From a virus: a DNA stretch of 64,000 bases. The notes under the pieces are model-generated. The model had not been told where the DNA came from and did no database searches. It worked only from the letters and a program-made list of their open reading frames with translations. Below are positions 1-64,000 of the stretch, in pieces. Each line of letters opens with the position of its first letter. Positions within the stretch are counted from its first letter, which is position 1. Both the position numbers and the translations under genes were made by a program. The DNA is taken from the IMG/VR virus record IMGVR_UViG_3300037117_000082, positions 51,041 to 115,040 of that record. One strand, 5' to 3'.

Positions 1-267
1 AACCGGCTGCACGCCGTCAAACCGGAGACCTGGACCGATGAGCACCGGGACGACATGGAGTGCGAGTGGGCCGTCCTGGCGCCTGTGCGGCTTGCCTGCG
101 GGCGCACCGCAGCGTACCTGTGCATCCCCGGGCTGTTCTCGCGGATGGGCGCTCAGCGCTGCACGGGCTGCTGCCGAGCTACCGGGATGCCGCAGGGGAA
201 GGGATCGCCGAAGAACGACGACGCCTGCCGCGTGATCCTGGGACTGCCGACCGATCCCGACCGCTAG
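1..267 (+). CDS. 5'-truncated cysteine-rich small protein
   Basis: The frame is open from the first base to the TAG at 265-267, so the true start lies outside the window; 88 residues are visible. An ATG at 55 exists but the codons before it also read as coding. Seven cysteines are seen, including an RCTGCC cluster, which suggests metal binding. It converges on the leftward operon ending at 345, with a hairpin terminator between them. Function unknown. Confidence 0.55.
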   Translation, partial: NRLHAVKPETWTDEHRDDMECEWAVLAPVRLACGRTAAYLCIPGLFSRMGAQRCTGCCRATGMPQGKGSPKNDDACRVILGLPTDPDR

Positions 268-294
268 GATTGCCTCTCCGCGTCCACGGAGACA

Positions 295-333
295 GCCCGG
301 CAGGGCATCTAGGTCCCGAACCTGCCGGGCTTT
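295..333. terminator. Intrinsic terminator between convergent genes
   Basis: A perfect 10-bp stem, GCCCGGCAGG (295-304) with CCTGCCGGGC (321-330), is followed by TTT. It sits between the rightward gene ending at 267 and the leftward gene ending at 345 and could serve both. Confidence 0.8.
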
Positions 334-344
334 CCCGTTGCCAG

Positions 345-602
345 TCACGTCTCCGGGCCGCAAGTAAGGCACACGTTCTGAGTCATGACGTGCTCGCCAT
401 CCGGCATGTCCAGGAAGCGCACCGCGTAGCCGTCATACGGCGTGAACGGAACCCCGCAGGCCGGGCACGGAAACTCCCCGCCCGCGTCGGCCGGTTCCTC
501 GTAGTCGTCTGGGTGAAAGAGCCGGACGTGATCGAGCAGCCCGGTGGCAATGCCGAGATCGGCGTCAATATCCGAACCGCACCGCAGGCAGGCTGCGCTC
601 AT
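345..602 (-). CDS. Zinc-ribbon small protein
   Basis: An 85-residue protein with three CxxC pairs (CLRCG near residue 5, CPACG near 47, CLTCG near 79), a zinc-ribbon pattern. A C2H2-like H-x3-H run (DHVRLFH) lies near residue 24. Its ATG overlaps the stop of the upstream gene by 4 bases, so it is the last cistron of a leftward operon starting at 1782 or 1149. Probably a small nucleic-acid-binding or adaptor protein; not assigned to a named family. Confidence 0.65.
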   Translation of the reverse strand: MSAACLRCGSDIDADLGIATGLLDHVRLFHPDDYEEPADAGGEFPCPACGVPFTPYDGYAVRFLDMPDGEHVMTQNVCLTCGPET

Positions 603-895
603 TCCGCCACCGTGCCTTCCCGCTCGGCAGGCAGCCGGCGCATCATCATCGGGTGGTCACGGTCGCCGCTGGCCTTGAACTCAATCTTCACGCTGGTGAC
701 TGGACCTGGCGGGATGCACTCAGGGTCAACGGGGCCGAAGTTGCTGACCGTGAGCGGCGTGTCCACCCTGATGTCCAGGCCGTGGGGCTTGGCCGCCTCG
801 AACTCGTAGCCGGTGCCGTCCGCGAACTCCACGCGGGTAAGGACGCGGGAGACCTGCGGGACCGGATCGAAGGCAGTGCGCGCGGGCTCGGTCAT
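599..895 (-). CDS. Hypothetical protein, leftward operon
   Basis: 98 residues, no membrane segment or cysteine cluster. The N-terminal half looks beta-rich (SRVLTRVEFADGTGYEFE) and the C-terminus is basic. It overlaps both neighbours by 4 bases (ATGA), which supports it as a real cistron. Function unknown. Confidence 0.6.
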   Translation of the reverse strand: MTEPARTAFDPVPQVSRVLTRVEFADGTGYEFEAAKPHGLDIRVDTPLTVSNFGPVDPECIPPGPVTSVKIEFKASGDRDHPMMMRRLPAEREGTVAE

Positions 896-1149
896 GGTCG
901 TGATCCCGCCGCGCCTTCCCGCCCGGCATCCGGCAGGTACTCGATCACGAATCCGCCGCCGTCCAGTGCCCGGATCCGGGCGCCCTTGCTGAGCCGTATG
1001 CCCGCGTCGCCGGCGTCACTGGTGACGGTGATGCTGCCGCCGGGGCCGAACTCCACGCCGAAGCCGGAGCCGTCCAGCCCGGCAACCTGGGTTGCGCTGT
1101 AGAGGCTGCACCCGACGATTTCGATGGGCGCCTCTGCTGTCTCGGTCAT
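892..1149 (-). CDS. Hypothetical beta-rich protein
   Basis: 85 residues from the ATG at 1147-1149. This start is preferred over one further upstream (1263) because a GAGAGG ribosome-binding site lies 9 bases before it and the upstream part would run through the 1173-1228 operator repeats. The body is rich in V, I, G and D with an alternating beta pattern and ends in a basic tail. First gene after the repeats, so probably controlled by them. Function unknown. Confidence 0.6.
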   Translation of the reverse strand: MTETAEAPIEIVGCSLYSATQVAGLDGSGFGVEFGPGGSITVTSDAGDAGIRLSKGARIRALDGGGFVIEYLPDAGREGAAGSRP

Positions 1150-1172
1150 GGTCTTGATCCTCTCAAATTGCA

Positions 1173-1228
1173 GTCTCATCATGAGACTTCTGCCTGTCTC
1201 ATCAAGAGATTCAGTCTCATCATGAGCC
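1173..1228. promoter_or_regulatory. Three dyad repeats (TCTC-N5-GAGA), putative operators
   Basis: Three 15-base sites with dyad symmetry lie at 1173-1187 (GTCTCATCATGAGAC), 1196-1210 (GTCTCATCAAGAGAT) and 1214-1228 (GTCTCATCATGAGCC). They sit between the CHC2-finger gene (ends 1294) and the next leftward gene (starts 1149). A similar triple cluster follows the paralogous gene at 24389-24865. Likely binding sites for a dimeric protein; the binder is unknown. Confidence 0.6.
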
Positions 1229-1293
1229 TGCCGGTTGCTGCGAAACGCCCGTCTGGCCTGCATGTACTTGACGTGATCTTCCTCCGGTCGGTA

Positions 1294-1782
1294 TCACTTA
1301 GTGGTCCGGGAAGTGACCGCGCGCCGCGATCTGAAAGCCTCCGCGCGGGACACATGGACCGCGCCGGCCAACTCGACCAGCGCAGCGCCCGGCGGCAACT
1401 CCCCTCCCGGCGAGTCAAGCAGGGCAAGCGCCCGCAGCCGCACGTCGGCATGGCCGAGGTCGGACGTGAGCATTTCCCGCAGGGTCTCCTCGAAGTCGCG
1501 TGACTCGGCGGCGGAACGCGGCAGGCACGACGGATGGATGCCCAGCCCAATGAGCTTGTGCCGGATCTTCCGCTCGCTGCACCCCGCGTGGCAGAACCAG
1601 ACGAGCCGGTGCTTCCCCTCGCTGATCTTGAGCGAGCGCTTCGCGTCGTCGTGACCGGGGCAGTACGCCGTGAAGTACCAGCGGCCCGTGTCGGTGTCCA
1701 TGCGCAGATCTGCGGGCGCTCCCGGCACCTTGGGGCGCACGTGCTGGTGGAGGCACTCCCTGGACGGCACATCGCATGCCAC
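1294..1782 (-). CDS. CHC2-type zinc-finger protein (DNA primase-like finger), copy A
   Basis: 162 residues. A primase-like CHC2 finger is visible near residues 37-75: YCPGHDD, then a basic stretch, then WFCHAGC, giving the C-x2-H...C-x2-C pattern. No TOPRIM or polymerase domain follows; the C-terminal third ends in a helix-turn-helix-like segment (LAGAVHVSRAEAFRSRRAV). It is clearly paralogous to the protein at 24389-24865: both start M-x-C-D, share HVRP, the finger, and a similar end. Probably binds DNA or replication intermediates. A strong hairpin and a shared promoter-like box lie upstream. Confidence 0.7.
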   Translation of the reverse strand: MACDVPSRECLHQHVRPKVPGAPADLRMDTDTGRWYFTAYCPGHDDAKRSLKISEGKHRLVWFCHAGCSERKIRHKLIGLGIHPSCLPRSAAESRDFEETLREMLTSDLGHADVRLRALALLDSPGGELPPGAALVELAGAVHVSRAEAFRSRRAVTSRTTK

Positions 1783-1895
1783 GGCGCGCTCAGACGGCGA
1801 GAGGGATTGCGGGGCGCGGCTGATCGGGGAGGCTGTCGCCAGTTATGCTCTGCATAGGCTGCACCGGGTTTCTTAGCCGAGACGGTGACGGCTTA

Positions 1896-1938
1896 GGCCC
1901 GGCGAGTGTTTCCGCACTCGTTCGGGCCGCCGTTTTTT
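1896..1938 (+). terminator. Hairpin with T6 tract (rightward terminator / leftward 5' stem-loop)
   Basis: GGCCCG-g-CGAGTG pairs with CACTCG-tt-CGGGCC (1896-1928) and is followed on the plus strand by GCCGTTTTTTG. Read rightward this is a textbook intrinsic terminator. Read leftward it lies about 17 bases after the predicted start from the TAGACT box and would form a 5' stem-loop in the CHC2-finger mRNA. Confidence 0.65.
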
Positions 1939-1945
1939 GTTGTCC

Positions 1946-1961
1946 TCGAACAGTCTACCGG
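1946..1961 (-). promoter_or_regulatory. Candidate leftward promoter box shared with 52568-52583
   Basis: The 16-base string TCGAACAGTCTACCGG contains, on the minus strand, a TAGACT -10-like hexamer (1952-1957). Fifteen of its 16 bases recur at 52568-52583, upstream of the endonuclease VII-like gene. In both places a GC-rich hairpin follows within about 20 bases. No clear -35 is seen. Confidence 0.45.
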
Positions 1962-2036
1962 TTGTAAGCACCCCGACACGGTGTGTGCGTGCAGGTTTTC
2001 GACCCTCCGCCCGCTACCATCCACGCCGGGGGGCCG

Positions 2037-2228
2037 GGGAGACCCGATGGGGATCGGGTCTCCCGCCACAGAAGCCCCGGCTGGCTCGGCTCAGCAGCCG
2101 GGGCTTTCTGTGTGCGCACATGAAAAAGCGCCGCCGCCAGTGCGGGGGGCGCTGGCGGCGGCGCGGGGCAGCCTCCGGGAGCGGGTGGGCTTGAGAGGCC
2201 GCACGGGGCAGCCAGCCGGACGGCTGCC
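2037..2228. other. Gene-free stretch with serial perfect hairpins
   Basis: Within the 525-base gap 1783-2307 three further strong stems follow the hairpin at 1896: a 12-bp stem with a GGGG loop (2037-2064), a 13-bp stem GCGCCGCCGCCAG (2128-2164) and GGCAGCC/GGCTGCC (2207-2228); a terminator-like stem at 2073-2109 lies among them. No supported gene is present. The stretch may insulate transcription units or encode a structured RNA. Confidence 0.5.
2073..2109 (+). terminator. Intrinsic terminator-like hairpin
   Basis: AGCCCCGGCTG (2073-2083) pairs perfectly with CAGCCGGGGCT (2095-2105) and is followed by TTTCTG. The upstream rightward transcript it would end is not evident. Confidence 0.6.
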
Positions 2229-2295
2229 GTTGCCGAGAGTAGCGCTCCCCTTACCGCTCACGGTGTTGCCGCAGGACAGGGCGCGTGTCGGGCGG

Positions 2296-2301
2296 TACGG
2301 T
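2296..2301 (+). promoter_or_regulatory. -10 element of a leaderless promoter
   Basis: TACGGT lies exactly 6 bases before the ATG at 2308 and no ribosome-binding site precedes that ATG. The spacing predicts transcription starting at or next to the A of the start codon. Confidence 0.5.
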
Positions 2302-2307
2302 GCTGGC

Positions 2308-2640
2308 ATGAGCCTCACGGAGCACGCCAGGCGCGAACTAGAGCTATGCGGCCAGTACGCCGAGGATCCCGCCTACTCGGAGTCCATCATCAAGGCCGTC
2401 GAGGCGTTCGCGTCCTACGGCCACTCGGGCGGTTCGGCCATGTGCGCCCGCGAGCAGCTTCATGCCCTGCTTGCCTTCCAGGCGCTGTCTCCGCTGACCG
2501 ACGATCCTGCCGAGTGGGTAGATCAGTCCGAGGTCAGCGGAAGCCCGATGTGGCAGAACAAGCGTGACCCGGCCGTGTTCAGCACGGACGGCGACAAGAC
2601 GTGGTACTCGCTGGATGACAGGCAGCCCGAGTCGGCCTAG
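2308..2640 (+). CDS. Conserved actinophage protein of unknown function
   Basis: 110 residues from the ATG at 2308. The middle (KAVEAFASYGHSGGSA) is a pattern I recognise from a widespread family of small actinophage proteins; no catalytic motif is evident and the function is unknown. The start is chosen because it has a -10 hexamer 6 bases upstream, implying a leaderless message. It is the first gene to the right of the hairpin-rich stretch. Confidence 0.75.
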   Translation: MSLTEHARRELELCGQYAEDPAYSESIIKAVEAFASYGHSGGSAMCAREQLHALLAFQALSPLTDDPAEWVDQSEVSGSPMWQNKRDPAVFSTDGDKTWYSLDDRQPESA

Positions 2641-2719
2641 CCGCTTCCATGCCCCGCGTGTCCGCTACCGCCAGTTGCCGCGTGAACGCAGACCGCTAGA
2701 AATTTAATTAGCCCGGCTG

Positions 2720-2725
2720 TACGGT
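2720..2725 (+). promoter_or_regulatory. Candidate -10 (TACGGT)
   Basis: TACGGT inside GTACGGTGCT, a 10-base string also found at the leaderless promoter of the gene at 2308. The message would have a ~90-base leader containing AGTGA-N6-TCACT and an AGCCCGGC/GCCGGGCT dyad before the ATG at 2821. No good -35. Confidence 0.35.
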
Positions 2726-2820
2726 GCTAAGTGACGCTAATCACTGAACCACCAGTACGCCGGGCTTGGTCACTAATCGTAGCCCCGCCCGCGTGCTCAC
2801 GGCAAGCGGGAGGGGCAGTC

Positions 2821-3060
2821 ATGAACGTAGATCGGCCGCGCTTACGGGATGACATCGACGGGGACGTGCGGGCGCTGGACGACCTGTCTTACCACTGGGG
2901 GCCGTTCTGGTCCTTCTCCGTCAGGTACGGCCGCGAGGGCCCCGTCTGGAAAGCCACCCCCGCAGACGACAGCACGCCCATGACGGCAGTCAGCGCGGAA
3001 CTCCTGCGGTCCATGCTGAGAGGGTCCGCGGAAAGGAACAGGGCGCCCCGTCATGGCTGA
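2821..3060 (+). CDS. Hypothetical small protein
   Basis: 79 residues from the ATG at 2821, chosen over an upstream GTG because GGGAGGGG lies 6 bases before it. Tryptophan/tyrosine-rich centre (YHWGPFWSFSVRYG). Stop overlaps the next start by 8 bases. Function unknown. Confidence 0.6.
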   Translation: MNVDRPRLRDDIDGDVRALDDLSYHWGPFWSFSVRYGREGPVWKATPADDSTPMTAVSAELLRSMLRGSAERNRAPRHG

Positions 3061-3313
3061 GTGGCTGATGGACCGCCTAGCCGCGCTGTATGGCGCCGAG
3101 TACGACCTGATCGCCACCGCTGCCGGGCTCGCCGCGGTACCTCACGAGACGGGCCGGGAGACGCTGAGAGCGCATTCCCCTCTGGTGCTGGCCGTGCTGC
3201 TCGGGCAGGCCGCAGCCGGGAAGGCGCACGGCGAGCCCGCGCTGGAGCGCTGCCACCGGGCGCACGGGCGCGTACAGGGCGCGCATGCGGCGAGAGAGGC
3301 GCGCCGTGGCTGA
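3053..3313 (+). CDS. Hypothetical alanine-rich small protein
   Basis: 86 residues, alanine-rich and helical, no recognisable motif. Overlaps both neighbours (8 bases each), so it belongs to a three-gene cluster 2821-3548. Function unknown. Confidence 0.5.
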   Translation: MAEWLMDRLAALYGAEYDLIATAAGLAAVPHETGRETLRAHSPLVLAVLLGQAAAGKAHGEPALERCHRAHGRVQGAHAAREARRG

Positions 3314-3548
3314 GCGGCTCGAATCCACGAGCGACACCTGCGACCGGCTCGGCGGGGCTCACGATCACTGGAGTTTCTGGTTCGCCGGCGAGTTCTACGC
3401 TGCACGGACTGGCGACCTGACGCCAGGCGAGCACCGGCACGGGGTGATGGCCCCGCTGTCGGCCGCGGACCCGGACGAGCTGTCCGCGATGGTCACGGCG
3501 CAGGACGAGCCTGCCGCGGATGCCGAGCAGTTCGCCTGGGAAACCTAG
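3306..3548 (+). CDS. Hypothetical small protein
   Basis: 80 residues from a GTG at 3306 with AGAGAGG 7 bases upstream; an ATG at 3285 has no such site. Centre contains HWSFWFAGEFYAARTGDLTPG, similar in composition to the YHWGPFWSFSVRYG stretch of the gene at 2821, so the two may be distant relatives. Ends at a long hairpin. Function unknown. Confidence 0.55.
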   Translation: MAERLESTSDTCDRLGGAHDHWSFWFAGEFYAARTGDLTPGEHRHGVMAPLSAADPDELSAMVTAQDEPAADAEQFAWET

Positions 3549-3599
3549 AGACCGGCTGCGGCGGCCGGGTTCCCCCCGTACCCGGCTGCCGCAGTCTCT
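3547..3599 (+). terminator. Long hairpin after the 2821-3548 cluster
   Basis: AGAGAC, CTGCGGC and CCGGGT pair in order with ACCCGG, GCCGCAG and CTCT across a short C-rich loop. It begins at the stop codon of the preceding gene. There is no T-run, so termination is inferred from the stem. Confidence 0.55.
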
Positions 3600-3603
3600 A
3601 AGT

Positions 3604-3691
3604 GATCACGGCGGGCGCGCAAGGCATCGGCCAACTTCGACCCCCGAAGAAACCGGCCAGCTTATTAAGGGTTGCGTGGCCCGCCGTGATC
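3604..3691 (+). ncRNA. Candidate structured RNA element
   Basis: A closing 13-bp helix (GATCACGGCGGGC 3604-3616 with GCCCGCCGTGATC 3679-3691) encloses a GGCC/GGCC helix, which encloses CTTCG-ACCCC-CGAAG. The nested helices in an 88-base non-coding stretch look like a folded RNA or a protein-bound DNA cruciform. It has no open frame of its own and lies about 80 bases upstream of the promoter for the gene at 3823. Confidence 0.4.
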
Positions 3692-3746
3692 TCCCCTCCT
3701 GCTTGTCACACCGGGAGCGTAGCGTTGTTCCTGTGGCTCTTGCATG

Positions 3747-3775
3747 TTTGCTCTCCGTAGCAGGGCCGTTACGGT
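3747..3775 (+). promoter_or_regulatory. Candidate promoter for the gene at 3823
   Basis: TTTGCT (3747-3752) and TACGGT (3770-3775) are 17 bases apart. TACGGT is also the -10 used at 2296 and 2720. The transcript would carry a ~45-base leader with AAGGAG and GGGGGAAGGG before the ATG. Confidence 0.5.
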
Positions 3776-3822
3776 AAGTTAGGTTCCCTGTCAAGGAGAC
3801 ACGCGGGGGAAGGGTACGGAAG

Positions 3823-4032
3823 ATGCGCTTGCGGCCACGGGGGAAGATGGCATTGATCGCCGCACTGTCGGCCGATCTGGCGGCGAGCCGTGAGCGCGAG
3901 GGCAAACTCACCGAGAGGCTTGCGTGGTACCGCGTGGCAGTCGAGGGCGGCACGACGCCACTGCGGCTGCTGGAAGGCGGGGCGGTTCAGGCGCCCCTGC
4001 GCTCCCCGTTACGGGTGGCGCGCATCCCCTGA
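3823..4032 (+). CDS. Short coiled-coil-like basic protein
   Basis: 69 residues; residues 10-40 look like an amphipathic helix (AALSADLAASREREGKLTERLAWYR), of the type seen in small phage DNA-binding or bZIP-like proteins. Purine-rich upstream sequence offers a weak ribosome-binding site. It converges on and overlaps the repressor gene by 46 bases. Function unknown. Confidence 0.5.
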   Translation: MRLRPRGKMALIAALSADLAASREREGKLTERLAWYRVAVEGGTTPLRLLEGGAVQAPLRSPLRVARIP

Positions 4033-4340
4033 ATGACGGCGATCACGACCCGGCGTTCCTCGTCGTCTAGCTCGGGCAACTCGGTCGCGACCTCGCGTGG
4101 CTCCCGGATCACGGGCTCGGCGCCGGCCAGGACGCGCCGCGCCGAGTCAGGTTCCCAGCCGAGCGCGAGTTCGACATCCGCGAGCGTGACCGCGCCGACA
4201 GGGCGACCGGTCTCCAGCTTGCCGAGCGTCCGCGCCGTCACCCCTGACACGGCGGCCAGGGCCTTGCGGTCCCGGTAGCCGAGCTTCACCCTGCGCGCTA
4301 TCACGTAGCTGGCAAGGCGTCCCCAGTCCTCAAGAGGCAT
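3987..4340 (-). CDS. XRE-family helix-turn-helix regulator (repressor candidate)
   Basis: 117 residues. Residues ~17-65 form a lambda-repressor-type HTH: RRVKLGYRDRKALAAVSGVTARTLGKLETG, with VTARTLGKLE as recognition helix. The acidic C-terminal part (ELPELDDEERRVVIAVIQGM) looks like a dimerisation or regulatory tail. It is divergent from a second HTH gene at 4483, the arrangement of a CI/Cro switch. The CATAGT hexamer 6 bases before the ATG points to a leaderless message. Confidence 0.75.
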   Translation of the reverse strand: MPLEDWGRLASYVIARRVKLGYRDRKALAAVSGVTARTLGKLETGRPVGAVTLADVELALGWEPDSARRVLAGAEPVIREPREVATELPELDDEERRVVIAVIQGMRATRNGERRGA

Positions 4341-4346
4341 GACGCC

Positions 4347-4352
4347 ACTATG
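4347..4352 (-). promoter_or_regulatory. -10 of leftward repressor promoter (leaderless)
   Basis: On the minus strand CATAGT is followed by 6 bases and then ATG at 4340. No ribosome-binding site is present. No good -35 found. Confidence 0.45.
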
Positions 4353-4447
4353 CCGGAAGGGTTCGGAAGAATCCAGCGTGTCCGCATAACTTACGCCCGC
4401 ATCCGGTCACGCCACGGTCACCAAAGAGGAAACGGTGCGCGTTTAGT

Positions 4448-4476
4448 TTGACTTTGCTTCCACTTCGCTGCATCCT
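4448..4476 (+). promoter_or_regulatory. Rightward promoter of the Cro-like gene (leaderless)
   Basis: TTGACT (4448-4453) and CATCCT (4471-4476) are separated by exactly 17 bases, and the ATG at 4483 follows 6 bases after the -10. This is the best-formed promoter of the early region and probably drives the operon from 4483 onward. The 4341-4482 gap must hold the operators of the switch. Confidence 0.6.
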
Positions 4477-4482
4477 GATGAC

Positions 4483-4740
4483 ATGGCAAACGGACGACCG
4501 CGCGGACCAGCAATCAAGGGCTCCGGCCTCCGCGAGCGCCGCGTTCAGCTCGGGCTCAGGAAGACCGAGCTGGCGGCGCGCTGCGGGGTCTCGGCCCGTT
4601 ACATCGCGGACCTGGAAAAGGAGCGCTACTCCCCGAGTATCGAGGCACTGCACCGGCTCGCCGGCGTGCTTGAGATGCCCGTGACGAGCCTCATGCGTGA
4701 CCCGGAAAGCGATCCGATCACGGCCGGGAACGCCGCGTGA
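4483..4740 (+). CDS. XRE-family helix-turn-helix regulator (Cro-like)
   Basis: 85 residues; the HTH spans ~17-67 (LRERRVQLGLRKTELAARCGVSARYIADLEKERYSPSIEALHRLA), a canonical XRE/Cro fold with almost no other domain. First gene of the long rightward operon and divergent from the repressor at 3987-4340; by analogy with other temperate phages it may set the lytic choice. N-terminal 12 residues are basic. Confidence 0.8.
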   Translation: MANGRPRGPAIKGSGLRERRVQLGLRKTELAARCGVSARYIADLEKERYSPSIEALHRLAGVLEMPVTSLMRDPESDPITAGNAA

Positions 4741-4772
4741 CCAAGGAGAGCAACCGAGCCTGAGACGTGAAC

Positions 4773-4798
4773 GGGGCGCCAGTGCTAGCTGACGCCCC
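4773..4798 (+). terminator. Hairpin after the Cro-like gene
   Basis: GGGGCG-c-CAG pairs with CTG-a-CGCCCC around TGCTAG. No T-run; it may attenuate or process the transcript rather than stop it, since the operon continues. Confidence 0.4.
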
Positions 4799-4837
4799 GG
4801 AAAGAACCGCAGGACCACGATACATGAAGGGACCGCA

Positions 4838-5152
4838 ATGCGTACCAAAACCACCCTTGCCGCCGATGGGCGCGAGGCGAGCATCCTCAGCCCGAAGGCC
4901 GTACTGGGCCCGATCGTGCGCCTCTCCAAGCACCGCGCGTCCAAGCCGGGGCACCACCACATGGAGCGGTCGCAGCGGTCCGTCAGCGGCAACACGGCGC
5001 GGGCGCTCACCAGCGTGCGGCGTAGCACCGGCAAGAAGCGCGCAGGCCAGCGCGGGGCGCTCGGCGCGGTCCCGCAGCACAAGCGGCCGGCCGTCTACAA
5101 GACCGACGCCCGGCGCGCCCGTGAGGCAGCAGCAGACCGGCAGGCGTCATGA
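4838..5152 (+). CDS. Basic hypothetical protein
   Basis: 104 residues, very rich in R, K and H (RLSKHRASKPGHHHMERSQRSVSG), so probably nucleic-acid binding. GAAGGGA lies 6 bases before the ATG. Overlaps the next gene by 4 bases. Function unknown. Confidence 0.6.
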   Translation: MRTKTTLAADGREASILSPKAVLGPIVRLSKHRASKPGHHHMERSQRSVSGNTARALTSVRRSTGKKRAGQRGALGAVPQHKRPAVYKTDARRAREAAADRQAS

Positions 5153-5385
5153 CCTCCCTTACCGGGAGCGGCACCGTCACCCTGGCCATGCCCCAGCCGG
5201 TAGCGATCGGGTTCTACTGCCCGGCCTGTGGTGCCTGCGGATCGAGTGAGACCCACCGCGTCGACTGCCCGCGCCGCCCGCGCGGCTACTGCGGCTGCTG
5301 GCAGGTCACCGGCAGGCAGCCTGCTAACGGGGTCCACTGCTACATCTGCGACCGGCCTGCTGATCCTGCGCAGGTAGCGGCGTGA
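5149..5385 (+). CDS. Zinc-binding small protein
   Basis: 78 residues with CPACGAC, DCPRRPRGYCGCW and HCYICD: four closely spaced cysteine pairs typical of a zinc ribbon. 4-base overlaps on both sides. Function unknown. Confidence 0.65.
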   Translation: MTSLTGSGTVTLAMPQPVAIGFYCPACGACGSSETHRVDCPRRPRGYCGCWQVTGRQPANGVHCYICDRPADPAQVAA

Positions 5386-5666
5386 GCGCCGCAGCGATGG
5401 AGGCCGAGGCTGGCCGCCGGGTGGATGACCTGATCGCCTTCGAGGCTGACTACCGCTCCCGGATGCGCGCCTACCTGCAAGGACTGCTGCGCGACCTGGA
5501 CAGGCGCGGCGAGTTGGCAGGCGATAAATGCGCCGATCCGGTCACGGTCAGCCGCGATGACTTGCGTACGTTCTTCACGGCTCTGGGCGGTAGCCAGTTC
5601 CTGCGCCTCGGCTGTGCGGCCGGGCAGGCAGAGCAGCGGTTGCGGGCCGCTGGCGGTGCGTCATGA
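5382..5666 (+). CDS. Hypothetical helical protein
   Basis: 94 residues from a GTG overlapping the preceding stop (GTGA). Mostly helical, acidic/arginine mixed (FEADYRSRMRAYLQGLLRDLDRRGEL). No recognised domain. Confidence 0.55.
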   Translation: MSAAAMEAEAGRRVDDLIAFEADYRSRMRAYLQGLLRDLDRRGELAGDKCADPVTVSRDDLRTFFTALGGSQFLRLGCAAGQAEQRLRAAGGAS

Positions 5667-5863
5667 CCGCCGCAGGGATGGCCGGCACTCTCGCCGCTAT
5701 CGCGGAGCGGGACCTCATCACCGGGGACCAGGCAGCCCGCAACCGCATCGCCGATGGATACGAGCGGCTCGCGGCGGCCATCCGGCACAGGGCAGACGTC
5801 GAGGACCGCATACGCGCCCGGCTGCTGCCGCAACTGACTTTCACCAACAGGGGGACGACATGA
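5663..5863 (+). CDS. Hypothetical helical protein
   Basis: 66 residues, predicted helical (ERLAAAIRHRADVEDRIRARLL). Overlaps both neighbours by 4 bases. Function unknown. Confidence 0.55.
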   Translation: MTAAGMAGTLAAIAERDLITGDQAARNRIADGYERLAAAIRHRADVEDRIRARLLPQLTFTNRGTT

Positions 5864-6573
5864 CCACGCCTACCAAGACCCGCAGGAAGCCCGCATCCAA
5901 GGCCACCGCAGCCGGCGCCGAGGCAGACACCATGCACGCAGAGGCGATGGCGGCACCACTGGGCCTGCCGCTGAGCCCGGACGCCCTGGCCGCGCTCGAG
6001 CGGGAATCACCCGGCGGCCCCATGACCATCATCGCCGCCGTCAGGGAGTCCTACGACGCCTGCAAGACCGTCACCAAAGGCGACTGCGAGGCCCTGCTCG
6101 AGCAGTGGCACGGGGAAGCACGGGAAGCCGTCTACGGGCCGCTGGCCGCATGGCTGGGAGCCGGGAAGCCCGATCACGTCCCGGCGCCGGCTGCCGGGAT
6201 TGAGCGTGACGAGCCGCCGGCCCCGGAGGAATCGCAGCCTCGCCCGTACGCTCACCTGCCCCCCGATCCCTTCGATGCGTCTTTCGGCCCCCGCCGCGAC
6301 GACGCGGTGCAGGCAGACGCCCTGGCATCCCTGGACCGCTGGTCTAAGGGCGGCACGAGCCAGTTCCCCGCCATCACGGACGAGCCCGCAGGAGAGCCGG
6401 AAGCCGCTGAGCCGGCCCTGTCCCCTCCCGCAGCGCCACCTGCTGCCGTAGATGCCGCAGAGGACTGGGACGCGCTCAAGGCACTCGGCGACGCGATCCC
6501 TGACGATGACGCTCCGCACACGGAAACGATGACCGTGATCATCGACCGCGCGGACGGGGATGAGGCGGCATGA
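5860..6573 (+). CDS. Hypothetical acidic/proline-rich protein
   Basis: 237 residues from the ATG at 5860 after CAGGGGGAC. A basic N-terminal 25 residues (KTRRKPASKATAA) is followed by a helical domain to about residue 100, then a long acidic, proline-rich linker and a short C-terminal acidic segment. The architecture resembles phage accessory proteins that tether partners; its place two genes before the ERF protein suggests a recombination or replication link, which is inference. Confidence 0.6.
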   Translation: MTTPTKTRRKPASKATAAGAEADTMHAEAMAAPLGLPLSPDALAALERESPGGPMTIIAAVRESYDACKTVTKGDCEALLEQWHGEAREAVYGPLAAWLGAGKPDHVPAPAAGIERDEPPAPEESQPRPYAHLPPDPFDASFGPRRDDAVQADALASLDRWSKGGTSQFPAITDEPAGEPEAAEPALSPPAAPPAAVDAAEDWDALKALGDAIPDDDAPHTETMTVIIDRADGDEAA

Positions 6574-6905
6574 CTCTCGCAACCATCACGCCGCTGCCCG
6601 TCGCAGAGCAGACGACCGCGGATCTGCTGGACGACGCTGCAGGGCGCCTGGCGCCCCTGTTCGAGATCGCAAGGTATGCCTGCCCGGCACTCACCGAGGA
6701 CGAGCTGGCGCTGGCCTGGGAAGACCTGTGCGAAGCCGTGCGGGTCCGGGACGGGCTGGCCAGCGGCTACATCACCTGGGCTGAAGTTCAGCCCGACCTG
6801 ACCTGCTCCGGCAGGCAAGAGGAAGCACTCCAGATGGCGTGCGCCGAGGCCGACGAGGCCCGCGACCGCCTCCAGCACGGCTACATCCGGGGGGATGCAC
6901 GATGA
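6570..6905 (+). CDS. Hypothetical helical protein
   Basis: 111 residues, helical, acidic, one CPAL and one CAEADEAR cysteine site. 4-base overlaps with both neighbours. Directly precedes the ERF annealing protein. Function unknown. Confidence 0.55.
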   Translation: MTLATITPLPVAEQTTADLLDDAAGRLAPLFEIARYACPALTEDELALAWEDLCEAVRVRDGLASGYITWAEVQPDLTCSGRQEEALQMACAEADEARDRLQHGYIRGDAR

Positions 6906-7891
6906 CCGAGACGACTATCACCGAGGCAACGCCGGCCGACTACGACCCGCCGACGCCGAAGCTGAACGCGGCACTGGCGAAGGTGCAGGCCGAGATGCCG
7001 TCCGTGGCCAAGGACAACCTGGCCAGCATTCCCGGCAAGGACGGGAAGACCGGCTACAAGTACGGCTACGCGGACCTGGCCGACTGCAGCAAGGCGATCC
7101 TGCCGCTGCTGGGCAGGCACGGGCTGTCGTTCCGCGCCAAGCCGACGCTGCGCCCGGACGGCAAGTTCGTCCTGGCCTACGCGCTCAAGCACGAGTCCGG
7201 GGAGCAGGACTGCGGGGAGTACCCGCTGCACCTGAACTCGACCCCGCAGGCACTCGGCGGGGAGATCACCTACGCCCGCCGGTACAGCCTGTGCGCCATC
7301 ACGGGGCTGGCGCCCGGCGGCGATGACGACGACGCGGCATCGGCTCAGGTGGAGGCGCAGCACCGCGGCTCCGGGTACGGCCGGGCCGACGACTCGTGGC
7401 GTGACCAGCCGCCGGTAAACCGCGCGCAGCCGCCAGCGAACGGTAATGGCCACGCGCCGGCTCATGCACCCGCGCAGGAGGCTCAGCCCGAGGCGCCCGA
7501 CGCGGCCACGATCGCCGAGTGGGGCGCGCTGATCGACACCATCACCTGCCAGGAGGACGCGGACAAGGCTGACGCGGAGCTGAAGGAGATCTTCAAGCAG
7601 GACAAGATCACCTCCGCGACCGCCAACGCGATCCGCATGGCCATCCGGGCAAAGACAGCCTCCCTCGGCAGCCGTGAGGCAGTCCGCCAGCCAGATGAGC
7701 AGGTGCTCGCCCTGGCCGCGCGGATCGAGGAAGCGCCGGACATCGCCACCCTGCGGTCCATCAGCGACGCGGCGAAGGTGACCCGCAAGGCGAGTGCCTC
7801 CTACATGCGCGAGGGGAAGCCGGTCACGATCAGCCAGCGCATCGGCGCGCGGCGGGCCGAGCTTGAGGCCGCGATGGCCGGTGCGTCGTGA
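6902..7891 (+). CDS. erf: ERF-family single-strand annealing protein
   Basis: 329 residues. The N-terminal ~150 residues carry the ERF pattern: LNAALAKVQAEMPSV, a GYKYGYADLADCSKAILPLL segment and the family hallmark GGEITYARRYSLCAITGLAPGGDDDDA. This family anneals single-stranded DNA in phage recombination. A proline/alanine linker (~155-205) leads to a C-terminal helical domain that may bind partners such as SSB. Start chosen at ATG 6902, overlapping the preceding stop. Confidence 0.88.
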   Translation: MTETTITEATPADYDPPTPKLNAALAKVQAEMPSVAKDNLASIPGKDGKTGYKYGYADLADCSKAILPLLGRHGLSFRAKPTLRPDGKFVLAYALKHESGEQDCGEYPLHLNSTPQALGGEITYARRYSLCAITGLAPGGDDDDAASAQVEAQHRGSGYGRADDSWRDQPPVNRAQPPANGNGHAPAHAPAQEAQPEAPDAATIAEWGALIDTITCQEDADKADAELKEIFKQDKITSATANAIRMAIRAKTASLGSREAVRQPDEQVLALAARIEEAPDIATLRSISDAAKVTRKASASYMREGKPVTISQRIGARRAELEAAMAGAS

Positions 7892-8196
7892 CCGTGGCAA
7901 CCTTCCGGTCAGCGTGGACCGACCCGGAGTTCGTGCGGCTGGCGTCCTACCGCTCATGGTGGGACGCCGGGACGTCAACTCGCGGGCCGCTGGCTGACGG
8001 GGAGAACCCGTGGCTGACGGACGAGCACCCGGAAGTCACGACCGTGAACGCGGCACCGGTGCCCCGGCCAAGGCTGGCGCGGGCCGATGAGTACGCGAGC
8101 CAGCGGTGCAGCTGTACGCATATTGCTTACGCCGATGAGTACGACGGCGGCTTCTGCCGGTTCTGCAAGTGCTCGGAGCACGGGGCGGCGTCATGA
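7888..8196 (+). CDS. Hypothetical protein with C-terminal zinc motif
   Basis: 102 residues from a GTG overlapping the ERF stop. The end reads CSCTHIAYADEYDGGFCRFCKC, a likely zinc-binding C-x-C...C-x2-C-x-C module. Position right after erf suggests an accessory role; function unknown. Confidence 0.6.
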   Translation: MTVATFRSAWTDPEFVRLASYRSWWDAGTSTRGPLADGENPWLTDEHPEVTTVNAAPVPRPRLARADEYASQRCSCTHIAYADEYDGGFCRFCKCSEHGAAS

Positions 8197-8441
8197 GCCT
8201 CTACTCAGTGCGCCCGTGCAGCACGAGGACCGACCCGGCACCGGGCGTGCAGCTGATGCGCCAGGGGCAGAACCTGAACCGGCTGAGTCCCGCCGAGGCG
8301 CGCGAGCTAGGCGCCGAACTGATCCTCGCCGCCGGCGCGAGCGAGGCACAGTGGCCCGCATCCGAAGCCGAAGCCGAGGAAGACGAGGACACGGCCATGC
8401 TCGGCGCGGGCTGGTCCGACATGTACGGGTCACCGGGATGA
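8193..8441 (+). CDS. Hypothetical small acidic protein
   Basis: 82 residues; residues 55-72 are strongly acidic (SEAEAEEDEDTAML). ATGA overlap with the previous gene fixes the start at 8193. Function unknown. Confidence 0.55.
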   Translation: MSLYSVRPCSTRTDPAPGVQLMRQGQNLNRLSPAEARELGAELILAAGASEAQWPASEAEAEEDEDTAMLGAGWSDMYGSPG

Positions 8442-8797
8442 CCGCCGGCAGCGACGTCCTGAACCCGGTGGACGTGGAGAACCACATCCAGTCCTGCTCC
8501 AACCGGATCGCCGAGGGCGTTCGCGTGGTCACGCAGGCCGAGCGCGAGGCCAGGGCAAAGCGCCGCGCGTTCGACCTGGCCTTCGCTCACGCCTACAAGC
8601 GCGCGGAAGGCCCGGCGCACGAGCGGAAGTACAGCGCCGAGATCGAGGCCATGCCGCACCGTGAGGCAGCCGACATCGCGGAGATCGCGTTCAGGCACGC
8701 GGAGCGGACGGCCAAGGCGCTGGAGAAGGAACTGTTCGCCTGGCAGAGCATTAATTCCAATATCAGGGCCATGTACGGCGCGGCGGGTGTCCGGTGA
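8438..8797 (+). CDS. Conserved helical phage protein
   Basis: 119 residues, helical throughout. The C-terminus (ALEKELFAWQSINSNIRAMYG) is a pattern I recognise from actinophage early operons near recombination genes. No catalytic motif. ATG at 8438 overlaps the preceding stop. Confidence 0.6.
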   Translation: MTAGSDVLNPVDVENHIQSCSNRIAEGVRVVTQAEREARAKRRAFDLAFAHAYKRAEGPAHERKYSAEIEAMPHREAADIAEIAFRHAERTAKALEKELFAWQSINSNIRAMYGAAGVR

Positions 8798-9282
8798 ACC
8801 GCGGCGGACCCCTGCGCGCATGCGGACGCCGCTGGCCAGCCGAGGAAGCCGCCCGCCACTCCAAGCGGGGACTCACCGAGGGTGCCGTTGTCATCCCCTG
8901 CTCTACGGGATGCGGGGGCTTTCACGTAGGGGTGCCGAAGGTAAAAGCGGCACCAGCGAGAAAGGCCGTGCGCAAGCCGCTGGAAACCCGGACACGGCTG
9001 CGGCCACGCAGCGCCAAGACGGCAGCCCGCTACGTGACGCGCCGCCAGATCGTCGCCGAGATGTTCGCTGAGCCGTCCATCTGCGAAGTGCCGTGGTGCA
9101 CAGACATTGCCACCGACCCGCATGAGCCGCTGACCCGTGCGCGAGGCGGCGACATCCTCAACCGCGACGGCATCCGCAAGGTTTGCAACCCGCACAACGT
9201 GATGTTCAGCGCGGATGAGCAGCTGTGGATGTACGAGCTTGGCTTCTTGATCCACTCATGGGCCCGGGGCGGTGCAGCATGA
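8794..9282 (+). CDS. HNH-like small zinc protein
   Basis: 162 residues from a GTG at 8794. The N-terminal part has CSTGCGGFHVG (metal site); the C-terminal part reads CEVPWCTDIATDPHEPLTRARGG...VCNPHNV, close to an HNH core: paired cysteines, H-E, then N and H. The second histidine context is weak, so nuclease activity is not certain. Follows the ERF block. Confidence 0.55.
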   Translation: MNRGGPLRACGRRWPAEEAARHSKRGLTEGAVVIPCSTGCGGFHVGVPKVKAAPARKAVRKPLETRTRLRPRSAKTAARYVTRRQIVAEMFAEPSICEVPWCTDIATDPHEPLTRARGGDILNRDGIRKVCNPHNVMFSADEQLWMYELGFLIHSWARGGAA

Positions 9283-10100
9283 CTGAGTGCTCGGTAGATG
9301 GCTGCACGAAATCCGCTCGGAGCAGCAAAACCGCTTACTGCGAAATGCATTATTACCGGCTTCGGAGAACCGGCACTCTCGAAATTATTACTAAGCCTCA
9401 GCGCCCGCCTGGCACTTGCACAGTTGACGGCTGCACCAAGCCTCGGTGCAGCCTCGGCTACTGCCAGATGCATTACTCGCGGATGCGCAGGAACGGATCG
9501 GTGGAGCAGACAAGGCCGTGGAGTCCGACGACCGGCCAGTGCCCGGTTGAAGGATGCGAGAAACCGCAGAACTACAACGGCATGTGCAAACTGCATGCAT
9601 CCAGAGTCGCCCGGCACGGTGATCCGTTCGCGTACACGTCGCACAGGGAGCGCAACTTGGCACGCGGTGAGGCGAACCCGAACTGGACTGGCAGCAATGC
9701 CACGTATTCCGCTATCCATCAGCGGCTACCCCGCGTAAAGGGTCGCGCAGCAGATCATCCGTGCGCAGAGTGCGGCGGGAATGCGAAGCAGTGGTCATAC
9801 GATCACGCCGACCCGGACGAGCGCACATCAGAGTTCGGTCCCTACTCCACCGATCTTGACCGCTACATTCCGCGCTGCGTCCCCTGTCACAAGACGCTTG
9901 ACCTAGAGGTCAACCCGCCGAAGCGCTCGCCGGTTGATCTTGATGAGGTACGGCGCTTGCACGCCGCCGGCGTCCGGGTGGCTGCCATGGCACGCCAGCT
10001 CGGCGTCGGCCGGGAGCGAGTCAACTACGCACTGACCGAGCTTGGGCTACCCCGGTTCGGTCCCGGCAGCCCTGGCAAGAATCTGGCGGTGTCCGCATGA
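9279..10100 (+). CDS. HNH homing-type endonuclease with three zinc modules
   Basis: 273 residues. Three tandem repeats of the form C-x3-GC-x-K...C-x2-H-(x)-R-x-RR-x-G occupy about residues 4-105. An HNH-like core follows (CAECGGNAKQWSYDHADPDERTSEFG...CVPCH). The C-terminal 50 residues hold an HTH (VRVAAMARQLGVGRERVNYAL) suited to sequence recognition. The 5' end (about 9300-9400) is visibly more AT-rich than its neighbours, fitting transfer. ATGA overlap keeps it in the operon. Confidence 0.75.
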   Translation: MTECSVDGCTKSARSSKTAYCEMHYYRLRRTGTLEIITKPQRPPGTCTVDGCTKPRCSLGYCQMHYSRMRRNGSVEQTRPWSPTTGQCPVEGCEKPQNYNGMCKLHASRVARHGDPFAYTSHRERNLARGEANPNWTGSNATYSAIHQRLPRVKGRAADHPCAECGGNAKQWSYDHADPDERTSEFGPYSTDLDRYIPRCVPCHKTLDLEVNPPKRSPVDLDEVRRLHAAGVRVAAMARQLGVGRERVNYALTELGLPRFGPGSPGKNLAVSA

Positions 10101-10381
10101 TCCACGCCGGCGGCACCTTCATCGCCATCCTCACCGTAGCCGTCGCCTTCTGGGTGGTCCCGTACGGCTGGCGGGCCATCGAGTACCTGACCCGCCGCAC
10201 CCCGTCCCGGTTCCTGGCCCCGGACGACGAGATGGCGCTGCGGATAGCACTGTCACGGCACCCGGCAGGGCAGGGAATGGACGCACGGGACGCGGCGTGG
10301 TGGGCCGAGCTGGATGCGCTGGCAGCCTGGGCGGACTGGGACCGGCTGACGGCCGATAGCGCCGATGAGGACCCCCCGTGA
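10097..10381 (+). CDS. Small membrane protein
   Basis: 94 residues; residues ~6-24 (GTFIAILTVAVAFWVVPYG) form one transmembrane segment with a short extracellular N-terminus, followed by a soluble, tryptophan-containing tail. Overlaps both neighbours by 4 bases. Function unknown. Confidence 0.6.
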   Translation: MIHAGGTFIAILTVAVAFWVVPYGWRAIEYLTRRTPSRFLAPDDEMALRIALSRHPAGQGMDARDAAWWAELDALAAWADWDRLTADSADEDPP

Positions 10382-10563
10382 CACCCCGCGAGCGAGCACT
10401 GATCTGGTCAGCCCGGAGGCGGCTCCTGAGCACCCGGCGCATGCCCACGAAGGCCGGGGCGCTCGTGCAGGTAGAACTCGCGGCCGGGGAACTCACGAAG
10501 GCGCTGAGCCTCGCGGGACCGGCCAAGAAAGACATCACCGACAAGGAAAGGGGGCAGGCGTGA
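10378..10563 (+). CDS. Hypothetical basic protein
   Basis: 61 residues from a GTG overlapping the preceding stop; arginine-rich N-terminus (RERALIWSARRRLLSTRR). Function unknown. Confidence 0.5.
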   Translation: MTPRERALIWSARRRLLSTRRMPTKAGALVQVELAAGELTKALSLAGPAKKDITDKERGQA

Positions 10564-10751
10564 ATACCGGAATGGTCATAGGCGTTTCCCTGTTCGCCGT
10601 CATCTGCATAGTGGTCGTGGTCGCAATGGCGCTTGGCTACAAGATTACCAACACATTCACCATTGCGAAGCAATACCCGCCGAAAGACAGGGCTGCGGCT
10701 AAGGCGGAAGTCACGGGCATTGCGGACAGGCGATCGGCTGGCGCGGCATGA
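10560..10751 (+). CDS. Small membrane protein
   Basis: 63 residues from a GTG at 10560. Residues ~5-27 (MVIGVSLFAVICIVVVVAMALGY) form a transmembrane helix; the tail is basic and cytoplasmic by the positive-inside rule. The second single-span protein in four genes. Function unknown. Confidence 0.6.
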   Translation: MNTGMVIGVSLFAVICIVVVVAMALGYKITNTFTIAKQYPPKDRAAAKAEVTGIADRRSAGAA

Positions 10752-11056
10752 ACGCCAATGTTGCCCCGCTAGTCGCCGCAGGAGTGGCCCTCATCGAGGC
10801 CAAGCGCCCCGGTGCGGTAGCCCTGCTAGACCCGGCCGTCCTGCGCGTGGATTCCTCCTGCGACTGCCCGCTAGGCCAGACCTGGGGCAGCTACGTGAAG
10901 GGAAAGAAGGCGCTGCGCCTGGACGAGACGGGAGCGCTCCAGCACGGGTTCACGTGGCCGGCGAGCGGCTACGCGGCTACCCGGTCGTGCGACTTCATCG
11001 AGGGCCTGAATGCGGAATGGCGGCGCGTTATCGCGGCTAGGAGGGCAGTCCTGTGA
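10748..11056 (+). CDS. Conserved hypothetical phage protein
   Basis: 102 residues; LDPAVLRVDSSCDCPLGQ followed by WGSYVKG and a HGFTWP block look like a conserved small-phage-protein family, function not known to me. Overlaps both neighbours by 4 bases. Confidence 0.6.
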   Translation: MNANVAPLVAAGVALIEAKRPGAVALLDPAVLRVDSSCDCPLGQTWGSYVKGKKALRLDETGALQHGFTWPASGYAATRSCDFIEGLNAEWRRVIAARRAVL

Positions 11057-11187
11057 ATGAGGAAAGATGCGACCTCCTGTGCGCTGAATGCCCTAAGTGT
11101 GACTGCGTATGCGAGGACCGCTGCGACGTCGATTGCCATCAGATAACGGCTGGCAACAGGGCAGCGAGAGGCGAGGGTGCAGCGTAG
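11053..11187 (+). CDS. 44-residue peptide with eight cysteines
   Basis: GTG at 11053 overlaps the preceding stop (GTGA) and the TAG at 11185-11187 abuts the ATG of the DUF5131 gene with no gap. The peptide has eight cysteines between residues 6 and 28 (CDLLC, CPKCDCVC, CDVDC) and a cysteine-free, charged tail. It could be a tiny zinc or iron-sulfur protein, or a substrate for its neighbour; the tight coupling supports expression. Confidence 0.55.
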   Translation: MNEERCDLLCAECPKCDCVCEDRCDVDCHQITAGNRAARGEGAA

Positions 11188-12114
11188 ATGGCTGACAAGA
11201 CTGGCATTTCCTGGACGGATGCCACATGGAACCCGACGACCGGCTGCGACCGCGTTTCACCGGGCTGCGATAACTGCTATGCGATGACGCTGGCGAAGCG
11301 GCTAAAGGGCATGGGATCGGCGAAGTACCAGACTGATGGCCACCCGTTTACCAGCGGTCCCGGATTCGGCGTGGCGGTCCACCCTGACGCACTTGACCAG
11401 CCGCTCCGCTGGAAACGGCCACGGCGCATCTTCGTCAACAGCATGTCGGACCTGTTCCACAAGGACATTCCCGAGGGCTTCATTGCCCGCGTGTTCGCGG
11501 TCATGGCCGGGGCGCCGCAGCACACATTCCAGGTGCTCACCAAGCGCCACGGGCGCATGCGGTCGCTTGTGGGCAGCGGCCAGTTCCGCGACGCCGTGGC
11601 CGATGCCCTGGCGCCGCTGATCACGGACGGCATACCGGGCTTCCGCTCAGTCCCGCCGTGGCCGCTGCCGAATGTCTGGCTGGGCGTAAGCGCTGAGGAT
11701 CAGCACTGGGCAGACATCCGCATACCAGCGCTCAACCGGACGCCGGCTGCCGTGCGGTTCGTCTCAGCCGAGCCGCTGCTAGGGCCGATCAAACTGCACC
11801 GGGGACACGGGCACTGCCCGGTCCATGACTTCCCCGGCGGCTTCTGTTCCAGCCCGTGCGGCGATCTGATCCTGCCTGACTGGCTGATCATTGGCGGCGA
11901 GTCCGGACCCGGCGCCCGGCCTATGCAAATCGACTGGGCGCGCGATCTGGTGAGGCAGTCCCGCGCGGCGGGAATCGCGCCGTTCGTCAAGCAGCTCGGC
12001 GCGGTGACGGGCATTCCCCTTGGTGCCGGTTCTCACGGCGCCGACTGGGACGCATGGCCTGCCGACTTGCGCGTCCGCGAGTTCCCTGCTGCCGCGCAAC
12101 TGGCCGCGTCATGA
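11188..12114 (+). CDS. DUF5131 (phage Gp37/Gp68) family protein
   Basis: 308 residues. The N-terminus has the family signature ISWTDATWNPTTGC...SPGCDNCYA, placing three cysteines (C20, C27, C30) as a probable iron-sulfur site; later motifs are FVNSMSDLFH, FQVLTKR, LGVSAEDQ, RFVSAEPLLG and IIGGESGPGARP. The fold has been described as radical-SAM-like, but a biochemical role is not established to my knowledge. Common in phages and next to defence genes. No gap after the 44-residue peptide gene. Confidence 0.85.
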   Translation: MADKTGISWTDATWNPTTGCDRVSPGCDNCYAMTLAKRLKGMGSAKYQTDGHPFTSGPGFGVAVHPDALDQPLRWKRPRRIFVNSMSDLFHKDIPEGFIARVFAVMAGAPQHTFQVLTKRHGRMRSLVGSGQFRDAVADALAPLITDGIPGFRSVPPWPLPNVWLGVSAEDQHWADIRIPALNRTPAAVRFVSAEPLLGPIKLHRGHGHCPVHDFPGGFCSSPCGDLILPDWLIIGGESGPGARPMQIDWARDLVRQSRAAGIAPFVKQLGAVTGIPLGAGSHGADWDAWPADLRVREFPAAAQLAAS

Positions 12115-12326
12115 CCGCCACAGACCACCGCCGCATAGCCACCCAGGCCGTGAGCCTCCTGCTGACCATCGGCTGCTACGGGCTGGACCGCAGCAAGCAG
12201 CGGGAGTTGTGGCAGCGCGCCCTTGACCTTGACCGGCATCTGCACCCGGGCTTCCCACCCACCACCGTCTGGACGGCCGGGGAAGGCGACATAGACCCGC
12301 CGCGACGAGAGCAGGCGACCGCATGA
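12111..12326 (+). CDS. Hypothetical small protein
   Basis: 71 residues from ATG 12111, overlapping the DUF5131 stop; helical N-terminus with single cysteine. Overlaps the SpoU-type gene by 4 bases. Function unknown. Confidence 0.55.
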   Translation: MTATDHRRIATQAVSLLLTIGCYGLDRSKQRELWQRALDLDRHLHPGFPPTTVWTAGEGDIDPPRREQATA

Positions 12327-12814
12327 CGCGCGGCGCGATTGCCGGCAGCGAGCCGGGTTTCTTCGCCATCGGCATCTACCACCCGAAGGCTGAGGTCAAT
12401 GTCGGCTCCCTCTGGCGATCCGCCACCCTGTACGGCGCGGCGTTCGTGTTCACGGTCGGCCGCCGTTACGAGCCGCAGTGCAGCGATACCCCGGTCACGC
12501 CGAAGCGCATTCCGTACTTCGCGTTCGATGGCATGGATGACCTGACCGGCAACCTGCCGTGGTCGTGCCCGCTGATAGCCGTCGAGATGACCCCGTTCTC
12601 GCAGCCGCTGTACCAGTTCAGGCACCCGGAGCGCGCCGCCTATCTCCTTGGCGCCGAGGATCACGGGCTGCCGCGATCGATCAGTGACCGCTGCCACGAC
12701 CAGGTAGTGATCGAGGGGCCCGTAGCGGAGTCGATGAATGTCGCCTGCGCCGGCTCCGTGCTGCTGCATGACCGCTACGTGAAAGCCGATCTGAAGGCGG
12801 CGAGGCCGTCATGA
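12323..12814 (+). CDS. SpoU/TrmH-like RNA 2'-O-methyltransferase (SPOUT fold)
   Basis: 163 residues. The SPOUT motifs are visible: motif 1 NVGSLWRSATLYGAAFVF, motif 2 AYLLGAEDHGLPR, motif 3 VVIEGP..ESMNVACAGSVLLHDR. These build the S-adenosylmethionine knot and the catalytic region. It lacks an N-terminal substrate-binding extension, so it resembles the short TrmL-like type. Substrate (tRNA or rRNA) cannot be told from sequence. A SPOUT enzyme in a phage early operon is uncommon. Confidence 0.8.
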   Translation: MTRGAIAGSEPGFFAIGIYHPKAEVNVGSLWRSATLYGAAFVFTVGRRYEPQCSDTPVTPKRIPYFAFDGMDDLTGNLPWSCPLIAVEMTPFSQPLYQFRHPERAAYLLGAEDHGLPRSISDRCHDQVVIEGPVAESMNVACAGSVLLHDRYVKADLKAARPS

Positions 12815-13257
12815 CCACCTCCCCTATCACTCCCGTACCTGCGGTGGAAGGGAAGTCCGCCGTAGGTACGGGTTCCACCCCGCGCTCGTGGACGCTGGAG
12901 TTGCCCGCGGGCATGCGCCTGCTGTCCCTCAACGGCCGGTACCACTGGGCCGAGAAGGGCCGCATCACCCGCGACCTCCGCGCCGCAGCATGCGTCCTGG
13001 CACGGCAGGCGAAGATCCCTCCGCTCGGGCGCGCCCGCGTGACCGTGACCTACCAGCCGCCGCTCATCTCCCGTCGCCGCGACATCGATAACGTCGGGCC
13101 GGCCAGCGGGAAGCCATGTCTTGATGGCGCGCTCACCGATGCCCGCGTGCTGCTGGACGACTCCCCGCAGTACCTGACTGAGGTCACCTACCGCATAGGG
13201 GAGCCGTACCCGAAGGGCCGGTTGGTGCTGACCATAACCGAGGTACCGCCATGCTGA
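12811..13257 (+). CDS. rusA: RusA-like Holliday junction resolvase
   Basis: 148 residues; the RusA signature RRRDIDNVGPASGKPCLDGALTDARVLLDDSPQYL carries the conserved aspartates that bind metal. Preceded by a hydrophobic strand block (ARVTVTYQPPL). Acts on four-way junctions made by the ERF pathway. The N-terminal ~30 residues are variable. 4- and 7-base overlaps with neighbours. Confidence 0.85.
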   Translation: MTTSPITPVPAVEGKSAVGTGSTPRSWTLELPAGMRLLSLNGRYHWAEKGRITRDLRAAACVLARQAKIPPLGRARVTVTYQPPLISRRRDIDNVGPASGKPCLDGALTDARVLLDDSPQYLTEVTYRIGEPYPKGRLVLTITEVPPC

Positions 13258-13775
13258 GCGACTGCATCCGCGAGGAATCCCCGCTGCTCGTCGGTAGGGC
13301 CGCCGCCGTGTTCAGCCCTAGCCGCGCCTACAGGTACCAGCTAAGCCGCACCTGGGGAACAGCGTCAAGCCTCACCTGGATCATGCTCAACCCCTCCACT
13401 GCGGACGCTCTGACTGATGACCCGACGATCCGCCGCTGTACCGGGTTCGCGAAGGCGTGGGGGTACGGCGGCCTGACCGTCGTCAACCTGTTCGCGCTCC
13501 GGGCGACCGATCCGCGGGAACTGACGGTCCACGCCCGGCCGGTTGGCAATGACAACGACTGGTTCATCCGCGATGCGGTCCACCACTTCGCGCTGCCCGT
13601 CGCCGCATGGGGCGCGCACCCGATGGCCCGTGCCCGCGGCGCTGAGGTGGCCGCCATGCTCGACGCCGCTGGGATCCGCCTCACATGCCTGGGCACCACG
13701 AAGGCCGGCCATCCGCGCCATCCGCTGTACGTGCGGGCCGACGCGCCGCTGATCCCGTACGAGGTGACCCCGTGA
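13251..13775 (+). CDS. DUF1643 family protein
   Basis: 174 residues matching DUF1643: FSPSRAYRYQLSRTW, WIMLNPSTADALTDDPTIRRC, GGLTVVNLFALRATDPREL, and a central AVAAWGAHP-like strand. The family is widespread in phages and mobile elements; its activity is not established to my knowledge. Overlaps rusA by 7 bases. Confidence 0.85.
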   Translation: MLSDCIREESPLLVGRAAAVFSPSRAYRYQLSRTWGTASSLTWIMLNPSTADALTDDPTIRRCTGFAKAWGYGGLTVVNLFALRATDPRELTVHARPVGNDNDWFIRDAVHHFALPVAAWGAHPMARARGAEVAAMLDAAGIRLTCLGTTKAGHPRHPLYVRADAPLIPYEVTP

Positions 13776-13984
13776 TAGACGACACCCGCCGCGCCGTCCT
13801 GCTCGGCTACCTCCAGCACGCCCCCTACGCGAGAACCGGGGACCTGGCCAGGCTCATCCCGGGCTGCAGCTGGGAGTCCGCCCACGACGAGATGACGCGG
13901 CTGGAGCTTGCCGGCGCGGTGTGGATGATGCGCACCGGGGGCGGCCCCTGGCACTGGGCCGCAGCAAACGGGAGCAAGCCGTGA
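13772..13984 (+). CDS. Small winged-helix-like protein
   Basis: 70 residues from a GTG overlapping the preceding stop. VLLGYLQHAPYARTGDLARLI..SWESAHDEMTRLELAGAVWMMR reads as a winged helix. Directly precedes the DNA methyltransferase, which it might regulate; this is inference. Confidence 0.6.
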   Translation: MIDDTRRAVLLGYLQHAPYARTGDLARLIPGCSWESAHDEMTRLELAGAVWMMRTGGGPWHWAAANGSKP

Positions 13985-14736
13985 GCGCGCCGTACTTCGA
14001 TGACGGGCAGGTGCAACTCTGGCTCGGAGACTGCCGGGAGATCCTGCCCGCGCTGGGCGTGAAGGCTGACCTGTGCGTAGCGGATCCGTCGTACGGGGAG
14101 ACGTCGCTGGAATGGGATCGCTGGCCAGAGGGCTGGCTCGAGGCCGCTGCCGGGGTCACGTCCTCGCTCTGGTGCTTCGGCTCGCTGCGGATGTACCTCG
14201 AGCACGGCGGCGAGTTCAAGAGCGCCAAATGGAAGCTTTCGCAGGACGTCATCTGGGAGAAGCACAACGGGTCGGGGTTCGCTGACGACCGCTTTAAGCG
14301 CGTCCACGAGCAAGTGAGCCACTGGTTCCGGGGGCGCTGGGATGGCATTTATCACAAGGCACCGACAACTCCTGATGCAATCCGGCACCAGATGCGGCGC
14401 AAGGCGCGGCCGACGCACACCGGGGACATCGGCGCCGCTAGCTACCTCAGCGAGGATGGCGGCCCGCGCTTGATGCGCTCCGTGATCTACATGCGATCCA
14501 TGCACGGGCGCGCACTGCACCCGACCGAGAAGCCGGTCGGCTTGCTTGACCCGATCCTGCAATACGCCTGCCGTCCGGGCGGACTGGTGGTCGACCCCTT
14601 CGCCGGCAGCGGCAGCACCCTGGACGCGGCCCGGTGCTCTGGCAGGCGCGCAATCGGCATCGAGGCGGACGAGCGGTACCTCGAGCTGGCAGCGCGCCGC
14701 CTCTCGCAAGCTGATCTTTTCGGCGGTGCCGCATGA
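13981..14736 (+). CDS. Site-specific DNA methyltransferase (N4-cytosine/N6-adenine type)
   Basis: 251 residues from a GTG at 13981. Motif IV is DPSY (residues 35-38), a variant of DPPY; the SAM-binding motif FAGSGSTLDAA is C-terminal, after HPTEKPVGLLDPIL, giving the beta-class order. No recognition extension beyond the ~100-residue middle. Probably marks phage DNA against host restriction. No cognate nuclease is seen nearby. Confidence 0.85.
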   Translation: MSAPYFDDGQVQLWLGDCREILPALGVKADLCVADPSYGETSLEWDRWPEGWLEAAAGVTSSLWCFGSLRMYLEHGGEFKSAKWKLSQDVIWEKHNGSGFADDRFKRVHEQVSHWFRGRWDGIYHKAPTTPDAIRHQMRRKARPTHTGDIGAASYLSEDGGPRLMRSVIYMRSMHGRALHPTEKPVGLLDPILQYACRPGGLVVDPFAGSGSTLDAARCSGRRAIGIEADERYLELAARRLSQADLFGGAA

Positions 14737-15104
14737 GCCGCCGGGGAGCCTCCGAGCATGTAGGCGACATCCACATAGCGCAGGCCGTGTCAGCAGGAAA
14801 GCCAGCCGTCGTGATCAGCTCGTTCGGCAACGACGACTCGGTGCTGAGCATGCCGAGGCTCCCTACCCGGACGCAGGCGCAGAAGGCAGAGGCGGAGCGC
14901 CAGGAAGCCGAGGATGCGCTCCTTGCCGCCCGCTGCACGGCCCGCTACCTGATGCTCCGGGGCCACCGCTGCACAGGGCAGGGATGCCGTAAGAGGGCGC
15001 ACGAGGGCGGGCTGGGGGCGCTGCGGGAACTGCTGGCGATGCTGGGACTGCGGGAAGAGGCACCGAAGGGGAAGCGCGGCGGGCCAAGGCGGTTCGAGAC
15101 GTGA
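14733..15104 (+). CDS. Hypothetical protein with CxxxxxC site
   Basis: 123 residues, helical middle (KAEAERQEAEDALLAARCTARYLML) and RCTGQGCRKR. Basic C-terminus. Overlaps the methyltransferase stop. Function unknown. Confidence 0.55.
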   Translation: MSRRGASEHVGDIHIAQAVSAGKPAVVISSFGNDDSVLSMPRLPTRTQAQKAEAERQEAEDALLAARCTARYLMLRGHRCTGQGCRKRAHEGGLGALRELLAMLGLREEAPKGKRGGPRRFET

Positions 15105-15110
15105 GCGGGC

Positions 15111-15356
15111 TTACGGTTCCTCGCCGGGGTGCTTCTCAACCCAATCGCGGTACGCCTGCTCGTAGGCGCGAACCTGCTGCGGGCCAATCTTCATGTCCCG
15201 CGCGATCGTGCTCTGAGACTCTCCGCCGCCCTTGCGGGCCCGGATCATCGCCAGTCCGAGCGCAGCGCGCTTGCGGGCGACCATCGCGCTTGCCTGCTCG
15301 CGGGCAGTGTCGAACGCCTGCCGCGCTTCGAGTACCTCCGTCATGGCGTCGCTCAC
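15111..15356 (-). CDS. Small helix-turn-helix protein, leftward
   Basis: 81 residues. A helical N-terminus is followed by an HTH (GESQSTIARDMKIGPQQVRAYEQAYRDW). It is one of few leftward genes in the early region and converges on the gene ending at 15104; its promoter must lie in 15357-15450, next to the start of the replication block. A local regulator is likely. Confidence 0.6.
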   Translation of the reverse strand: MSDAMTEVLEARQAFDTAREQASAMVARKRAALGLAMIRARKGGGESQSTIARDMKIGPQQVRAYEQAYRDWVEKHPGEEP

Positions 15357-15455
15357 CCTTCCACTATCGCACGAATGCCGCAGAGCGTAACAGCACTCCT
15401 GCCCCGTTACCGCCGGCTAACCGGCTGCTCTGCATGAGCATACCTCATTACCTGC

Positions 15456-15469
15456 TATGGTCATGACCA
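15456..15469 (+). promoter_or_regulatory. Promoter/operator candidate upstream of the replication genes
   Basis: TATGGT (15456-15461) overlaps a perfect 12-base palindrome TGGTCATGACCA (15458-15469). A second -10-like run, TATAGAGTAGAGAT, follows at 15477. The overlap of -10 and palindrome suggests repression of replication transcription, perhaps by the HTH protein encoded at 15111-15356. Confidence 0.45.
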
Positions 15470-15524
15470 ACGCGGGTATAGAGTAGAGATACACACGGGC
15501 ACTGAGGGGAAGGGCGGGGCGCAG

Positions 15525-15566
15525 GTGACCGTATCGGCAGCGCAGGGGACCGAGGTTCCCGGCTAA
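15525..15566 (+). CDS. Possible 13-residue leader peptide
   Basis: GTG at 15525 opens a 13-codon frame whose TAA (15564-15566) shares its last A with the ATG of the replication gene (TAATG). A GGGGCG site precedes the GTG. Such coupling would let the leader set initiator levels, but the frame may be chance. Confidence 0.25.
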   Translation: MTVSAAQGTEVPG

Positions 15567-16612
15567 TGGCCCGCAGCCATGCCCGCGTCCTCACCAGCAT
15601 CTGGGCTGATGGGGACTTCTGCGCGCGGTCTCCGAGAGCACGTGAGATGTACCTGTTCCTGCTCTCGCAGCCGGACCTTGAGCACTCGGGCGTCATAGGC
15701 GTGAGGACCGAGCGGTGGGCCGACGACCTGGCCGGCACGGAACCGGATGACCTGCGCGCGGCGATGGAGGAACTAGCCGAGCACAGGTTCGTCGTCATCG
15801 ACTGGCGCAAGCAGGAAGTGCTCGTCCGGTCGCTGATCCGCCGCGACGACGTATGGCGCCAGCCCAACGTGTTCAAGTCCGCGGCCGGCAGCATCCGCGC
15901 AGTGAGGTCACCTGCGATCAAGGCGGCACTCCTGGCCGAGCTGATCCGGCTGGACCTGACGTCGGCGAACAAGGACGTCATAACCCTCCGGGATGAGTTG
16001 GCCGATGAGTTGAACCATGCCCTAGGTAACCCTTCCGGGAACCCTTCGCTAACCCTTAGTGGAACCCTTCCGTCCGGGTCGGCTGAACCCCTCGCGGGGG
16101 GTACCTCGCCGGCCCAGGGGAAGGGGAGTAGTAACGGTGAAGTACCACCAGGGGCCCCTTCCACTTTCCCCAATCCACTTTCCCCTGCCATCCGGCCCCC
16201 GGCCGGCGCGGCTTCGCCCCGCGCCGAGTCAGCCGCCGCGCAGCCTGGCCGCGCTTCCGGCCGCAAGCCTCGCCAGCCATCAGGCAATGCCGGGGATGTC
16301 ATCGCTGCCTACGTGGACGGCGCTGTCGGTGCCGGGCTCATGCGCCCCCCGGAGAACCTCCGGGAGCGCGTCGGCAAGGACGCAAGGGCGTTGCTGGCGC
16401 AGGGCTACACCCTCGATTCGCTGATTGAGTCCGCCGGCCGCATGGGCGCCGGCGAGTGGAACGACCTCGCCGTGCAACTCCGCAAGGACGACTCGGCGGC
16501 GAACGGCAAGCCGAAGGCGGCCGAGTCGCCCGGTGCCCGCAAGGGGCGACAGGCAATGGAAGCCGGCGCCCAGGTCCAAGCCATGATCGATGAAGGCAGG
16601 TTGAGCCAGTGA
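15566..16612 (+). CDS. Replication initiation protein
   Basis: 348 residues. The N-terminus (ARSHARVLTSIWADGDFCARSPRAREMYLFLLSQ) is a winged-helix start common to phage replisome organisers; residues ~20-110 look like a wHTH. A long disordered proline/alanine region (~150-240) follows, then a DnaD-like C-terminal helical domain (DVIAAYVDGAVGAGL...LRERVGKDARALLAQGYTLDSL). Four iteron-like repeats lie inside the gene at 16028-16092, as in lambda O-type origins. Directly followed by a loader-like gene and DnaB. Confidence 0.75.
   Translation: MARSHARVLTSIWADGDFCARSPRAREMYLFLLSQPDLEHSGVIGVRTERWADDLAGTEPDDLRAAMEELAEHRFVVIDWRKQEVLVRSLIRRDDVWRQPNVFKSAAGSIRAVRSPAIKAALLAELIRLDLTSANKDVITLRDELADELNHALGNPSGNPSLTLSGTLPSGSAEPLAGGTSPAQGKGSSNGEVPPGAPSTFPNPLSPAIRPPAGAASPRAESAAAQPGRASGRKPRQPSGNAGDVIAAYVDGAVGAGLMRPPENLRERVGKDARALLAQGYTLDSLIESAGRMGAGEWNDLAVQLRKDDSAANGKPKAAESPGARKGRQAMEAGAQVQAMIDEGRLSQ
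16028..16092 (+). repeat. Iteron-like repeats AACCCTT inside the initiator gene (candidate origin)
   Basis: AACCCTT occurs at 16028, 16040, 16051 and 16063, with spacings of 12, 11 and 12 bases, close to one helical turn. A variant AACCCCT lies at 16086. The four copies face the same way and encode a low-complexity linker (NPSGNPSLTLSGTLPS), so the spacing is not forced by a domain. Confidence 0.5.
16161..16185 (+). repeat. Tandem 11-mer CCACTTTCCCC, two copies
   Basis: Two identical CCACTTTCCCC units (16161-16171, 16175-16185) repeat with a 14-base period about 70 bases after the iterons. They may be part of the same origin or a second binding site. Confidence 0.4.
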
Positions 16613-16956
16613 ACGCAATCGAGGCCGGCAAGCTACTGGGGCTCATGGCCCAGTACGACTACCGGGAGACCGCGCCATCGGACGTAGCGGCGTGGCTCCG
16701 CGTCATCGGCGATCTTCCCTACGCCGACTGCGAGACCGCCGTCATCGCGTACTACCGCTCGTGCCGGGACCGCATGATGCCGTCCGACGTCCGGGACCGC
16801 GTGACCGACATCCGGCGCGAGCGGCTGAAGAACGCCCCGGCGCTGGAGCCGCCGCGCGAGGTAGCCGACGACCCGGCCAAGTACGTCGAGTGGCTGGCAG
16901 CCGAGCGCAAGAAGATCGCGGACGGCCCGCAGGCGCTCAAGGCGGTGACCTCGTGA
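16609..16956 (+). CDS. Helicase-loader-like phage protein
   Basis: 115 residues from a GTG overlapping the initiator stop. The sequence LLGLMAQYDYRETAPSDVAAWLRVIGDL..DCETAVIAYYRSCRDRMMPSDVRDRVTDIR resembles small proteins that sit between initiator and DnaB in actinophages and may help load the helicase. No ATPase motif. Confidence 0.6.
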   Translation: MNAIEAGKLLGLMAQYDYRETAPSDVAAWLRVIGDLPYADCETAVIAYYRSCRDRMMPSDVRDRVTDIRRERLKNAPALEPPREVADDPAKYVEWLAAERKKIADGPQALKAVTS

Positions 16957-18308
16957 GCGAGGACTTCCTGGCGCCGGCCGAGGCCGTCATCGCCGCGGAA
17001 CGGGCCGTGCTCGGGATCATCATCGGGTCGCGGCATGCGGCCGAGGAATCGGGTGACGCGCTGGTCCCGGACGATTTCTGGCTGCCGAGGCACCAGCTGA
17101 TTTTCGAGGCAGTGCAGGCGCTGGCCGAGGGCGACGGACCGGTTGAGCCTGCCGCGGTGATGGCGGTGCTGACCCAGCGCAGGCAGGTCGCGCAGGCAGG
17201 CGGCGGCGTCTTCCTCGCCGAGCTTGGCGAGATGCGGGTGCTGGCCCAGTCGCTGGGCTGGTACCTCCGCGAGGTGCTGAAGGACTCCGGGCGCCGCAAG
17301 ATGGGGCGCCTGTCGATCCAGCTTGCGCAGATGGCGTCCAGCCCCAGCTACGACCCGGACCTGGACCCGGACACGGCGCGGAAGCTGCTCGAGGACGCGC
17401 TGGCGGCCCGCGGTGAAAGCCGGGCGCTGACATCGGGTGACGTGTTCGTGAACGCCCTGCGGCGGCTCGAGGAGCCGGAGGACAAGAGCGGGGCGATATC
17501 CCCGCCGTGGGATGACCTGCGGGACCTGATCCCGGTGTTCCGGCCCGGCCAGCTCATCACCGTAGGGGCCCGGCCGGGTGCCGGCAAGAGCGTCATCGCC
17601 AGTGACGTGCTGCGGCATGTCGGGCTGAAGCTGCGGCTGCCGTCGATCTTGTTCTCGATGGAGATGTCCGAGGCCGAGGTCACCGACCGGATGCTGTCCG
17701 CGGAGTCCTCGGTGTCGCTGTCCCGGATCCAGGCCCGCGAGCTGGACGACCACGACTGGAACCGGATCGCGCGGCTGGGCGACAGGTTCGCCGAGGGCGC
17801 GTTCGTGCTGGATGACACCCCGAACATCTCCCTGGCGCACATCCGCTCGAGGCTGCGGGGGATGGCCCGGCGCGACCCGGCGCGGATAGCGATCGTGGAC
17901 TACCTCCAGCTGGTGAAGTCGCCCGGGTCCGCGGAGTCCCGGGAGCGGGAAGTGGCCGCGCTGGCATCCGGGCTGAAGAACCTCGCCCGCGAGTTCGCTA
18001 TCCCGGTCCTGCTGCTGGCACAGCTGAACCGCGGCCCGGAGGCGAGGCACGACAAGAAGCCCACGAAGGCCGACCTGCGCGAGTCCGGGGCGATCGAGAA
18101 CGACTCCGATGTCGTGATCCTGATCCACCGGCCGGACATGGGTGACCCGGAGTGCGCGCGCACCGGGGAGGCGGACCTGATCGTGGACAAGAACCGGGCC
18201 GGGCCGACCGGGACGCGCACGGTGCTTTTCCAGGGCCACTACGGGCGCTTCTCCGGCATGGCGTGGACGCCGACTTCATCCCTCGGTGATGACCGGAGGT
18301 CGGCATGA
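16953..18308 (+). CDS. dnaB: Replicative DNA helicase DnaB
   Basis: 451 residues from a GTG at 16953. N-terminal domain (~10-110) plus linker, then the RecA-like core: Walker A GARPGAGKS (205-213), ILFSMEMSEAEV, Walker B IAIVDYLQL, LLAQLNR and the C-terminal SGAIENDSDVVILIHRP and NRAGPTG. Typical size for DnaB. Overlaps the loader-like gene by 4 bases. Unwinds the fork for phage replication. Confidence 0.93.
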   Translation: MSEDFLAPAEAVIAAERAVLGIIIGSRHAAEESGDALVPDDFWLPRHQLIFEAVQALAEGDGPVEPAAVMAVLTQRRQVAQAGGGVFLAELGEMRVLAQSLGWYLREVLKDSGRRKMGRLSIQLAQMASSPSYDPDLDPDTARKLLEDALAARGESRALTSGDVFVNALRRLEEPEDKSGAISPPWDDLRDLIPVFRPGQLITVGARPGAGKSVIASDVLRHVGLKLRLPSILFSMEMSEAEVTDRMLSAESSVSLSRIQARELDDHDWNRIARLGDRFAEGAFVLDDTPNISLAHIRSRLRGMARRDPARIAIVDYLQLVKSPGSAESREREVAALASGLKNLAREFAIPVLLLAQLNRGPEARHDKKPTKADLRESGAIENDSDVVILIHRPDMGDPECARTGEADLIVDKNRAGPTGTRTVLFQGHYGRFSGMAWTPTSSLGDDRRSA

Positions 18309-18508
18309 GCATCCTTGCGCCCCCGGACAACTGCGGCATGTGCCTGACCCGTGAGCGCGCGATCACCTGCCGCCCGTACCTCGTCCAGCCAGACGGCGAC
18401 GGCGGGGTCCGCGCCTCCTACCGCTGCACCTGCGGTCACCGCTGGTGGACGTCATGGGATACGCGCGGCATGGAGCTTCTGTGGCCGCGATGGGAGGGAG
18501 CCGCATGA
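18305..18508 (+). CDS. Zinc-binding small protein
   Basis: 67 residues with CGMCLTRE and YRCTCGHRWW, two cysteine pairs spaced like a zinc ribbon. Overlaps dnaB by 4 bases. Function unknown. Confidence 0.6.
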   Translation: MSILAPPDNCGMCLTRERAITCRPYLVQPDGDGGVRASYRCTCGHRWWTSWDTRGMELLWPRWEGAA

Positions 18509-18609
18509 ACGCCGACATGCCCGACGACAACCTGACCACCACCAGTCCCGATCCCGACCCGTGGCCAGCAGTACCGACACCACCTGATACCTCCTGGCCA
18601 CCGTTCTAG
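18505..18609 (+). CDS. 34-residue proline-rich peptide
   Basis: ATG at 18505 overlaps the previous stop (ATGA), TAG at 18607-18609. Acidic and proline-rich (PDPDPWPAVPTPPD) with two PW/WP motifs near the end; possibly disordered and a peptide tail for partner binding. Evidence is the coupling pattern. Confidence 0.45.
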   Translation: MNADMPDDNLTTTSPDPDPWPAVPTPPDTSWPPF

Positions 18610-18642
18610 GCCATCTGACCGACCTGAGAGGAAACCAAGGAA

Positions 18643-19092
18643 ATGCGCACACGAGATGACGAGCGGACCCGGCTGGCCGACGAACTGGCCGCGCTGAAGG
18701 GCGAGATCAAGGCGCTGCGATCCGAACGCGACAACACCGAGCAGCTAGCCAAGCTGCGCCGCGACGTGGAGCAACTGAAGCTCGAAAAAGACCGGCTCAC
18801 CGAGGACAACGCGCGGAAGATCCGCGAGACCGAACACAAGGTCGGGCTGCTCAAGACCAAGCAGGATCACGACGTCGCCAACGCCCGGCGCGAGACCAAG
18901 CTCGAGGTCCGCGAGGAGAACCTGACCGCCGACAAGAAGCGCTTCGAGGACGAGATGGCGTTCCAGCGCGAGCACATGCAGCGCGAGGTGGACCGGTTCG
19001 ACGGCATCGCGAAGGCGCTGATGGAGCGGCTGCCGACCATCGAGGTTGAGCTGAGCGGCGCGGCGCGCACCGGCCCGCGGAAGACGGCCTGA
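18643..19092 (+). CDS. Coiled-coil protein
   Basis: 149 residues; residues 8-130 form a long charged coiled coil (RLADELAALKGEIKALRSERDN). A GAGAGG site and AAGGAA precede the ATG at 18643. A trailing proline/basic end follows. Likely a structural or scaffolding protein; function unknown. Confidence 0.7.
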   Translation: MRTRDDERTRLADELAALKGEIKALRSERDNTEQLAKLRRDVEQLKLEKDRLTEDNARKIRETEHKVGLLKTKQDHDVANARRETKLEVREENLTADKKRFEDEMAFQREHMQREVDRFDGIAKALMERLPTIEVELSGAARTGPRKTA

Positions 19093-19095
19093 GCC

Positions 19096-19266
19096 ATGGG
19101 GAAGGACTACGGGCTCTGGACGACCACGAGCGCCAGCACCATGACGCTTAATGTCGCGCCGGCGACCTACGTGGCGTACCAGCCTGCGCCGGCCAGAACG
19201 CGCACGCCGTTCGAGTGGCTTGACGCCGAGGTCGAGAGCACCTGCGCACTCGCGCGGGCTGCCTGA
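19096..19266 (+). CDS. 56-residue hypothetical protein
   Basis: ATG at 19096, three bases after the previous stop; TGA at 19264-19266. Tyrosine/threonine-rich (ATYVAYQPAPARTRTPFEWLD). Ends six bases before a 17-bp perfect hairpin. Function unknown. Confidence 0.5.
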   Translation: MGKDYGLWTTTSASTMTLNVAPATYVAYQPAPARTRTPFEWLDAEVESTCALARAA

Positions 19267-19271
19267 GAGCC

Positions 19272-19315
19272 GCGCGGGCTGGCCGCAGTAACGACTCCCT
19301 GCGGCCAGCCCGCGC
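19272..19315 (+). terminator. Strong hairpin ending the replication block
   Basis: A 17-bp perfect stem (GCGCGGGCTGGCCGCAG at 19272-19288 with its complement at 19299-19315) around a 10-base loop, followed by TTATCC. The strongest stem in the early region. Confidence 0.75.
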
Positions 19316-19341
19316 TTATCCCGAGAGGAAACGCAGGCAAA

Positions 19342-19827
19342 ATGCATGACGCAAAGAGGATCTACCTAGCTGCCCGCTACAGCCGCAACGCGGAGATGCG
19401 CGGCGTGCGGGATGTCCTGCAAGCCCTCGGCTACGAGGTGACCTCCCGCTGGATCGACCAGCACGGCGGGAACTTGCTGGAGTCAATCGTGGCCGGCCAG
19501 CTCAACGCCGAGCCGGAAGCGTGCTCGCAGTACGCGGACGTTGACGTTGACGACCTGACGCGCGCCGACACGGTGATCTCGTTCACGTCCGCCGATGGCG
19601 GCGGGAAGGGCGGCCGGCATGTTGAGTTCGGGCTAGCGCTCGGGCTGGGCAGGCGGCTGGTGATCGTCGGCCCCCGCGAAAACGTGTTCCACACCCTGCC
19701 CCAGATCGAGTGGTACCCGGACTGGGCGCACCTCGTGATGGCGTGGTCGCGCGCCGCCGCGTGCGCAAAGGACGACCGGGATGCGGCAGCCGCTGACGAG
19801 GCGCTTGACCTGCTGGGGCAGTCATGA
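19342..19827 (+). CDS. Nucleoside 2-deoxyribosyltransferase-like protein
   Basis: 161 residues. IYLAARYSRNAEMRGVRDVLQALGYEVTSRWID, DLTRADTVISF, GRHVEFGLALGLGRRLVIVGP and NVFHTL fit the nucleoside 2-deoxyribosyltransferase fold seen in phages. Base exchange on deoxynucleosides or a nucleotide-sensing role is possible. GAGAGGAAACG precedes the ATG. The role of this family in phages is not settled. Confidence 0.7.
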   Translation: MHDAKRIYLAARYSRNAEMRGVRDVLQALGYEVTSRWIDQHGGNLLESIVAGQLNAEPEACSQYADVDVDDLTRADTVISFTSADGGGKGGRHVEFGLALGLGRRLVIVGPRENVFHTLPQIEWYPDWAHLVMAWSRAAACAKDDRDAAAADEALDLLGQS

Positions 19828-20297
19828 GCGCCGCTCCGGTTCGCTGCCAGCAGCGGCCCGTGGAAGCCATGCAGTACGACGGGTCCAACTTCGACGCCAT
19901 CGCCGGATGGGTGCACGGCAAGGGCGGCATGTGCGCCCAGATGCTCGGGCAGCCGCGGATCAACGTGGGCACCGGGTGGGCTGAGGCGGGCGACTGGATC
20001 ATCAGCGGACGCTTCGGGTTTACCCACATCACGCATGTGTGCTTCGAGGAGCACTACGACGTGCTGGCGCCGGCCCCGGACATGATCACCGTCTGCGACC
20101 GCTGCCTGCGCGCCTGCTGCTGGAAGGGCGTTTTCATGTGCGACGACAGCCAGAACGCCGGGACGCGGGAACTGTCAGCCGGGACGCTGGCGATCATCGA
20201 CCGCGAGCACCCGGACTACTGGGACGGGACCTACGAGCGCCAAGTTGAGGCTGCCGCCGCCAAGGAGCGCGGCGAGGGAGTGACCGTCAATGGCTGA
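19824..20297 (+). CDS. Conserved phage protein with zinc site
   Basis: 157 residues. The first ~80 match a widespread phage domain of unknown function: QRPVEAMQYDGSN... and EAGDWIISGRFGFTHI...FEEHYDVL. The second half carries CDRCLRACCWKG, a cysteine cluster likely to bind metal. ATGA overlap with the previous gene. Confidence 0.65.
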   Translation: MSAAPVRCQQRPVEAMQYDGSNFDAIAGWVHGKGGMCAQMLGQPRINVGTGWAEAGDWIISGRFGFTHITHVCFEEHYDVLAPAPDMITVCDRCLRACCWKGVFMCDDSQNAGTRELSAGTLAIIDREHPDYWDGTYERQVEAAAAKERGEGVTVNG

Positions 20298-20973
20298 CGA
20301 GCAAGAGGGCTTCGCACCCGAGTCCGGACCCGAGCTAGAGCTAGGCATCCCGGCAGCAGAACCGTGCGACGACCTCCCGTGGCCGCCGTGGCTGGAGAAC
20401 CTGAGCGACCCTGAGCGCGTCCGGGTGATCGTGCGCGCCGTCGCCTGCTGCTATGCCGCGCACCCTGGACGCGAGGACGGCGAGGACTGCCCGGACCGTG
20501 ACCAGCACTGCACGGCGACGATGGCGGAGCACTTCCTGCTCAAGCTGATCGCCGGGGAAGCCGGGCCGGCCTGCGAGCACGACCGCTGCCCCCGGTGCGA
20601 CTCGCCCGACCCGAAGATGCACCCGGCCATGCAGGCTGATGGCGGAGAGGTCCAGTTGTGCCCGCATCCCTGGCACTCTCTCGCGCCGCCGCTGCCCGTA
20701 GCGGAGCCGCCACGCCCGACGCCAGGGCCGTCCGCTGCGGGGTCTGCGGACGGCACTGGAGCAGGTGCGGGCACTGACATGTACCGCTCGGCCTACTTCA
20801 GAGTGCAGGAGATCCTTGACGAGGCTCTCGGCACCGAGGACGAGGACGGCGCGGGCCAGGGCATCGCTGCCGACGTGGCGCTGCTGGCGGCCCGGTGCAA
20901 GGCAGCCGAGTCCGAGGTCATGCGCCTCAAGGGCGTCACGGTCCTGCCGGGAATGCCGGGGGCTGAGCTGTGA
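20290..20973 (+). CDS. Hypothetical zinc-binding protein
   Basis: 227 residues. Middle block CEHDRCPRCDSPDPKMHPAM...CPHPWHSL has several cysteines and histidines. A proline-rich linker (~138-150) follows, then a helical tail (YRSAYFRVQEILDEALGTEDED). Overlaps the previous gene by 8 bases. Function unknown. Confidence 0.55.
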   Translation: MADEQEGFAPESGPELELGIPAAEPCDDLPWPPWLENLSDPERVRVIVRAVACCYAAHPGREDGEDCPDRDQHCTATMAEHFLLKLIAGEAGPACEHDRCPRCDSPDPKMHPAMQADGGEVQLCPHPWHSLAPPLPVAEPPRPTPGPSAAGSADGTGAGAGTDMYRSAYFRVQEILDEALGTEDEDGAGQGIAADVALLAARCKAAESEVMRLKGVTVLPGMPGAEL

Positions 20974-21392
20974 CCGCCGGGCCAGAGGTCCACGTCGACT
21001 GGCGGATGACGCCCGCCGAGTGGGACGAGTTGCGGTCGGCGGTCAAGCACAGCGATTCGGACTACTGCATGCGGCTGGACGCCGAGGGGAAACTCGCTGC
21101 CGGCGCTGCACTGCCGGTCCCGCTTCCCTTCGGCGAGAACCCGCCTGCTCACGACTGCGGATGCGGGCCGGACGGAGCCTGCGAGACGCACCTGGACCGG
21201 AGCGAGCCGGAGCGGCAGATTGCGGCATCCTCGCTCGCGGCCACCATCGCCGGCTGGCGCGCTGAGGCCGCGGGCTGGCGGACCTACGCCGACAGGTTCA
21301 TCGCCGACCAGATCCGTTACGCCGGGTTCCTGACCCGCGCCGAGACGTACGACGCCTGCGCTGATGCGCTTGAGGCTGAGGTGAACCCGTGA
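20970..21392 (+). CDS. Hypothetical protein
   Basis: 140 residues; one CGCGPDGAC cluster and a helical, tryptophan-containing second half. 4-base overlaps. Function unknown. Confidence 0.5.
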   Translation: MTAGPEVHVDWRMTPAEWDELRSAVKHSDSDYCMRLDAEGKLAAGAALPVPLPFGENPPAHDCGCGPDGACETHLDRSEPERQIAASSLAATIAGWRAEAAGWRTYADRFIADQIRYAGFLTRAETYDACADALEAEVNP

Positions 21393-21757
21393 CCGCCCGC
21401 GAGGATTTCCGCGCAGCAGTCCGCTCTGCTGCCACCTACGCCGCAGATGAGGGAACTCAGGGCTGGCTGCTGACGGAAGCCCAGTTCGCGGCGATCGACG
21501 CTGCGGGGGACGAGTACCGGGCTGGTGCCCTGCTCTCCCTTGCTGCCGATCTTGACCGCAGGGCCAACGTCCCGTCATCACTCAGCCAGCGGGTCCGCGA
21601 TGCGTTCCGGGCGGCAGCCCTGATGGCCCGTCGCGCTGCGGAGGGCAACCGTACGGACGCGGAGAGTGCCGCCCCGGTGTTCCTGGACGCTGCTGGGCTT
21701 AAAACGGCTCTCAGCGCTTCGGCCGCGGATGACTGCATGGAAGCGGGCCCGGAATGA
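21389..21757 (+). CDS. Hypothetical alanine-rich helical protein
   Basis: 122 residues from a GTG overlapping the previous stop. Helical, with SAATYAADEGTQGWLLTEAQFAAIDAAGDEY; a related sequence appears in the gene at 23083, suggesting paralogy. Function unknown. Confidence 0.5.
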   Translation: MTAREDFRAAVRSAATYAADEGTQGWLLTEAQFAAIDAAGDEYRAGALLSLAADLDRRANVPSSLSQRVRDAFRAAALMARRAAEGNRTDAESAAPVFLDAAGLKTALSASAADDCMEAGPE

Positions 21758-22176
21758 CCGCTGACCTCGCCGAGCGCGCCATGGGCCACCTTGCCGAGCG
21801 CATGGTGCCCGTCGCCGCGGAACTGGCCTTCGCCGTCCGGGAGCGGGACGTCAACGGCATAGCGGAGTTCCTGGCCCCGTACGGCCCGCAGGAAATCTAC
21901 GGGCTGCTGATCGTGACGGCGGCAATGGTGGACATCGACCGGACCACTGATGACCTGCTGTCGTGGGTCTCGTGGGACGAGCGCTTCGAGCCGCCGTGCC
22001 GTGATGCCGCGCCGAAGCGGGCGCGCAACGACGGCCGGGTGCCTGCGGAGTGCGGCACCTATGCGGCGGCGAGACGTCACCAGCAGCGGGGGGAAGCGCT
22101 GGACCAGCCGTGCAAGGACGCGGCTAACGAGTACATGCGGGACTGGCGGGCTGGCAAGAGGGGGAATGCGGCATGA
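21754..22176 (+). CDS. Phage protein with C-terminal CGTY-type motif
   Basis: 140 residues. The C-terminus CGTYAAARRHQQRGEALDQPCKDAANEYMRDW belongs to a pattern I recognise in actinophage and actinobacterial proteins, where C and H positions may bind zinc. The N-terminal half is helical. Overlaps the methyltransferase gene by 4 bases. Confidence 0.6.
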   Translation: MTADLAERAMGHLAERMVPVAAELAFAVRERDVNGIAEFLAPYGPQEIYGLLIVTAAMVDIDRTTDDLLSWVSWDERFEPPCRDAAPKRARNDGRVPAECGTYAAARRHQQRGEALDQPCKDAANEYMRDWRAGKRGNAA

Positions 22177-22838
22177 GGCCGCGATTGCTTGACCTGTTCT
22201 GCGGAGCTGGCGGCGCGACCGCGGGCTACTACCGGGCAGGCTTCGACGTGACCGGGGTTGATCTTGCGCCCCAGCCGAACTACCCGTTCCGGTTTATCCG
22301 CGCCGACGCGATGACGTTCCCTCTCGGCGGCTTTGATGCCATCCACGCAAGCCCGCCGTGCCAGCGCAAGTCCCGCATGACGAACTGCCGCCCTGGCGTT
22401 GCCGCTACCTACCCGGACCTGATCGGCCCGGTCCGCGACCGGCTGCGCGCATGGGGCGGCCTGTACGTGATCGAGAATGTGGAAGGCTCCGGGCTGCCTG
22501 GCCAGGATGATCTGCTCGGTGCCCACGGCCTGATGCTCTGCGGCCTCATGTTCGGCCTTGAGCTCTACCGGCACCGCTGGTTCGAGACGAGCTCGCCGGT
22601 CCCGGTCCCCGGTCACCCGCGGCACCTGATCCCGGCGTCACGGGCAGGCCACTGGAAGCCCGGCACGATCATGTCCGTGGAGGGCCATTGCGCCCCGATC
22701 GCCGTTGCAAGGGCCGCAATGGGCGGCGTGGACTGGATGACCCGCGACGAGCTCGCGGAGTCGATTCCGCCTGCCTATACCGAGCACCTTGGCCGGCAGA
22801 TGCTCGCGGCCATCACGAGAGCAAGGGAAGTCGCATGA
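22173..22838 (+). CDS. C5-cytosine DNA methyltransferase-like protein (compact)
   Basis: 221 residues. Motif I LDLFCGAGGATAGYYRAGF, motif IV ASPPCQR with the catalytic C63, and motif VI VIENVEGS are clear; the C-terminus ESIPPAYTEHLGRQML matches motif X. The target recognition domain is very short, so the protein is smaller than typical restriction-type enzymes. Could modify phage DNA or act without a nuclease. Confidence 0.82.
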   Translation: MRPRLLDLFCGAGGATAGYYRAGFDVTGVDLAPQPNYPFRFIRADAMTFPLGGFDAIHASPPCQRKSRMTNCRPGVAATYPDLIGPVRDRLRAWGGLYVIENVEGSGLPGQDDLLGAHGLMLCGLMFGLELYRHRWFETSSPVPVPGHPRHLIPASRAGHWKPGTIMSVEGHCAPIAVARAAMGGVDWMTRDELAESIPPAYTEHLGRQMLAAITRAREVA

Positions 22839-23086
22839 CCGCGCTTGCACCCGTCCCGGTAACCCCGGCGAAAGTTAGCGTCAGCGAGACCCACTGGGGC
22901 GTGCGGTTCCAGAGCCCCTACGGATTCAACATTGACGATCACGGCACTGACGAGGAAGCGGCGCGCAGGGGTGCTCTCGCGAAGCCGCAGCCACGCTGCA
23001 CGGTCACGCTGGTCAGGCACCGCGTGGATCATGCCGAGTGGCCGTGGGAGCCTGCGAGCGGTGCCGGGCTGGACGGTGCAGCATGA
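22835..23086 (+). CDS. Hypothetical protein
   Basis: 83 residues, beta-rich (VSVSETHWGVRFQSPYGFN); no cysteine cluster. ATG at 22835 overlaps the methyltransferase stop. Function unknown. Confidence 0.5.
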   Translation: MTALAPVPVTPAKVSVSETHWGVRFQSPYGFNIDDHGTDEEAARRGALAKPQPRCTVTLVRHRVDHAEWPWEPASGAGLDGAA

Positions 23087-23331
23087 CCGCACCGCATCCC
23101 GTCGCCGACGCCCTGACGCCCGCTGAGCGGTTCGAGGCTGCCGTCCGCGATGCAGTGCTTCCCAGGCTGCTGGCCCCGGGTGAGGACACCGGCCCGTACC
23201 TGCTGTGCGAGAGCCAGCTAGCTGACATCGGCGCCGCAGCTGACGAGTACGCGGCGGCGCTTGTGGAGCGGTGCGCGCGTACCCCCCGGAGCCAGGAAGA
23301 CCCGCTCCAGCCAAGGGGAGCCGCCTCGTGA
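23083..23331 (+). CDS. Hypothetical protein, possible paralogue of 21389
   Basis: 82 residues. ERFEAAVRDAVLPRLLAPGEDTGPYLLCESQLADIGAAADEYAAALVER resembles the gene at 21389 (AVRSAATYAADEGTQGWLLTEAQFAAIDAAGDEYRAG). Function unknown. Confidence 0.5.
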   Translation: MTAPHPVADALTPAERFEAAVRDAVLPRLLAPGEDTGPYLLCESQLADIGAAADEYAAALVERCARTPRSQEDPLQPRGAAS

Positions 23332-23543
23332 GCGCCCTGGACCCGGCGGACGGCATTGAGTGCATCTATCACGAGCGGGACAGGCGCTGCCATGAACCTG
23401 CGGTCTGGGTGATCCCGGCCACCTGGGCGCACCCCGCGTGGCCGTTCTGCGAGCGGCACGCCAAGCCCGGGTTCCACCCGCCGGACATGCACAAGCTGCT
23501 GCCCGGACGGATCACGCGCGCCATCAGGAGGCACCGGCAATGA
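23328..23543 (+). CDS. Small protein with C/H metal site
   Basis: 71 residues from a GTG overlapping the previous stop. GIECIYHERDRRCHEPAVW..CERHA offers three cysteines and several histidines. Function unknown. Confidence 0.5.
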   Translation: MSALDPADGIECIYHERDRRCHEPAVWVIPATWAHPAWPFCERHAKPGFHPPDMHKLLPGRITRAIRRHRQ

Positions 23544-23902
23544 CCGCCCGCGCCATGTACCGCGGCTACCACTCCGGCAGCGGCAAGCGAGCCGGCCAGG
23601 TCCGCCGCCTCCACGTCATCCGCGAGCACGGCCCGGCCGGCTGGGAACCCGGGAAGCAAACCCTCTGCGGCCAGCACGCCTGGGCATGCCGCCACTCGGA
23701 TCCGGTGATCATCTCCCCGCTGCCCGACCGCGCCCCGGACGGCCTGGCCTGGTGCCCGAAGTGCATCGGGCTTCTCGCCGAGCTGCTCGGGCTGCTCGGC
23801 GAGATCGCCGCCAGCCTCGCCGCCTGCGGCTCCTTCCTCGACGTCGCGATCGAGGCCCGGCACGACCTGCAGCGCGCAGTCCGCGCCGGGGCGGGCGACT
23901 GA
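23540..23902 (+). CDS. Phage protein with CxxC-type site
   Basis: 120 residues; TLCGQHAWACRHSD and WCPKCIGLLAELLGLL give a zinc-like four-cysteine pattern of a type seen in other actinophage early genes. Helical C-terminus. ATG 23540 overlaps the previous stop. Confidence 0.55.
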   Translation: MTARAMYRGYHSGSGKRAGQVRRLHVIREHGPAGWEPGKQTLCGQHAWACRHSDPVIISPLPDRAPDGLAWCPKCIGLLAELLGLLGEIAASLAACGSFLDVAIEARHDLQRAVRAGAGD

Positions 23903-24099
23903 TGGCCGTCGCTACTCCCTGCCAGACAAATGGGGCACAGTTCCACGTCAGCATCACGGAGACGGGCATCACGGCCACGGTTGACTTCAGCCGCGTGATC
24001 CCCTTGACCGAGGACGAGGCAGAAGCGCTGGACGGCACCCTGCACAACGTGCTTGAGCTTGCGCTGGCGCCGCTGTTCGCGCGGGGTGAGCCAGCGTGA
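23902..24099 (+). CDS. Hypothetical protein
   Basis: 65 residues from ATG 23902 (TGATG overlap). Beta-rich start (AQFHVSITETGITATVDF). Function unknown. Confidence 0.5.
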   Translation: MAVATPCQTNGAQFHVSITETGITATVDFSRVIPLTEDEAEALDGTLHNVLELALAPLFARGEPA

Positions 24100-24212
24100 A
24101 GCTCGCCGTCGCCTCCCTCCTCGCTGCTGCCCTTTACCTGGCTGTACGTATCTCCCGTCATCCCCGGGACCAGCCGTGCCCGGTGTGTGACAGGCCGGGG
24201 AGGTACCATTGA
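24096..24212 (+). CDS. 38-residue membrane peptide with CxxC
   Basis: GTG at 24096 overlaps the previous stop (GTGA); TGA at 24210-24212. A hydrophobic N-terminal segment (KLAVASLLAAALYLAVRIS) is followed by CPVCD. Last gene of the early operon before the leftward CHC2 unit. Evidence is coupling and a clear hydrophobic pattern. Confidence 0.45.
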   Translation: MKLAVASLLAAALYLAVRISRHPRDQPCPVCDRPGRYH

Positions 24213-24226
24213 TGCCCCCGTATCCC

Positions 24227-24317
24227 TTTCTCGTGGTGAGAAACTGGCGCCTGACCTGCACCAACATGTCCGGCCTGCGGCTTTCTCAGGGTGAGAGGAT
24301 TTCTCAGGGCGAGAAGG
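24227..24317. repeat. Three inverted repeats TTTCTC-N5-GAGA(A)
   Basis: Sites at 24227-24243 (TTTCTCGTGGTGAGAAA), 24282-24298 (TTTCTCAGGGTGAGAGG) and 24300-24317 (TTTCTCAGGGCGAGAAGG) share TCTC-N5-GAGA with the cluster at 1173-1228. They lie between the end of the early operon (24212) and the 3' end of the paralogous CHC2-finger gene (24389). Role as operators or stoperator-like sites is inferred. Confidence 0.5.
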
Positions 24318-24353
24318 CCAGCGATACGCCGCCAGCGCGCCTGCCTGCACGAC

Positions 24354-24383
24354 TTGACAAGCCTCACGATCAGGGTCTAGGTA
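24354..24383 (+). promoter_or_regulatory. Consensus-like promoter (TTGACA-N18-TAGGTA)
   Basis: TTGACA (24354-24359) is 18 bases from TAGGTA (24378-24383), pointing right, into the antisense of the CHC2-finger gene. The paralogous locus has TTGACG (1268) and TATCAC (1292) at the same spacing. This may drive an antisense RNA, or the TTGAC box may be a protein site. Confidence 0.4.
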
Positions 24384-24388
24384 CTGGG

Positions 24389-24865
24389 TCATCGGTTCTT
24401 GCCCCGCGCTCTGTACGCCTCGGCCAGACTCACGCCGCAGTCCTCCGCGAGACTCCGCAACTCCTCGCCGCCGGGCAGGTCGTAGCCGTAGCCGCGCAGG
24501 TAGGCAGCGAGCCGGAGCACCTTGTGAGGGCTGGAGTCCTTGCCGAACGTGAGCCAGTTCATGACTTCCTCGAACCGCGCCGCGTCATCGGCCGGCCTGC
24601 GCAGGCAGCCAGCGGGAACGCCCGACCGGATGAGCGCGTTCCGCGTCTCCGCCTGCGCGGCTTCCTTGCCGAGTCGTTTCTGGCAGGCGTGGCAGCACCA
24701 GACGGCGCGGCCAGTGGCGCCGATGCTCACGGACAGGCTGTGCGTCCGGTCGGCATGGCAGGGTGCCAGTGCCCGGTAGCTGTCGCCAGCGTCGCTGATC
24801 TTGGGCGCATTGAGCCACGGGCGGACGTGATCGTGGATGCAGGCCCGGCCCGCATCGCATCCCAT
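24389..24865 (-). CDS. CHC2-type zinc-finger protein, copy B
   Basis: 158 residues, paralogue of the gene at 1294-1782: same MxCD start, HDHVRPW, a finger (CHADRTHSLSVSIGATGRAVWCCHACQ) and the C-terminal helix-turn-helix-like end SLAEDCGVSLAEAYRARG. The finger keeps C, H, C and C. No catalytic primase domain. Lies leftward between a rightward operon and a hairpin. Likely function: DNA binding or primase/helicase interaction, inferred from the finger type. Confidence 0.7.
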   Translation of the reverse strand: MGCDAGRACIHDHVRPWLNAPKISDAGDSYRALAPCHADRTHSLSVSIGATGRAVWCCHACQKRLGKEAAQAETRNALIRSGVPAGCLRRPADDAARFEEVMNWLTFGKDSSPHKVLRLAAYLRGYGYDLPGGEELRSLAEDCGVSLAEAYRARGKNR

Positions 24866-24963
24866 CGGCAGTTCAGGCAGTCGCCGGGGATGGCTGAGAC
24901 CGCGCGGGCTCGAAAGATACCCTCATGCTTGCTGCACCGTTCCCTAGATGTTCGGTGTGGTAA

Positions 24964-24999
24964 GTCCCCCGCCGGCGGGCTCAATCGCCGGCGGGGGAC
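24964..24999 (-). terminator. Hairpin ending the gene at 25010-25243
   Basis: A perfect 14-bp stem (GTCCCCCGCCGGCG 24964-24977 with its complement 24986-24999) begins 10 bases after the stop of the leftward gene. Short T-tract only. Confidence 0.65.
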
Positions 25000-25009
25000 G
25001 CTTCCTTGC

Positions 25010-25243
25010 TTAGTCGGTCTTGCGCGACCTCGACCGCCGCGCCTTGAGTTGCCTGTCGGCCTCCCAGAACACCGCCTTCTCCTCATCGGTGCCATGCCGG
25101 CGCGCGTCATTCCACATCAGGTCGAACAGCCTCCGGGCGCGCAGCACGCCACGCCGGCGGCAGATGCTGCCGAACGCTGCCCATGCCTCAAGCGGCACGC
25201 GGAAGCGCTGGATGGGGGTCTCCTGCGGATCTGGCGTAGTCAC
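25010..25243 (-). CDS. RHH-like small DNA-binding protein
   Basis: 77 residues from a GTG at 25243 with TAAGAT 7 bases before it (leaderless type). A beta-strand-like start (IQRFRVPLEAWAAFGSICRRRGV) fits a ribbon-helix-helix domain; the end is strongly basic. Divergent from the gene at 25304; the repeats in the gap could be its binding sites. Confidence 0.6.
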   Translation of the reverse strand: MTTPDPQETPIQRFRVPLEAWAAFGSICRRRGVLRARRLFDLMWNDARRHGTDEEKAVFWEADRQLKARRSRSRKTD

Positions 25244-25250
25244 ATCAGCG

Positions 25251-25307
25251 ATCTTACCGGAATGCACTTGTGTTGTCACGTGAGCATGCGCTACTGTTGT
25301 CACATGA
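25251..25307. promoter_or_regulatory. Divergent promoters with direct repeats
   Basis: TAAGAT (minus strand, 25251-25256) serves the gene at 25243; TACTGT (25292-25297) lies 6 bases before the ATG at 25304. TGTTGTCACRTGA occurs at 25271-25283 and 25295-25307, 24 bases apart, the second overlapping the start codon. The TCACGTGA-like core suggests operator sites for the RHH protein. Confidence 0.5.
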
Positions 25308-25537
25308 CCACTGCCGCCGCAGCCCTTCACGCACCCACTTGCATCCCGGCCCCGTTCCGCCCGGCGACAGCGGAGGAGGTCTACTACCACGCGATCGACA
25401 CGGCATCAGCTAGCTACCAGGCCGACGTTGCCCTGCTGCTCGCACTGGCGGGGCGGAGATGGGACCGCGCGATGCACGCTGCAGCACAGAGGTACAGGAC
25501 AGAGACCGCACCAGCCGAGATGGAGGCAGCGCGATGA
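25304..25537 (+). CDS. Hypothetical protein
   Basis: 77 residues from the ATG at 25304, which has a TACTGT hexamer 6 bases upstream and no ribosome-binding site (leaderless). Helical, alanine-rich (AIDTASASYQADVALLLALAGRRW). First gene of the second rightward operon. Function unknown. Confidence 0.6.
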   Translation: MTTAAAALHAPTCIPAPFRPATAEEVYYHAIDTASASYQADVALLLALAGRRWDRAMHAAAQRYRTETAPAEMEAAR

Positions 25538-25914
25538 ACCGCAAGCAGATCGGCACCGTGGAAATAACCCGCGTGCGCATTTACCGGCTCGACCCGGCCG
25601 CGCGCGACGATGACCCGCTGGCGACCACGGTAGTCGTCCAGCCCGGCACCTACCCGGTGTACCTGGACGGCCTCAGCCGCTACTGGCGCATGACGGGAAC
25701 CGTCAACCACCGGGCCTACCGCATGGGCGACGGCATGTTCGCGATGAACGAAGGCGACGTGCCGAGCGAGGATGAGGTCACGTTCTACTCGCGGCGGCTA
25801 GGCCCCGACGAATGGGCGGAGATGCTGGCCGGCTTCGGGCCGGACACCTCGCCCGCGCTGGTGTTCTCGCTCACGGATGCCGACGACGACGTGCCCGCAA
25901 AGACAGACCGCTAG
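25534..25914 (+). CDS. Hypothetical protein
   Basis: 126 residues; a beta-rich middle (VVVQPGTYPVYLDGLSRYWRMTGTVNHRAYR) and acidic end. ATG 25534 overlaps the preceding stop. Function unknown. Confidence 0.55.
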   Translation: MNRKQIGTVEITRVRIYRLDPAARDDDPLATTVVVQPGTYPVYLDGLSRYWRMTGTVNHRAYRMGDGMFAMNEGDVPSEDEVTFYSRRLGPDEWAEMLAGFGPDTSPALVFSLTDADDDVPAKTDR

Positions 25915-25955
25915 AACCGGCCACCACCAACCACATTCCGGGGGGAACCACCACC

Positions 25956-26489
25956 ATGAAGCTCACCGCGCGAACCGCCCGCAGCGCGGCTGTCGGGCTA
26001 GGCAGCGCAGCCGCCTTCCTTGCTGCCATTACCTCAGCCGCCATCCCGGCGGATGCTTCCGCCAACGCTGCCCGCTGCAGGACCGGCCAGCTCGCCATCG
26101 TGCTGGAGCACCCTGTAGCGCAGGGCGGTAACCAGGGCTGGACGATCGTGGCGCAGGACAAGGGCAACACTGCCTGCACGGTCAGCGGCTACCCCAAGCT
26201 TGGCTTGCGGGACAGCCGCGGCAACCTCGTGCGCAGCGTCACCAGCGACGGGCGAACGTTCTTCCACGGCGACCCCGGCGCGTCGACCGTCACCCTGCTG
26301 CCGGGCGGATTCGCGCGGGCATTCCTGTCCTACGGCACGGTGAGCGGGAGCGGGAACGTCCGGGCACACGAGCTGACGGTCAGGGTTAAGGGAGCGGCAC
26401 GGCACAAGACCGGCGTCCTTGCTGCCGGTTCTGTCACCGTGACGCGAGGAGTGCTGGAAGTTACCGCATGGCAAGCGAGGAAGGGCTAG
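25956..26489 (+). CDS. Secreted DUF4232 protein
   Basis: 177 residues with a signal peptide: basic start (MKLTARTARSAA), hydrophobic core, and a likely cleavage after ADASANA. The mature part fits DUF4232: CRTGQLAIVLE, two cysteines, QGGNQGWTIVAQDKGNTACTVSGYPKLGLRD and a beta sandwich ending in a VTV strand. Probably exported by the host lysogen; a possible lysogenic conversion gene. GGGGGGAA lies 12 bases before the ATG. Confidence 0.75.
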   Translation: MKLTARTARSAAVGLGSAAAFLAAITSAAIPADASANAARCRTGQLAIVLEHPVAQGGNQGWTIVAQDKGNTACTVSGYPKLGLRDSRGNLVRSVTSDGRTFFHGDPGASTVTLLPGGFARAFLSYGTVSGSGNVRAHELTVRVKGAARHKTGVLAAGSVTVTRGVLEVTAWQARKG

Positions 26490-26493
26490 GCGC

Positions 26494-27372
26494 ATGAGCA
26501 GGGTCTACTTCCACAGCCCGTCGGGCACGGCTGAGCTTTGGGGCGGCGAGCGCGCATGGCTCGGCTCGCTGGTGAGCGACCTGACGGCAGGCGTCATGAA
26601 GCTGGATTACCAGGGCGAGCGGATCCGCGAGCTGATCCAGCCGGGCCACTACCTGCACGGCGAGCACTACCAGGGCCACGACAGGTACCTCGCGTGGCAC
26701 AACAGCGTGGAGCTGAACCTGTCCACCGCGATAGGCGACTTTCTCGCGTGGAACGGCCGGGATATCGGCACCTTCTCGCTGGTGCTCAACACGGCCTGCG
26801 CGGTTGGCGGTGACGCCGTGAAGCTCGCGGCGCGCATCCACGGGCAGTGCGAGATCCACTGCTACGTGGAAGGTGTCGACCGCATGTGGCTCGCCGCCAT
26901 CATTGGTCAGGGCCTGGCTGCGGGAGTGTTCCGCCGCAATACCGGCTACCCGCACCGCACCGAATCGTGGGAGCACGTGCAGAAGTTCCTGCGCGACCGC
27001 GACGATGAGCCGGTGGTCATGTCCTACTCAGTGACCGATAGCTTCCCCGGCCCGTACGTGGCTGGCTGGCTGCCGCCAGTGGACTGGCGCCCGGAAGACG
27101 TGAGCGCGGCCGAGTGGGAAGCACTGGACGGTGATGAGCGCGCCGGGCGCCGCAGCGAGGGCACCTACGAGGCGTGGTCCGAGCTGACGGACGCCGAGCA
27201 CTGGCAGATCGGCATGGACGCGCTCCGGGCCGCGTCGGGTGGCCTGCGCATTGACCCCGCCGAATGGACCGCGTTCCGGTTCGGTCACGAGCTGACCATG
27301 TTCGACCTGCTAGCGGAGGACTACCGCGACCGGCTGGACAAGGCGTTTCCCGTATTGGCGGTGACCTCGTGA
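26494..27372 (+). CDS. Conserved actinophage protein (SRVYFHSPSG type)
   Basis: 292 residues. The N-terminus SRVYFHSPSGTAELWGGERAWLG is a recurrent start in actinophage proteins of unknown function. Body has HDRYLAWHNSVELNLSTAIGDFLAW and a C-terminal acidic region. No transmembrane segment. Role unknown despite wide occurrence. Confidence 0.75.
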   Translation: MSRVYFHSPSGTAELWGGERAWLGSLVSDLTAGVMKLDYQGERIRELIQPGHYLHGEHYQGHDRYLAWHNSVELNLSTAIGDFLAWNGRDIGTFSLVLNTACAVGGDAVKLAARIHGQCEIHCYVEGVDRMWLAAIIGQGLAAGVFRRNTGYPHRTESWEHVQKFLRDRDDEPVVMSYSVTDSFPGPYVAGWLPPVDWRPEDVSAAEWEALDGDERAGRRSEGTYEAWSELTDAEHWQIGMDALRAASGGLRIDPAEWTAFRFGHELTMFDLLAEDYRDRLDKAFPVLAVTS

Positions 27373-27572
27373 CCACCAAGGAGCCAGCGCCAAGCCAGCC
27401 GTTCTACCCGGACTGCTCGGGCTGCGGTCACAACGCCTCTGGCGTCGTTGCAAATCAGTGCACCGCGTTCGTGCCATACCCGGAAGGTGACCCGAGGGGA
27501 CTCGCGGGATGGTGCCTGCACCGTTGCGTGGACGACCCGGCAGTCAGGGCGTGGCTGGGCGGTGACCTGTGA
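27369..27572 (+). CDS. Cysteine-rich small protein
   Basis: 67 residues from a GTG overlapping the previous stop. CSGCGHNASG..CTAF..CLHRC pairs suggest zinc binding. Function unknown. Confidence 0.5.
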   Translation: MTTKEPAPSQPFYPDCSGCGHNASGVVANQCTAFVPYPEGDPRGLAGWCLHRCVDDPAVRAWLGGDL

Positions 27573-27817
27573 CCACCATCAAGGCAGGCGACGAGGTACG
27601 GGTGCTCGCCGCGCAGCGTGCCGAAGGTGCCGCCCGCGCTCACTACATCGTCATCCCGAAGAGCCGCTGGGGCTGCGCGACAGCCGTGCTTGGCCCGATG
27701 ACCGAAGCCGAGGCCCGCGAGAAGCTGGCTACCTACCTGCCGCTGTACGTGGCGGAGTGCCCGCCGAAACTGCTGCGGCTGGTAGAGGACTACGACACGA
27801 CTGACACGGAGGCATGA
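27569..27817 (+). CDS. Hypothetical protein (MTTIK-type start)
   Basis: 82 residues from a GTG. Starts MTTIKAG, like the genes at 28047 and 29042, and ends DTEA. Shares a repeated initiation cassette with neighbours. Function unknown. Confidence 0.5.
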   Translation: MTTIKAGDEVRVLAAQRAEGAARAHYIVIPKSRWGCATAVLGPMTEAEAREKLATYLPLYVAECPPKLLRLVEDYDTTDTEA

Positions 27818-27820
27818 CCG

Positions 27821-27901
27821 ATGGGCACCAACTACTACGTCCACGGCAGCGACTTCCCGGACGCTGACGGCAACCGCTTCGTCCCGCAGGAGTTCTCATG
27901 A
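27821..27901 (+). CDS. 26-residue remnant of an MGTNYY-type protein
   Basis: ATG 27821 opens MGTNYYVHGSDF..., the start of a widespread phage protein family that is normally longer; here it ends after 26 codons. The start lies at the end of a 28-base sequence repeated at 28202-28229. Probably a truncated relic or a very short gene; the stop overlaps the next ATG (ATGA). Confidence 0.4.
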   Translation: MGTNYYVHGSDFPDADGNRFVPQEFS

Positions 27902-28050
27902 CCACCACCGATACCCGCTGGCGCGAGTTCGACGTGAAGGACTGCCCGCCAAGCTCTGTCGCTGACGCCATCGTCCGCTGGCAGGACGTGCGCGAAGGTG
28001 ACCTCGTGCTGCTGGATGACCTGCTTGTCATCGCGGAGACCACCCCATGA
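27898..28050 (+). CDS. 50-residue hypothetical protein
   Basis: MTTTDTRWREFDVKDCPPSS..WQDVREGDLVLLDDLLVIAE; beta/helix small domain. Overlaps both neighbours by 4 bases. Function unknown. Confidence 0.45.
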   Translation: MTTTDTRWREFDVKDCPPSSVADAIVRWQDVREGDLVLLDDLLVIAETTP

Positions 28051-28223
28051 CCACCATCAAGCCAGTGCCACAGCCGGGCTCACCCTGCCCGGACGGCTGC
28101 ATGACCGGCTGGCCGCACGACCGCAAGCCGGAACTGCTCACGGTGAACGAGGACGGCGAGGTTAGCTGCCCGACGTGCTGGGAGTGCTTCGGGATCATCG
28201 GCACGACTGACACGGAGGCATGA
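28047..28223 (+). CDS. 58-residue zinc-site protein
   Basis: Starts MTTIKPVPQPGSPCPDGC; later CPTCWECF gives a second cysteine pair. Ends in TDTEA, as at 27817. Overlap ATGA at its start. Function unknown. Confidence 0.45.
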   Translation: MTTIKPVPQPGSPCPDGCMTGWPHDRKPELLTVNEDGEVSCPTCWECFGIIGTTDTEA

Positions 28224-28226
28224 CCG

Positions 28227-28742
28227 ATGACACTGGGCGAGTTGATAGCGGCGCTGGCAGCGGCGCCAGCGGGCAAGGCCGTGGCGCACGGTTTCGGCAA
28301 TCCGCACTCCTACCGTGGCTATTACGACGAGGTGGCGTTCGAGCCGGCCCGCAACATCACCGTGGGCGACATGCTCGCAGCGGCCCGTTCTGCGCTCGGC
28401 GCGACTTTCCAGGGATGGAAGGGCGGCGACTACGTGATGAAGGAATACACGGACTGCTGGCTCGCCACCGAGGGCGATTGCGGCGAGACGATCGGCCCCG
28501 TCCTGCTGCGGCTGATGCTGGCCGCGCCAGATCCGGACGAGCGGTGGCAGGCACTGCAGGACTACCTGACCGCACAGATGGCCGAGTGCGAGCGTCACGC
28601 CGGCAACGCCAGCCAGAGCATGCAGGAGTCGGAAGGCAGGGTGGCGGAAAACTGGCTGGTCGCTTACACGGCCAGCGCATCGGCCGCTGCGGCTCACCAC
28701 TCCGCGCTGGCGAAGATGACGGAATTGGAGACCACCCCATGA
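28227..28742 (+). CDS. Conserved phage protein (MTLGELI type)
   Basis: 171 residues. HGFGNPHSYRGYYDEVAFEPARNITVGDMLAAARSALGATFQGWKGGDYVMKEYTDCWLA is a strongly conserved pattern in actinophages; function unknown. Helical C-terminal tail. ATG preceded by a GGAGG site 10 bases upstream within the repeated cassette. Confidence 0.75.
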   Translation: MTLGELIAALAAAPAGKAVAHGFGNPHSYRGYYDEVAFEPARNITVGDMLAAARSALGATFQGWKGGDYVMKEYTDCWLATEGDCGETIGPVLLRLMLAAPDPDERWQALQDYLTAQMAECERHAGNASQSMQESEGRVAENWLVAYTASASAAAAHHSALAKMTELETTP

Positions 28743-29038
28743 CCACCACCGATACCCCGGTCACGAGCCGCTGTGAATGCGGCGGGCTGGCGAGCCATCA
28801 GGATCAGTGCAGGTGGCGTCAGGGCTACGGCAGCATCGTCATCCCATCGGCGCCAGATACCCGCTGGGACGACCTCCGCGCAGAGATCCGCCGCTCCCGT
28901 GACATCTACGACGACGCGGCTAACGACCACGGGGAGATTCCCGGTCATGACATGCAGGAGCAGCGGGCCTACGGGCGGGTGGAGATGTGCGATCAGCTGC
29001 TGGCATGGATGAAGCGCGCCGATGAGCAGGAGGGCTGA
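28739..29038 (+). CDS. Hypothetical protein with zinc-type start
   Basis: 99 residues, starting MTTTDTPVTSRCECGGL; C-C pair near the N-terminus, then helical (DLRAEIRRSRDIYDDAAN). Overlaps the previous stop (ATGA). Function unknown. Confidence 0.5.
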   Translation: MTTTDTPVTSRCECGGLASHQDQCRWRQGYGSIVIPSAPDTRWDDLRAEIRRSRDIYDDAANDHGEIPGHDMQEQRAYGRVEMCDQLLAWMKRADEQEG

Positions 29039-29041
29039 CCT

Positions 29042-29353
29042 GTGACCACCATCAAGCTCACCGATGGCGAAGTGACCATCGAACTGCCGGGCCTTACCGC
29101 CGTCCGGATCGACACCGAGCGGCGGCTGATCGCCGTTGACGGCATCAGCGGCAGCGGGAAGTGCGCGCCCGAGTGGTCCGTCGCGGACCTGCGGGACGGA
29201 ACCTACGGCGGATTCCACCGGCTCCTGCCCGCTGGCGAGTGCATCGACGTTGACTGCATTGAGTCGGGGCAGCACTGCGACTTCACTACGGCACGCCGGC
29301 AGATCGAGGCCCTAGCCGAGGTAGCACGCACCTTCACTGACACGGAGGGCTGA
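29042..29353 (+). CDS. Hypothetical protein
   Basis: 103 residues from a GTG; starts MTTIKLTDGEVTIELPGLTAVRID, a beta-rich domain, then helical. Ends DTEG. Part of the family of genes sharing start cassettes. Function unknown. Confidence 0.5.
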   Translation: MTTIKLTDGEVTIELPGLTAVRIDTERRLIAVDGISGSGKCAPEWSVADLRDGTYGGFHRLLPAGECIDVDCIESGQHCDFTTARRQIEALAEVARTFTDTEG

Positions 29354-29356
29354 GAG

Positions 29357-29524
29357 ATGGCCACCTGCAAGAACTGCCGCAAGCCGATCCTCCGCTGCGC
29401 GCCTGGCGACGCTTGCGCGTCCATGAGCGAGTTCGAGGGCTGGTTCCACGCAGACGGCGGCTCGCATTGCTGCGGCGCGGACACGCGACCCGTGGCTGAG
29501 CCTGACACGGAGGCAGGCAAGTGA
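29357..29524 (+). CDS. 55-residue cysteine-rich protein
   Basis: MATCKNCRKPILRCAPGDACAS...HCCGAD: seven cysteines in zinc-type spacing. ATG 29357, TGA at 29522-29524 overlapping the next GTG. Function unknown. Confidence 0.5.
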   Translation: MATCKNCRKPILRCAPGDACASMSEFEGWFHADGGSHCCGADTRPVAEPDTEAGK

Positions 29525-29754
29525 AGCTCGTCATCACGCTGCGGAACGGCGTGCAGATCAAGACCGGGGTCGAGACATTCACGGTCACCCGCAACAACCT
29601 CACGGGCGAGTTGCGGGGGATCAAGTGGGAGGCATCCGACGACGCGACGGCCTCCCTCAACTGGCTGGACCTCGCCGAGGTCGTGGCCATTCACGCCGAG
29701 CACGAGCCGGGAACCGACCGGGAGAACAGCGGCAAGCTCGGTGACGAGCGATGA
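29521..29754 (+). CDS. Hypothetical protein
   Basis: 77 residues from a GTG (GTGA overlap). Beta-rich start VITLRNGVQIKTGVETFTVTRNNLTGELRG. Function unknown. Confidence 0.5.
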   Translation: MKLVITLRNGVQIKTGVETFTVTRNNLTGELRGIKWEASDDATASLNWLDLAEVVAIHAEHEPGTDRENSGKLGDER

Positions 29755-29906
29755 CCACCACCGCTACCCACTGGGAAGATGACCCCTTCTGGCGATGCCC
29801 GGATCACGACGTCACCCTCACCCTTGCCAACGCCGGGGACCTTGGTGACGGGCAGGACCACTGGGTGTGCCCGGACGGATCCTGCAAGTTCGGGAAGTGG
29901 GTCTGA
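29751..29906 (+). CDS. 51-residue zinc-site protein
   Basis: MTTTATHWEDDPFWRCPDHD...WVCPDGSCKFGKW; C-H and C-C spacing as in a zinc ribbon. ATGA and TGATG overlaps on either side. Function unknown. Confidence 0.5.
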   Translation: MTTTATHWEDDPFWRCPDHDVTLTLANAGDLGDGQDHWVCPDGSCKFGKWV

Positions 29907-30181
29907 TGCCGGTAACCATCACGCTCAACTGCGGCGGCTGTGACGCCAGGGCCGAGGGCACCGCTCCCCTCCGGCGCAATTTCGTGAGCTTCAGCGGCCA
30001 GGATCACGGCTTTGGCCAGTTCCGCACCGGCACCGTCGAGGACATCACGCCCGAGGGCTGGATGCCCTACGACCCTTACACCCAGTGCACCTACTGCCCG
30101 AAGTGCTGGGCGTCAATCGAGGCGCATGCAGATACGCCGGGCGATGAGCTTGACCGCCTAGCGCGGCAAGGGGGGAAGTGA
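29906..30181 (+). CDS. Hypothetical zinc-binding protein
   Basis: 91 residues from the ATG at 29906 (TGATG). CGGCDARAEG near the start and CTYCPKCW near residue 67 pair as a split zinc ribbon. Function unknown. Confidence 0.55.
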   Translation: MPVTITLNCGGCDARAEGTAPLRRNFVSFSGQDHGFGQFRTGTVEDITPEGWMPYDPYTQCTYCPKCWASIEAHADTPGDELDRLARQGGK

Positions 30182-30558
30182 TGGCTGACCTATCACCCGC
30201 AGCCGAGCTAAGGCAGGCTGCTGCGCTGATGCGAGAGCGCGCCGAAGGGGCAGCGGCGCATTCGCCGGGGCCGTGGATTTCAGGTGCCGAGGAGGCCGGT
30301 TCGCTGCACCGGGTAGTGACTGCCGACGTGCACGAGTGGTGCATTGCCCGGTCACTGCCGAGCGCCGCCGCTCACATCGCAGGCATGCACCCCGGAGTAG
30401 CCCTTGCTGTCGCTGACTGGCTGGACACCGAAGCGGGCGAGTACGAAGAACTCGACGCGCCAACGCAGGCATTCCTGGCTGGTGACTCAGGCGGCGATCC
30501 TGACGGGGCGATCGTCGTTGCCCGTGCCTATCTCAACAGCAGCACCGAGGAGAAGTGA
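30181..30558 (+). CDS. Hypothetical protein (ELRQAA/VADWLDTEA type)
   Basis: 125 residues. ATG at 30181 is preferred over GTG 30178 because a GGGGGGAAG site lies 2-3 bases before it. AELRQAAALMRERAEGAA...HIAGMHPGVALAVADWLDTEA is a recurrent small-phage pattern. Shares its initiation cassette with 30558. Function unknown. Confidence 0.6.
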   Translation: MADLSPAAELRQAAALMRERAEGAAAHSPGPWISGAEEAGSLHRVVTADVHEWCIARSLPSAAAHIAGMHPGVALAVADWLDTEAGEYEELDAPTQAFLAGDSGGDPDGAIVVARAYLNSSTEEK

Positions 30559-30773
30559 TGGCTGACCGCCCCGTTGACGAGATGTACGAGGCCGCCCGCC
30601 TGATGCGCTCCCAGCACGGCGAAGGACATCCGCGGCAGGCGTTCTGGTCCGCGCTGAGCCGCTGGCTGCACACGGAAGCGCGGCAATCCGACGGTGGGCC
30701 GGACGGCATTGACGTGGTTGACAACCTACCGCTCATGACTGCCCGCGCCTACCTGGAGGCTGACCGTGGCTGA
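30558..30773 (+). CDS. Hypothetical protein, shorter relative of the previous gene
   Basis: 71 residues; DEMYEAARLMRSQHGEG, SRWLHTEAR and ARAYLEADRG parallel the previous protein (RQAAALMRERAEG, ADWLDTEA, ARAYLNSS) with the middle removed. Likely a duplication with loss. ATG 30558 overlaps the previous stop. Confidence 0.55.
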   Translation: MADRPVDEMYEAARLMRSQHGEGHPRQAFWSALSRWLHTEARQSDGGPDGIDVVDNLPLMTARAYLEADRG

Positions 30774-31026
30774 CACCGAGGCCGCCGCACTGCGAGACGC
30801 CCTGGCCGCCATCGCGGAGGCGCTAACGCCTCCGGGCAGCGACGCCCCGGGGGCGGACCGGCAGGCATGGCGGGAGAGGGTTCCCGTCCGCGCCATCCTC
30901 GTGACAGGCGTGGCGGAGGCGATCCTCGCGGGAAACGCGCCTATCGCGGATCATGTCCGCTACCTCCGTGACCAGATCAGCACCGAGGGCAAGAGCAGCA
31001 CCGAGGGGAGCAAGGACGATGGCTGA
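30766..31026 (+). CDS. Hypothetical protein
   Basis: 86 residues from a GTG overlapping the previous frame by 8 bases. Helical start (ALRDALAAIAEALTPPG); C-terminus has repeats of STEG. Function unknown. Confidence 0.5.
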   Translation: MADTEAAALRDALAAIAEALTPPGSDAPGADRQAWRERVPVRAILVTGVAEAILAGNAPIADHVRYLRDQISTEGKSSTEGSKDDG

Positions 31027-31246
31027 CGAGAACCTGAGCGCCGCCCTGCGCCGGGGGATTCTGGCCCCGGACGCGCCGGCCGTCTATGCCGCGATGCTGG
31101 AAGCCGTCGAGAAGCCATGCCCGAACGATCCGCTCTGCGAGCATCCCGAGTCCGCCCACGATCCGGATGCAGGATCACCCGGTGAACCTCCGTGGTGCCT
31201 CGACTGCGACTGCGGCGACAGGAACGCCGAGGGGTGGCCGCGATGA
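31019..31246 (+). CDS. Cysteine-rich hypothetical protein
   Basis: 75 residues; KPCPNDPLCEHPESAHDPDAGSPG..CLDCDCGD: five cysteines in short order. ATG 31019 shares the repeated start cassette. Function unknown. Confidence 0.5.
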   Translation: MADENLSAALRRGILAPDAPAVYAAMLEAVEKPCPNDPLCEHPESAHDPDAGSPGEPPWCLDCDCGDRNAEGWPR

Positions 31247-31485
31247 AGGACGGCAACGTGACCGCTGCCCAGGTAGATCAGTGGACACGCCATCTCTGGC
31301 ATGTCTCCCAGCACAACAAGATGGTCATCGTGCTCGGCGGCCGGCTACAGCAGATCGTGCACGAGATGCGCGACGCTGCGGGGCTACCGGAGTTCGGCTG
31401 GAACACGGCGTTCCCTGATGCCGACTTCGGGCAGTGCACGGTTCACGTTGAGGGCTGCGCAGGACAGGAGACTCACAATGGCTGA
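31243..31485 (+). CDS. Hypothetical protein
   Basis: 80 residues from the ATG at 31243; helical first half (AAQVDQWTRHLWHVSQHNKMVIVLGGRLQ). ATGA overlap on the left, 8-base overlap on the right. Function unknown. Confidence 0.5.
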   Translation: MKDGNVTAAQVDQWTRHLWHVSQHNKMVIVLGGRLQQIVHEMRDAAGLPEFGWNTAFPDADFGQCTVHVEGCAGQETHNG

Positions 31486-31882
31486 CGACGGAACAACGGC
31501 AGGCCCGGAAGCCGCAAGCTGCACCTGCACTCCCGGGATGTGCTCACGCGGGGATTTCCGTGACCACCAGGGCAGGCCGATCGGGTGCATGTCCTGCGCG
31601 GACCTGGACCCGGATCAGCCGTGCTACGCCGGGCCAACACGCGGCGACCCGGTAGCCGCAAGACTCGGCTACCTCCGCGCCTGCATGGAGGCCGCTGACC
31701 CGGTAGCCGCCCGTCTGGCTGCGGTGCGCGTGCAGATGGCCGCGCTTGTCCTCACCTGGGAGGGCGAGGCGGCCGAGGCGGAGGAACTCCGCGACTATTA
31801 CAACGTGGGCCGCGCCGCCGTCCTGAACCGTTGCGCTCAGGCGCTCAGGCTGCTGGGAGAGGACGGCACCGATGACCACTGA
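31478..31882 (+). CDS. Hypothetical protein with CTCTPGMC site
   Basis: 134 residues. SCTCTPGMCSRGDF and GCMSCADLDPD hold five cysteines near the start; the second half is helical with a duplicated PVAARL motif (residues ~57 and ~74). Function unknown. Confidence 0.55.
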   Translation: MADDGTTAGPEAASCTCTPGMCSRGDFRDHQGRPIGCMSCADLDPDQPCYAGPTRGDPVAARLGYLRACMEAADPVAARLAAVRVQMAALVLTWEGEAAEAEELRDYYNVGRAAVLNRCAQALRLLGEDGTDDH

Positions 31883-32492
31883 CCCTCCCGCTGACCCGGT
31901 AGGCGCCTACCTGGCAGACGCCCGGTTCGACGCCGAACGGCAGGGACTGAGCGACGAGCAGGCCGCCCGTCTCCTTGCTGCGCTCGAAGCCGCCCTGGCG
32001 ATGCACTCGCCCGATCTCACCGAGGCAATCCCGTATCCCTGCAAGAGCGACCCGTTCGTGTGGCCCTGTCCTACTTACCGGGCCATCTCTGCCGAGCTGC
32101 CAGGGACTGCCGATGATGAAGCTGAGGCATCCCGCGCGGATACCGACTGCATCTGCAAGTCAGGTGACGGCGAGGACTGCCCATGCGAAGCGGACGGTCC
32201 GGACGGCTTGTGTGCCTGCTGCCGGACAGGTGATCACCGGGGGGCCTGTGCTGCCGCTCTCCCGGGGGAGGCCGGTACCGATGGCCCCGCCACCATGGGC
32301 CACGCCGGGCATAAGCCGGCCGCCCCCGGTGCCCAGGGCGATGTTCACTGCCAGCGCTGCGGCCTGCGCATCTACCAGAACACTGGCAGCCTGATCCGCG
32401 AGCGTCATCCGGATGAGTGGGGCCACGCGGCCCCTGCTGGCGATAGCACGGGATTCCTGTTCACCTGCCCGGCAGGTCCCGATGGCAACTGA
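31872..32492 (+). CDS. Hypothetical protein with cysteine-rich middle
   Basis: 206 residues. Starts with the ADPVGAYLADARFDAERQGLSDEQAARL helical region; the middle CICKSGDGEDCPCEADGPDGLCACCRTGD has eight cysteines; then CQRCGLRIY near 160. Overlaps the previous gene by 11 bases. Function unknown. Confidence 0.55.
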   Translation: MTTDPPADPVGAYLADARFDAERQGLSDEQAARLLAALEAALAMHSPDLTEAIPYPCKSDPFVWPCPTYRAISAELPGTADDEAEASRADTDCICKSGDGEDCPCEADGPDGLCACCRTGDHRGACAAALPGEAGTDGPATMGHAGHKPAAPGAQGDVHCQRCGLRIYQNTGSLIRERHPDEWGHAAPAGDSTGFLFTCPAGPDGN

Positions 32493-32721
32493 CTACGAGA
32501 CCGGCCTCCCCGAAGTGCTCAGCCAGATGATCTACGAGCAGGGAAAGGTCATCATCGACGCCGCGATAGACGAGGCCATGGCCGGCGAGCGGGCCGCCAT
32601 CCTTGACGGCCTGCGCCCGGCCACGGTCCTGCTGCGGGCTGCTGACGGCCAGGAGGTCGCAGCGGTCCCGTGGTCAGTGGTCCTGGAAGTGCTCAGCGCG
32701 AGGGAGATGCCCGGTGCGTAG
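32482..32721 (+). CDS. Hypothetical protein
   Basis: 79 residues from ATG 32482 overlapping the previous stop by 11. Helical (EVLSQMIYEQGKVIIDAAIDEAMAG), then VLLRAADGQEVAAVPWSVVLEVL. Function unknown. Confidence 0.5.
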   Translation: MATDYETGLPEVLSQMIYEQGKVIIDAAIDEAMAGERAAILDGLRPATVLLRAADGQEVAAVPWSVVLEVLSAREMPGA

Positions 32722-32929
32722 GACCGCGCTTCCCGGTCACGCGCTGCGCTCCGAGGGCAAGCCCTACCGACTCGCCGGCAAGGACGATGGCGGCCTGGAC
32801 GTACGCGCGACCGGCTCTGGCGGCTACGGGCTGTGCGAGTGCGGCACCTCGTCCGGCTGGCTGACCTCGGACGGCGCCCGCAAGCGCTGGCACAAGGAGC
32901 ACAAGGAGGCGATCCGCAATGGCAACTGA
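32714..32929 (+). CDS. Small basic protein with CxC site
   Basis: 71 residues from a GTG at 32714. GGYGLCECGTSSGWLTSDGARKRWHKEHK suggests a short metal-binding and nucleic-acid-contacting domain (C-x-C, W..H..H). Function unknown. Confidence 0.5.
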   Translation: MRRTALPGHALRSEGKPYRLAGKDDGGLDVRATGSGGYGLCECGTSSGWLTSDGARKRWHKEHKEAIRNGN

Positions 32930-33239
32930 CCAGCCAATCCGCGAGCAGCGCGGCCAGGCCGTACGCGAAACCTGGGTCACATGGGCCAAGCGGCAGCGCG
33001 CCCCCAAGCCCGCCTGGCTGGTGCCGTGGTGCAACCTGGACGACGGGCAGCGGGAAGTGGACATGCTCATCGGTGATGCCCTGACTGCGGCTGAGCGCGA
33101 ACGGGTCAGGGTGGCAGCGACAGAGGCGAGCTTCACCCTGTTCCGTCCCGGCAACGGACCGGCGCACGGGCAGGCACTGGCAGTCCTGCCGCTCGGCGAG
33201 TTGCTGGCCATTCTCGGCGAGGAGCCTGGCCTTGGCTGA
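32919..33239 (+). CDS. Hypothetical protein
   Basis: 106 residues overlapping the previous stop by 11 bases. Tryptophan-containing centre (TWVTWAKRQRAPKPAWLVPWCN). Function unknown. Confidence 0.5.
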   Translation: MATDQPIREQRGQAVRETWVTWAKRQRAPKPAWLVPWCNLDDGQREVDMLIGDALTAAERERVRVAATEASFTLFRPGNGPAHGQALAVLPLGELLAILGEEPGLG

Positions 33240-33474
33240 CTCAACCAAGCACGTCCTCGACGTCCTCACCCTGGCAGTAAGCGTCCAGGCTGTAGCCCGC
33301 CACCGGGGGATGAGCATGCGCCAGGTAGCCGGGGAGACCGGGCTGTCGCCGTCGACGCTCACCCGGCTGGCGAACGGGCAGAAACCCGACGCTGACGGGC
33401 TGGTGTCCCTGCTGGCATGGCTGGGGATCAAGACGGGCTTCGCGATCGAGAGGGGATCGACCCTTGGCAGCTAA
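33232..33474 (+). CDS. XRE-family HTH regulator
   Basis: 80 residues from a TTG at 33232, chosen because it keeps the coupled overlap with the preceding stop. HRGMSMRQVAGETGLSPSTLTRLANGQKPDADGLVSLLAWLG is a clear XRE HTH. A small stand-alone regulator in the accessory region. Confidence 0.7.
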   Translation: MADSTKHVLDVLTLAVSVQAVARHRGMSMRQVAGETGLSPSTLTRLANGQKPDADGLVSLLAWLGIKTGFAIERGSTLGS

Positions 33475-33685
33475 GCCGAAAATCCGCCTCACCGATGAGC
33501 AGTCGGCCGCCCTGGAGCCCTTCATGATCGCTGGCCTGGACGGCCTGCACCGCTCCCGCTGGAAGCCGGGCGATCCCGTCGAGTACCTCGTGGCGCCCAT
33601 CGTGCTCCGGGTGATCATCGCCGTCTCCAGGGAGTTCCGGATGGGCGAGCTGATCAAGGAGGGGAGTGGCAATGGCCAAGCCTGA
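33464..33685 (+). CDS. Hypothetical small protein
   Basis: 73 residues from a TTG at 33464 after GAGAGGGGA. KIRLTDEQSAALEPFMIAG and a hydrophobic helical second half (VEYLVAPIVLRVIIAVSREF). Function unknown. Confidence 0.5.
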   Translation: MAAKPKIRLTDEQSAALEPFMIAGLDGLHRSRWKPGDPVEYLVAPIVLRVIIAVSREFRMGELIKEGSGNGQA

Positions 33686-34040
33686 GATCAAGCCGACACG
33701 CCGCAACAAGCGCGTCCTGCTGGTGCTGCTGACGGGAGCCGCGAACCTGTCCTGCTACCCGATCTGGCGCCTGGCCGGCAGCACCGCCGGGGGCGTCTAC
33801 CTCACCCTGGCGACGCTTGAGGACGCGGGCTGGGTAACCGGCGAATGGGAAGCCGGCATCGCGCCGGGCAGCCCGCGCCGCCGCTTCTTCTCGCTCACAT
33901 GGAAAGGCTGCGTCAAGGCGATGGAGATGCTGGGGCTGGAGATACCCGGCTCGCAGTGCCTGTGCACGCGCCCGGGACGCACCGGATGCGACCACGCCGG
34001 GCAGCCATCCTGCTGCTGCGGGAAGCTCGGGGGAGAGTGA
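33672..34040 (+). CDS. PadR-like winged-helix regulator
   Basis: 122 residues from ATG 33672, placed 8 bases after AAGGAGG; a GTG at 33666 is too close to that site. KRVLLVLLTGAANLSCYPIWRLAGSTAGGVYLTLATLEDAGWVTGEWE matches a PadR-type winged helix. A cysteine-rich tail (CLCTRPGRTGC...CCCG) is unusual for the family and could sense metal or redox state. Confidence 0.7.
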   Translation: MAKPEIKPTRRNKRVLLVLLTGAANLSCYPIWRLAGSTAGGVYLTLATLEDAGWVTGEWEAGIAPGSPRRRFFSLTWKGCVKAMEMLGLEIPGSQCLCTRPGRTGCDHAGQPSCCCGKLGGE

Positions 34041-34459
34041 TGGCTGAGCCGCAGCGCATCCAGCTCAGCCGCCGCAAGGGCTCGCGGATGCCGGCTGGCG
34101 CGATCAAGGTCGATCGCACCACGGATTGGGGCAACCCGTTCCGCGTCGGCGAGACCATCGGCCAGGACGACGAAGACCTGTGGCCCTACGTCGCCCGGCT
34201 GCCCGGCGTGGCTGGTGATCCCCGGCGCGGCCCGCTGTACGCGCCGCTCACATCGGTGCGGATCACCGGTGCGCAGCTAGCCGTGGACCTGTTCTCCTGC
34301 TGGTTCATCGAGCAGCCTCACCTGATGATCCGCGCGTTCGAGGAACTGCCCGGCAAGTCGCTGGCCTGCTGGTGCAAAATCGGCAGTCCATGTCATGCGG
34401 ATTGGCTTCTCGGCGCGGTGAACGAGGGGCTGTTCGTCGCGGAGGATGACGATGGCTGA
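34040..34459 (+). CDS. DUF4326 family protein
   Basis: 139 residues matching DUF4326: RKGSRMPAGAIKVDRTTDWGNPF near the start, and LPGKSLACWCKIGSPCHADWLLGAVN at the end. The ACWC...PCHAD pair suggests a metal site. Widespread in phages, role unknown. TGATG overlap on the left. Confidence 0.85.
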   Translation: MAEPQRIQLSRRKGSRMPAGAIKVDRTTDWGNPFRVGETIGQDDEDLWPYVARLPGVAGDPRRGPLYAPLTSVRITGAQLAVDLFSCWFIEQPHLMIRAFEELPGKSLACWCKIGSPCHADWLLGAVNEGLFVAEDDDG

Positions 34460-34940
34460 GCCGTATCGCGTGCTTGTGACCGGCAGCCGCTACTGGGGTG
34501 ACCCGGCAGGCATCAGGCTTGCCCTGAAGCGGGCGGACGCCGCCCATCCGCAGTGCGTGCTCGTCCACGGCAAGTGCGACCCCCGCCATCCGCGGACGGC
34601 CCGGCGCATCCCGTGGAGCGACGCGGAGAAGCTGCCGCGCGATGAGCGGTTGCTCCTGCTCGGCGCCGACTGGCTGGCCGACCGCATCGCCCGCGATCTC
34701 GGCTGGGAGGTTGAGGCAATGGCCGCGGACTGGGACGCGCACGGAAAGGCGGCCGGGTTCGTCCGCAATCACGACATGGTGAAGCGCGTCAGGCTGGGGA
34801 CCGGCGAGTGCTGCGCTTTCATCGCCGAGTGTGCTGACCGGAACTGCCGCAGGCCGCGCCCGCACGGCTCCCACGGGGCATCTCATTGCGCGGGACTGGC
34901 GGAAGCCAGCGGAATCGAGACACGGAGGTATGGGCCATGA
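34452..34940 (+). CDS. SLOG-domain protein (DUF2493/YspA-like)
   Basis: 162 residues. YRVLVTGSRYWGD, LVHGKCDPRHPRTA and LLLGADWLADRIARDLGWEVE match the SLOG fold of DUF2493, thought to bind nucleotides. ATG 34452 has GGAGG at an ideal distance; the alternative at 34446 is too close. Such proteins may sense nucleotide signals or act in anti-defence; here unknown. Confidence 0.8.
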   Translation: MAEPYRVLVTGSRYWGDPAGIRLALKRADAAHPQCVLVHGKCDPRHPRTARRIPWSDAEKLPRDERLLLLGADWLADRIARDLGWEVEAMAADWDAHGKAAGFVRNHDMVKRVRLGTGECCAFIAECADRNCRRPRPHGSHGASHCAGLAEASGIETRRYGP

Positions 34941-34975
34941 CGAACGCCACGAAGATCAGGGAGGAGCTGCGATGA
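34937..34975 (+). CDS. 12-residue coupling peptide candidate
   Basis: ATG 34937 overlaps the previous stop, and its own stop (34973-34975) overlaps the next ATG (34972), in the style of a translational coupler. The next gene also has GGAGGAG before its ATG, so the peptide may be dispensable. Confidence 0.25.
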   Translation: MTNATKIREELR

Positions 34976-35544
34976 ACCTTTCAACCATCGTGATCCCGGA
35001 GGACGAGGCCCGCGCACGGCTGGCCGAGTACGAGGCCGCGGTCCGCGAGGAACGCAACGCCCAGGACGAGGCGCTGGCCATGGGCTACCGGGCCGCGGTG
35101 CGCGGCCTGCCGATCATCAGGCTGTCCGAGACGGTCGCCGCCGGCGGCTTCTTTGACGACGGCCTGCCGAGGATCGCGGTCGTGCGCGCCGGCGAGACCG
35201 AATGCTACGTGCGGTGGGACGGCAGCGCCCTGATGTACAACGACGGGGTGTCCCAGAACCGGGGGGCGCTGGTCGGCAAGTGGACAGTGCGCGTGCCCAT
35301 GGCCGCCGCGAAGCCCGCGAAGGTTACGTGGAAGGGCGGCAGCACGATCGTTCCCAGCATCCCGCCGCGCCACCGGCCGAAGCCCCGGCGGCTTAAGCAC
35401 TGCCACATCCTGTGGGAAGTCGAGTCGTGGACTCCCGTCCCGCCGCACGACCCGGCCCTGATCCGGCATATCCGGGGCGACCTTTGGGCCGTGCTGGCCG
35501 TGTGGGACCTCAGCGAGCTTGAGCGCGCCGTACTGGCGATGTGA
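34972..35544 (+). CDS. Hypothetical protein
   Basis: 190 residues from ATG 34972 after GGGAGGAG. Helical first 60 residues (EDEARARLAEYEAAVREERN), then a mixed domain with FDDGLPRIAVVRAGETECYVRWDGSALMYND. No recognised family. Confidence 0.6.
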   Translation: MNLSTIVIPEDEARARLAEYEAAVREERNAQDEALAMGYRAAVRGLPIIRLSETVAAGGFFDDGLPRIAVVRAGETECYVRWDGSALMYNDGVSQNRGALVGKWTVRVPMAAAKPAKVTWKGGSTIVPSIPPRHRPKPRRLKHCHILWEVESWTPVPPHDPALIRHIRGDLWAVLAVWDLSELERAVLAM

Positions 35545-35789
35545 CGGTGAACTCCAGATCCAAGCCGGACTTGGAGATCACTGGTAGTTCGCCGCGCAAG
35601 GACTGGCGCACGAAGGAAACCCGCCAGCGGACCCACCTGGTAGGCGTCCGCCTCAGCCCTGCCGAGTCGGCCCTACTCCGGGCTGAGGCAAAGCGGACAG
35701 GACTGACGATGGCCACGGTGCTGCGAGAGGCGTTCCTGGCCAGCGTGAAAGCGGGTATAACGCCCGGCCCGCCGCGCTCTGACCGGTAG
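35541..35789 (+). CDS. RHH/MobC-like DNA-binding protein
   Basis: 82 residues from a GTG overlapping the previous stop. RQRTHLVGVRLSPAESALLRAEAKRTGLTMATVLREAF fits a ribbon-helix-helix domain of the type in MobC/plasmid regulators. Basic N-terminus. Could repress the operon it ends. Confidence 0.65.
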   Translation: MTVNSRSKPDLEITGSSPRKDWRTKETRQRTHLVGVRLSPAESALLRAEAKRTGLTMATVLREAFLASVKAGITPGPPRSDR

Positions 35790-35876
35790 TGGGTCAGTGA
35801 AGCGCGAACCTCTGGCAGTTGCCGTATGAGCGGCAGCCAGGAATCTCCGTCGTTTACGGCGAGAGGATGTCAATTC

Positions 35877-36044
35877 ATGGCAGGCTGCAAGAGCCTGTCC
35901 ACCAGCCAGCTCCGGGAGCATGAGGCATCGGGAGCATGCCGGGAATGCAGCGAGCGGGCACGAGGGATCGCCGCGGAGGCTGCCGCAGCCGAGCCCGGAC
36001 GCGCGCTCCTGGCCATCCTGGACGGGACAGAGAGGGAGCGATGA
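35877..36044 (+). CDS. Small cysteine-rich protein
   Basis: 55 residues from ATG 35877; a site GAGAGGA lies about 9 bases before it, which is better than the upstream ATG at 35826. Contains MAGCKSL..GACRECSE. Overlaps the phosphoesterase by 4 bases. Function unknown. Confidence 0.5.
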   Translation: MAGCKSLSTSQLREHEASGACRECSERARGIAAEAAAAEPGRALLAILDGTERER

Positions 36045-36715
36045 CCAGCGTCTGGTACACCGCCGATACCCACTTCACGCACCGCATGGTTGCGGAACTG
36101 CGCGGGTTTGCCAGCAGCGCCGGGCACGATGAGGTGATCGTCGCCAACTGGAACGCCGTGGTTGGCCGCGACGACACGGTGTGGCACCTCGGCGACGTCG
36201 GGCTCGGCAAGCCGGCCCTGATCCTGCCGTGGGCCGCGCGGCTGAACGGGGCCATCCACCTCATCACCGGGAACCACGATGCGGTCTGGCCCGGTCACCG
36301 GGACTCGCACAAGCACCAGCGGGAATGGCTGGAGCACTTCGCCTCGGTGCAGTCCTTTGCCCGGCGCAAGATCGGCGGCCGGTACGTGCTGCTATCCCAC
36401 TTCCCCTACGACGGCGACCACACGGCAGAAGACCGGCACCGCCAGTTCCGGCTGCGCGACGAGGGAACATGGCTCCTGCACGGCCACACGCACGGCAGGG
36501 AGCGGCTGGGACAGGTCACGCTGCCGCCGGTCACATTCGGCGGCGAGGGCGCGTGGCGAGGGCGCCAGCTTCACGTAGGGCTGGACGCATGGGACCTGCG
36601 GCCCGTACCGCAGTGCGAGGTGGAGCGGCTGATAGCGGAGCGGACGGCGCTGGAGACTGCCGCGCCGGACATGCCATACCTGACGCCGCTGGACCTGTCC
36701 GCAATGAATCGCTAG
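36041..36715 (+). CDS. Metallophosphoesterase (calcineurin-like)
   Basis: 224 residues. Metal-binding motifs: YTADTHF near residue 9, WHLGDVGLGK near 50, LITGNHD near 77, and LLHGHTHG near 148; the last is the conserved GHxH. Phosphatase or nucleotide phosphodiesterase activity is likely; exact substrate unknown. Common in phages. Last gene of the rightward accessory operon. Confidence 0.88.
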   Translation: MTSVWYTADTHFTHRMVAELRGFASSAGHDEVIVANWNAVVGRDDTVWHLGDVGLGKPALILPWAARLNGAIHLITGNHDAVWPGHRDSHKHQREWLEHFASVQSFARRKIGGRYVLLSHFPYDGDHTAEDRHRQFRLRDEGTWLLHGHTHGRERLGQVTLPPVTFGGEGAWRGRQLHVGLDAWDLRPVPQCEVERLIAERTALETAAPDMPYLTPLDLSAMNR

Positions 36716-36839
36716 CCAGCCGGTAATCCAGGCCGGTGACCGGGGGAGCCACCAGCCCGGATGCCGGTACCCTCCCTCCGCTCACCACGGGGAAACACTC
36801 AAGCTCAGGGTGACTCCGGGGTGACGGGGTGTCAAGAGG
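36716..36839. other. Short intergenic gap between convergent genes
   Basis: The 124 bases between the phosphoesterase and the leftward HNH-like gene hold no supported gene. There are repeated CCGG blocks but no T-tract hairpin that I trust. Confidence 0.4.
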
Positions 36840-37382
36840 TCAGGCCGCAGCAGCGAAGCACGCCCCAGTCTCGGCGCAGTCCCTGGCGCACCAGCGGGCG
36901 TATAGTTCTGGCACTCCCGCCAGCCGGGCAGCCCGGCCGATGGCATCCTCCTGGTCATATCCGCCACGCATGACTGCGGCGGTGATCAGGCAGAGGCCGA
37001 GACCGCCGGGCCGTGCCCATCCGCCGCCGCCCTGTACCCAGAGGATCGCGGCGTAGCCTTCCCCCGCATCGAAGCACGGCATCTCCCGCCGGTTGCACCT
37101 ATAGCACAGCGGGACGATGTTCTGCACGCCGTCAAGACCGTAGGAGCACCGGTCAACAAGATGAGAGCGCTCCAGCCAGCCGAGTGCCGAATCCCACCGC
37201 TTCGCCGGAGGGCCCTCGTCGTCGCAAGGCCCCTTCCTCCAGCAGGCAAAGCAACTAGGAACGGCGGGGTCAAACTCGAACTCGGGCCTCTCGCTCCAGT
37301 AGGCGACGATCTTGCTGAGCCTCGGCATGCGTCGGCCCGGGCGGTCACGCGCGGGCTCCCATCCCCAGTCCCAGTAGCCCAT
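36840..37382 (-). CDS. HNH-like endonuclease
   Basis: 180 residues from the ATG at 37380-37382 (TGATG with the excisionase stop). CFACWRKG...LERSHLVDRCSYGLDGVQNIVPLCYRCNRREMPCF gives an HNH core: paired cysteines, SH, N, then CxxC. The middle is tryptophan- and glycine-rich. Sits next to the integration genes; may be homing-type or a DNA-processing nuclease. Confidence 0.65.
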   Translation of the reverse strand: MGYWDWGWEPARDRPGRRMPRLSKIVAYWSERPEFEFDPAVPSCFACWRKGPCDDEGPPAKRWDSALGWLERSHLVDRCSYGLDGVQNIVPLCYRCNRREMPCFDAGEGYAAILWVQGGGGWARPGGLGLCLITAAVMRGGYDQEDAIGRAARLAGVPELYARWCARDCAETGACFAAAA

Positions 37383-37582
37383 CAGCTTGCCTGCCGCGCT
37401 GCCGTTTCCTCGGCCTCGGCGCTGGCTTCCCACTCGGCAACGGCGGACTCGCGGTAGAACACGCGCTTGCCGGCCCGGAAGAACCGGGGCCCCTTGCCCT
37501 TGTACCGCCAGTCGGTCAGCGTGGCCGTGGTGATGCCGTGGTAGCGCTCGGCCAGATCGTCAGGCGTCAGAATCGCATCCAT
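37382..37582 (-). CDS. xis: Excisionase-like HTH protein
   Basis: 66 residues; ILTPDDLAERYHGITTATLTDWRYKGKGPRFFRAGKRVFYRESAVAEWEA is the MerR-like/HTH_17 fold of phage excisionases. Leftward, divergent from the regulator and integrase, the usual neighbourhood. GGAG lies 9 bases before the ATG. Confidence 0.8.
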   Translation of the reverse strand: MDAILTPDDLAERYHGITTATLTDWRYKGKGPRFFRAGKRVFYRESAVAEWEASAEAEETAARQAS

Positions 37583-37679
37583 CGGCTTTACTCCATGTTC
37601 GTGTGCGGGTTAACATCAGTCTCATGCTACAACGGTTCGGGCTGCGGCGGTACACGATCGGGTTGTATCGTCCTTACGC
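37583..37679. promoter_or_regulatory. Divergent promoter region of xis and regulator
   Basis: 97 bases with TATCGT (37666-37671) 8 bases before the ATG of the regulator. ACGAT...ATCGT and a half-site GTCTCAT near 37618 may be operators. The -10 of xis cannot be fixed. Confidence 0.4.
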
Positions 37680-38147
37680 ATGGATGAAGCTGACCGCCGG
37701 TTCGCTGAGAACCTCCGGTTCTACCGCGAGCAGGCCGGGGTGACTCAGGCTGAGCTGGCCGGGCGGATGAAGGAAGCCGGGTTCGGCGCGTTCCGCCAGC
37801 AGACCATCGCGCGCATCGAGAGCCTCGGCCGCCGGGCGAGCCTCGGGGAGGCGATCGCGCTCGGCCGGTCGATCGGCACCACGGCCGACGCGCTGGCCCG
37901 GCCGCACGGGCTCGCCCGCGAGGCATCCCATGTCCTTAATGCGGGACGGCAGGTAATAGCCATCCACAACGACCTGCGCGACCTGGTGCGCAGGTTCGGC
38001 CAGCGGCAGGAAAGCCTGCGGCTGGTGATGGAGCGCATAGAGACCGAAGGCCACGCCGCTGAGCTGGCCATCGAGATGTCCGTGGCGCGGCGCGCTGCTG
38101 CGCTATCCCTCGCGGACATCACCGGCAGGAGCATGGAGGCAGTCTGA
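37680..38147 (+). CDS. XRE-type repressor-like regulator next to integrase
   Basis: 155 residues. The N-terminal HTH (NLRFYREQAGVTQAELAGRMKEAGFGAFRQQTIARIESLGRRASLGEAIALGRSIG) is XRE-like; the C-terminus is a long helical dimerisation-type region. No peptidase-type domain is present. Its start overlaps (TGATG) the integrase, so the two are co-expressed. Likely an immunity or integration regulator. Confidence 0.75.
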   Translation: MDEADRRFAENLRFYREQAGVTQAELAGRMKEAGFGAFRQQTIARIESLGRRASLGEAIALGRSIGTTADALARPHGLAREASHVLNAGRQVIAIHNDLRDLVRRFGQRQESLRLVMERIETEGHAAELAIEMSVARRAAALSLADITGRSMEAV

Positions 38148-39367
38148 TGGCGTGGACGGAAGATCGCTGGATCGTCAGGGTCGCGAACGATGACGGCAGC
38201 AAGACGGACGTGCACTCGTCCCGCTACGGCTATGGCCTGCGCTGGCGCGTCAGGTACGAGACGGCGGACGGCGCGGAGCGCAGCAGGTCGTTCGCGCGCA
38301 AGCCCGACGCCGACAGGTTCCGCACCGAGACGGAAGCGGACCTCATGCGCGGCACCTACCGCGACCCGGACGCCGGGAAGATAACCCTGCAGAGGTACGC
38401 CGGCCAGTGGCTGGAGAACCAGACCTTCGATGATTCAAGCCGGGAGAACATCGGCTACCGGATCGAGCACGTCAATGCCGGGCTCGGCGGCAAGCGCCTG
38501 GATCAGGTCACCCCGTCGATGGTGAACGCCTGGATGCGGGGACTGCGGCTGGCGCCGTCGACAAAGCGGCAGTGCCTGACGGCGCTGTCCAGCATCTTCG
38601 CCGCAGCCGTGGATGATGGCCGCGTGGCGGTCAACCCCTGCCGTGCCCGCTCGGTGAAGGCACCGAAGGCCGACCGGCACGAGGTCGTGCCGCTTGAGGA
38701 AGCCCATCTCGCGGGACTACGTGACGGATTTCCTGCCCGGTACCGGGCGATGGTGGACGCCGGCGCGGAGTGCGGGCTGCGGCAGGGCGAGATATTCGGC
38801 CTCTCCGTCGATGAGATTGACTTCCTGCACCGGGCCGTGCACGTCGTGCGGCAGGTAAAGATCGTCGGCGGCAGGATGGTGTTCGCCGCCCCGAAGGGCC
38901 GCAAGAAGCGTGACGTCCCGCTGCCCCGGCTCACTGCGGAGACGTTCGCTGAGCACGTCCGCAAGTTCCCGCCCGTCCCGGTCACGCTGCCCTGCCATGC
39001 GCCGGGCACCCGCCAGCACGGAAAGCCGGTCACGGTACGGCTGATCTTCACGTCGCCGGTCGCCCGGATGGCGGTGAGCCGGCACAGGTTCAATACCAAC
39101 GTCTGGAAGCCGGCGCTGAAGGCCGCGGGCATCCCGGCGACGCGGGAGAACGGGATGCACGTGCTGCGGCACTCCTACGCCTCGGCGCTCCTGCACCGCG
39201 GCGTGGACATCAAGCGCGTCGCCAAGTGCCTCGGCCACGACGATCCGGGATTCACTTTGCGGACCTACACGCACCTGATGGAGGGAGGCGATGAGCAAGT
39301 CCGCCAGGCCATCGACGCGGGAGCTACCGTACCCTCACCGGCCCCAGCGCTCCGAGAGGTTAGATAA
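38147..39367 (+). CDS. int: Tyrosine integrase
   Basis: 406 residues. Catalytic residues are visible: R212 (CGLRQGE), K250 (APKGRK), H338 and R341 (HVLRH), H364 (LGHDD) and Y374 (RTYTHL). N-terminal arm-binding region, then core-binding (~80-165) and catalytic domain. Complete. The overlap with the regulator suggests joint control. Integrates phage DNA at an unknown attB. Confidence 0.93.
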   Translation: MAWTEDRWIVRVANDDGSKTDVHSSRYGYGLRWRVRYETADGAERSRSFARKPDADRFRTETEADLMRGTYRDPDAGKITLQRYAGQWLENQTFDDSSRENIGYRIEHVNAGLGGKRLDQVTPSMVNAWMRGLRLAPSTKRQCLTALSSIFAAAVDDGRVAVNPCRARSVKAPKADRHEVVPLEEAHLAGLRDGFPARYRAMVDAGAECGLRQGEIFGLSVDEIDFLHRAVHVVRQVKIVGGRMVFAAPKGRKKRDVPLPRLTAETFAEHVRKFPPVPVTLPCHAPGTRQHGKPVTVRLIFTSPVARMAVSRHRFNTNVWKPALKAAGIPATRENGMHVLRHSYASALLHRGVDIKRVAKCLGHDDPGFTLRTYTHLMEGGDEQVRQAIDAGATVPSPAPALREVR

Positions 39368-39600
39368 GCGCAGGTCAGAGAGTTTACTGGCCCTAACGAC
39401 ATCCGACTGAACATCGCGATCCGGTGACCTGCGGAGCAAGATCAAGTACGGGTCTCAGCGGGGCTTACATCTCTTGGGTGTGCGCTCTCACATCCGGTTG
39501 AGTCCGGTTACCTACCGGCCCATGACCGGCCCAGGGGATTTGATCTTGACCGGCCCCGCCCACGCAGGGAAAGTCCCGCACCCCGCCACTACCCGTCACC
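39368..39600. other. Candidate attP region
   Basis: This gene-free stretch directly follows int and holds CAAGATCAA (39437-39445) and its inverse TTGATCTTG (39540-39548), three copies of ACCGGCCC (39514, 39525, 39549) and three TCCGGT. Such repeats fit integrase arm-binding sites; the core cannot be located without the host attB. Confidence 0.4.
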
Positions 39601-39671
39601 CGCCGCGCACTAGCGGTAGCGTGAAGCGCCCCGCCCCGAAGGTCCTGAATCCCCCAGGAAAGGAACGACCC

Positions 39672-40385
39672 TTGAGAATCGTAAGCCGCATCACCGCGGT
39701 AGCCGGCGCGACAGCCCTCGCGCTGAGCCTCACGGCAGCCTCCGCAGGTGCCGCCATTCACCCGTCGCCTGCCACGCCCGTGGGCCAGACCGTGACGGCC
39801 TCCACCAGCGTCACTGACCACCCGGACAGCGGCACGCAGGGCGACAACTGGGCGAATGACAACTTCACCCGGGTCGCCACGGTTAAGCGCCTCCCCGGCA
39901 CCGTCCCCCTCGCTGACTGCCCCGGTTCCACTACGGGGTTCTGCTACCCGTGGTCGGGCACCCTGACGGACTCCGGGCACTTCACCACGGTCGCCGGCGC
40001 CGATTCGCCGCGGACGACGACGCTGCTGGACCAGTCGCTCACCGGCACGTTCAGCGGCGGTAGCAAGACGATCCAGTTCTACAGCTCATGGAAGACCGCG
40101 AGCGCCGCGCTGGTGGCTAAGCACGTGGACGGCGAGGTGTCCAGCCGCGAGACCTCGACAGACTGGGTGGAGCAGTTCTTCGGCGGCACCGCGACGTTCG
40201 GCTCGGCTGCGAGCCCCGGTGACGTGGATCTCGGCCAGTGGTCGTGGAAGTACACGATGAACTTCGGGTCGAACAGCGCCTGCCCGAACGACGCCTACCA
40301 GTGGATTGACGCACTCGCCAGCGGCGACGGAGCGCAGAACGCGGACGGGAATGTCCTCACCCCGGATGCGGCCGACTGCACGTAG
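39672..40385 (+). CDS. Secreted protein of unknown function (cargo)
   Basis: 237 residues from a TTG at 39672, after GGAAAGGAA; a long upstream extension lacks such a site. Signal peptide RIVSRITAVAGATALALSLTAASAGAA, then a beta-rich body with four cysteines in two pairs, likely disulfides (DCPGSTTGFC; CPNDAYQW...DC). Lies between int and the lysis genes, a common place for lysogenic conversion genes. Confidence 0.65.
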   Translation: MRIVSRITAVAGATALALSLTAASAGAAIHPSPATPVGQTVTASTSVTDHPDSGTQGDNWANDNFTRVATVKRLPGTVPLADCPGSTTGFCYPWSGTLTDSGHFTTVAGADSPRTTTLLDQSLTGTFSGGSKTIQFYSSWKTASAALVAKHVDGEVSSRETSTDWVEQFFGGTATFGSAASPGDVDLGQWSWKYTMNFGSNSACPNDAYQWIDALASGDGAQNADGNVLTPDAADCT

Positions 40386-40411
40386 CCTCATAGCGCCTGT
40401 CTCAGGACAGC

Positions 40412-40466
40412 AAGAAGCCGCCCCGGTCCCTTAGCCCGTGATGGGCCAGGAACCGGGGCGGTTCTG
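40412..40466. terminator. Strong bidirectional terminator
   Basis: CCGCCCCGGT (40418-40427) pairs with ACCGGGGCGG (40452-40461), with an inner GCCC/GGGC; TTCTGC follows on the right and AAG-rich sequence on the left. Separates the rightward secreted-protein gene and the leftward late operon. Confidence 0.8.
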
Positions 40467-40481
40467 CTGCCTAGCTGAAGT

Positions 40482-40703
40482 TCAGGGCTTCGCCGGCACT
40501 CTCAGGATGATCTCGGCCGGCAGCGGCGACGAAGGCGCGAGCGTGCCGCTGAAAACACCGTTGATGTAGTCCGCCAGCCCGGCCGCGAACCGGCCGTCAC
40601 GCACCACCGTGAGCCGCAGGATCCGCCCCGCATCACAGCCGTGTGCCGTTGCAATGGCAGCAAGGGAGAGCTTGCCGTCAGAGCAGTAGTCGGTCACGCT
40701 CAC
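40482..40703 (-). CDS. Small protein after the endolysin
   Basis: 73 residues. DGKLSLAAIATAHGCDAGRILRLT ..PLPAEIILRVP resembles a LysM-like small domain, but the match is weak. It is the last cistron of the late operon and overlaps the amidase stop by 4 bases. May bind cell wall or be a lysis accessory. Confidence 0.5.
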   Translation of the reverse strand: MSVTDYCSDGKLSLAAIATAHGCDAGRILRLTVVRDGRFAAGLADYINGVFSGTLAPSSPLPAEIILRVPAKP

Positions 40704-41554
40704 TCGGCTGCCACGTCCACGTCCCCGGTTCCCGCGTCAGTACGGGTAACCCTGGCAGCGTGGCAGCCAGCAGGAGGGGATGCGATCCGGGAACCCTCAG
40801 CGCCGGCCCACGACAGGGCGACGGCGAGAATGTCGGCCTGGCCGTGGAACTCGACGGAAAGCTCAGCGGTGCCGGCGGCGCAGAACCTCAGCGCCGTGGC
40901 GCCCTCCGGGACGGCTACCGGGGTCACTGCCCCGGCACCTGAGTTGAGCAGCATGGGTCCTTCTCTCCTGAGTTTCGGCTTCTTGGGCTTGGGCGGCTCG
41001 CCGGCGCGGATGGCCTTAGCGATCCTGATCAGTTCGGGCCTCTGTGCCTTGCGGACGTCGCCGGGGCACTCCGGGTGATCACCCCACGGAACTCCGCCGT
41101 CCCCGTGGGTGATGAGCCCGGTACCGCTCACGTTGTCGGTGATCACCAGCGGGAAGCCGTCGTAGGCCGAGCACGCTTCGAGGATCTGCGCGAACGTCGC
41201 GAGCTGGGGCGCCGTCATCGGCTGCCCGGTCTTGGTCTTGTCCTCGTTCTCGCAGCTGCGCCAGTAGGGGTTGCCGTCGCCTTCGGCCCACGCGACGAGG
41301 CCGCGGCCCACGGGAAGAAACTGCTGGGCAGCGCCGTCTTCCGATACTCCGAAAAACGCGGAGACCTCGGTAGCGGGGTTCATGAAGGTCTCGACGGTGC
41401 CCGCCGTGAACCCGTCCTCGGTGTGCTGCACCATCCCCTGCGCCTTGCTGGCGAACCCGGACGGGTAGTGGTTCGGCGACATGTAGTGCGTGATGCCGAT
41501 CGGGCCGCGGAGCCAGCCATCGGCGTCGAAGTGGCAGCGTCCTGGAATGGTCAC
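40700..41554 (-). CDS. Endolysin: N-acetylmuramoyl-L-alanine amidase-like
   Basis: 284 residues. The amidase_2/PGRP pattern is present: GMVQHTEDGFTAG (zinc ligand H44), FFGVSEDGAAQQFLPVG, LITHGDGG and PWGDHPECPGDV. The C-terminal ~90 residues are a separate beta-rich, basic region that may bind the cell wall. Cleaves the amide link between muramic acid and peptide. Downstream of membrane proteins, the usual lysis order. Confidence 0.85.
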   Translation of the reverse strand: MTIPGRCHFDADGWLRGPIGITHYMSPNHYPSGFASKAQGMVQHTEDGFTAGTVETFMNPATEVSAFFGVSEDGAAQQFLPVGRGLVAWAEGDGNPYWRSCENEDKTKTGQPMTAPQLATFAQILEACSAYDGFPLVITDNVSGTGLITHGDGGVPWGDHPECPGDVRKAQRPELIRIAKAIRAGEPPKPKKPKLRREGPMLLNSGAGAVTPVAVPEGATALRFCAAGTAELSVEFHGQADILAVALSWAGAEGSRIASPPAGCHAARVTRTDAGTGDVDVAAE

Positions 41555-42123
41555 GCCTTCCCCTTCCCCGGTGCCCGCAGCTTCGGTCCCGCCGCCGTCG
41601 CCGCAGCGACCTTGGCCGCCGTGGTGCCCTTCGCGGGCGCCAGTACCTCGGCAGGCGCGGCCAGCGCCCTTGCTGCTGCCTCAGTGCGCGAGGTCTCGGC
41701 CGCGATCAGCCGCTCGAGGATGGCGTCCTGCGCGGCGAGGTGGTCCTGGAGTTGCATGCACTCGTGCAGCACCATCTCCGCGTCCTGGTAGGTGGCCTCC
41801 GCCCGCTTATCCGCGCCCGCCGCACCGAGGTTCTGGCCCAGCTGCAGGACGGCCAGCATGACGAGCTGGATGAACGTCTGGGACACCCAGGCCACGATCA
41901 GCAGCGAGCGGGCGGGCAGCGCGCTGAAGCCCAGCACGCCGGGCAGCGCGATGAGCGCCAGCAGGGCGAACAGGTAGGCCGCCTGCATGGTCCCGACGAG
42001 GGCTGTCAGCCGCAGCGCGATCCTGCCGTTGGCGCCCCCGCCTGCCTGGTCGGCTACCTTCACCGGCCCTGCCTCGGCGCGCTGGTGACGCCAGGGATGG
42101 GGGACGTGCTGGTATGCGCTCAC
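41551..42123 (-). CDS. Membrane protein upstream of the endolysin (holin candidate)
   Basis: 190 residues from the GTG at 42123, preceded by AAGGAGG 4 bases away; starts further upstream would fall inside a hairpin. Two membrane segments near residues 38-65 and 72-98, then a coiled-coil-like cytoplasmic tail (QDAEMVLHECMQLQDHLAAQDAILERLI). Topology and location suggest a holin or lysis regulator; a lone DUF1003-like match is the alternative. Confidence 0.6.
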   Translation of the reverse strand: MSAYQHVPHPWRHQRAEAGPVKVADQAGGGANGRIALRLTALVGTMQAAYLFALLALIALPGVLGFSALPARSLLIVAWVSQTFIQLVMLAVLQLGQNLGAAGADKRAEATYQDAEMVLHECMQLQDHLAAQDAILERLIAAETSRTEAAARALAAPAEVLAPAKGTTAAKVAAATAAGPKLRAPGKGKA

Positions 42124-42148
42124 GCGGCCTCCTTGGCGCTGAGATGGG

Positions 42149-42183
42149 ATGCCCGGAGCCGCTCCCTCGGCGGCTCCGGGCAT
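42149..42183 (-). terminator. Hairpin in the lysis operon
   Basis: ATGCCCGGAGCCGC (42149-42162) pairs perfectly with GCGGCTCCGGGCAT (42170-42183) across 7 bases. Lies between the Ig-like gene stop and the membrane-protein start; it may cut or slow the late transcript. Confidence 0.7.
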
Positions 42184-42190
42184 GCGGCGG

Positions 42191-42730
42191 CTACTCCGCG
42201 ACCGGGGTGCCCGGCGTCAGGACGAGCTGCGTGACCGGGCCGGCCGTGACCAGGATCTGATCCGAGGCGGACAGGGTGCCGTCGGTCACGCTGATGTTCG
42301 CGGTGCCGGGATCGACGGCGGCGAACACGCAGGACAGCGTGTCGGCGGACGGGGTGAGGGTGACCACGGCGCCGTTGTCGTCGCTGGACCAGGTGAGGGT
42401 GTCGGAAACCGCGACGCCCTTGCTGTCCTCCGCGGCTACCGAGTAGGTCACGGCCTCGCTGTCGGTCATGGTTACGGACATGTCGTTTTCTCCTTGGTGC
42501 TTCGTTGGCACGCCGGGACCGGGATGGCCTTCGGCGAAGGTGAAAGGCGCGGGCCGCAGCCGCAGCCGCGCGGGCCGGGCCAGCAGCCAGTTAGCGAACT
42601 GCCCTGCCGTGGCCAGGACGCGCTCAGGCAGCGGCTGCTGCTGGAACGGCTGCCACGGCTGGTCGTGTGCCGCGTGCAGTTCCACGGCGAGCCTCAGCCC
42701 TTCGAGGCGCGCGGCATTTACGTCGGTCAC
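42191..42730 (-). CDS. Ig-like-domain protein with N-terminal helical region; possible internal start
   Basis: 179 residues from a GTG at 42730 (GGAGG 7 bases away). The C-terminal 96 residues (from an internal ATG at 42481 with AAGGAG) are Ig-like: VSDTLTWSSDDNGAVVTL..ISVTDGTLSASDQILVTAGPVTQLVLTPG. The first 83 residues are helical and look like a separate small protein with the stop codon lost. Two forms could be made. Virion decoration is a possible role. Confidence 0.55.
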   Translation of the reverse strand: MTDVNAARLEGLRLAVELHAAHDQPWQPFQQQPLPERVLATAGQFANWLLARPARLRLRPAPFTFAEGHPGPGVPTKHQGENDMSVTMTDSEAVTYSVAAEDSKGVAVSDTLTWSSDDNGAVVTLTPSADTLSCVFAAVDPGTANISVTDGTLSASDQILVTAGPVTQLVLTPGTPVAE

Positions 42731-42796
42731 GGGGCAGCCTCCGGGCATGAGGGAACGCGCCGGGGATGCCCCGGCAGGGACGTGCGGATCCGGGAA

Positions 42797-42994
42797 TCAG
42801 GGGCCGGCGAAACCAGCTGCGGCCCACAGGGCGAGACCCGCGGCGACCAGGCCGAGAGCGGCGCCACCGGAGATCTTGATGGTCCCGAATGCCTCAAGCG
42901 CCGCGAGGATGAAGCACAGGATCGCGGCGATGACGAACAGGGTGCCGAAGTTCACGCCGCTGTAATGGCGGCGCGGGGTTGTCTCGTTACTCAC
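42797..42994 (-). CDS. Two-span membrane protein (holin-like)
   Basis: 65 residues from a GTG after AGGAGG. Two hydrophobic segments: FGTLFVIAAILCFILAAL and AALGLVAAGLALWAAAGF. Size and position in the late operon fit a phage holin. The short basic N-terminus is cytoplasmic. Confidence 0.65.
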   Translation of the reverse strand: MSNETTPRRHYSGVNFGTLFVIAAILCFILAALEAFGTIKISGGAALGLVAAGLALWAAAGFAGP

Positions 42995-43031
42995 GGGTAC
43001 CTCCTGGTGATGGGCTTGTGATGGTGCGTCC

Positions 43032-43517
43032 TCAGCGGGAGTTGCAGCCCAGGTCGGCTCCTAGCTGGTCGAGCGTCGCGTGGAGGCGCTGGTCATAGGC
43101 TCGACTTGGATTAGCCGCCGGGTTGCCGGCCGGCGGCCTCAGTGCCGCGAGTTCCCGCATGGTGGTGCAGATCTTGCGCTCGACCATCGCGCTCTGCCGC
43201 TGCGCTGCCGTCTGCCCGGCTCTCTGCGCGGCCTGGGATGCCGTTGCCAGGTGCCAGGACCAGAACAGGTTGACGGCAGCGAGAGCGAACATCAGCACGA
43301 ACAGGGACGCGAACGCGCGGCGGATCCGGGGCGGGATGACGCCGGGGATACCCTTCGCGCCTGCTGCGCCCGTGGCGCCGCGCTCGCCCTGGTCGCCCTG
43401 GTCGCCCTGGTCGCCCTGGTCGCCCTGGTCGCCGTGCTCGCCCTGCTCACCGCGCGGCGGGCGCGGGTCGATGCCCAGCCGCCAGTCCCCGGTGCCGGGC
43501 GCCGGCCCCTCACTCAC
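43032..43517 (-). CDS. Membrane-anchored protein with collagen-like repeat
   Basis: 161 residues from a GTG at 43517. Gly-x-x repeats (GEQGEHGDQGDQGDQG) near residues 23-45 lead into a GATGAAGAKGIPG linker, then one membrane segment (SLFVLMFALAAVNLFWSWHL) and a C-terminal helical region with two cysteines. The repeat DNA is five perfect 9-base units. Could be a spacer or fibre-type protein; function unknown. Confidence 0.6.
   Translation of the reverse strand: MSEGPAPGTGDWRLGIDPRPPRGEQGEHGDQGDQGDQGDQGDQGERGATGAAGAKGIPGVIPPRIRRAFASLFVLMFALAAVNLFWSWHLATASQAAQRAGQTAAQRQSAMVERKICTTMRELAALRPPAGNPAANPSRAYDQRLHATLDQLGADLGCNSR
43384..43428 (-). repeat. Five perfect 9-base tandem repeats
   Basis: TCGCCCTGG repeats five times without a mismatch inside the collagen-like gene, so repeat number may vary by slippage in multiples of three codons, keeping frame. 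Confidence 0.8.
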
Positions 43518-43779
43518 CGGACGCCCCCGGCGGCGATGAAGGCGATGGCAGTGATCCCGGCTCCCCACCAGAAGGCGATGAGGGCAAGGTGCCCGAAGCG
43601 CCAGGCCCTGGCAGCAGTGCCCTCACGTGCTCGGCCACGCTCGGCACGGTGAGTGCCAGGCCCGCGCCGATCAGGAGCCCGTCCGGGTGCGCCGAGCGGA
43701 TCTGCGACCAGATCGTCACCACGCCAAGCCCGGTCAGCAGTACGTCCTTGATTACCAGCCAGCATGTACCCCAACGCAA
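43510..43779 (-). CDS. Membrane protein, proline-rich tail
   Basis: 89 residues from a TTG at 43777-43779. Two hydrophobic stretches, VIKDVLLTGLGVVTIW and LLIGAGLALTVPSVA, then a proline/glycine-rich tail. The alternate frame with an ATG at 43774 has no such pattern. Overlaps the collagen-like gene by 8 bases. Likely lysis-associated or a late membrane protein. Confidence 0.6.
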   Translation of the reverse strand: MRWGTCWLVIKDVLLTGLGVVTIWSQIRSAHPDGLLIGAGLALTVPSVAEHVRALLPGPGASGTLPSSPSGGEPGSLPSPSSPPGASGE

Positions 43780-43859
43780 GCTCGCCCCCTATTTCGTGCC
43801 GGCCAGGACACTCCGCTCATGCGCTCCCTTGCTGACGTGCTTGGCATAAACGAGACAAA

Positions 43860-44372
43860 CTACTGCGAAATATAGCTTATTTCGATGGAGGGGTACCGTC
43901 CCGGCGCGGACACGTCGATGCTCACTGACGCCGAGGTCCATGCCTCGCCCTGCACCGTGTCAATCCCGCCGATCAGGAAGATCAGCAGGGATGCCCCGGT
44001 GCCGCCCTCGGTGGAACTGGTGCAGGTGACTTCCGACATTTCGTACGGGGCGTAGGAGATGAGGGGCACTGCCTCGGTGATCGTGACCGCCGTCGAGATC
44101 GAGTGCTGGAGGGTGATCTCGTACCAGCCGGTGAACGGCGCCAGCCACGCGAAGGTGCTGCCATTCCACCCGCCCCACGGGTCTTCGAGGACCGTGTCGT
44201 ACTCGATGAGCGTGAAGCCGGACAGCGACTGGCTGGTGTGCTGCTCGGCGCGGAACACGACCTGCGTGGTGAGGAACCCGAAGCTGTCCTGAATCCAGTT
44301 GTTCATGTCGGACGGCAATGGCGGGTAGCCGGCCGGGAACACGGGGACCGGCGGCGGCGAGTAGAGGGTCAT
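43860..44372 (-). CDS. Minor tail / structural protein
   Basis: 170 residues. Beta-rich with FTLIEYDTVLEDPWGGWNG, WYEITLQHSIST; a TNF/C1q-like surface protein is possible. Adjacent to the 384-residue tail protein and following it without a gap, so probably a receptor-side tail component. No catalytic motif. Confidence 0.6.
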   Translation of the reverse strand: MTLYSPPPVPVFPAGYPPLPSDMNNWIQDSFGFLTTQVVFRAEQHTSQSLSGFTLIEYDTVLEDPWGGWNGSTFAWLAPFTGWYEITLQHSISTAVTITEAVPLISYAPYEMSEVTCTSSTEGGTGASLLIFLIGGIDTVQGEAWTSASVSIDVSAPGRYPSIEISYISQ

Positions 44373-45527
44373 TCAGGCCGCCTCGAACACGATGATGATC
44401 CGCGACAGCCAGGAGCCGCTGGTGTTGAGCGCGTTCGACGCCGCCGAGGAGTCCTTCTGGAACCCGGCGAGCCGGATCGTGTCACCCGCGTTGAGCCGCA
44501 GCCGGCGCCGCACGTTGTTCACGCTCACGGTGGATGCGTTCGTGGCCATCGTCCCGCCCCAGATCGTGTACGTGGACCCCGAGTTGTAGTTGCTGCTGTT
44601 CACGGTCAGCCCGGCGGCCATCGACACCGCCCCGGCGGCGGTGGTTAGCGCTACCTGCCCGTAGGCGTAGTAGAGGCCGGAGACCGGAGCGGTCCACGTG
44701 CTGTTACCCGTGTCCCACGCGCCGTAGGTGTCGACGGCGGTGGAGTTGCTGCCCATCGCTATCGTCGTCCCGGTGCCGGGGACCGCGCTCTGGGACGCGA
44801 GGTTCTGCGAGGCTTCCTGCTGCGCCTCGAACACGGGCGGGTAGATCAGGAAGTTGATCGTGTCCCGCACGTTGGCGTTCATGAAGGCATGCCCGAGGAC
44901 CGTGGGCGGGGAAGGCCAGGAGGGGTTGGCGGGGACGGGCAGCGGCTCGCTGCCGGTCAGGGCGCCCACCCACCGGGCCGACATGTAGGGGAACTTCGTG
45001 GCACTGTTGGTCAGGGCAGCCGGGCTGCCGGAGGACTGGTAGACGGCGGCCTGCATGAAGTCGCCGGACCCGTAGCCGGGGATGGCGACCGTCATCAGCT
45101 TCGCCGCGGTGGCCGTCGTGGCGTGGCCGTTGTTGTTCGGGGTCCGCATCCCGCCGAACCAGATCTGCGGGCCGCCGCCCTGGACGCCGCCGATCTGCGC
45201 CGACAGGGTGCCGGCCGGGGGGCTGCCGGTGTTCACCAGCGGGACCGTGGCCTCGCACAGGTAGTAGCCAGTCAGCATCCCGTAGTACCGGGACGGGTCG
45301 GTGTCGATCTGGTGGCCGCTGAAATTGTCGTATAGCTCGGTATCGAGCGTGATGGTCGTGGTGGTTGAGTCAGGAATTATCTGGTTGGCGACCGTCTGCT
45401 CGCCGATGAACATGGGCCGCGCCGCCAGCAGGGCGACGGCGTCGGACACCTGGGCACGGAGCGCGGGGGCAAGGACCAGTTCCTCACTGCTCCAGGTGGT
45501 GGCTACGGGCAGCGAGGGGAGGGGCAT
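44373..45527 (-). CDS. Minor tail protein
   Basis: 384 residues, beta-rich and threonine/serine-rich. The C-terminal ~130 residues (TWTAPVSGLYYAYGQVALTTAAGAVSMAAGLTV...RLNAGDTIRLAGFQKDSS) have a C1q/TNF-like pattern with a repeat-like loop, common in receptor-binding tail proteins. Downstream of the HNH insertion at 45635. Likely contacts the host. Confidence 0.65.
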   Translation of the reverse strand: MPLPSLPVATTWSSEELVLAPALRAQVSDAVALLAARPMFIGEQTVANQIIPDSTTTTITLDTELYDNFSGHQIDTDPSRYYGMLTGYYLCEATVPLVNTGSPPAGTLSAQIGGVQGGGPQIWFGGMRTPNNNGHATTATAAKLMTVAIPGYGSGDFMQAAVYQSSGSPAALTNSATKFPYMSARWVGALTGSEPLPVPANPSWPSPPTVLGHAFMNANVRDTINFLIYPPVFEAQQEASQNLASQSAVPGTGTTIAMGSNSTAVDTYGAWDTGNSTWTAPVSGLYYAYGQVALTTAAGAVSMAAGLTVNSSNYNSGSTYTIWGGTMATNASTVSVNNVRRRLRLNAGDTIRLAGFQKDSSAASNALNTSGSWLSRIIIVFEAA

Positions 45528-45556
45528 TGCTCACCCCGCCTGCACCGATCTTGCGC

Positions 45557-45562
45557 TAGAAT
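45557..45562 (+). promoter_or_regulatory. Candidate promoter of the plus-strand HNH gene
   Basis: TAGAAT (45557-45562), with TTGCGC immediately before, lies upstream of a hairpin leader and the ATG at 45635. TAGAGG follows as an alternative. The gene needs its own promoter, being opposed to the late operon. Confidence 0.45.
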
Positions 45563-45571
45563 AGAGGTACG

Positions 45572-45607
45572 AAAAACCCCGGCGACGGCGGCTTAGACCG
45601 TCCCGGG
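45572..45607 (-). terminator. Hairpin: minus-strand terminator / plus-strand leader stem
   Basis: CCCGG-c-GACGG pairs with CCGTC-CCGGG (45578-45607). On the minus strand it is followed by GTTTTTC, a valid late-operon terminator; on the plus strand it is a 5' stem just after the predicted start of the HNH message. Confidence 0.6.
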
Positions 45608-45634
45608 CTCGGCCGATCTGGATAGGAGACCGAC

Positions 45635-46309
45635 ATGAGTGATGTTACGCCCGAAACCTGGCTGCCGGTGGTTGGGTTCGGCGAGGGGTTCTATGAGGTC
45701 TCCGACCTTGGCCGTGTCCGCAGCCTTCACCACGGACGGCAGCGGATTCTCAGGCCGGGCACCAGCGGCACATCCCGCAAAAAGGGCTACCCGATGCTGA
45801 TCCTCTACGTGGACGGGCTGCGGGAGAAGCGGTTCGTGCACAAGCTTGTCGCCGAGGCGTTCATCGGGCCGTGCCCCGAGGGTGAGGAAATCCGCCACAA
45901 GGACGGGAACCACCAGAACCCGGCGGCATCCAATCTGCTCTACGGGACTTCGCACGAAAACCACATGGATGCCGTGGAGCACGGCACATGGTTCTGGTCA
46001 CAGCGAACCCAGTGCAGCAGCGGACACGAGTACACCGAAGCCAACACCTACTGGCATGAGGGGCATCGCGTCTGCCGCAAGTGCCGCGCGGCGCGGGTCA
46101 CTGAATGGAACGAGCGCAATCCGGAGTACAGCGCTGCGTATAAGCGGAGCAAGCGCCAGCGGCGCGGGCAGTGGCGCAAGGATCTAACCCACTGCAAGCA
46201 CGGCCATGAGTTCACGCCCGAGAACACGATCGTGACCAGCAAGCAGCGCCGCTGCCGGACCTGCAAGAACGAAGAGGACGCTCGCTACCGCCAGCGGAAA
46301 AAGGGATAG
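45635..46309 (+). CDS. NUMOD4/HNH homing endonuclease
   Basis: 224 residues. The N-terminal NUMOD4 (WLPVVGFGEGFYEVSDLGRVRSL) is followed by HNH (VHKLVAEAFIGPCPEGEEIRHKDGNHQNPAASNLLYGT) with H, N and N in order. Two C-terminal zinc repeats with C-x2-GH...C-x2-C spacing (CSSGHEYT..CRKC, CKHGHEFT..CRTC). GGATAGGAG lies 6 bases before the ATG. It is inserted opposite to the tail genes and close to their ends, a free-standing homing gene. Confidence 0.85.
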   Translation: MSDVTPETWLPVVGFGEGFYEVSDLGRVRSLHHGRQRILRPGTSGTSRKKGYPMLILYVDGLREKRFVHKLVAEAFIGPCPEGEEIRHKDGNHQNPAASNLLYGTSHENHMDAVEHGTWFWSQRTQCSSGHEYTEANTYWHEGHRVCRKCRAARVTEWNERNPEYSAAYKRSKRQRRGQWRKDLTHCKHGHEFTPENTIVTSKQRRCRTCKNEEDARYRQRKKG

Positions 46310-46313
46310 ACAT

Positions 46314-49300
46314 TCACCAACCTAGACAATTGGCTCCATTTAGTAGTCCGTTGACCGGATCGTCTAGTTGCAAGGTGTTGCCCTCCGGCGCGGGGTCGAT
46401 AAGCAGGCTGACTGATGCGGTTGGCGACATCCCGGACTCGAAGGTCCGATCCGTCTGCGTGACCCGGCCCGTGACGGACACGATCACGTCGTTCTGCGCC
46501 ACCCGGTTCACGGTGATCATGTCGCCGGGCGAGACTCCCAGGACGAACGGCCACAGCGTCGGGTTGGAGGATGCCTCTACGGTGATCGCCGACAGCCGCA
46601 GCCTCGGCGCCGCGAAAGTGGTGGCCAGGTAGTCGGCGAGGTCCGTCAGGCCCGGCCCGGCATTCAGCGGCGACAGCGAGTCGTTCTCCAGGTACCCGGT
46701 CTGCTGGTAACTGATCGTCCCGTACTCGAGCTGCGACGCTGTTTCCTCCGCCGTCACCGAGGGCACGGTGACCGACTGGTCATCAAGCTGGGTGAGCTGG
46801 ATCTCGTTGACGATCCGGGTCGGGTCCCAGTCGAAAACCAGGTCGCCCCTGAACGGGATCTGGCCGCTGGCGACATCCTGGCCTAGCACCCATACGACGG
46901 GCTGGTTCCAGGCGAACTGCTTCGCCAGGTGATACATCTCCCCCGGTGGCGTGATGTAGAACACTGCCGGGACGAGGCTGGTGGTGATGTTGGCGACGTC
47001 CTGGGAGGCGGGGCTCCCGGAGATGTCCTGGCAGGACACCACCGCATCCACATTGGTGCCGGCCTCCTGCAGGATGACGCGGCGCCCGGTGGCCTGCCCC
47101 GCCTGGAGCAGCCGCTCGATCCGGCCGGACGACGCCTCCCCCGCCAGGGCCGTGGACCCGGCGAGCCAGTGGGTATTGATCCGCTGCTGGGACAGGATCC
47201 GGTCCCAGACCGCGACGTGGCCGGTGAACCCGGAGTACGCGCCGCCGTCGAAGTTGGAACCGATGGGGGTCCCGGCGCCCTGCACCCCGAGCATGGAGCA
47301 CATCAGGTACGTGAAGCCCGGCGGGATCGGGCTGGAGAATGACCCGTTCACGGCGGCGGCGCCGTTGTAGAAGATCTCGTAGGTGTCCTGGGTGAGCGTG
47401 ACGACGAGCTGGAAGATGTTCCCTGCGCCGGGATCCGCCACGCCGGTCTGGGCGCTTGCCCCGGTCGCCGTGGTGTAGCCGAAGACCAGTCCGCCGGCGA
47501 CATCGGGGCCGGTGGTGAAGGTGATGAACTGGTCCTGGCTTGTGCCCGCGATGCCCAGCAGGGTTCCCAGGGCGGCGGAGGTGGCGATCCCCTCGATCTG
47601 GAACCAGCCCTCGATCGTGATCCCGTCAGCGATGGACGGGAAGGTCGTGTCGAGGCACTGCAGGCCGTAGCCCTGGTTGTAGGCCGTGGCCGATGTGACG
47701 ACCTGCCCCCACATGCCGGACTGCGACGATGCGCGGAACGACCCGGAGGACGTCAGCAGCAGGGTTCCCTGGGCGCCGAGGATCGCACTGGAGTTCCCGC
47801 CGAACGCCTCCGTCGCGGACCCGGCGCCGTACTTGGAGCGCACCAGGAACAGGGGGTTCTGGTTGCCCTGCGCCTGGTTCGCCGCCGCCTGCGACCCGGC
47901 AGGGTCGGTGCAGGGCCAGTACCAGCCGGGGTCATCGTTCTGGATCTCGTCTATCAGGATCGGGTTGGGGACGTAGTTGACGCCGGCCCAGGCGTCCACG
48001 ATCGTCGCCTCGACCTTGCCCCGCAGAAGCTCATCCCAGGACTGCGGGAGCCGCTCCAGGAACCCGGAGAACGGGATGTACCACGGGCTCACGTTCGGCG
48101 GCCCCGCCGGGTCCGGGGCGAACGCCGCCAGGGTGGAGACGGTGGCATTGTCCTGCGCGGTCCACGAGATCGCGGGCGGGATGAACAGGTAGCGGGGGGT
48201 GCCGGAGGAGAACACGGCGGCGGCGTAGAACGTCACCGCCGCGGCCGGGGTACCCGTGGCGGCGATGACCAGCTCGATCAGCGCCGTATTCGCCGGCGCC
48301 GTGCCGGAGACCGTGGCGATCCCGGCGGCGAGCCCGGTGACGGATGAGGATGTCACCGAGGAAATGAGCGTGCCGCCGGACTGCCGGAAGTTCATCGTCA
48401 GGTGCACGCCGGAGGAGTAGTACGGGGAGCATCCCAGCCACGCCGACGCTGAGTAAACGGTCCCCGGCGCGCCGGGGTAGATGTTCCCGGTGCTGATCCG
48501 CGGGCTGGCCGTGGAGCCGTTGCCGTGGAACGACACCTGCCAGGAGCCGCCCGGCCACGCCGTCCGCAGCCGGTACGGGGTGCCGGACGTAATCCCCGCG
48601 AAAGACCCCGTGCCGGGCGGCAGCAGTGCCCCGTCGGGGTTGTCGAGCAGCAGCGTGCCCTCGCCCGTGGACAAGGTCGCAAGCTCGTACTGGCGGCCCT
48701 GGGTGGCGGACATCTTCAGGTAGCGGGCCGTCGTCGCCGTCCAGGCCAGCGTGTCCGGCGGTGACCCGATCCCGGAGCCGGGGGCCATCTCCGCGATGGT
48801 CACCGGCCAGTACGGGGACGGCTGGCCCGGCTTCACGGCGGAGACGAGGACCCCGCCGAGGACCCCGGAGAAATCCTGGCGGGAACCGGAGTACCCCGCC
48901 GACGACGAGGAGGACGTGACCTGCCATGCGGGGGTCTGCTTAAGATCCGACGTGGCGTCCGTGCCGTTGGTGGCCGTTACCGCCGGCAGGGACGTCCAGC
49001 CGGAACCGGAGCGGCTGATGCTGCCGGCGAGCAGGTCGGACGAGCAGGCGGTGATCAGGAACGCCGGGGCACCGGGTGCGCCGAGGGTCAGCGCACCCAT
49101 CGACAGGGCGGAGTTCGCGAACCCGGCAGCGACCCCGGTGAGGGTGTACCACGGCTGCATCCCGGCGGCGTCCAGCACCGTGCACGCCACGGACAGGTAC
49201 CAGCCGGTGGGCGCGATGTAGACGGTCGAGCAGGCCCGCGCGGCGGGCGCCACCCAGACCGCGGTGCGGGTCACCCCGTCAGCGCCGGAAGTCCCCGAGG

Positions 49301-51113
49301 GATTGCCGAGCGGGTCCCACCAGTTGTGGCCCGGCGTCCCGCTGGTGCCGAGAGCGTCATCACCGACGGACCAGGTGACCGGCGGGGTGCCGGGTGCCTG
49401 CCGCCAGGAGATGATCGCGAACATCCAGTGCCCGGTGAAGTTCACCACCGGTACCGGCAGGGAGAGAGTCCCCGGGTCGGGGATGCCGGCGGCGGCGAGC
49501 GGGAACGCGAACGACGCGGACCCGGCCACGGTGACGGTGACGGTGGTGACGCCCGTGCTGACCGCGCCGCCCGGAGCCGCGAGGGACAGTGCCGCGACCG
49601 CTCCGGTAACCGCGGCCCCGGCGCTGACCGACCCGGCGGGAGCCGCGAGGGTGAGGCCGGCGACCTGCCCGGGGACGGTGATCCCGGTGAGCACCGACCC
49701 GGCGGGAGCCGCGAGGGTCAGGCCGGCCACGCCCCCGGTAACCGACGACCCTGCGCTGACCGAGCCCGCAATCGCGGCGAGCGCGAGGCCGGCGACGGCG
49801 CCCGTTACCCCGGTGCCCCAGGTCAGCTGAACCTGGCCGGCGAACCCGGCGCCGTTAGTGGTGCTGGTATAGCCGGCCCCGCCGCCGCCGCCTCCGGGCC
49901 CTGACGCGGGCGCTGAGCCGGGGCCGCCGGCGCTGCTGCCGCCGCCGCCGGGACCGCCGCCCGTGACCGCGGTGGCCCCCGCGCCGCCCGTGACCGTGGA
50001 GCCGTTAGACCCCGCATTGCCGCCGGCCGCCGGGCCTGCCGAGCCCCCGCCCCCGCCGCCTCCGGTGGTCCCGTCCGTGCCCCCGGCGCCGCCGGCGAAG
50101 GCAGCCGTGTTCGCGCCCGCCGCGCCCCCCGCGCCGCCGGTCCCGTCCGATGCGGACACCACGCCGTGCAGGGCAGTGACGGTAACCGCGTCGCCGGCGA
50201 TAACCGAGCTTGTCCCCGATGCGTTCGACGCCCCGCCCGCGCCGATCGTGAACGGGTAGGAGCCTGCCGCCGTGACCGCCAGGGACGGCTCGCCCGCGTA
50301 GGCACCCGCCCCGCCGCCCGCGCCGCCGGAAGTGCCGGTCTGGAAGCCGCCAGCGCCGCCGCCCCAGCACTCCGCGTGGATCGTGGTGATCCCCGCCGGG
50401 ACCGTGAACGCCCAGGCGGTATCCGCCGAGGTGAACAGGGCAGGGGAGAGGATCGTGACGGTGATGATGACCCGGCCCGGCTTGCCCGCGCCGCCCGCGA
50501 CACTCGCATCGCCGCCGCCGCCGCCCGCGCCGCCAGGCCCTGATGCGGGCGTGCCCCCGGCCGCGGTGCTGGTGCCGCCCGCGCCTCCCGGGCCGCCCCC
50601 GGTGACCGCGGCGCCGCCCGCGCCGCCCGTCGAGGACGACGAGGCCGCGCCGGCATTGCCCGCAGCGGCACTGCCGCCGGAACCGCCGCCGCCGCCGCCG
50701 CCGTCTGACTTCCCGCCCGACGTGCCGCCCGCGCCGCCGTTGTTATGCGTCGTGTTAGACGACCCTGTGCCGCCCGCCCCGCCCGCGCCGGAAGTCCCCC
50801 CGGTGCCGCCGTGCGCGACGACGGACGTGGACGCGAACGTGGAACTCCCGCCCGCGCCGCCCGCCCCGCCCGCAGTCGCCCCCGCGGTCCCCGCAGCGCC
50901 GACGACGACGGTATAGCTGCCCGCCGCGACGGTCAGCGAAGGCTCGGCCGCGTACTCGCCGCCGCCGCCGCCGGAACCCGCCACCGAAGTGGAAGACCCG
51001 CCGGAACCGCCCGCGCCGCCCGCGACGCACTCGACCTTCGCCGACGTCACCCCGGCAGGGCACACCCACGTGTAGGTTCCGGCGACCGCCTGCGTCCAGG
51101 TGAAGACCGCCAC
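46314..51113 (-). CDS. Very large tail protein with glycine-rich repeats and LamG-like domain
   Basis: 1599 residues. The first ~450 residues are glycine/alanine-rich with repeated GGAGG blocks and VxV strands. Four VAGLxLAAxAGSV-type repeats follow. Later regions are beta-sandwich-like; DGITIEGWFQIEG...FITFTTG is a laminin-G/concanavalin pattern. The C-terminus TLQLDDPVNGLLNGANCLGW is a typical end for such phage proteins, so the gene is complete beside the HNH insertion. Likely a tail tip or fibre protein. Confidence 0.75.
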   Translation of the reverse strand: MAVFTWTQAVAGTYTWVCPAGVTSAKVECVAGGAGGSGGSSTSVAGSGGGGGEYAAEPSLTVAAGSYTVVVGAAGTAGATAGGAGGAGGSSTFASTSVVAHGGTGGTSGAGGAGGTGSSNTTHNNGGAGGTSGGKSDGGGGGGGSGGSAAAGNAGAASSSSTGGAGGAAVTGGGPGGAGGTSTAAGGTPASGPGGAGGGGGDASVAGGAGKPGRVIITVTILSPALFTSADTAWAFTVPAGITTIHAECWGGGAGGFQTGTSGGAGGGAGAYAGEPSLAVTAAGSYPFTIGAGGASNASGTSSVIAGDAVTVTALHGVVSASDGTGGAGGAAGANTAAFAGGAGGTDGTTGGGGGGGSAGPAAGGNAGSNGSTVTGGAGATAVTGGGPGGGGSSAGGPGSAPASGPGGGGGGAGYTSTTNGAGFAGQVQLTWGTGVTGAVAGLALAAIAGSVSAGSSVTGGVAGLTLAAPAGSVLTGITVPGQVAGLTLAAPAGSVSAGAAVTGAVAALSLAAPGGAVSTGVTTVTVTVAGSASFAFPLAAAGIPDPGTLSLPVPVVNFTGHWMFAIISWRQAPGTPPVTWSVGDDALGTSGTPGHNWWDPLGNPSGTSGADGVTRTAVWVAPAARACSTVYIAPTGWYLSVACTVLDAAGMQPWYTLTGVAAGFANSALSMGALTLGAPGAPAFLITACSSDLLAGSISRSGSGWTSLPAVTATNGTDATSDLKQTPAWQVTSSSSSAGYSGSRQDFSGVLGGVLVSAVKPGQPSPYWPVTIAEMAPGSGIGSPPDTLAWTATTARYLKMSATQGRQYELATLSTGEGTLLLDNPDGALLPPGTGSFAGITSGTPYRLRTAWPGGSWQVSFHGNGSTASPRISTGNIYPGAPGTVYSASAWLGCSPYYSSGVHLTMNFRQSGGTLISSVTSSSVTGLAAGIATVSGTAPANTALIELVIAATGTPAAAVTFYAAAVFSSGTPRYLFIPPAISWTAQDNATVSTLAAFAPDPAGPPNVSPWYIPFSGFLERLPQSWDELLRGKVEATIVDAWAGVNYVPNPILIDEIQNDDPGWYWPCTDPAGSQAAANQAQGNQNPLFLVRSKYGAGSATEAFGGNSSAILGAQGTLLLTSSGSFRASSQSGMWGQVVTSATAYNQGYGLQCLDTTFPSIADGITIEGWFQIEGIATSAALGTLLGIAGTSQDQFITFTTGPDVAGGLVFGYTTATGASAQTGVADPGAGNIFQLVVTLTQDTYEIFYNGAAAVNGSFSSPIPPGFTYLMCSMLGVQGAGTPIGSNFDGGAYSGFTGHVAVWDRILSQQRINTHWLAGSTALAGEASSGRIERLLQAGQATGRRVILQEAGTNVDAVVSCQDISGSPASQDVANITTSLVPAVFYITPPGEMYHLAKQFAWNQPVVWVLGQDVASGQIPFRGDLVFDWDPTRIVNEIQLTQLDDQSVTVPSVTAEETASQLEYGTISYQQTGYLENDSLSPLNAGPGLTDLADYLATTFAAPRLRLSAITVEASSNPTLWPFVLGVSPGDMITVNRVAQNDVIVSVTGRVTQTDRTFESGMSPTASVSLLIDPAPEGNTLQLDDPVNGLLNGANCLGW

Positions 51114-51115
51114 TT

Positions 51116-51478
51116 TTACTCGTCCAGCCGGTCAGGCCACACGGGCGGTATCCCGGTTGCCCCGTACCTGGCCTTCCGCCCGGCGCAGCAGTCCGGCTTG
51201 TGGCTGCCGTCCACCTTCAGGCCGTGCGCTATCCCCCGGTCAGTGTCCGGCTGGAACATCACCGAATGGCAGTCATCGCACCAGAACCGCAGGTAGCCGT
51301 CGCCGTGCGGCTCGCAGCGCAGGCAGGTGACCTGCCCCAGGATCCAGGCAAGGTCGTGTACCGAACGGGGTCCGGTCTGCTCCGGGAACGGCTCCCCGAG
51401 GCGGTACAGGTGCGCCAGGAGCGCGGCCGGCACGTGCGGTGCGCAGGCGTCCAGCAGTTCCCTCGCGGCGGCATCCAC
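51116..51478 (-). CDS. Zinc-ribbon-like protein in the tail operon
   Basis: 120 residues. CLRCEPHGDGYLRFWCDDCH and CCAGRK provide cysteine pairs; the first half is helical. Sits between two tail genes and may be a regulator carried in the operon or a small virion protein. Confidence 0.55.
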   Translation of the reverse strand: MDAAARELLDACAPHVPAALLAHLYRLGEPFPEQTGPRSVHDLAWILGQVTCLRCEPHGDGYLRFWCDDCHSVMFQPDTDRGIAHGLKVDGSHKPDCCAGRKARYGATGIPPVWPDRLDE

Positions 51479-51482
51479 CGGG

Positions 51483-51941
51483 TTACGACGCCGTTGCCGT
51501 GAGAAGTCCTGACCCGTTTATCGTCAGCGTAAATGTCGAGGACGTGACGGTGACCGCGCCGCCGAAGTCCCAGAAGCAGATCAGCTGATAGGTGCTGGCC
51601 GACGACTCGTAGTACACGGCCTGGTTGGCGGTGAAGCTCGCGCTGGTCCAGTTCGGGTTGGATGCGCTGGTCCAGGTGGCGACAGTGTTGTTGGAGCCTC
51701 CCGCCGTGAAAGTCGGCGAGGAGACGGCCACGCCCCCGGTGGTGTAGCCGGTGCCGGTGATCTCCGTGACGATGGAGGTCCAGTCGGTGAACAGCTTCGC
51801 GGTGGAGATCCCGGACGTCGCCAGCCCGATCGGCCCGGCGGCGTTGCCGAGGGCTACCTTGTAGGTGCCGCCGGTCATGGCTATATCGCCCACGCCGAGC
51901 CCGATGGCGAACTGGGGGAAGACGTGCGAGGTTACGCTCAT
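51483..51941 (-). CDS. Minor tail protein
   Basis: 152 residues, beta- and threonine/serine-rich (TGGTYKVALGNAAGPIGLATSGISTAK). A common small tail protein type beside tape measure in actinophages. Its start overlaps the endonuclease VII-like gene by 4 bases, so the two are coupled. Function in the tail inferred. Confidence 0.65.
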   Translation of the reverse strand: MSVTSHVFPQFAIGLGVGDIAMTGGTYKVALGNAAGPIGLATSGISTAKLFTDWTSIVTEITGTGYTTGGVAVSSPTFTAGGSNNTVATWTSASNPNWTSASFTANQAVYYESSASTYQLICFWDFGGAVTVTSSTFTLTINGSGLLTATAS

Positions 51942-52486
51942 TCCAAGTGCCTTTCGAGGTAGTGCGCGGCCTCAATGAGCCACTTGGGGTTGTCATTCAT
52001 GTTCCCGAGGGCGAGGTTGCACGGCCGGCACAGCAGCCCGCGGAACTTGCCAGTCAGGTGGTCGTGATCAATGCAGAGCCGCCTGGCCTTCCTGCGCGTC
52101 TCATCCCTGTCTGCGGGTGGCTGCCCGCAGATATCGCACAGGCCGTTGTGCGCACGAAAGTGCGCCACGACCTCTTCGACATCAAGGCCGTACTCCTTGG
52201 CCCGGCGCCGCAAATCAGCCGGCATCCACTTCTGCGGGTTCTTTTGATAACGCAGCCGCTGTAGCTCGTTGTCCCTATCCCGGTTGCCGTCTCGCCACGC
52301 CGGCCTGCCCGCCGCCCGCTTGTTGTGACAAGCCTTGCAGCGACTCCGCCGCTCACCCGGCTTGCGGTCCTTCAAGTAGAAGTCCTCGACCGGCAGCACC
52401 AGATTGCAGCCTGTGCATGCCTTTGTCGCGCTAGGTGCCCGGAAGGAGATGTCATCGAAAAGCGTGAGGGCAGGCGTATCCTGCAT
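51938..52486 (-). CDS. Endonuclease VII-like recombination nuclease
   Basis: 182 residues. CTGCNLVLPVEDFYLKD..RCKACHNKRA gives an N-terminal zinc finger; the C-terminal CDICGQPPADRDETRRKARRLCIDHDHLTGKFRGLLCRPCNLALG matches the recombination endonuclease VII family (C, C, DHDH, CxxC, N). Same orientation as the late operon but with its own promoter-like box and hairpin leader upstream. Probably homing-type. Confidence 0.82.
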   Translation of the reverse strand: MQDTPALTLFDDISFRAPSATKACTGCNLVLPVEDFYLKDRKPGERRSRCKACHNKRAAGRPAWRDGNRDRDNELQRLRYQKNPQKWMPADLRRRAKEYGLDVEEVVAHFRAHNGLCDICGQPPADRDETRRKARRLCIDHDHLTGKFRGLLCRPCNLALGNMNDNPKWLIEAAHYLERHLE

Positions 52487-52518
52487 GTGCGTCGCACCTC
52501 TTACCCAGGTGTGGCCAC

Positions 52519-52560
52519 GACCCCCGCTTCCTGTTGCTTGTCGGTACAGGAGCGGGGGTC
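52519..52560 (-). other. Leader hairpin of the endonuclease VII-like gene
   Basis: GACCCCCGC and TCCTGT pair with ACAGGA and GCGGGGGTC, 15 bp with one bulged T at 52528. It lies in the first ~10-50 bases of the message predicted from the TAGACT box, like the stems at 1896 and 45578. Read rightward it is a weak terminator (CTTTACG). Confidence 0.55.
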
Positions 52561-52567
52561 CTTTACG

Positions 52568-52583
52568 TCGAACAGTCTAGCGG
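52568..52583 (-). promoter_or_regulatory. Candidate promoter box shared with 1946-1961
   Basis: TCGAACAGTCTAGCGG differs from the box at 1946 in one base; TAGACT on the minus strand is the -10 candidate. Predicted start ~52567. Confidence 0.45.
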
Positions 52584-52713
52584 ATTTCGTCCGTCAGCGT
52601 GCGTTCCACCACCCGCCTGGCCATCTGCGGGGGTCCTCTCGCTTCAGCCACGGGAGGATTGCCCGCGCGCCGGTAACAGGGGAAGGGGAAGGCGTGCGGG
52701 GGCGGGCTGTGAG
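52584..52713. other. Intergenic region upstream of the endonuclease VII-like promoter
   Basis: The 130 bases between the TAGACT box and the tape-measure stop hold no supported gene. Purine-rich runs (GGGGAAGGGGAAGG) are visible, with no terminator-like stem that I trust. Confidence 0.4.
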
Positions 52714-55700
52714 TCAGTGCAGGCGGCCGGGGAGATACCCCTGCGTGCCGGAATTGCGGAAATTCTTCCGCAGGCCCGAGCCCTGCGCGGCGCGGGCAAG
52801 CTGCTGATCAGAGAGCACTGACCCGGCGATGTGCTGGTGGACGATCATCACCGAGTTGCCGGCGCCGCCCTGGCCGCCCTGGTAGTGCCGGCCGCCGCCG
52901 CCGGGAATCGAGCCGCTGGTCACGAAGTCCGTGGTGATGGTGTACGTCGCGCTGTGCAGCTTGGCCTGCGCCGCCGCCAGGGCGCTGACGTGCCCGGCGG
53001 CCGTCACCGCTTTCTTGCCGGCCTCGGCGTACGCAGCCGCTGCCTTTGCCTCCCAGTAGGCGGCGTCATGCCCCGTGGTGTTGTTCTTGCTCATGGCCTT
53101 GGTGAGGTTGTTGATGTCGGTGTAGAACCCTGACGATTTCAGCGCGGCGCTGGAGATCGCCGAGGTCACCTGGGAACTCATCACGTCAGCCGTGTTCTGC
53201 GCCATCTTCGACAGGTTCGCCAGTGCCCCGGACGTCGTGGCCGTGATGCTGTTGAGCCCGTCAAGGGAGGCGTGGCTTTTCTTGATCGCGTCCTCAAGCT
53301 GCGGGAACGTATTGACGTTCAGGCCCTGCGCCTTCGCGAACGCGACCAGGTCAGACTGCCCCTGCTTGCTCTTAGCGGCGAACTTCACCATCCCGGCTGC
53401 CATGTCCAGGAACGCCTGCTGCATCTTCCCGCTGGTGATGGCGCCCTCGGCGCCGGCCGTGCGGAACCAGTCCGCAAGCTGCGGCATGGTGGAGCCGACG
53501 ATCTGCGTGAAGTTCGTCCACGCCCCGGCGCCCTTCACGGTGCCCTTCCCGAGTTCATCCGCGAACTGCTTCACGCTCAGGGTCATGCTCTTGGTGGACG
53601 TACCCAGGTTGTTGGTGGTGGTGCCGGCGACCTGGCCGATGTTCTTGATGCTGGTCACGAACCCGGCGACCCCGGACTGGCCGCCGGTAACGCCGGCCAT
53701 GAACGCATCCAGCGCCTGGTTGACCTGCGACACCTTCGTGTCCGCGATCCCTGACTGGATGGCGAGCGCTTCCATGTCGGCGTTGACCGAGCCGGCCGGG
53801 CCGCCCATCTGGGCCATCCCGGTTTTCAGGTTGAGCAGCTGCTGCGCCTGCCGCTTGATCGCGTTTGTCAGCAGGGGAACCGACGTGCCGGCCGCCGCGG
53901 CGGCAGCGAAGCTTATGCCGTGCACCCCGTTGACGTAGTTCTTGGCGGTCTGCTCGGAGGTACTGAGTGCGTGGGTAAGCTTCAGGATGCCGCCGGACAG
54001 GTTCTCCAGGGTAGGCGGCGCGCTCTCCACCGACTTGATGAGGTTCTGCTGCGCGCTGGCGGCCCGGTGAGTCGCCAGGTACCAGGCGCCGAGACCGAGG
54101 ACAAGCGCGCCGATGGCGATGCCAACGGGCCCCATCAATGTCGCTATGAGGGGGGTCAGGATGCCCTCCAGGAACGTCATGGCCCCGGCGAGGATGCCGA
54201 ACTCCGCTGCCGTCGCCACCGCCTCGATGCCGAGCGCGGCGAGATACTTGATCGCATTCACGATCGCCGTCCCGCCGAGCCAGTTGAAGATGGTGACGGC
54301 CAGTTTCCCGTACCGGTACAGCGCCGACAGCGCGGCGGCGACGCCGATGATCCACGACGCGATCTTGTTGCTGGTGATCGCGAGGATCCCGCGCGAGATC
54401 GCGACCAGGACGTCCAGCAGGATCTGCCCGACACCCAGCATCGCCGCGGACACGTTCAGGATCGAGTGGCCGAGGTTCCCGAGAACCTGCCCCCACTGGA
54501 TCATGTACTTGACGGCGTTCTGGAAGAAGCCGGCTAGCTGCTGGCCCGCCGGGCCGGCCAGGTCAGACGTGATCTTCGACGCGAACGAGGCGAGGGCATT
54601 CCCGGCGCCCTGCGCCATCTTCGAGAAGACCCCGACCTTCCCGGACAGGTCGTTGATGAGGCTGCCGAAGATCTGGTAGGCGGCCGGGGCCATCGCCTTC
54701 GTCAGCGTTCCGAACCCGAGGCCGATCGTGTGCAGCGGCCCGACCGAGTGCAGCAGGGCCTGCCTGACGCCGCCCGAGGCGATGACCAGGTCGCTCATCC
54801 TCGCGCCGATGGTGTCGAATGTCGAGGCCATCCCGGCAATCCCGGCGCCGAACGCGACAAGCGCGGGCAGCGCCGTGGAGACGATCTCCAGCGTCCCCAT
54901 GATCAGCCAGTGGATGGCCTGCCCGGTCAGCCGTATCCCGGTGCCCCACAGGCGCATGCCGCCGCCGGCAGCCGCCGCGGCCCGCGCGCCGGCGGCATCC
55001 GATGCCTTCCCCAGCGCGCCCGTGGCGAGAGCGGCCCCCAGGGTCGCGTTCCGCAGGTTGTGCATGGCCCCGGTGCCTGCTTCCGCGGCACCGGCATCGT
55101 CGTCCAGCGCCCTGGCCATCCGGTCGAACTGCCCGTCGGCGTACGCCGCGAGCGCCGCCGCCTTCCCGATCGAATCCCGCCAGTCATTCATCGCGGATGC
55201 AGCCGTAGTGGCAGCCGTATTGGCCGCCAGTGACGCCGCGACAATGTGCCGTTGCAGCAGGTCAGCCGTGGCAGCCGCTTCCGCCTCGGCGTTCCGCAGG
55301 TCATTGATCCCGGTCGCGGCACCACGCGACTGGGCGCCGATCGCGTCTATGGCCGCAGCGGCGTTGTCCAGGCGCTCCCGCGCCTCCAGGGCGAAGCGGG
55401 ACATCATCTCGAAGTCGCCGCCGAGTTCCCCCACGGCATCCCCGGCGATATTGGTCTCGTGCGCCATCGCCTCCGCGCCGAGCGCGGCGCCCGCCATCGC
55501 GTGGCCGGCTGCCTCGGATTCCCTGGCAAGGGACTCATCCGCCCCGGCCGCCCCTGCCGCCGCGTTGCGGACGTCGTTGATCCGGCCCGCCGCCGCCGCG
55601 GCAGGGCCGGCCATGTCCGTCATCACGTCATCGAGGCGGACAATCGACTCGGCCAGGGTGTCATTAGCCTTGGCTGCCTCCAGGGCAGCCGTGCGCATGT

Positions 55701-55773
55701 CGCGGACCGGGCCGAGGTATTTGTCCGCTTCTGCCAGGAATGTCGCAACAACCGGGTCCAGGTAATCGGCCAT
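52714..55773 (-). CDS. Tail tape measure protein
   Basis: 1019 residues, the expected kind: long helical N-terminal region rich in A, D, E, hydrophobic central blocks (IRLTGQAIHWLIMGTLEIVSTALPALVAFG; LVLGLGAWYLATHRAAS) and repeated helical stretches. Length predicts a short tail. Immediately after the gp10-like gene and chaperones, as usual in siphoviruses. Sets tail length and helps DNA exit. Confidence 0.92.
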   Translation of the reverse strand: MADYLDPVVATFLAEADKYLGPVRDMRTAALEAAKANDTLAESIVRLDDVMTDMAGPAAAAAGRINDVRNAAAGAAGADESLARESEAAGHAMAGAALGAEAMAHETNIAGDAVGELGGDFEMMSRFALEARERLDNAAAAIDAIGAQSRGAATGINDLRNAEAEAAATADLLQRHIVAASLAANTAATTAASAMNDWRDSIGKAAALAAYADGQFDRMARALDDDAGAAEAGTGAMHNLRNATLGAALATGALGKASDAAGARAAAAAGGGMRLWGTGIRLTGQAIHWLIMGTLEIVSTALPALVAFGAGIAGMASTFDTIGARMSDLVIASGGVRQALLHSVGPLHTIGLGFGTLTKAMAPAAYQIFGSLINDLSGKVGVFSKMAQGAGNALASFASKITSDLAGPAGQQLAGFFQNAVKYMIQWGQVLGNLGHSILNVSAAMLGVGQILLDVLVAISRGILAITSNKIASWIIGVAAALSALYRYGKLAVTIFNWLGGTAIVNAIKYLAALGIEAVATAAEFGILAGAMTFLEGILTPLIATLMGPVGIAIGALVLGLGAWYLATHRAASAQQNLIKSVESAPPTLENLSGGILKLTHALSTSEQTAKNYVNGVHGISFAAAAAAGTSVPLLTNAIKRQAQQLLNLKTGMAQMGGPAGSVNADMEALAIQSGIADTKVSQVNQALDAFMAGVTGGQSGVAGFVTSIKNIGQVAGTTTNNLGTSTKSMTLSVKQFADELGKGTVKGAGAWTNFTQIVGSTMPQLADWFRTAGAEGAITSGKMQQAFLDMAAGMVKFAAKSKQGQSDLVAFAKAQGLNVNTFPQLEDAIKKSHASLDGLNSITATTSGALANLSKMAQNTADVMSSQVTSAISSAALKSSGFYTDINNLTKAMSKNNTTGHDAAYWEAKAAAAYAEAGKKAVTAAGHVSALAAAQAKLHSATYTITTDFVTSGSIPGGGGRHYQGGQGGAGNSVMIVHQHIAGSVLSDQQLARAAQGSGLRKNFRNSGTQGYLPGRLH

Positions 55774-55779
55774 AACGCC

Positions 55780-56184
55780 CTAAACCGCCGCTCGCAGCGC
55801 GGCGCCGAAGCCCTCGGCCGCCGCTTCCGTCAGCGTCCCGTCACCTGCCAGCTTGCTCAGTGTCGGCTGGAGGTAGGGACGGGGAGGCAGGGCGTGACCA
55901 GTGCTGTGATGCCAGATCCCGGGCGGCTGCTGCCAGTGCATCATCGGGTGACCCGGCATCCACCCGCCCAGTTCCTGTATCCGCCCGTACCGGGTCGTGG
56001 GACCAGACCGGGAACGCCACGTCTCCGGCGCTATCTCGATCGCCGCGTCATTCAGCATCGACCCCGCCAGCGCCCCGGAGATCGCCGCGGGCGGCGTCTC
56101 AGGCTGCGAGGGGGTCTGCGTCGAGAAAGCGTGACTGCGGGCCAGCAGGACGCTCTGGACCGCCGGCTTGAAGACATCCGCCAT
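55780..56184 (-). CDS. HK97 gp10-like protein (start uncertain)
   Basis: 134 residues from ATG 56184. LLARSHAFSTQTPSQPETPPAAISGALAGSM and YGRIQELGGWMPGHPMMHWQQPPGIWHHSTGHALPPRPYL are typical of this virion morphogenesis family. The frame stays open upstream with good coding sequence (ERIATFAEHVAAIGRLEGAA) to about 56271 but has no ATG, GTG, TTG or CTG there; an ATA at 56266-56268 would give 162 residues. Its place between chaperones and tape measure is unusual. Confidence 0.6.
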   Translation of the reverse strand: MADVFKPAVQSVLLARSHAFSTQTPSQPETPPAAISGALAGSMLNDAAIEIAPETWRSRSGPTTRYGRIQELGGWMPGHPMMHWQQPPGIWHHSTGHALPPRPYLQPTLSKLAGDGTLTEAAAEGFGAALRAAV

Positions 56185-56289
56185 CGCATTTGCCGCAGCT
56201 TCCGCGCCGGGATTCGCGGCACCCTCAAGCCTGCCGATCGCCGCGACGTGCTCCGCGAAGGTGGCTATGCGCTCACCGCCTCACGCTGC

Positions 56290-56864
56290 TTAGTGCTTGT
56301 TCCCCGGCCGGTCAGGGTCCTGCATCGCGCTCAGGCACTCCCACAAAGTGGGCAGATATCTCCAGTGACGCAAGGGAATCGACCGGATCACGTCAGGAGT
56401 CCAGTTCTGGTTCCTCGCGTACAGGGCGATGCACCGCACGTCCCAGGAGTCCAGGTCGGACGGCAGCGGCCCCTCCTTGCCCTGCAGGAGCGCTAGGAGG
56501 CGGTATCTGTCTCGCCAGCGCTCAGGTCGTTTGGGTCGTTCGCCAGCTCCTCCATGTGCGGCCTGATCGCGGCCCGGAGCGGGCGCAGCTGCGACAGTTT
56601 CAGCGCCCTGATGTTCAGCACGTTGACGGGCTGCGGCAGGGACCAGGACGTGATGACGCGGGCCAGCATCGCGTACTCCATCAGCGTCGTCCCGGCCGCC
56701 GTGGCGGTGAAGCCCTCGGACTTCTCCCCGCCGTCATCCTCCCCGGCGCCCCTGATCTTGACCGCTGACCGGACCTTGACCTCGTCCTCGCCGGTGAGGC
56801 TGTCCGGATCGCGGACCTCTGCCCAGTTCTCGCCGTCCAATGGCACTCGTGTGGTCACATGCAT
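56290..56864 (-). CDS. Tail assembly chaperone GT fusion made by -1 frameshift
   Basis: About 191 residues: 112 codons of the first chaperone, then the -1 frame (RPERWRDRYRLLALLQG...RDNQNWTPD-type end) to the TAA at 56290-56292. The slippery heptamer CCCAAAC (56535 to 56529 in the minus sense) is in the right phase (C CCA AAC) and is followed by a 7-bp stem-loop. The second frame's sequence (WRYLPTLWECLSAMQDPDRPG) reads as coding. Fused protein needed for tail assembly in this phage type. Confidence 0.85.
56488..56535 (-). promoter_or_regulatory. Programmed -1 ribosomal frameshift site
   Basis: Slippery C CCA AAC at 56535-56529, 5-base spacer (56528-56524), then GAGCGCT (56523-56517) and AGCGCTC (56494-56488) forming a 7-bp stem with a 22-base loop. 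Codon phase was checked against the upstream gene and the stop of the shifted frame. Confidence 0.85.
56493..56864 (-). CDS. Tail assembly chaperone G
   Basis: 123 residues, acidic, with a conserved helical centre (LPQPVNVLNIRALKLSQLRPLRAAIRPHMEELANDP). The stop lies in the middle of the stem-loop region. Product without frameshift. Probably coats the tape measure before assembly. Follows the tail tube gene. Confidence 0.85.
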   Translation of the reverse strand: MHVTTRVPLDGENWAEVRDPDSLTGEDEVKVRSAVKIRGAGEDDGGEKSEGFTATAAGTTLMEYAMLARVITSWSLPQPVNVLNIRALKLSQLRPLRAAIRPHMEELANDPNDLSAGETDTAS

Positions 56865-56884
56865 CTCCCGTTGTCCGGTTTGTG

Positions 56885-58159
56885 TCAGTATGTCGGCGTG
56901 TTATTGGTGAGAGTGAGCTGAAGTGGGCTGTATCCAGCACTATTGCCCGTATTTGTGGTGTTCCCCACCAGCTCCATCCCCGCGTTGTAGCCGAGCAAAG
57001 CCTTACTTGGCTCGATGACGGCGGTTTCCCACGCGGTGACGGCGCTGTCGATCTGGAGCTTGATCAGGTTCGTGCTGGCCAGCCCGTTGGTGGCAATCGC
57101 CTGCGTCTGCGGCTGGGTGTTGTTGAGCAAATTCAGGAGAGGATAGTCGCCGGTCGTCGCTCCGCTGGCGGCCTGCTGCGCTGCGGGTGCAAAGTTATAT
57201 TTTGCGGTACTTGTGCATTTTCCGCGCCCGAAAACGTACGGATTCTGACTTCCGTCCGCCGTCCAGTAGGGCTCGACCACGCGGGTAATGACGTACTCCC
57301 AGGTGCCGACGTTATACACCGGCGAGCCGGCCACGGTGCCGCCGATGCCGACCTGGGAGTTCCACGCGGGCTGCTGAGCCACGGTGGACACGTTCACCGT
57401 GGGGATAGTGCCGGGGATGGCGTTCGCGAACCCCATCGCCTTGCCGGACCACATGAGGATTCCGTCGGCGTTGCCGGTGATGGTCACCTCGGAAAAACAC
57501 GAATACGGGTACCAGCGGGCAAGAACCGTGTTGATATAGTCATTATCGGTCAGAGTGTGCGTGGGCGGCTGGCAGTTCCCGGTGCCGTTCAGCAGCGAGA
57601 ACACATGCGTGTACGGCCCGGTGACCTGCGTGACCGGCGCGGCGTTGGCGTGCACCAGCCGCGTCGGCGTGGTGGTGGCGATGGTCGCCGAGGTCGCCGT
57701 GGCCCCGGTGATCTGCACGATCTCGGACGTGGTGGTCGTCCCGATCTGCACGTACCCGGCACCGAACCCGCTGCCCGCCGTGATCGTGATCGCGCCCGTC
57801 GTCCCCACCGGGTAGCCGGGCGCGTTGTTGACCGTGGTCGTGATCGTCCCGGACTGGACGCCCTGCGCGGTGTAGTCGCCTAGGACGTTGAGAAGTGCGT
57901 GACCGAATGTGTCCCCGTAGATCGGGGATGCGTCGATCGTGATGTCCGCGACGTAAACACCCTGCGTGTAACCATAGTTTCCCGCCATGGAGGAACGCAG
58001 GGATTCGTCCAGCAGCCCCGTGACCTTGTTCTCCGGGACGTAGCCCTTGACGGGGATGGTGTACGCCGGCGCCACGCCCGTGCCCGGCACGGCTTCCTTG
58101 GCGATGGCCAGCGACCGGCGCTCCGCCGGGTAGATGGCGCTGGGAACGGTGAGTGCCAT
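56885..58159 (-). CDS. Major tail protein (tail tube)
   Basis: 424 residues; long, beta-rich, with TIPVKGYVPENKVTGLLDESLRSSMAGNYGYTQGVYVADITIDASPIYGDTFGHALLNVLG at the start, a threonine-rich insert, then WYPYSCFSEVTITGNADGILMWSGKAMG. Location before the chaperones and after the small connector genes fits the tail tube. Middle insert (~115-175) may be a surface-exposed Ig-like part. Confidence 0.85.
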   Translation of the reverse strand: MALTVPSAIYPAERRSLAIAKEAVPGTGVAPAYTIPVKGYVPENKVTGLLDESLRSSMAGNYGYTQGVYVADITIDASPIYGDTFGHALLNVLGDYTAQGVQSGTITTTVNNAPGYPVGTTGAITITAGSGFGAGYVQIGTTTTSEIVQITGATATSATIATTTPTRLVHANAAPVTQVTGPYTHVFSLLNGTGNCQPPTHTLTDNDYINTVLARWYPYSCFSEVTITGNADGILMWSGKAMGFANAIPGTIPTVNVSTVAQQPAWNSQVGIGGTVAGSPVYNVGTWEYVITRVVEPYWTADGSQNPYVFGRGKCTSTAKYNFAPAAQQAASGATTGDYPLLNLLNNTQPQTQAIATNGLASTNLIKLQIDSAVTAWETAVIEPSKALLGYNAGMELVGNTTNTGNSAGYSPLQLTLTNNTPTY

Positions 58160-58162
58160 GCC

Positions 58163-58429
58163 TCAGCCCTCCGCCTTCTCTGCGGCACCAGCCGCTGCCG
58201 GTGCCGGCGCGGGGACCGCAGCCGGGGTCTTCACGGACGCGGCGGGAGGGGATGCCGCGGCCTGCCACCACCACGACGGGCCGGGCGGTTCCTCGTAGCC
58301 CGCGTTTTCCTCGCCGCCGAAGTCGTAGGACTCGCCGGGGCGCAGCACGAGGGTGCCGGGCTCCCCGTCGAGCGCCCGCAAGTGCGGAAAAACCTGCTCG
58401 GACGGCCCCACGTAGATCTGACTGGCCAT
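58163..58429 (-). CDS. Small virion-associated protein
   Basis: 88 residues; starts SQIYVGPSEQVFPHLRALDGEPGTLVLRPGESYDFGG, ends in an alanine/proline tail. GGAGG lies 2-3 bases before the ATG. Directly upstream of the RHH-TnpB insertion. Probably a minor structural or connector protein. Confidence 0.55.
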   Translation of the reverse strand: MASQIYVGPSEQVFPHLRALDGEPGTLVLRPGESYDFGGEENAGYEEPPGPSWWWQAAASPPAASVKTPAAVPAPAPAAAGAAEKAEG

Positions 58430-58458
58430 GCACCTCCGGGTGATGGTTGGTGATGTGG

Positions 58459-58464
58459 TACCGT
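58459..58464 (+). promoter_or_regulatory. Leaderless promoter -10 of RHH-tnpB
   Basis: TACCGT lies 6 bases before the ATG at 58471, in the same pattern as the -10s at 2296 and 25292; no ribosome-binding site precedes the ATG. Confidence 0.5.
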
Positions 58465-58470
58465 GGCAGC

Positions 58471-58629
58471 ATGGTTGATAGCCACGCGATGACGATCCGG
58501 CTGCCAGGGCCGGTCTATGAGGCCCTGCGCCGTGAGGCGTTCGACCGGCGCGTGCCGATGACCGAGATCATCACCGAAGCGCTCCAGGCGCACATGGATG
58601 ACTACTTCTCGAAGCATCCGAAGGCGTAG
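58471..58629 (+). CDS. Ribbon-helix-helix (CopG/Arc-like) regulator upstream of tnpB
   Basis: 52 residues. SHAMTIRLPGPVYEALRREAFDRRVPMTEIITEALQAHMDDYF is a clear RHH fold: strand, helix, turn, helix. The stop is five bases before the TnpB ATG, so the two are one unit. Likely represses its own promoter and so TnpB synthesis; inference from the arrangement. Confidence 0.7.
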   Translation: MVDSHAMTIRLPGPVYEALRREAFDRRVPMTEIITEALQAHMDDYFSKHPKA

Positions 58630-58634
58630 CGCCC

Positions 58635-59834
58635 ATGTCCCGCTACCGGCTGACTCCGACGCCTGCGCAGGAAGCCGTGATGCGGGAGCATTGCGCCCAT
58701 GCGCGGTTCGTTTGGAACCTCGGCCATGAGCAGCGGCTGATGTACCGCGCCGGTCGCGGTCGCACTCCCAGCTACCTGGAGCAAAGTCGGCAGCTAGCAG
58801 AGGCTCGCGCCGCTGAACCGTGGCTTGCGGCCGGGGCGCATGTGGTTCAGCAGCAGGCACTGAGAGATCTCGATGAGGCTTGGCGGTACTTCTTTTCCGG
58901 AAAACACCGCAAGCCGACTTGGCGGAAGGCATTCCGCAAGGAAGGTTTCCGCATTACCGGCAAGCTAGGCCGGGACTGGAAGCTTCGGCGCCTGTCAAAG
59001 CATGTTGGTGAGGTGTGGATCACCAAGATCGGCTGGGTGCGCTTCCGCTGGTCGCGCGCCGTGCCGCCGGCTAAATCGTTCCGGGTCACGGTTGATGGCG
59101 CTGGGCGTTGGCACATTGGATTCGCCGCGTGGCCCGCCCCGGCAACACCCGGTCCGGGAATCGGCGAGGTCGTCGGCATTGACCGGGGCATTGCGGTCTC
59201 GGCTGCCCTGTCCACTGGCGAGATGCTGCACTGCCCCGGTCTGAGCGAAACTGAGCGTGCGCGCATCCTGCGGCTGGAACGCAAGTCCGCCCGTCAGCGC
59301 ATTCGCGGACAGCCCGCATCTAGCCGGCTTGATCGCACCTACCGGGCCGTCGCTAAGCTGCGAGCGCGCGCGACAGATCGACGCAAAGACTGGGTGGAAA
59401 AGGTTTCCACGGACATCGCGCGCAGGTTCGACGTGATCCGGGTAGAAGATCTCAAGGTCAGGCATTTGACGCGCTCGGCAAGGGGATCCGCCGCTAGGCC
59501 AGGGCGTAATGTCCGCCAGAAATCTGTCGTAAACAGGGCCATACTCTCAAGCGGGTGGGCACCCCTGGTCTGTCGGCTTGAGGACAAGGCACCCGGCCGG
59601 GCGCAGAAGATCAACCCGCGCTACACATCCCAGCGGTGCTCGGAGTGCGGGCGCATCGCAGCTGAGAACCGCAAGAGCCAAGCGGTTTTCGCCTGCGTGG
59701 CCTGCACTTATACCGGCAACGCTGACGTGAACGCGGCCAAGAACATCGCGGCAGGGCATGCCGTGACTGCGCGGGGAGGTCCCCAGTTGGGGCCGCTGAA
59801 CCGCGAACCTCAGCTTGCGCTTCTATCTGCGTAG
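58635..59834 (+). CDS. tnpB: TnpB, IS605-type RNA-guided nuclease
   Basis: 399 residues. RuvC residues are intact: D183 (GIDRGI), E271 (VEDLKV) and D364 (NADVNAAKN). The zinc finger is C335-x2-C338 and C354-x2-C357. An N-terminal HTH/REC-like region (~1-60) and basic patches (RKAFRKEGFR) are present. All catalytic residues kept, so not a dead (TldR-type) relic. Guide RNA would come from the 3' end. Confidence 0.92.
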   Translation: MSRYRLTPTPAQEAVMREHCAHARFVWNLGHEQRLMYRAGRGRTPSYLEQSRQLAEARAAEPWLAAGAHVVQQQALRDLDEAWRYFFSGKHRKPTWRKAFRKEGFRITGKLGRDWKLRRLSKHVGEVWITKIGWVRFRWSRAVPPAKSFRVTVDGAGRWHIGFAAWPAPATPGPGIGEVVGIDRGIAVSAALSTGEMLHCPGLSETERARILRLERKSARQRIRGQPASSRLDRTYRAVAKLRARATDRRKDWVEKVSTDIARRFDVIRVEDLKVRHLTRSARGSAARPGRNVRQKSVVNRAILSSGWAPLVCRLEDKAPGRAQKINPRYTSQRCSECGRIAAENRKSQAVFACVACTYTGNADVNAAKNIAAGHAVTARGGPQLGPLNREPQLALLSA

Positions 59835-59835
59835 G

Positions 59836-59872
59836 CTGGAATCCTCGCCCTTTCGGACGGGGAGGATGTCAA
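59836..59872 (+). ncRNA. Predicted omega RNA 3' end (right end of the IS unit)
   Basis: After the stop, ATCCTC (59841-59846) pairs with GAGGAT (59862-59867) with inner CCC/GGG; GTCAA follows at 59868-59872. This matches the 3' hairpin of TnpB-associated guide RNAs (ending near GGATGTCAA). The guide would start at 59873; the transcript probably begins inside the tnpB 3' end. Confidence 0.6.
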
Positions 59873-59895
59873 GACGGCGTCAACGATGAAGGCGC

Positions 59896-60408
59896 CTAAG
59901 CCTGGAAATCCTCAAGGATCCGCGCTGCGATCCGCGCATCATAACGGAGTATGCGCTGATCAGCGTTCACACCCCTCGGCACGGCTACATCGTAGCTCAG
60001 GCGCTCTCCTGTGCCGTAGATCTGGCTGTAGCGGCCCGTCACGGGATCTGAAAGCATCACCGGATCCTGGCAACTTCGCAGTACATCCAAGATCGCATCC
60101 ACGATCACCGGGAACGAGGCATCAGGAGTCGGGTCGCTGTCGTCCTGGAACCAGACCGTCCAGATATCTAGCTGGTGCGTCATCGTCTTCCACCCGGACT
60201 GCGTAGTGCCCAGGTTGGGCACGGGCGCTCGCGGGAGAGACTGACGGCCTTCCGACCCCGTGGACGGCCAGACGTAGACGTGGGGGTCGAGCTGGTCTTC
60301 TTCCGGGTTCGGCGGGGTGACGAAGACCTCGAGCGGCGTGGCGTTGCCGGGGATCGGCATCCCGTTCAGGATGCTGTAGACCCAGGTCTGGGCTGTGAGG
60401 ATGGGCAC
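59896..60408 (-). CDS. Tail terminator-like protein
   Basis: 170 residues. TWVYSILNGMPIPGNATPLEVFVTPPNPEEDQLDPHVYVWPS and DIWTVWFQDDSDPTPDASFPVIVDAILDVLR are a pattern seen for the tail terminator/completion proteins in actinophages. Position between connector and tail tube supports it. Ends just left of the tRNA gene. Confidence 0.65.
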   Translation of the reverse strand: MPILTAQTWVYSILNGMPIPGNATPLEVFVTPPNPEEDQLDPHVYVWPSTGSEGRQSLPRAPVPNLGTTQSGWKTMTHQLDIWTVWFQDDSDPTPDASFPVIVDAILDVLRSCQDPVMLSDPVTGRYSQIYGTGERLSYDVAVPRGVNADQRILRYDARIAARILEDFQA

Positions 60409-60442
60409 GCATCACCGCCCGCATCCGGGGTAAGCTTGACCT

Positions 60443-60516
60443 TGCGGGGTGGCGCAGTTCGGTAGCGCGGCGGGCTCATAACCCGCAGGTCGCGGGTTCA
60501 AATCCCGTCTCCGCAT
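60443..60516 (+). tRNA. tRNA-Met(CAU), initiator-like
   Basis: Full cloverleaf: acceptor TGCGGGG/CTCCGCA, D arm GCGC/GCGC, anticodon arm GCGGG-CTCATAA-CCCGC with CAU, variable AGGTC, T arm GCGGG-TTCAAAT-CCCGT. The GGG/CCC pairs next to the loop are the initiator hallmark and the backbone resembles bacterial initiator tRNA. But the first base pair is U1-A72 instead of the open C1-A72 and CCA is not encoded. On the plus strand, opposite the late genes. Confidence 0.85.
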
Positions 60517-60533
60517 CTAAAGGGCGAGCCGCC

Positions 60534-61391
60534 TTACCAGATTCTCTTGAAGTCGCGCACCATCAGCTTCGCGGCCTTCATGAGCGCGTCGGCTCCGCTG
60601 CCCGTACTGACACCCGCTGGCGAGATGGTCTGCGGCGTCGTGGCCGTAGCGCCCCTCGTAAGGGCCTGCGCGACACCGAAAAGTATCGATGCCCACTGCA
60701 GTTGTCCCGGAAGTGCACTAAATATGATCCCGGTCGAGTGCGGCCAGGTGAGCGCCGTGGCGAGCGTCAGCGTCCCCGGTCCCTGCGCGGCTGATGCCGT
60801 GAGAACCGTGGCGGTCTCCTGGTAGCCCCCGCCTTCGGGGTCGTAGATGGTCCCTGACGCCCCCTGGGCGGCTCCTGCGGGCGGTCCCCACCCGGTGCAG
60901 TCGTCAACTGCGATCGTGGTTGCGCCGGCAATGGAAGCAGCAGTGAGGGAGCAGTGGGGCCAGCCGTTGACGTACTGGGTCTGGAGGAAGTAGCCGCCGC
61001 GCCCGTTCCAGGTGCTCACGTAGCCGCCGCCGAGGGTGACCGACTGCCCGAACTCGCCCGCGTCGGCGGGCAGTCCCGTGGCATACGCACTCAATGGAGG
61101 CGAATCGACCACGTACATATTGGCCGGGATCGTCGTCCACTGAAGCGGCGGGATGGCGGGAGCGCACTGGCCGCCGAGGATGGACAGGATCGGGCTGCGC
61201 GCCAGGATGAGCGTGGCGTTCCCGATGCTGTCGATCTGGAAGCGGGTAGTTCCGGGGCCCTTGAGCTGCTCGGTCGTGATCGTGGCGCGGAGGATCTGGC
61301 CGGCCGCCGTATCGGTAAATCCCGTAGCTCGCTGGCAGATATTAAACTGTTCAGCTAGCTGTTGTGCCGATGTTGACTGTCTTGTCGGAAT
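60534..61391 (-). CDS. Head-tail connector protein (start uncertain)
   Basis: 285 residues if it starts at an ATT (61389-61391). Family-like text: LAEQFNICQRATGF, ILRATITTEQLKGPGTTRFQID, ILARSPILSILGG, GWPHCSLTAASIAGATTIAVDDCTGW. An ATG at 61118 would remove a clearly conserved N-terminal third. No ATG, GTG or TTG is in frame upstream; CTG at ~61430 is possible. GGAG lies about 4 bases before the ATT. Likely head-tail adaptor. Confidence 0.65.
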   Translation of the reverse strand: MPTRQSTSAQQLAEQFNICQRATGFTDTAAGQILRATITTEQLKGPGTTRFQIDSIGNATLILARSPILSILGGQCAPAIPPLQWTTIPANMYVVDSPPLSAYATGLPADAGEFGQSVTLGGGYVSTWNGRGGYFLQTQYVNGWPHCSLTAASIAGATTIAVDDCTGWGPPAGAAQGASGTIYDPEGGGYQETATVLTASAAQGPGTLTLATALTWPHSTGIIFSALPGQLQWASILFGVAQALTRGATATTPQTISPAGVSTGSGADALMKAAKLMVRDFKRIW

Positions 61392-61485
61392 TGTGCTCCA
61401 GGAGACCGGGTAAAATGCCTGTCGCGGCAGAAGTCAGGATAGCTGGGTTGATATAGGGCGTTGGCGTCTGATACGGGGTGGGCAT
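61351..61485 (-). CDS. 44-residue late-operon protein
   Basis: MPTPYQTPTPYINPAILTSAATGILPGLL..SDKTVNIGTTAS from the ATG at 61485 (GGAGGT about 9 bases upstream). Overlaps the connector gene by 41 bases. Typical of tiny connector-region genes; function unknown. Confidence 0.5.
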   Translation of the reverse strand: MPTPYQTPTPYINPAILTSAATGILPGLLEHNSDKTVNIGTTAS

Positions 61486-61548
61486 TTTCGACATCACCTC
61501 CCCGCGAGCATCCGGGCGCTCTCGGCGCGATGGTGGCAGGCTGCGGGG

Positions 61549-61743
61549 ATGAGCTGCTGTGATGACGAGGAAGATCCGCCGAGCGTCCGCCACCTGATCC
61601 ACGACATGTCCTCGTACTGGATCGACCAGGGCAAGCCGGTGTACGTCAGCGTCGGCAGTGATGTGTTCCTGGTGACCGGCATCACGAGCACGGCGCGCGG
61701 GCAGTCGTTCAATCTGCGGCCTGTCGATTGGCCGACGGGATGA
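61549..61743 (+). CDS. Plus-strand small protein in late region
   Basis: 64 residues; CCDDEEDPPSVRHLIHDMSSYWIDQGKPVYVSVGSDVFLVTGI. Opposite to the late operon, so it has its own promoter. Followed by a coupled zinc-ribbon gene (ATGA overlap). A moron-type accessory gene of unknown function. Confidence 0.5.
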   Translation: MSCCDDEEDPPSVRHLIHDMSSYWIDQGKPVYVSVGSDVFLVTGITSTARGQSFNLRPVDWPTG

Positions 61744-61949
61744 GCGAGGACACCCGAGCGCAGGACTCAGCCGGGCACATGGACGACCCGTCGTGGGGAG
61801 TCTGCGCCCGCTGCATGGAGCTAGGCCCGTGGATGCCGTTCTTCCAGGGCTACCTGTGCCCCTCGTGCGTGCGGTGGTATCAGGAGGAGCTAGAGGCGGG
61901 GCGGTGGCCGTTCACCGCTGCCTTCGACGGCGCTAGTCCCGCCCTATGA
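61740..61949 (+). CDS. Plus-strand zinc-ribbon protein
   Basis: 69 residues from ATG 61740 overlapping the previous stop. GVCARCMELGPWMPFFQGYLCPSCVRW has two CxxC pairs about 17 residues apart, a zinc ribbon. Converges and overlaps the leftward gene at 61933 by 17 bases. Confidence 0.55.
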   Translation: MSEDTRAQDSAGHMDDPSWGVCARCMELGPWMPFFQGYLCPSCVRWYQEELEAGRWPFTAAFDGASPAL

Positions 61950-62133
61950 CCGTCAGGTCGAAGGACTTAGCGCAGACGTAGCAGACATGCTCCCGGCCCA
62001 CGGTGTCCCACCTGACATGCCTTTCGCAGACCGGCTCGCCGCATCTCGCGCACTGGGCTACGGGCTGGGCGGCGCGGGCCTGACTTCCCCGCCGCCGCCC
62101 TCCGCAACGTCCGCACAGTCCGCCCCTCGCCAT
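61933..62133 (-). CDS. Zinc-finger small protein
   Basis: 66 residues with CGRCGGRRRG, CARCGEPVCERH and HVCYVCAKS; three cysteine pairs, RING/ribbon-like. Its stop overlaps the plus-strand zinc-ribbon gene's end. Function unknown. Confidence 0.55.
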   Translation of the reverse strand: MARGGLCGRCGGRRRGSQARAAQPVAQCARCGEPVCERHVRWDTVGREHVCYVCAKSFDLTVIGRD

Positions 62134-62139
62134 GCGCTC

Positions 62140-62382
62140 CTAGTAACCGCTCGCGACGCCGAGATGGCCCGTCGTGTGCGGGACGAAGCCCGGCATGCCC
62201 AGGGTGCGGCAGTAGAAGCCGCTCGGGAGCGCGACGGTGATGGCCGCCAGCGGCGAATGGGCGTCGCAGGACAGGTGGTCGGTGCCGAAGCTGCTGCCCC
62301 AGGCGACGGTGGCCGGCTCCTGGCAGGTCTCGCAATTCAGCTCAGGGATGCTGTACGGCACATGGCTGATGACGTGAGCCAT
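62140..62382 (-). CDS. Hypothetical protein, late region
   Basis: 80 residues; CETCQEPATVAWGSSFGTDHLSCDAHSPLAA has c-x2-c and C-x2-H spacing. TGATG overlap with the upstream SAP-domain gene. Function unknown. Confidence 0.5.
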   Translation of the reverse strand: MAHVISHVPYSIPELNCETCQEPATVAWGSSFGTDHLSCDAHSPLAAITVALPSGFYCRTLGMPGFVPHTTGHLGVASGY

Positions 62383-63023
62383 CAGGCCGCCACCTTCCCG
62401 GCAGCCCGGATACGGCCGATCAGGGCAGCCCTGTCACCGTGCGCCGGCAGTCCCAGCCGCTTCGCCTCGGCGCGCAGGTCGTCAGCACGCCAGTCCTTGA
62501 GCGGCTTCGGGCGTCCTGCTGCCTTCGGGGCCGCTGCGGGCCGCTGCGGGCCGCTCAGCGCCGCCTGGGAGGCATCAGGGACAACGGCACCGGGGAGGGA
62601 GCCCATCGGGGAGCCGCACTCCCCGCAGAACTTCACGCCCGCCGCGTTCGGGTGGCCCGCGGTGCACTGGACTGCGCCTGCCTGCGCTAGCCCCAGGAGG
62701 GGCGCCAGGGCTGCGGCGAGGGCCGGGCCGAGTGCGCCCGCCAGGTTGCCGGGGAGATTCCCGAGGGCCTTCTCCTGTTCGGCGGAGGCGTTCTTCTCGC
62801 GGCGCTCGCGCTCGATCTTCTCGTCGTAAGTCTCGGGGATCTCCTGGATGGTGCCGGACCAGCCGTCATCGTGACGCAGGTGGTCCTCGCACTGAGGGCA
62901 GGTCAGTGCCCAGAGCTTGACGGGCGCGCCGTTCTCAACGGGTCGGACATGGCTGGAGCCGCATCCTCCGTGAGCCCGGCTCAGGCCGACGTACACCCTG
63001 TCAGCCGCAGCGTAAACGGTCAT
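62382..63023 (-). CDS. SAP-domain protein
   Basis: 213 residues. CPQCEDHLRHDDGW and FCGECGSPMG provide zinc-type sites in the first two thirds, and the C-terminal ~35 residues (KDWRADDLRAEAKRLGLPAHGDRAALIGRIRAA) are a SAP DNA-binding motif. Sits among small head-region genes; DNA packaging or scaffolding link is possible but unproven. Confidence 0.65.
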   Translation of the reverse strand: MTVYAAADRVYVGLSRAHGGCGSSHVRPVENGAPVKLWALTCPQCEDHLRHDDGWSGTIQEIPETYDEKIERERREKNASAEQEKALGNLPGNLAGALGPALAAALAPLLGLAQAGAVQCTAGHPNAAGVKFCGECGSPMGSLPGAVVPDASQAALSGPQRPAAAPKAAGRPKPLKDWRADDLRAEAKRLGLPAHGDRAALIGRIRAAGKVAA

Positions 63024-63061
63024 GGGAACGGGATTCCTTTCGGTGGTGGGACGATGGACGG

Positions 63062-63316
63062 ATGAGCGAGCATCGTGAACTGGTCGGGCGCCTGTACAAG
63101 CCAGACCTGAGTTTGAGAATCCCCAACGATGACCCGCGCTGTCACTGCGCGCTAGAGCCGGATCTTCCCGTCGCTGAGGGCGTAACGGTCATCGGCATCG
63201 CGGAGGGGCGCGTTGCGCTGCACGCCGACTGCCCGCATCACGGGCCTGTTGCCCGGCGGATGAACCAGTCGGTGCTGCGCGGCGGTTTCAGCGTCGGCCC
63301 TACTCAGGCTCCGTAG
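63062..63316 (+). CDS. Plus-strand small protein
   Basis: 84 residues; CHCALEPDLPVAEGVTVIGIAEGRVALHADCPHHGPVARRM. GACGAT lies 6 bases before the ATG at 63062, another leaderless-type pattern. Opposite to the late operon. Function unknown. Confidence 0.5.
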   Translation: MSEHRELVGRLYKPDLSLRIPNDDPRCHCALEPDLPVAEGVTVIGIAEGRVALHADCPHHGPVARRMNQSVLRGGFSVGPTQAP

Positions 63317-63578
63317 GCGAGCCGCACTTAGGGCAGTCGAGACTCCAGACCTGCCAGCGCCGCCCCCCGCAGGGCACGCACACCCGCCCCTTCCTGGTGC
63401 CGATCACGGTCCCCGGATCAACGGTGATCATCCCGATGGACGTGTGAGCGGACTGCCGGAGCCTCGCGGCGTGCTCGTCGGAGACCTCAACGGAGGTACC
63501 GGGCTTCGCGTCGTAGCGGGAGCCATCTGCGCTCGTAAATCCGCCGCAACCAGGCGGAAGCTGTATCTTCTTGGACAT
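63300..63578 (-). CDS. Small late protein with zinc-type end
   Basis: 92 residues from the ATG at 63578 after GAGAGGGG. PPGCGGFTSADGSRYDAKPGTSVEVSDEHAARLRQSAHTSIGM resembles a small head-decoration or adaptor protein; CPKCG near the end. Overlaps the plus-strand gene by 17 bases. Confidence 0.55.
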   Translation of the reverse strand: MSKKIQLPPGCGGFTSADGSRYDAKPGTSVEVSDEHAARLRQSAHTSIGMITVDPGTVIGTRKGRVCVPCGGRRWQVWSLDCPKCGSPTEPE

Positions 63579-63589
63579 CGCCGCCCCTC

Positions 63590-64000
63590 TCAGGTGATGT
63601 AGTTGGTGCGGCCGGTGCGCTTGTGGTCCCAGTAGTGGACTGCCACGGCGCCGGGCGGGGGAACCCACGAGGGTGTCAGCAGCCCCAGCTCGGTGGAGTG
63701 CACCGGGTTGAACGTCTCGCGGGGGAAGGCGTGCAGGACACCCGGACGGGCTGCCATCGCCTCGCCCATCAGCGCGTTCCCGGTCGCGTCGGGGATGATG
63801 CCGTTGCCCTCGGCCTTCATCCGCCAGTACCGCGCTGGCAGGAGGCCGGTGACCACGGACTCCCAGAACGGGTGCCCGGCCGGCCCGCCGAACGCGGCGT
63901 TGACGACCCCGCGCCACTCCTCATCGCTCTCCCACGACGCCCACGGCTGCCGGGTAAGGACATCGCCGAGGAGGGACAGCGGGCGCAGGGGCCGGATGTC
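63590..64000 (-). CDS. C-terminal part of a late (head-region) protein
   Basis: 137 codons of a longer frame, open to the window edge; upstream part outside. SWESDEEWRGVVNAAFGG..GHPFWESVVTGLLPARYWRMKAEGNGIIPDATGNALMGEAMAARPGVLHAF..VHYWDHKRTGRTNYIT. Probably a virion protein of the head module; not confidently assigned. Confidence 0.55.
   Translation of the reverse strand, partial: DIRPLRPLSLLGDVLTRQPWASWESDEEWRGVVNAAFGGPAGHPFWESVVTGLLPARYWRMKAEGNGIIPDATGNALMGEAMAARPGVLHAFPRETFNPVHSTELGLLTPSWVPPPGAVAVHYWDHKRTGRTNYIT

What the first reader, a model, noticed from the sequence alone, without database searches (positions are those of the whole stretch)
1173..24865. Two paralogous CHC2-finger genes, each with the same downstream triple repeat and TTGAC box
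The leftward genes at 1294-1782 and 24389-24865 encode related proteins with a primase-type CHC2 finger but no primase domain. In both loci three TCTC-N5-GAGA dyad sites lie just past the 3' end of the gene (1173-1228; 24227-24317), and TTGAC with an 18-base spaced hexamer sits between the sites and the stop codon. Duplication of gene plus sites implies a functional unit: a finger protein with its cognate sites, perhaps controlling replication or transcription. The half-site GTCTCAT also appears near 37618. I know of no described phage module of this form. Caveat: locus B sites lie in convergent rather than upstream position, so the sites may not be operators of the same gene.
Basis: partly seen in the sequence, partly recalled or inferred. 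Interest (0 to 1): 0.65.

Follow-up and report, generated by a model that had tools for sequence, protein, structure and literature searches.

The report
Phage finger gene with linked DNA sites
This bacterial virus carries two related genes for a small DNA-binding protein, each followed by three mirror-image DNA sites, and relatives in two other viruses show the same layout with changed site letters, which suggests a protein and its binding sites that evolve together.

Summary
The 115-kb record is a temperate actinophage. Genes 1294-1782 and 24389-24865 are paralogues (36% identity, E=1e-18) with a weak primase-type CHC2 ribbon and a predicted C-terminal helix-turn-helix; no Toprim_4 or Prim-Pol domain was found in the record. 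An unbiased scan for triple 17-bp dyads ranks exactly these two loci first and second in 115 kb, above all 40 shuffles. Two further loci repeat the layout with different half-sites. One is a homologue in an unrelated 10.6-kb contig (AGTGCM). The other is a very diverged homologue (26% identity) in a close relative's genome, at the position of locus B (NGTCTC, against TTTCTC in B). All four have CTTGAC between dyads and stop codon; the 18-bp-spaced hexamer is in three. No further dyads occur elsewhere in the phage, and the half-site at 37619 is chance. Most likely the finger/HTH protein binds the dyads beyond its own gene as dimers and acts locally, probably on transcription across that junction; a replication origin with its initiator is the main rival. 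Binding and function are inferred. Only four instances are known, three by sequence search and one by synteny.

The parts
1294..1782 (-). Locus A gene: 162-aa CHC2-type zinc ribbon (C41, H44, C64, C68) with predicted C-terminal HTH (helices 132-141 and 146-160)
   Evidence: AlphaFold2 model pLDDT 82
1172..1188 (.). Locus A dyad 1 AGTCTC-ATCAT-GAGACT
1195..1211 (.). Locus A dyad 2 TGTCTC-ATCAA-GAGATT
1213..1229 (.). Locus A dyad 3 AGTCTC-ATCAT-GAGCCT (one arm imperfect)
1267..1272 (+). Locus A CTTGAC box, 37 bp from dyad 3, conserved in all four loci
1292..1297 (+). TATCAC hexamer 18 bp after TTGACG; would be the -10 of a promoter antisense to the gene; overlaps the stop codon
   Evidence: sequence; equivalent in 3 of 4 loci
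24389..24865 (-). Locus B gene: 158-aa paralogue; ribbon ligands C36/H37, C58, C61; predicted HTH helices 133-143 and 147-154
   Evidence: model pLDDT 74
24227..24243 (.). Locus B dyad 1 TTTCTC-GTGGT-GAGAAA
24282..24298 (.). Locus B dyad 2 TTTCTC-AGGGT-GAGAGG
24300..24316 (.). Locus B dyad 3 TTTCTC-AGGGC-GAGAAG
24353..24358 (+). Locus B CTTGAC box, 36 bp from dyad 3
24378..24383 (+). TAGGTA hexamer 18 bp after TTGACA
   Evidence: sequence
892..1149 (-). 85-aa gene of unknown function downstream of locus A dyads, first of three leftward genes (892-1149, 599-895, 345-602); present only at locus A
   Evidence: no family
25010..25267 (-). 85-aa leftward gene upstream of locus B gene, no family match

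Best explanation
Each locus is a small, fast-evolving specificity module: a DNA-binding protein (primase-type zinc ribbon plus C-terminal HTH, no primase domain) and, directly beyond its stop codon, three 17-bp dyads that the same protein binds as a dimer. Half-site centres are 11 bp apart, one helical turn, which suits a dimeric HTH. The sites act locally, not genome-wide. Bound protein most likely controls transcription across the junction at the 3' end of its own gene, either by acting on the antisense TTGAC promoter-like element or by blocking RNA polymerase there, so as to regulate its own expression and that of the neighbouring operon. Shown: homology, layout, co-divergence of sites, absence of other sites. 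Inferred: binding by this protein, dimerisation, transcriptional role.
For: Two paralogues in one phage and homologues in two other contigs all have three same-type dyads 64-83 bp past the stop. In each of G000, the L008 contig and relative G002 the triple at this gene is the top or joint-top triple in the contig and exceeds every shuffle (0/40, 0/200, 0/100). Half-sites differ between loci (AGTCTC, TTTCTC, AGTGCM, NGTCTC), so the binder is locus-specific, and the finger/HTH protein is the only gene shared by all four. The two loci with GTCTC half-sites (A and G002) share 'SRA' at the start of the presumed recognition helix although the proteins are only 23% identical; B (TTCTC) has 'SLA' and L008 (GTGC) has 'GRR'. 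No further sites in the phage. The G002 protein is 26% identical to its syntenic partner B, where the median orthologue is 78%, as expected for a swapped specificity module. GTCAAG/CTTGAC is the only hexamer shared by the four stop-to-dyad spacers (13/5000 shuffles; 236/20000 random genomic quadruples).
Against: No binding data. Only four instances, and the helix-to-site correlation rests on n=4, read by eye. The G002 homologue was recognised by synteny and a weak pairwise match (E=7e-5 against three sequences), not by the first profile search. The 18-bp-spaced -10-like hexamer is absent in G002 and its sixth base is not T in any locus, so the promoter reading is weak; the consensus scan calls none there. 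Sites at the 3' end of a gene, between convergent genes in two loci, are unusual for operators. Zinc ligands are partly rearranged in B and G002. Fold searches gave no significant match.
Confidence: 0.45

Rival explanations
1. Replication origin with its initiator: the finger/HTH protein binds the three dyads as iterons and recruits the phage DnaB helicase or host primase; the TTGAC element is a convergent promoter at the origin, as pO is at ori-lambda.
For: The ribbon belongs to the primase type. The phage encodes a DnaB helicase (16953-18308) but no Toprim_4 or Prim-Pol domain was found. Initiator genes linked to dyad iterons are known: lambda O needs a 19-bp imperfect inverted repeat (PMC7466680), and a promoter pO convergent with pR acts at ori-lambda (PMC3985674). 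Site regions are relatively AT-rich in A, B and L008. Sites are local only.
Against: Two such loci in one genome and one in its relative; no AT-rich unwinding region in G002 and only 50% AT at best in B and L008; cumulative GC skew has no turning point at the loci; spacing between dyads is irregular (23/18, 55/18, 45/24, 19/32).
Confidence: 0.22
2. The dyads are operators of some other regulator (for example the leftward gene 25010-25267, the Xre-type 3987-4340 or a host protein) and the finger gene is only a neighbour.
For: Other regulators are encoded in the phage. Locus A dyads lie just upstream of gene 892-1149 in an operator-like place.
Against: Three half-site types in several contexts, two of them within one phage; no other gene is shared by all four loci; a single outside regulator would not track them.
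Confidence: 0.15
3. Partition-like or recombination site (centromere, or resolvase-type res site with three dyads) bound by the finger protein.
For: Sites immediately 3' of the gene for their binding protein, as P1 parS lies next to parB (general knowledge); three dyads as in resolvase res sites (general knowledge).
Against: The phage has a tyrosine integrase and excisionase-like gene elsewhere (37382-39367); the proteins have no recombinase or ParA/ParB similarity.
Confidence: 0.08
4. RNA hairpins: the dyads act in transcripts as stem-loops (terminator or protein-binding hairpins).
For: RNA of locus A and L008 sites folds better than shuffles (z -5.1 and -4.1).
Against: Locus B does not (z -1.2 and -0.4), G002 only slightly (z -2.2 and -1.5). 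In A and G002 the best fold pairs sites with each other instead of forming three hairpins. An unpaired arm change occurs at an inner position in L008. No T-runs follow.
Confidence: 0.05
5. Chance, or remnants of a duplication without function.
For: Small number of instances; the family is rare.
Against: Independent top ranking in three contigs with different site sequences.
Confidence: 0.05

Closest known systems
Phage lambda O protein with ori-lambda iterons
   Same: DNA-binding protein and cluster of about 19-bp dyad sites linked in cis, convergent promoter nearby (PMC7466680, PMC3985674); specificity differs between related phages (general knowledge)
   Different: Lambda iterons lie inside the O gene with an AT-rich region; O has no CHC2 ribbon; here three 17-bp dyads lie past the stop codon and there are two loci in one phage
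Phage lambda-type repressor/operator clusters (OR, OL)
   Same: Three 17-bp dyads for dimeric HTH proteins, specificity exchanged between relatives (general knowledge)
   Different: Lambda operators lie at divergent promoters upstream of the repressor gene; here sites lie past the 3' end, and the protein has a zinc ribbon
Cluster A mycobacteriophage L5-type repressor and stoperators
   Same: Sites in intergenic spaces, proposed to halt elongation (PMC9283540)
   Different: Stoperators are 13-bp asymmetric, bound by a monomer, more than twenty per genome; here symmetric, three per locus, none elsewhere
DnaG-type primase zinc ribbon (Pfam PF01807; PHROG 360, 6088)
   Same: Ribbon with C-x2-H ... 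C-x2/3-C and the W-x-C-H core
   Different: No primase domain, below the Pfam cut-off, ligands rearranged in B and G002, C-terminal HTH instead
P2 Ogr / P4 Delta zinc-finger activators
   Same: Small phage zinc-finger DNA-binding protein acting at dyad sites (general knowledge)
   Different: Different finger, no HTH, sites upstream of late promoters across the genome (general knowledge)

Membership tests
DnaG-type primase | CHC2 zinc ribbon over the curated cut-off | tested here: not met
   PF01807 19.3 bits in B against cut-off 24.9, A not listed; PHROG primase hits 6e-6 and 5e-4
DnaG-type primase | Toprim or prim-pol catalytic domain in the gene or elsewhere in the phage | tested here: not met
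   Proteins end after about 160 aa; PF13662 and PF09250 no match in the record; other Toprim models not tried
Repressor with operator cluster | HTH DNA-binding domain | tested here: inconclusive
   Predicted C-terminal helix-turn-helix in two models; no family match, no significant fold match
Repressor with operator cluster | Operators overlap a promoter that the protein controls | tested here: inconclusive
   TTGAC-N18-TA element 36-37 bp from the dyads in 3 of 4 loci; not called by consensus scan
Repressor with operator cluster | Protein binds the dyads | not testable with these tools
   needs gel shift
Lambda O/ori-type replicator | Dyad iterons linked to the initiator gene | tested here: met
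   Three dyads past each gene in 4 of 4 loci; that the gene is an initiator is not shown
Lambda O/ori-type replicator | AT-rich unwinding region beside the iterons | tested here: inconclusive
   A 60% AT in 40 bp (99.9th percentile), L008 and B 50%, G002 45%
Lambda O/ori-type replicator | Supports autonomous replication | not testable with these tools
   needs plasmid assay
L5-type stoperator system | Many asymmetric sites spread over the genome | tested here: not met
   Sites are symmetric and confined to the two loci

The most novel reading that the evidence does not exclude
A previously undescribed phage protein family in which a primase zinc ribbon has been joined to an HTH and is inherited together with three cognate dyads and a CTTGAC box beyond its own 3' end, forming exchangeable specificity modules that set replication or transcription compatibility between related actinophages; one phage carries two modules of different specificity.
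Probability: 0.4. Interest if true: 0.7.

Novelty: new variant of a known kind. Interest (0 to 1): 0.5.

Why it matters
Protein and site pairs that diverge together decide which phages can coexist, repress or replicate in one cell. This one puts the sites beyond the gene's 3' end and uses a zinc ribbon normally found on primases, so it would show a primase part reused for sequence-specific control, with a built-in natural set of specificity variants for testing.

Tried and rejected
Searches for more relatives with each protein, their alignment and the conserved DNA box found only L008 among clear relatives; the other hits (L009, L010, and primase/helicases of Microbacterium, Arthrobacter and Curtobacterium phages) match the ribbon only. 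Two scans with the box pattern gave 16 and 86 stretches; only L008 has the gene and triple dyads. Apparent matches in Keziacharles14 and Satis are in the wrong frame or strand of the annotated genes and were dropped. Other high-scoring triples were examined: G002 (reverse complement) 86355 is a repeat inside a coding sequence; G011 22514 is an ordinary promoter region upstream of an HTH gene. Weaker dyads at window 3904 and G002 (reverse complement) 102492 and 103992 are at chance level or coding. The half-site at 37619 is chance. GC skew shows no origin signal. Rfam and ARAGORN found only one tRNA. Relatedness of the gene upstream of B (25010-25267) to the gene in the same place in G002 was suspected by eye and not supported.
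Full report
Setting. The window is positions 51041-115040 of a 115,040-base virus record. It is a temperate actinophage by gene content: a tyrosine integrase at 38147-39367 (identified from its sequence), an excisionase-like gene at 37382-37582 (PHROG 66), a DnaB helicase at 16953-18308, and a large terminase that resembles Streptomyces phage TurkishDelight at 49%. A simple gene caller places both finger genes as leftward interruptions in a long rightward early region.

The proteins. The two genes encode 162 and 158 aa that align end to end at 36% identity (E=1e-18). Both have a ribbon of the primase CHC2 type: in A C41, H44, C64, C68. The match is weak and in B the first ligand pair is rearranged to C36/H37. 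PF01807 finds these two genes and nothing else in the record, and no Toprim_4 or Prim-Pol domain was found. AlphaFold2 models of A (pLDDT 82) and B (pLDDT 74) both end in helix-turn-helix (A 132-141 and 146-160; B 133-143 and 147-154). Fold searches gave nothing significant; the best viral hit is a Toprim protein at E=0.03.

The sites. TCTC-N5-GAGA occurs five times in the 115 kb, all in the two loci. Since the motif was chosen after looking at the loci, I ran a scan that does not know it: all triples of 17-mers N6-N5-N6 within 110 bp, scored for shared half-sites. The 17-bp arm length was itself set from these loci. The two loci come first and second in the record (69.8, 64.1; third 51.8; best of 40 shuffled genomes 50.8).

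Independent loci. A homologue (41% identity) was found in IMG/VR contig 3300012349_000153 (L008). The same scan ranks first, of its 10.6 kb, a triple at 3903, 3922, 3954, directly past the stop of that gene, with another half-site (AGTGCM; 63.7; 0 of 200 shuffles). A close relative phage (G002, 113 kb, terminase 88% identical) gave no profile match, yet its joint-top triple (60.9; 0 of 100 shuffles) lies at the position of locus B, and beside it is a leftward gene for a diverged family member (26% identity to B; W-x-C-H core, C-x2-C, C-terminal HTH). Its half-site is NGTCTC. The median orthologue between the two phages is 78% identical, so this gene diverges far faster than its surroundings. 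The other joint-top triple of G002 is a coding repeat.

The box. The stop-to-dyad spacers are 64, 72, 64 and 83 bp. GTCAAG (CTTGAC on the other strand) is the only hexamer in all four, 37, 36, 36 and 30 bp from the nearest dyad (13 of 5000 shuffles share any hexamer; 236 of 20,000 random genomic quadruples). GCAGGC follows in three. TTGAC-N18-TA is present in A, B and L008 and absent in G002, so a promoter antisense to the gene is plausible but not a constant of the module.

Where the sites lie. In B and G002 they are between convergent genes; in A they are upstream of a leftward gene, and in L008 upstream of a gene in the same direction. No further sites exist in the phage. That argues for a local role.

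Why the finger protein is the likely binder. The site sequence is locus-specific, two types exist in one phage, and the finger gene is the only one shared by the four loci. Half-site centres are 11 bp apart, one helical turn, as for a dimeric HTH. A and G002, with GTCTC, share 'SRA' in the presumed recognition helix although the proteins are otherwise only 23% identical; B has SLA with TTCTC, L008 GRR with GTGC. This is four data points, read by eye.

Mechanism. Binding and function are inferred. I favour local control of transcription across the 3' junction (0.45). The replication-origin reading (0.22) is serious: the ribbon is of primase type, the phage has DnaB, and lambda has both dyad iterons linked to its initiator gene (PMC7466680) and a promoter convergent with pR at its origin (PMC3985674). 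Missing for it are an AT-rich region in all loci, a skew signal and regular spacing. RNA hairpins are unlikely, since only A and L008 fold clearly better than shuffles.

Comparison. L5 stoperators, the known case of repressor sites in intergenic spaces, are asymmetric and numerous (PMC9283540), unlike these. Literature searches for CHC2 fingers with regulatory roles returned nothing, in an open-access library only.

Limits. Four instances, one found by synteny. Metagenome contigs could not be searched at all. The two actinobacterial genome scans used short peptide patterns only and found nothing, so diverged members would be missed.

Noticed in passing
2308-2640: Gene beside locus A is a strong match to Tad3, an inhibitor of type I Thoeris defence (PF25185, 6e-33).
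   Followed up: no
1830-2200: Long non-coding stretch between the locus A gene and the Tad3 gene with several GC-rich hairpins, one followed by a T-run (about 1895-1935); possibly a small RNA or terminators. No Rfam match.
   Followed up: partly
25010-25267: Leftward 85-aa gene upstream of locus B gene; G002 has a different leftward gene in the same place. Both look by eye like ribbon-helix-helix proteins; BLAST gives no similarity. Repeats TGTTGTCAC lie upstream in the window.
   Followed up: partly
1858-1866 and 24931-24939: CGGTGCAGC occurs upstream of both finger genes on the coding strand; 11 copies in the record, so weak.
   Followed up: partly
8193-8441: Gene is a paralogue (70% over 54 aa) of a gene at record position 48255-48458, upstream of the window.
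   Followed up: no
11188-12114: DUF5131 protein (8e-84), with an N6/N4 DNA methylase at 13981-14736.
   Followed up: no
60443-60517: A tRNA-Met (CAT) gene carried by the phage.
   Followed up: no

What the first reader, a model, noticed from the sequence alone, without database searches (positions are those of the whole stretch)
58441..59895. RHH regulator fused in operon with an intact TnpB inside the late genes
A leaderless RHH gene precedes by five bases a TnpB with D183, E271, D364 and its zinc finger intact, followed by a guide-RNA-like 3' hairpin. There is no TnpA, and the unit lies against the late operon. A stand-alone TnpB with a dedicated regulator could act as a guide-directed nuclease or a superinfection-exclusion device rather than mere IS cargo. 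The predicted guide starts at 59873, GACGGCGTCAACG, and lies in the phage's own spacer.
Basis: partly seen in the sequence, partly recalled or inferred. Interest (0 to 1): 0.6.

Follow-up and report, generated by a model that had tools for sequence, protein, structure and literature searches.

The report
Phage guide-RNA nuclease with dedicated repressor
A bacterial virus carries a gene for an RNA-guided DNA-cutting enzyme (TnpB) paired with a small DNA-binding regulator, an arrangement that recurs in viruses and genomes of actinobacteria and suggests that some of these enzymes come with their own control switch.

Summary
An RHH gene (58471-58629) lies 5 bp before an intact TnpB gene (58635-59834), followed by a covarying right-end/omega-RNA hairpin (59837-59872), antisense between two late genes of a 115-kb phage record. 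No Y1 TnpA was found in the record.

The pair is not unique. RHH genes sit directly upstream of 14 of 189 TnpB loci examined, all within the window's actinobacterial clade (14 of 70). Searching from the RHH side, 20 of 21 hits in 295 Streptomyces genomes lie beside a TnpB. In at least seven loci the left end lies outside the RHH. One 1,495-bp element (99.87% identical) sits at two different viral sites with its RHH. So the RHH belongs to a TnpB element variant, probably as a repressor; divergent pairs share inverted repeats over both starts.

The window copy kept its right end but shows no left end, so it is probably no longer a normal IS.

New lead: the same phage has an orphan right end (35839-35873) without TnpB. 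Its 29-nt guide matches, uninterrupted, a related phage lacking TnpB, behind CCAC, the clade's TAM. That fits homing or phage competition, or a decayed insertion. Guide 1 has no known target. No activity was tested.

The parts
58471..58629 (+). RHH (Arc/CopG-like) gene, 52 aa, probable repressor of its own transcript
   Evidence: Pfam weak; AF2 model and Foldseek to Arc/CopG
58459..58464 (+). candidate -10 box (TACCGT) for a leaderless transcript
   Evidence: read by eye; no promoter test; no significant inverted repeat here (p 0.97)
58635..59834 (+). TnpB, 399 aa, RuvC D183/E271/D364 and zinc finger intact
59837..59872 (+). right end / omega-RNA 3' hairpin ending GTCAA
   Evidence: covariation over 50 loci; CM hit 46.5 bits; fold z -2.03
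59873..59892 (+). predicted guide 1
   Evidence: position after RE end; no target with TAM found
35541..35789 (+). second RHH-type ORF (NikA-like, 82 aa) before the orphan right end
   Evidence: Pfam NikA-like E 1.3e-6; no homologue in 10 viral records
35797..35829 (+). remnant of a tnpB 3' end (VKREPLAVAV*), body of tnpB missing
   Evidence: read; only one full TnpB in the record
35839..35873 (+). orphan right end / omega-RNA hairpin
   Evidence: CM 31.3 bits, E 3.5e-6 in the window; second of two in the whole record
35874..35902 (+). guide 2: 29 nt identical to uninterrupted site in phage G001, there preceded by CCAC

Best explanation
The unit is a phage-borne derivative of an actinobacterial TnpB element that carries its own RHH regulator. 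Shown: TnpB catalytic residues, zinc finger and omega-RNA right end are intact; RHH genes recur beside tnpB in this clade and lie inside the element where the left end is kept; the window copy shows no recognisable left end. Inferred: the RHH dimer binds its own promoter and keeps the RHH-tnpB transcript low; TnpB with the RNA from its 3' end cuts DNA that matches the flanking guide next to a TAM (YCAY in this clade); in a phage this favours carriers over non-carriers during co-infection (homing or drive). It no longer moves as a normal IS.
For: Intact TnpB. RE hairpin covaries: 85.7% of cells paired, covariation 0.451 against 0.170 in shuffles, and the window scores 46.5 bits. RHH upstream in 14 of 189 loci, 0 of 119 outside the clade; elsewhere in 1.65 Mb only 2 RHH hits at E<0.01 against 13 adjacent ones. 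Reverse search: 20 of 21 RHH places beside TnpB. Same LE-RHH-TnpB-RE element at two sites. Inverted repeats in divergent spacers, 14 of 22 with p <= 0.05. Orphan guide matches the intact site of a related phage behind CCAC (95, 100, 105).
Against: The window's RHH is not found by an HMM of the other RHHs and shows no operator repeat (111), so its repressor role is by analogy. The four same-strand RHHs differ from the divergent family. No target for guide 1. No expression or cleavage data. Drive has been reported for plasmids (PMC11870625, abstract and discussion read), not here.
Confidence: 0.62

Rival explanations
1. Ordinary IS cargo in decay: a solo-TnpB insertion that lost its left end, with the RHH and orphan right end as leftovers and no present function.
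For: No left end; a truncated second copy in the same phage; other viral records also hold TnpB-less or truncated right ends (L247, L248, L241).
Against: TnpB open, with all catalytic and zinc residues, and a right end scoring 46.5 bits; RHH open and 5 bp upstream.
Confidence: 0.28
2. The RHH is a chance neighbour (a phage repressor or orphan antitoxin) unrelated to TnpB.
For: Window RHH is not detectably related by sequence to the other TnpB-linked RHHs.
Against: 5-bp spacing; RHH adjacency recurs, RHH hits elsewhere are rare, and same-strand RHH-tnpB pairs exist in L001, L191, L196 (53), the last inside a TCAT-left end-right end element (54, 105).
Confidence: 0.1
3. Domesticated TnpB acting mainly as superinfection exclusion against competitor phages.
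For: Left end lost, nuclease kept; orphan guide matches related phage G001, which has neither TnpB nor right end.
Against: Guide 1 has no phage target; orphan RNA is 5'-truncated to about 77 nt before the guide, so may be inactive; one case only.
Confidence: 0.2

Closest known systems
Solo-TnpB elements of the IS200/IS605 superfamily (IS1341-like; NCBIfam guided_TnpB)
   Same: TnpB fold and motifs, right-end hairpin giving the guide RNA, TAM-flanked left end in relatives, no TnpA in cis
   Different: Carries an RHH gene upstream of tnpB; the window copy has no left end
TnpB as plasmid gene drive (PMC11870625)
   Same: Guide records the insertion site and would target the IS-free allele; multi-copy replicon
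   Different: Reported there for IS200/605 in plasmids; here a phage, with a regulator, and only sequence evidence
TldR, TnpB homologues exapted as RNA-guided transcription factors (recalled; seen only as a reference title)
   Same: TnpB lineage taken out of the transposon context
   Different: TldR is nuclease-dead (recalled); here D/E/D is intact
Arc/CopG ribbon-helix-helix repressors
   Same: Fold match; in divergent relatives inverted repeats span both starts
   Different: Dedicated to a TnpB gene; window copy lacks a visible operator

Membership tests
IS200/IS605-superfamily TnpB | RuvC D/E/D triad and zinc finger | tested here: met
IS200/IS605-superfamily TnpB | Curated family score above cut-off | tested here: met
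   NCBIfam guided_TnpB 192.1 bits, cut-off 100; Pfam PF07282, PF01385, PF12323 above cut-off
IS200/IS605-superfamily element | Right end / omega-RNA hairpin | tested here: met
IS200/IS605-superfamily element | Left end with TAM | tested here: not met
   No LE hairpin or YCAY at the expected place in the window copy; homology to related phages runs to 58440-58446
IS200/IS605-superfamily element | Y1 TnpA in cis | tested here: not met
   solo-TnpB elements lack it too
TnpB nuclease | RNA-guided cleavage | not testable with these tools
   needs an assay
RHH repressor | Ribbon-helix-helix fold | tested here: met
   AF2 and Foldseek to Arc, CopG; Pfam below cut-off
RHH repressor | Operator repeats at own promoter | tested here: inconclusive
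   Met in divergent relatives (14 of 22); not seen in the window (p 0.97)
TldR | Nuclease-dead RuvC (recalled) | tested here: not met
Homing element | Uninterrupted cognate site in a relative | tested here: inconclusive
   Unit 1: related loci differ, no exact empty site (21, 31). Orphan right end: met in G001

The most novel reading that the evidence does not exclude
The phage runs a two-guide RNA-guided weapon: one repressor-controlled TnpB uses its own omega-RNA and a second, trans-acting orphan omega-RNA whose guide cuts a related phage that still has the uninterrupted site, so carriers displace competitors in co-infection.
Probability: 0.13. Interest if true: 0.87.

Novelty: new variant of a known kind. 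Interest (0 to 1): 0.62.

Why it matters
TnpB is the ancestor of Cas12 (established knowledge), and how its nuclease is kept in check is open. A recurring, element-borne RHH repressor gives a directly testable control switch. The orphan guide with an intact match in a related phage offers a natural test of whether TnpB works as a homing or competition device between phages, as has been reported for plasmids.

Tried and rejected
Exact empty site for unit 1: related phage loci (L162/L173, L171, L172) lack the unit but carry other small antisense genes there, so no clean empty site. Guide 1 target: 10 exact 17-mer places in viral contigs, longest run 18, none with YCAY in front, read as chance; own record only the copy itself and one 3-mismatch site. 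Empty site of element L196: three 17-mer places, flanks not homologous. Close relatives of the window RHH in viral contigs: 19 stretches, none confirmed. Viral enrichment of RHH: 12 of 23 viral, 1 of 5 plasmid, 1 of 42 chromosomal clade loci, Fisher p 3.5e-6, but not significant on tree-independent pairs (median p 0.625) and the chromosomal set was drawn by similarity to the window; I do not claim enrichment. (L198 starts too near its contig end to show an upstream gene and counts as without RHH.) Rfam: no family reached its gathering score for the right end. Paper searches for TnpB with ribbon-helix-helix (3 papers), CopG (62: 4), IS605 with ribbon-helix-helix (112: 4), TnpB with regulators or phage or homing: passages read in PMC13092281, PMC8987985, PMC3119063, PMC11437467, PMC12669027, PMC6563490, PMC8303175, PMC11054128 describe no RHH-TnpB pair; the rest seen as listings only. 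Two key TnpB papers are not held, so novelty is limited to this library.

Full report
WHAT IS THERE. The window is bases 51041-115040 of a 115,040-bp virus record. At 58471-58629 (+) is a 52-aa ORF and, after 5 bases, a 399-aa TnpB at 58635-59834. D183, E271, D364 and the four zinc-finger cysteines are present and invariant in a 7-row alignment; NCBIfam guided_TnpB scores 192 bits and PDB matches are TnpB and Cas12f-like proteins. The small ORF matches Pfam RHH_1 below the cut-off, but an AlphaFold2 model from 13 TnpB-linked RHHs has pLDDT 90.9 and matches Arc, CopG and antitoxin RHH structures by Foldseek, though with E-values of 0.04 and above for this 52-residue chain. No Y1 transposase was found in the record.

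GUIDE RNA END. I aligned 36-nt right ends from 50 clade loci, window left out. The 8-bp stem covaries strongly: 85.7% of cells paired, covariation 0.451 against 0.170 for shuffles and at most 0.199 for slid partners. The model finds the window's right end at 59837-59872 with 46.5 bits. Guide 1 therefore starts at 59873.

PLACE. Related phage loci from three contigs lack the unit (L162/L173, L171, L172). Homology to the window stops at 58440-58446 on the left and 59899-59923 on the right. Between these points the relatives carry small antisense genes (read by eye), so this is a cargo slot and gives no exact empty site.

IS THE RHH PART OF IT? Of 189 TnpB loci (161, 19 of the 21 after dropping two repeats, and 9 plasmid or phage loci), 14 have an RHH directly upstream; all 14 are among the 70 clade loci, 0 among 119 others. 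L187 and L206 are near-copies, and two of the 14 lie in one phage (G003). Four are on the tnpB strand (window, L001, L191, L196); ten are divergent, most with the RHH start 29 bp before tnpB. Pfam Arc matches 4 of 5 RHHs scanned, best E 2.9e-7. An HMM of all 14 hit 15 of 13,857 ORFs in 1.65 Mb at E<0.01: 13 are the adjacent ones and 2 lie elsewhere (L110's ORF exceeded my length limit). Leave-one-out recovered 12 of 14, not L110 (same reason) and not the window. From the RHH side, the L110 RHH has 21 hits in 17 of 295 Streptomyces genomes, and 20 of the 21 have TnpB sequence next to them, several truncated and some of a distant TnpB type. On a 61-row TnpB tree the RHH label needs 9 changes, at least 6 forced by well-supported branches: gained or lost repeatedly.

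INSIDE THE ELEMENT. In L003, L187, L192, L195, L196, L206 and L208 the left-end hairpin lies outside the RHH, and by eye also in L110, L202 and L191. L187 and L206 share a 1,495-bp block at 99.87% identity, with different flanks on both sides, that contains left end, RHH, TnpB and right end. The RHH thus moves with the element. A pattern search gave left ends in 25 of 70 clade loci; I dropped 3 on inspection (L140, L198, L202), and all 22 others have YCAY just 5' of the element (TCAT, TCAC or CCAC). The window, L001 and L193 show no left end.

REGULATION. In 22 divergent spacers tested (9 of the 10, 13 of the 20), 14 have an inverted repeat with p <= 0.05 against base shuffles, arms up to 14 bp, over both starts. 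The CAT...ATG of the two start codons adds three bp for free, and some loci are near-copies. The window and the three other same-strand cases show none. Repression by the RHH is well supported by anatomy for the divergent form and by analogy for the window.

A SECOND RIGHT END. The model also hits 35839-35873 (31.3 bits, E 3.5e-6), one of only two in the record. Before it lie ten codons of a tnpB tail and an RHH-type ORF (NikA-like, E 1.3e-6), but no tnpB body. Its guide runs into the ORF MAGCKSL... In related phage G001 (113 kb, same as L162) this gene reads on without a break as ...LDRHFMAGCKSL...; 29 nt after the junction are identical, preceded by GCCAC. CCAC is the flank seen at L003, L187, L195, L201, L206 and L208. 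G001 has no TnpB and no right end. Site plus CCAC (22 nt) is found in no other viral contig. So an element of this kind probably once inserted behind a TAM in this gene, and the remaining RNA end still points at the intact allele. Whether the shortened RNA (about 77 nt) works is unknown; two other viral records also hold right ends without TnpB and one a truncated TnpB, so decay is a fair reading.

MECHANISM. Shown: intact parts, recurrent RHH, right end, missing left end. From established TnpB knowledge: the right-end RNA guides TnpB to TAM-flanked DNA. Inferred: RHH repression; drive or homing between phages, as reported for plasmids (PMC11870625, abstract and discussion). Guide 1 has no known target.

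VERDICT. A new variant of a known kind: a TnpB element with its own RHH regulator, here in a phage and without its left end. No description of the pair turned up in the held papers, but key TnpB papers are not held.

Noticed in passing
window 35541-35902: Orphan right end with NikA-like RHH ORF and tnpB tail, no tnpB body; guide matches intact site in related phage G001 behind CCAC.
   Followed up: yes
L184 5600-7100 (G003): TnpB element with divergent RHH sits between two similar gene ends (LPPPGFEWTTADRLAVAAL* and LPPPGYSWARGDRLAVAS*), as if the 3' end of the flanking phage gene were duplicated around it (read by eye).
   Followed up: no
L002, L200, L207, L184 11650-11720: TnpB genes without RHH share a GGCCCGGCAG...CCGGGCC hairpin leader and a following conserved stretch just before tnpB (by eye).
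   Followed up: no
L188 and L203, upstream of tnpB: Divergent HTH-like ORFs with repeat sequences take the place of the RHH (by eye, no family search).
   Followed up: no
window 60443-60516 (+): tRNA gene (Rfam 66 bits) about 600 bp from the unit, antisense among late genes.
   Followed up: no
L162 4500-4710; L171/L172 same slot: Related phages carry a different small antisense gene in the slot that holds RHH-TnpB here.
   Followed up: partly
L254: The one Streptomyces RHH of 21 without a TnpB beside it.
   Followed up: no
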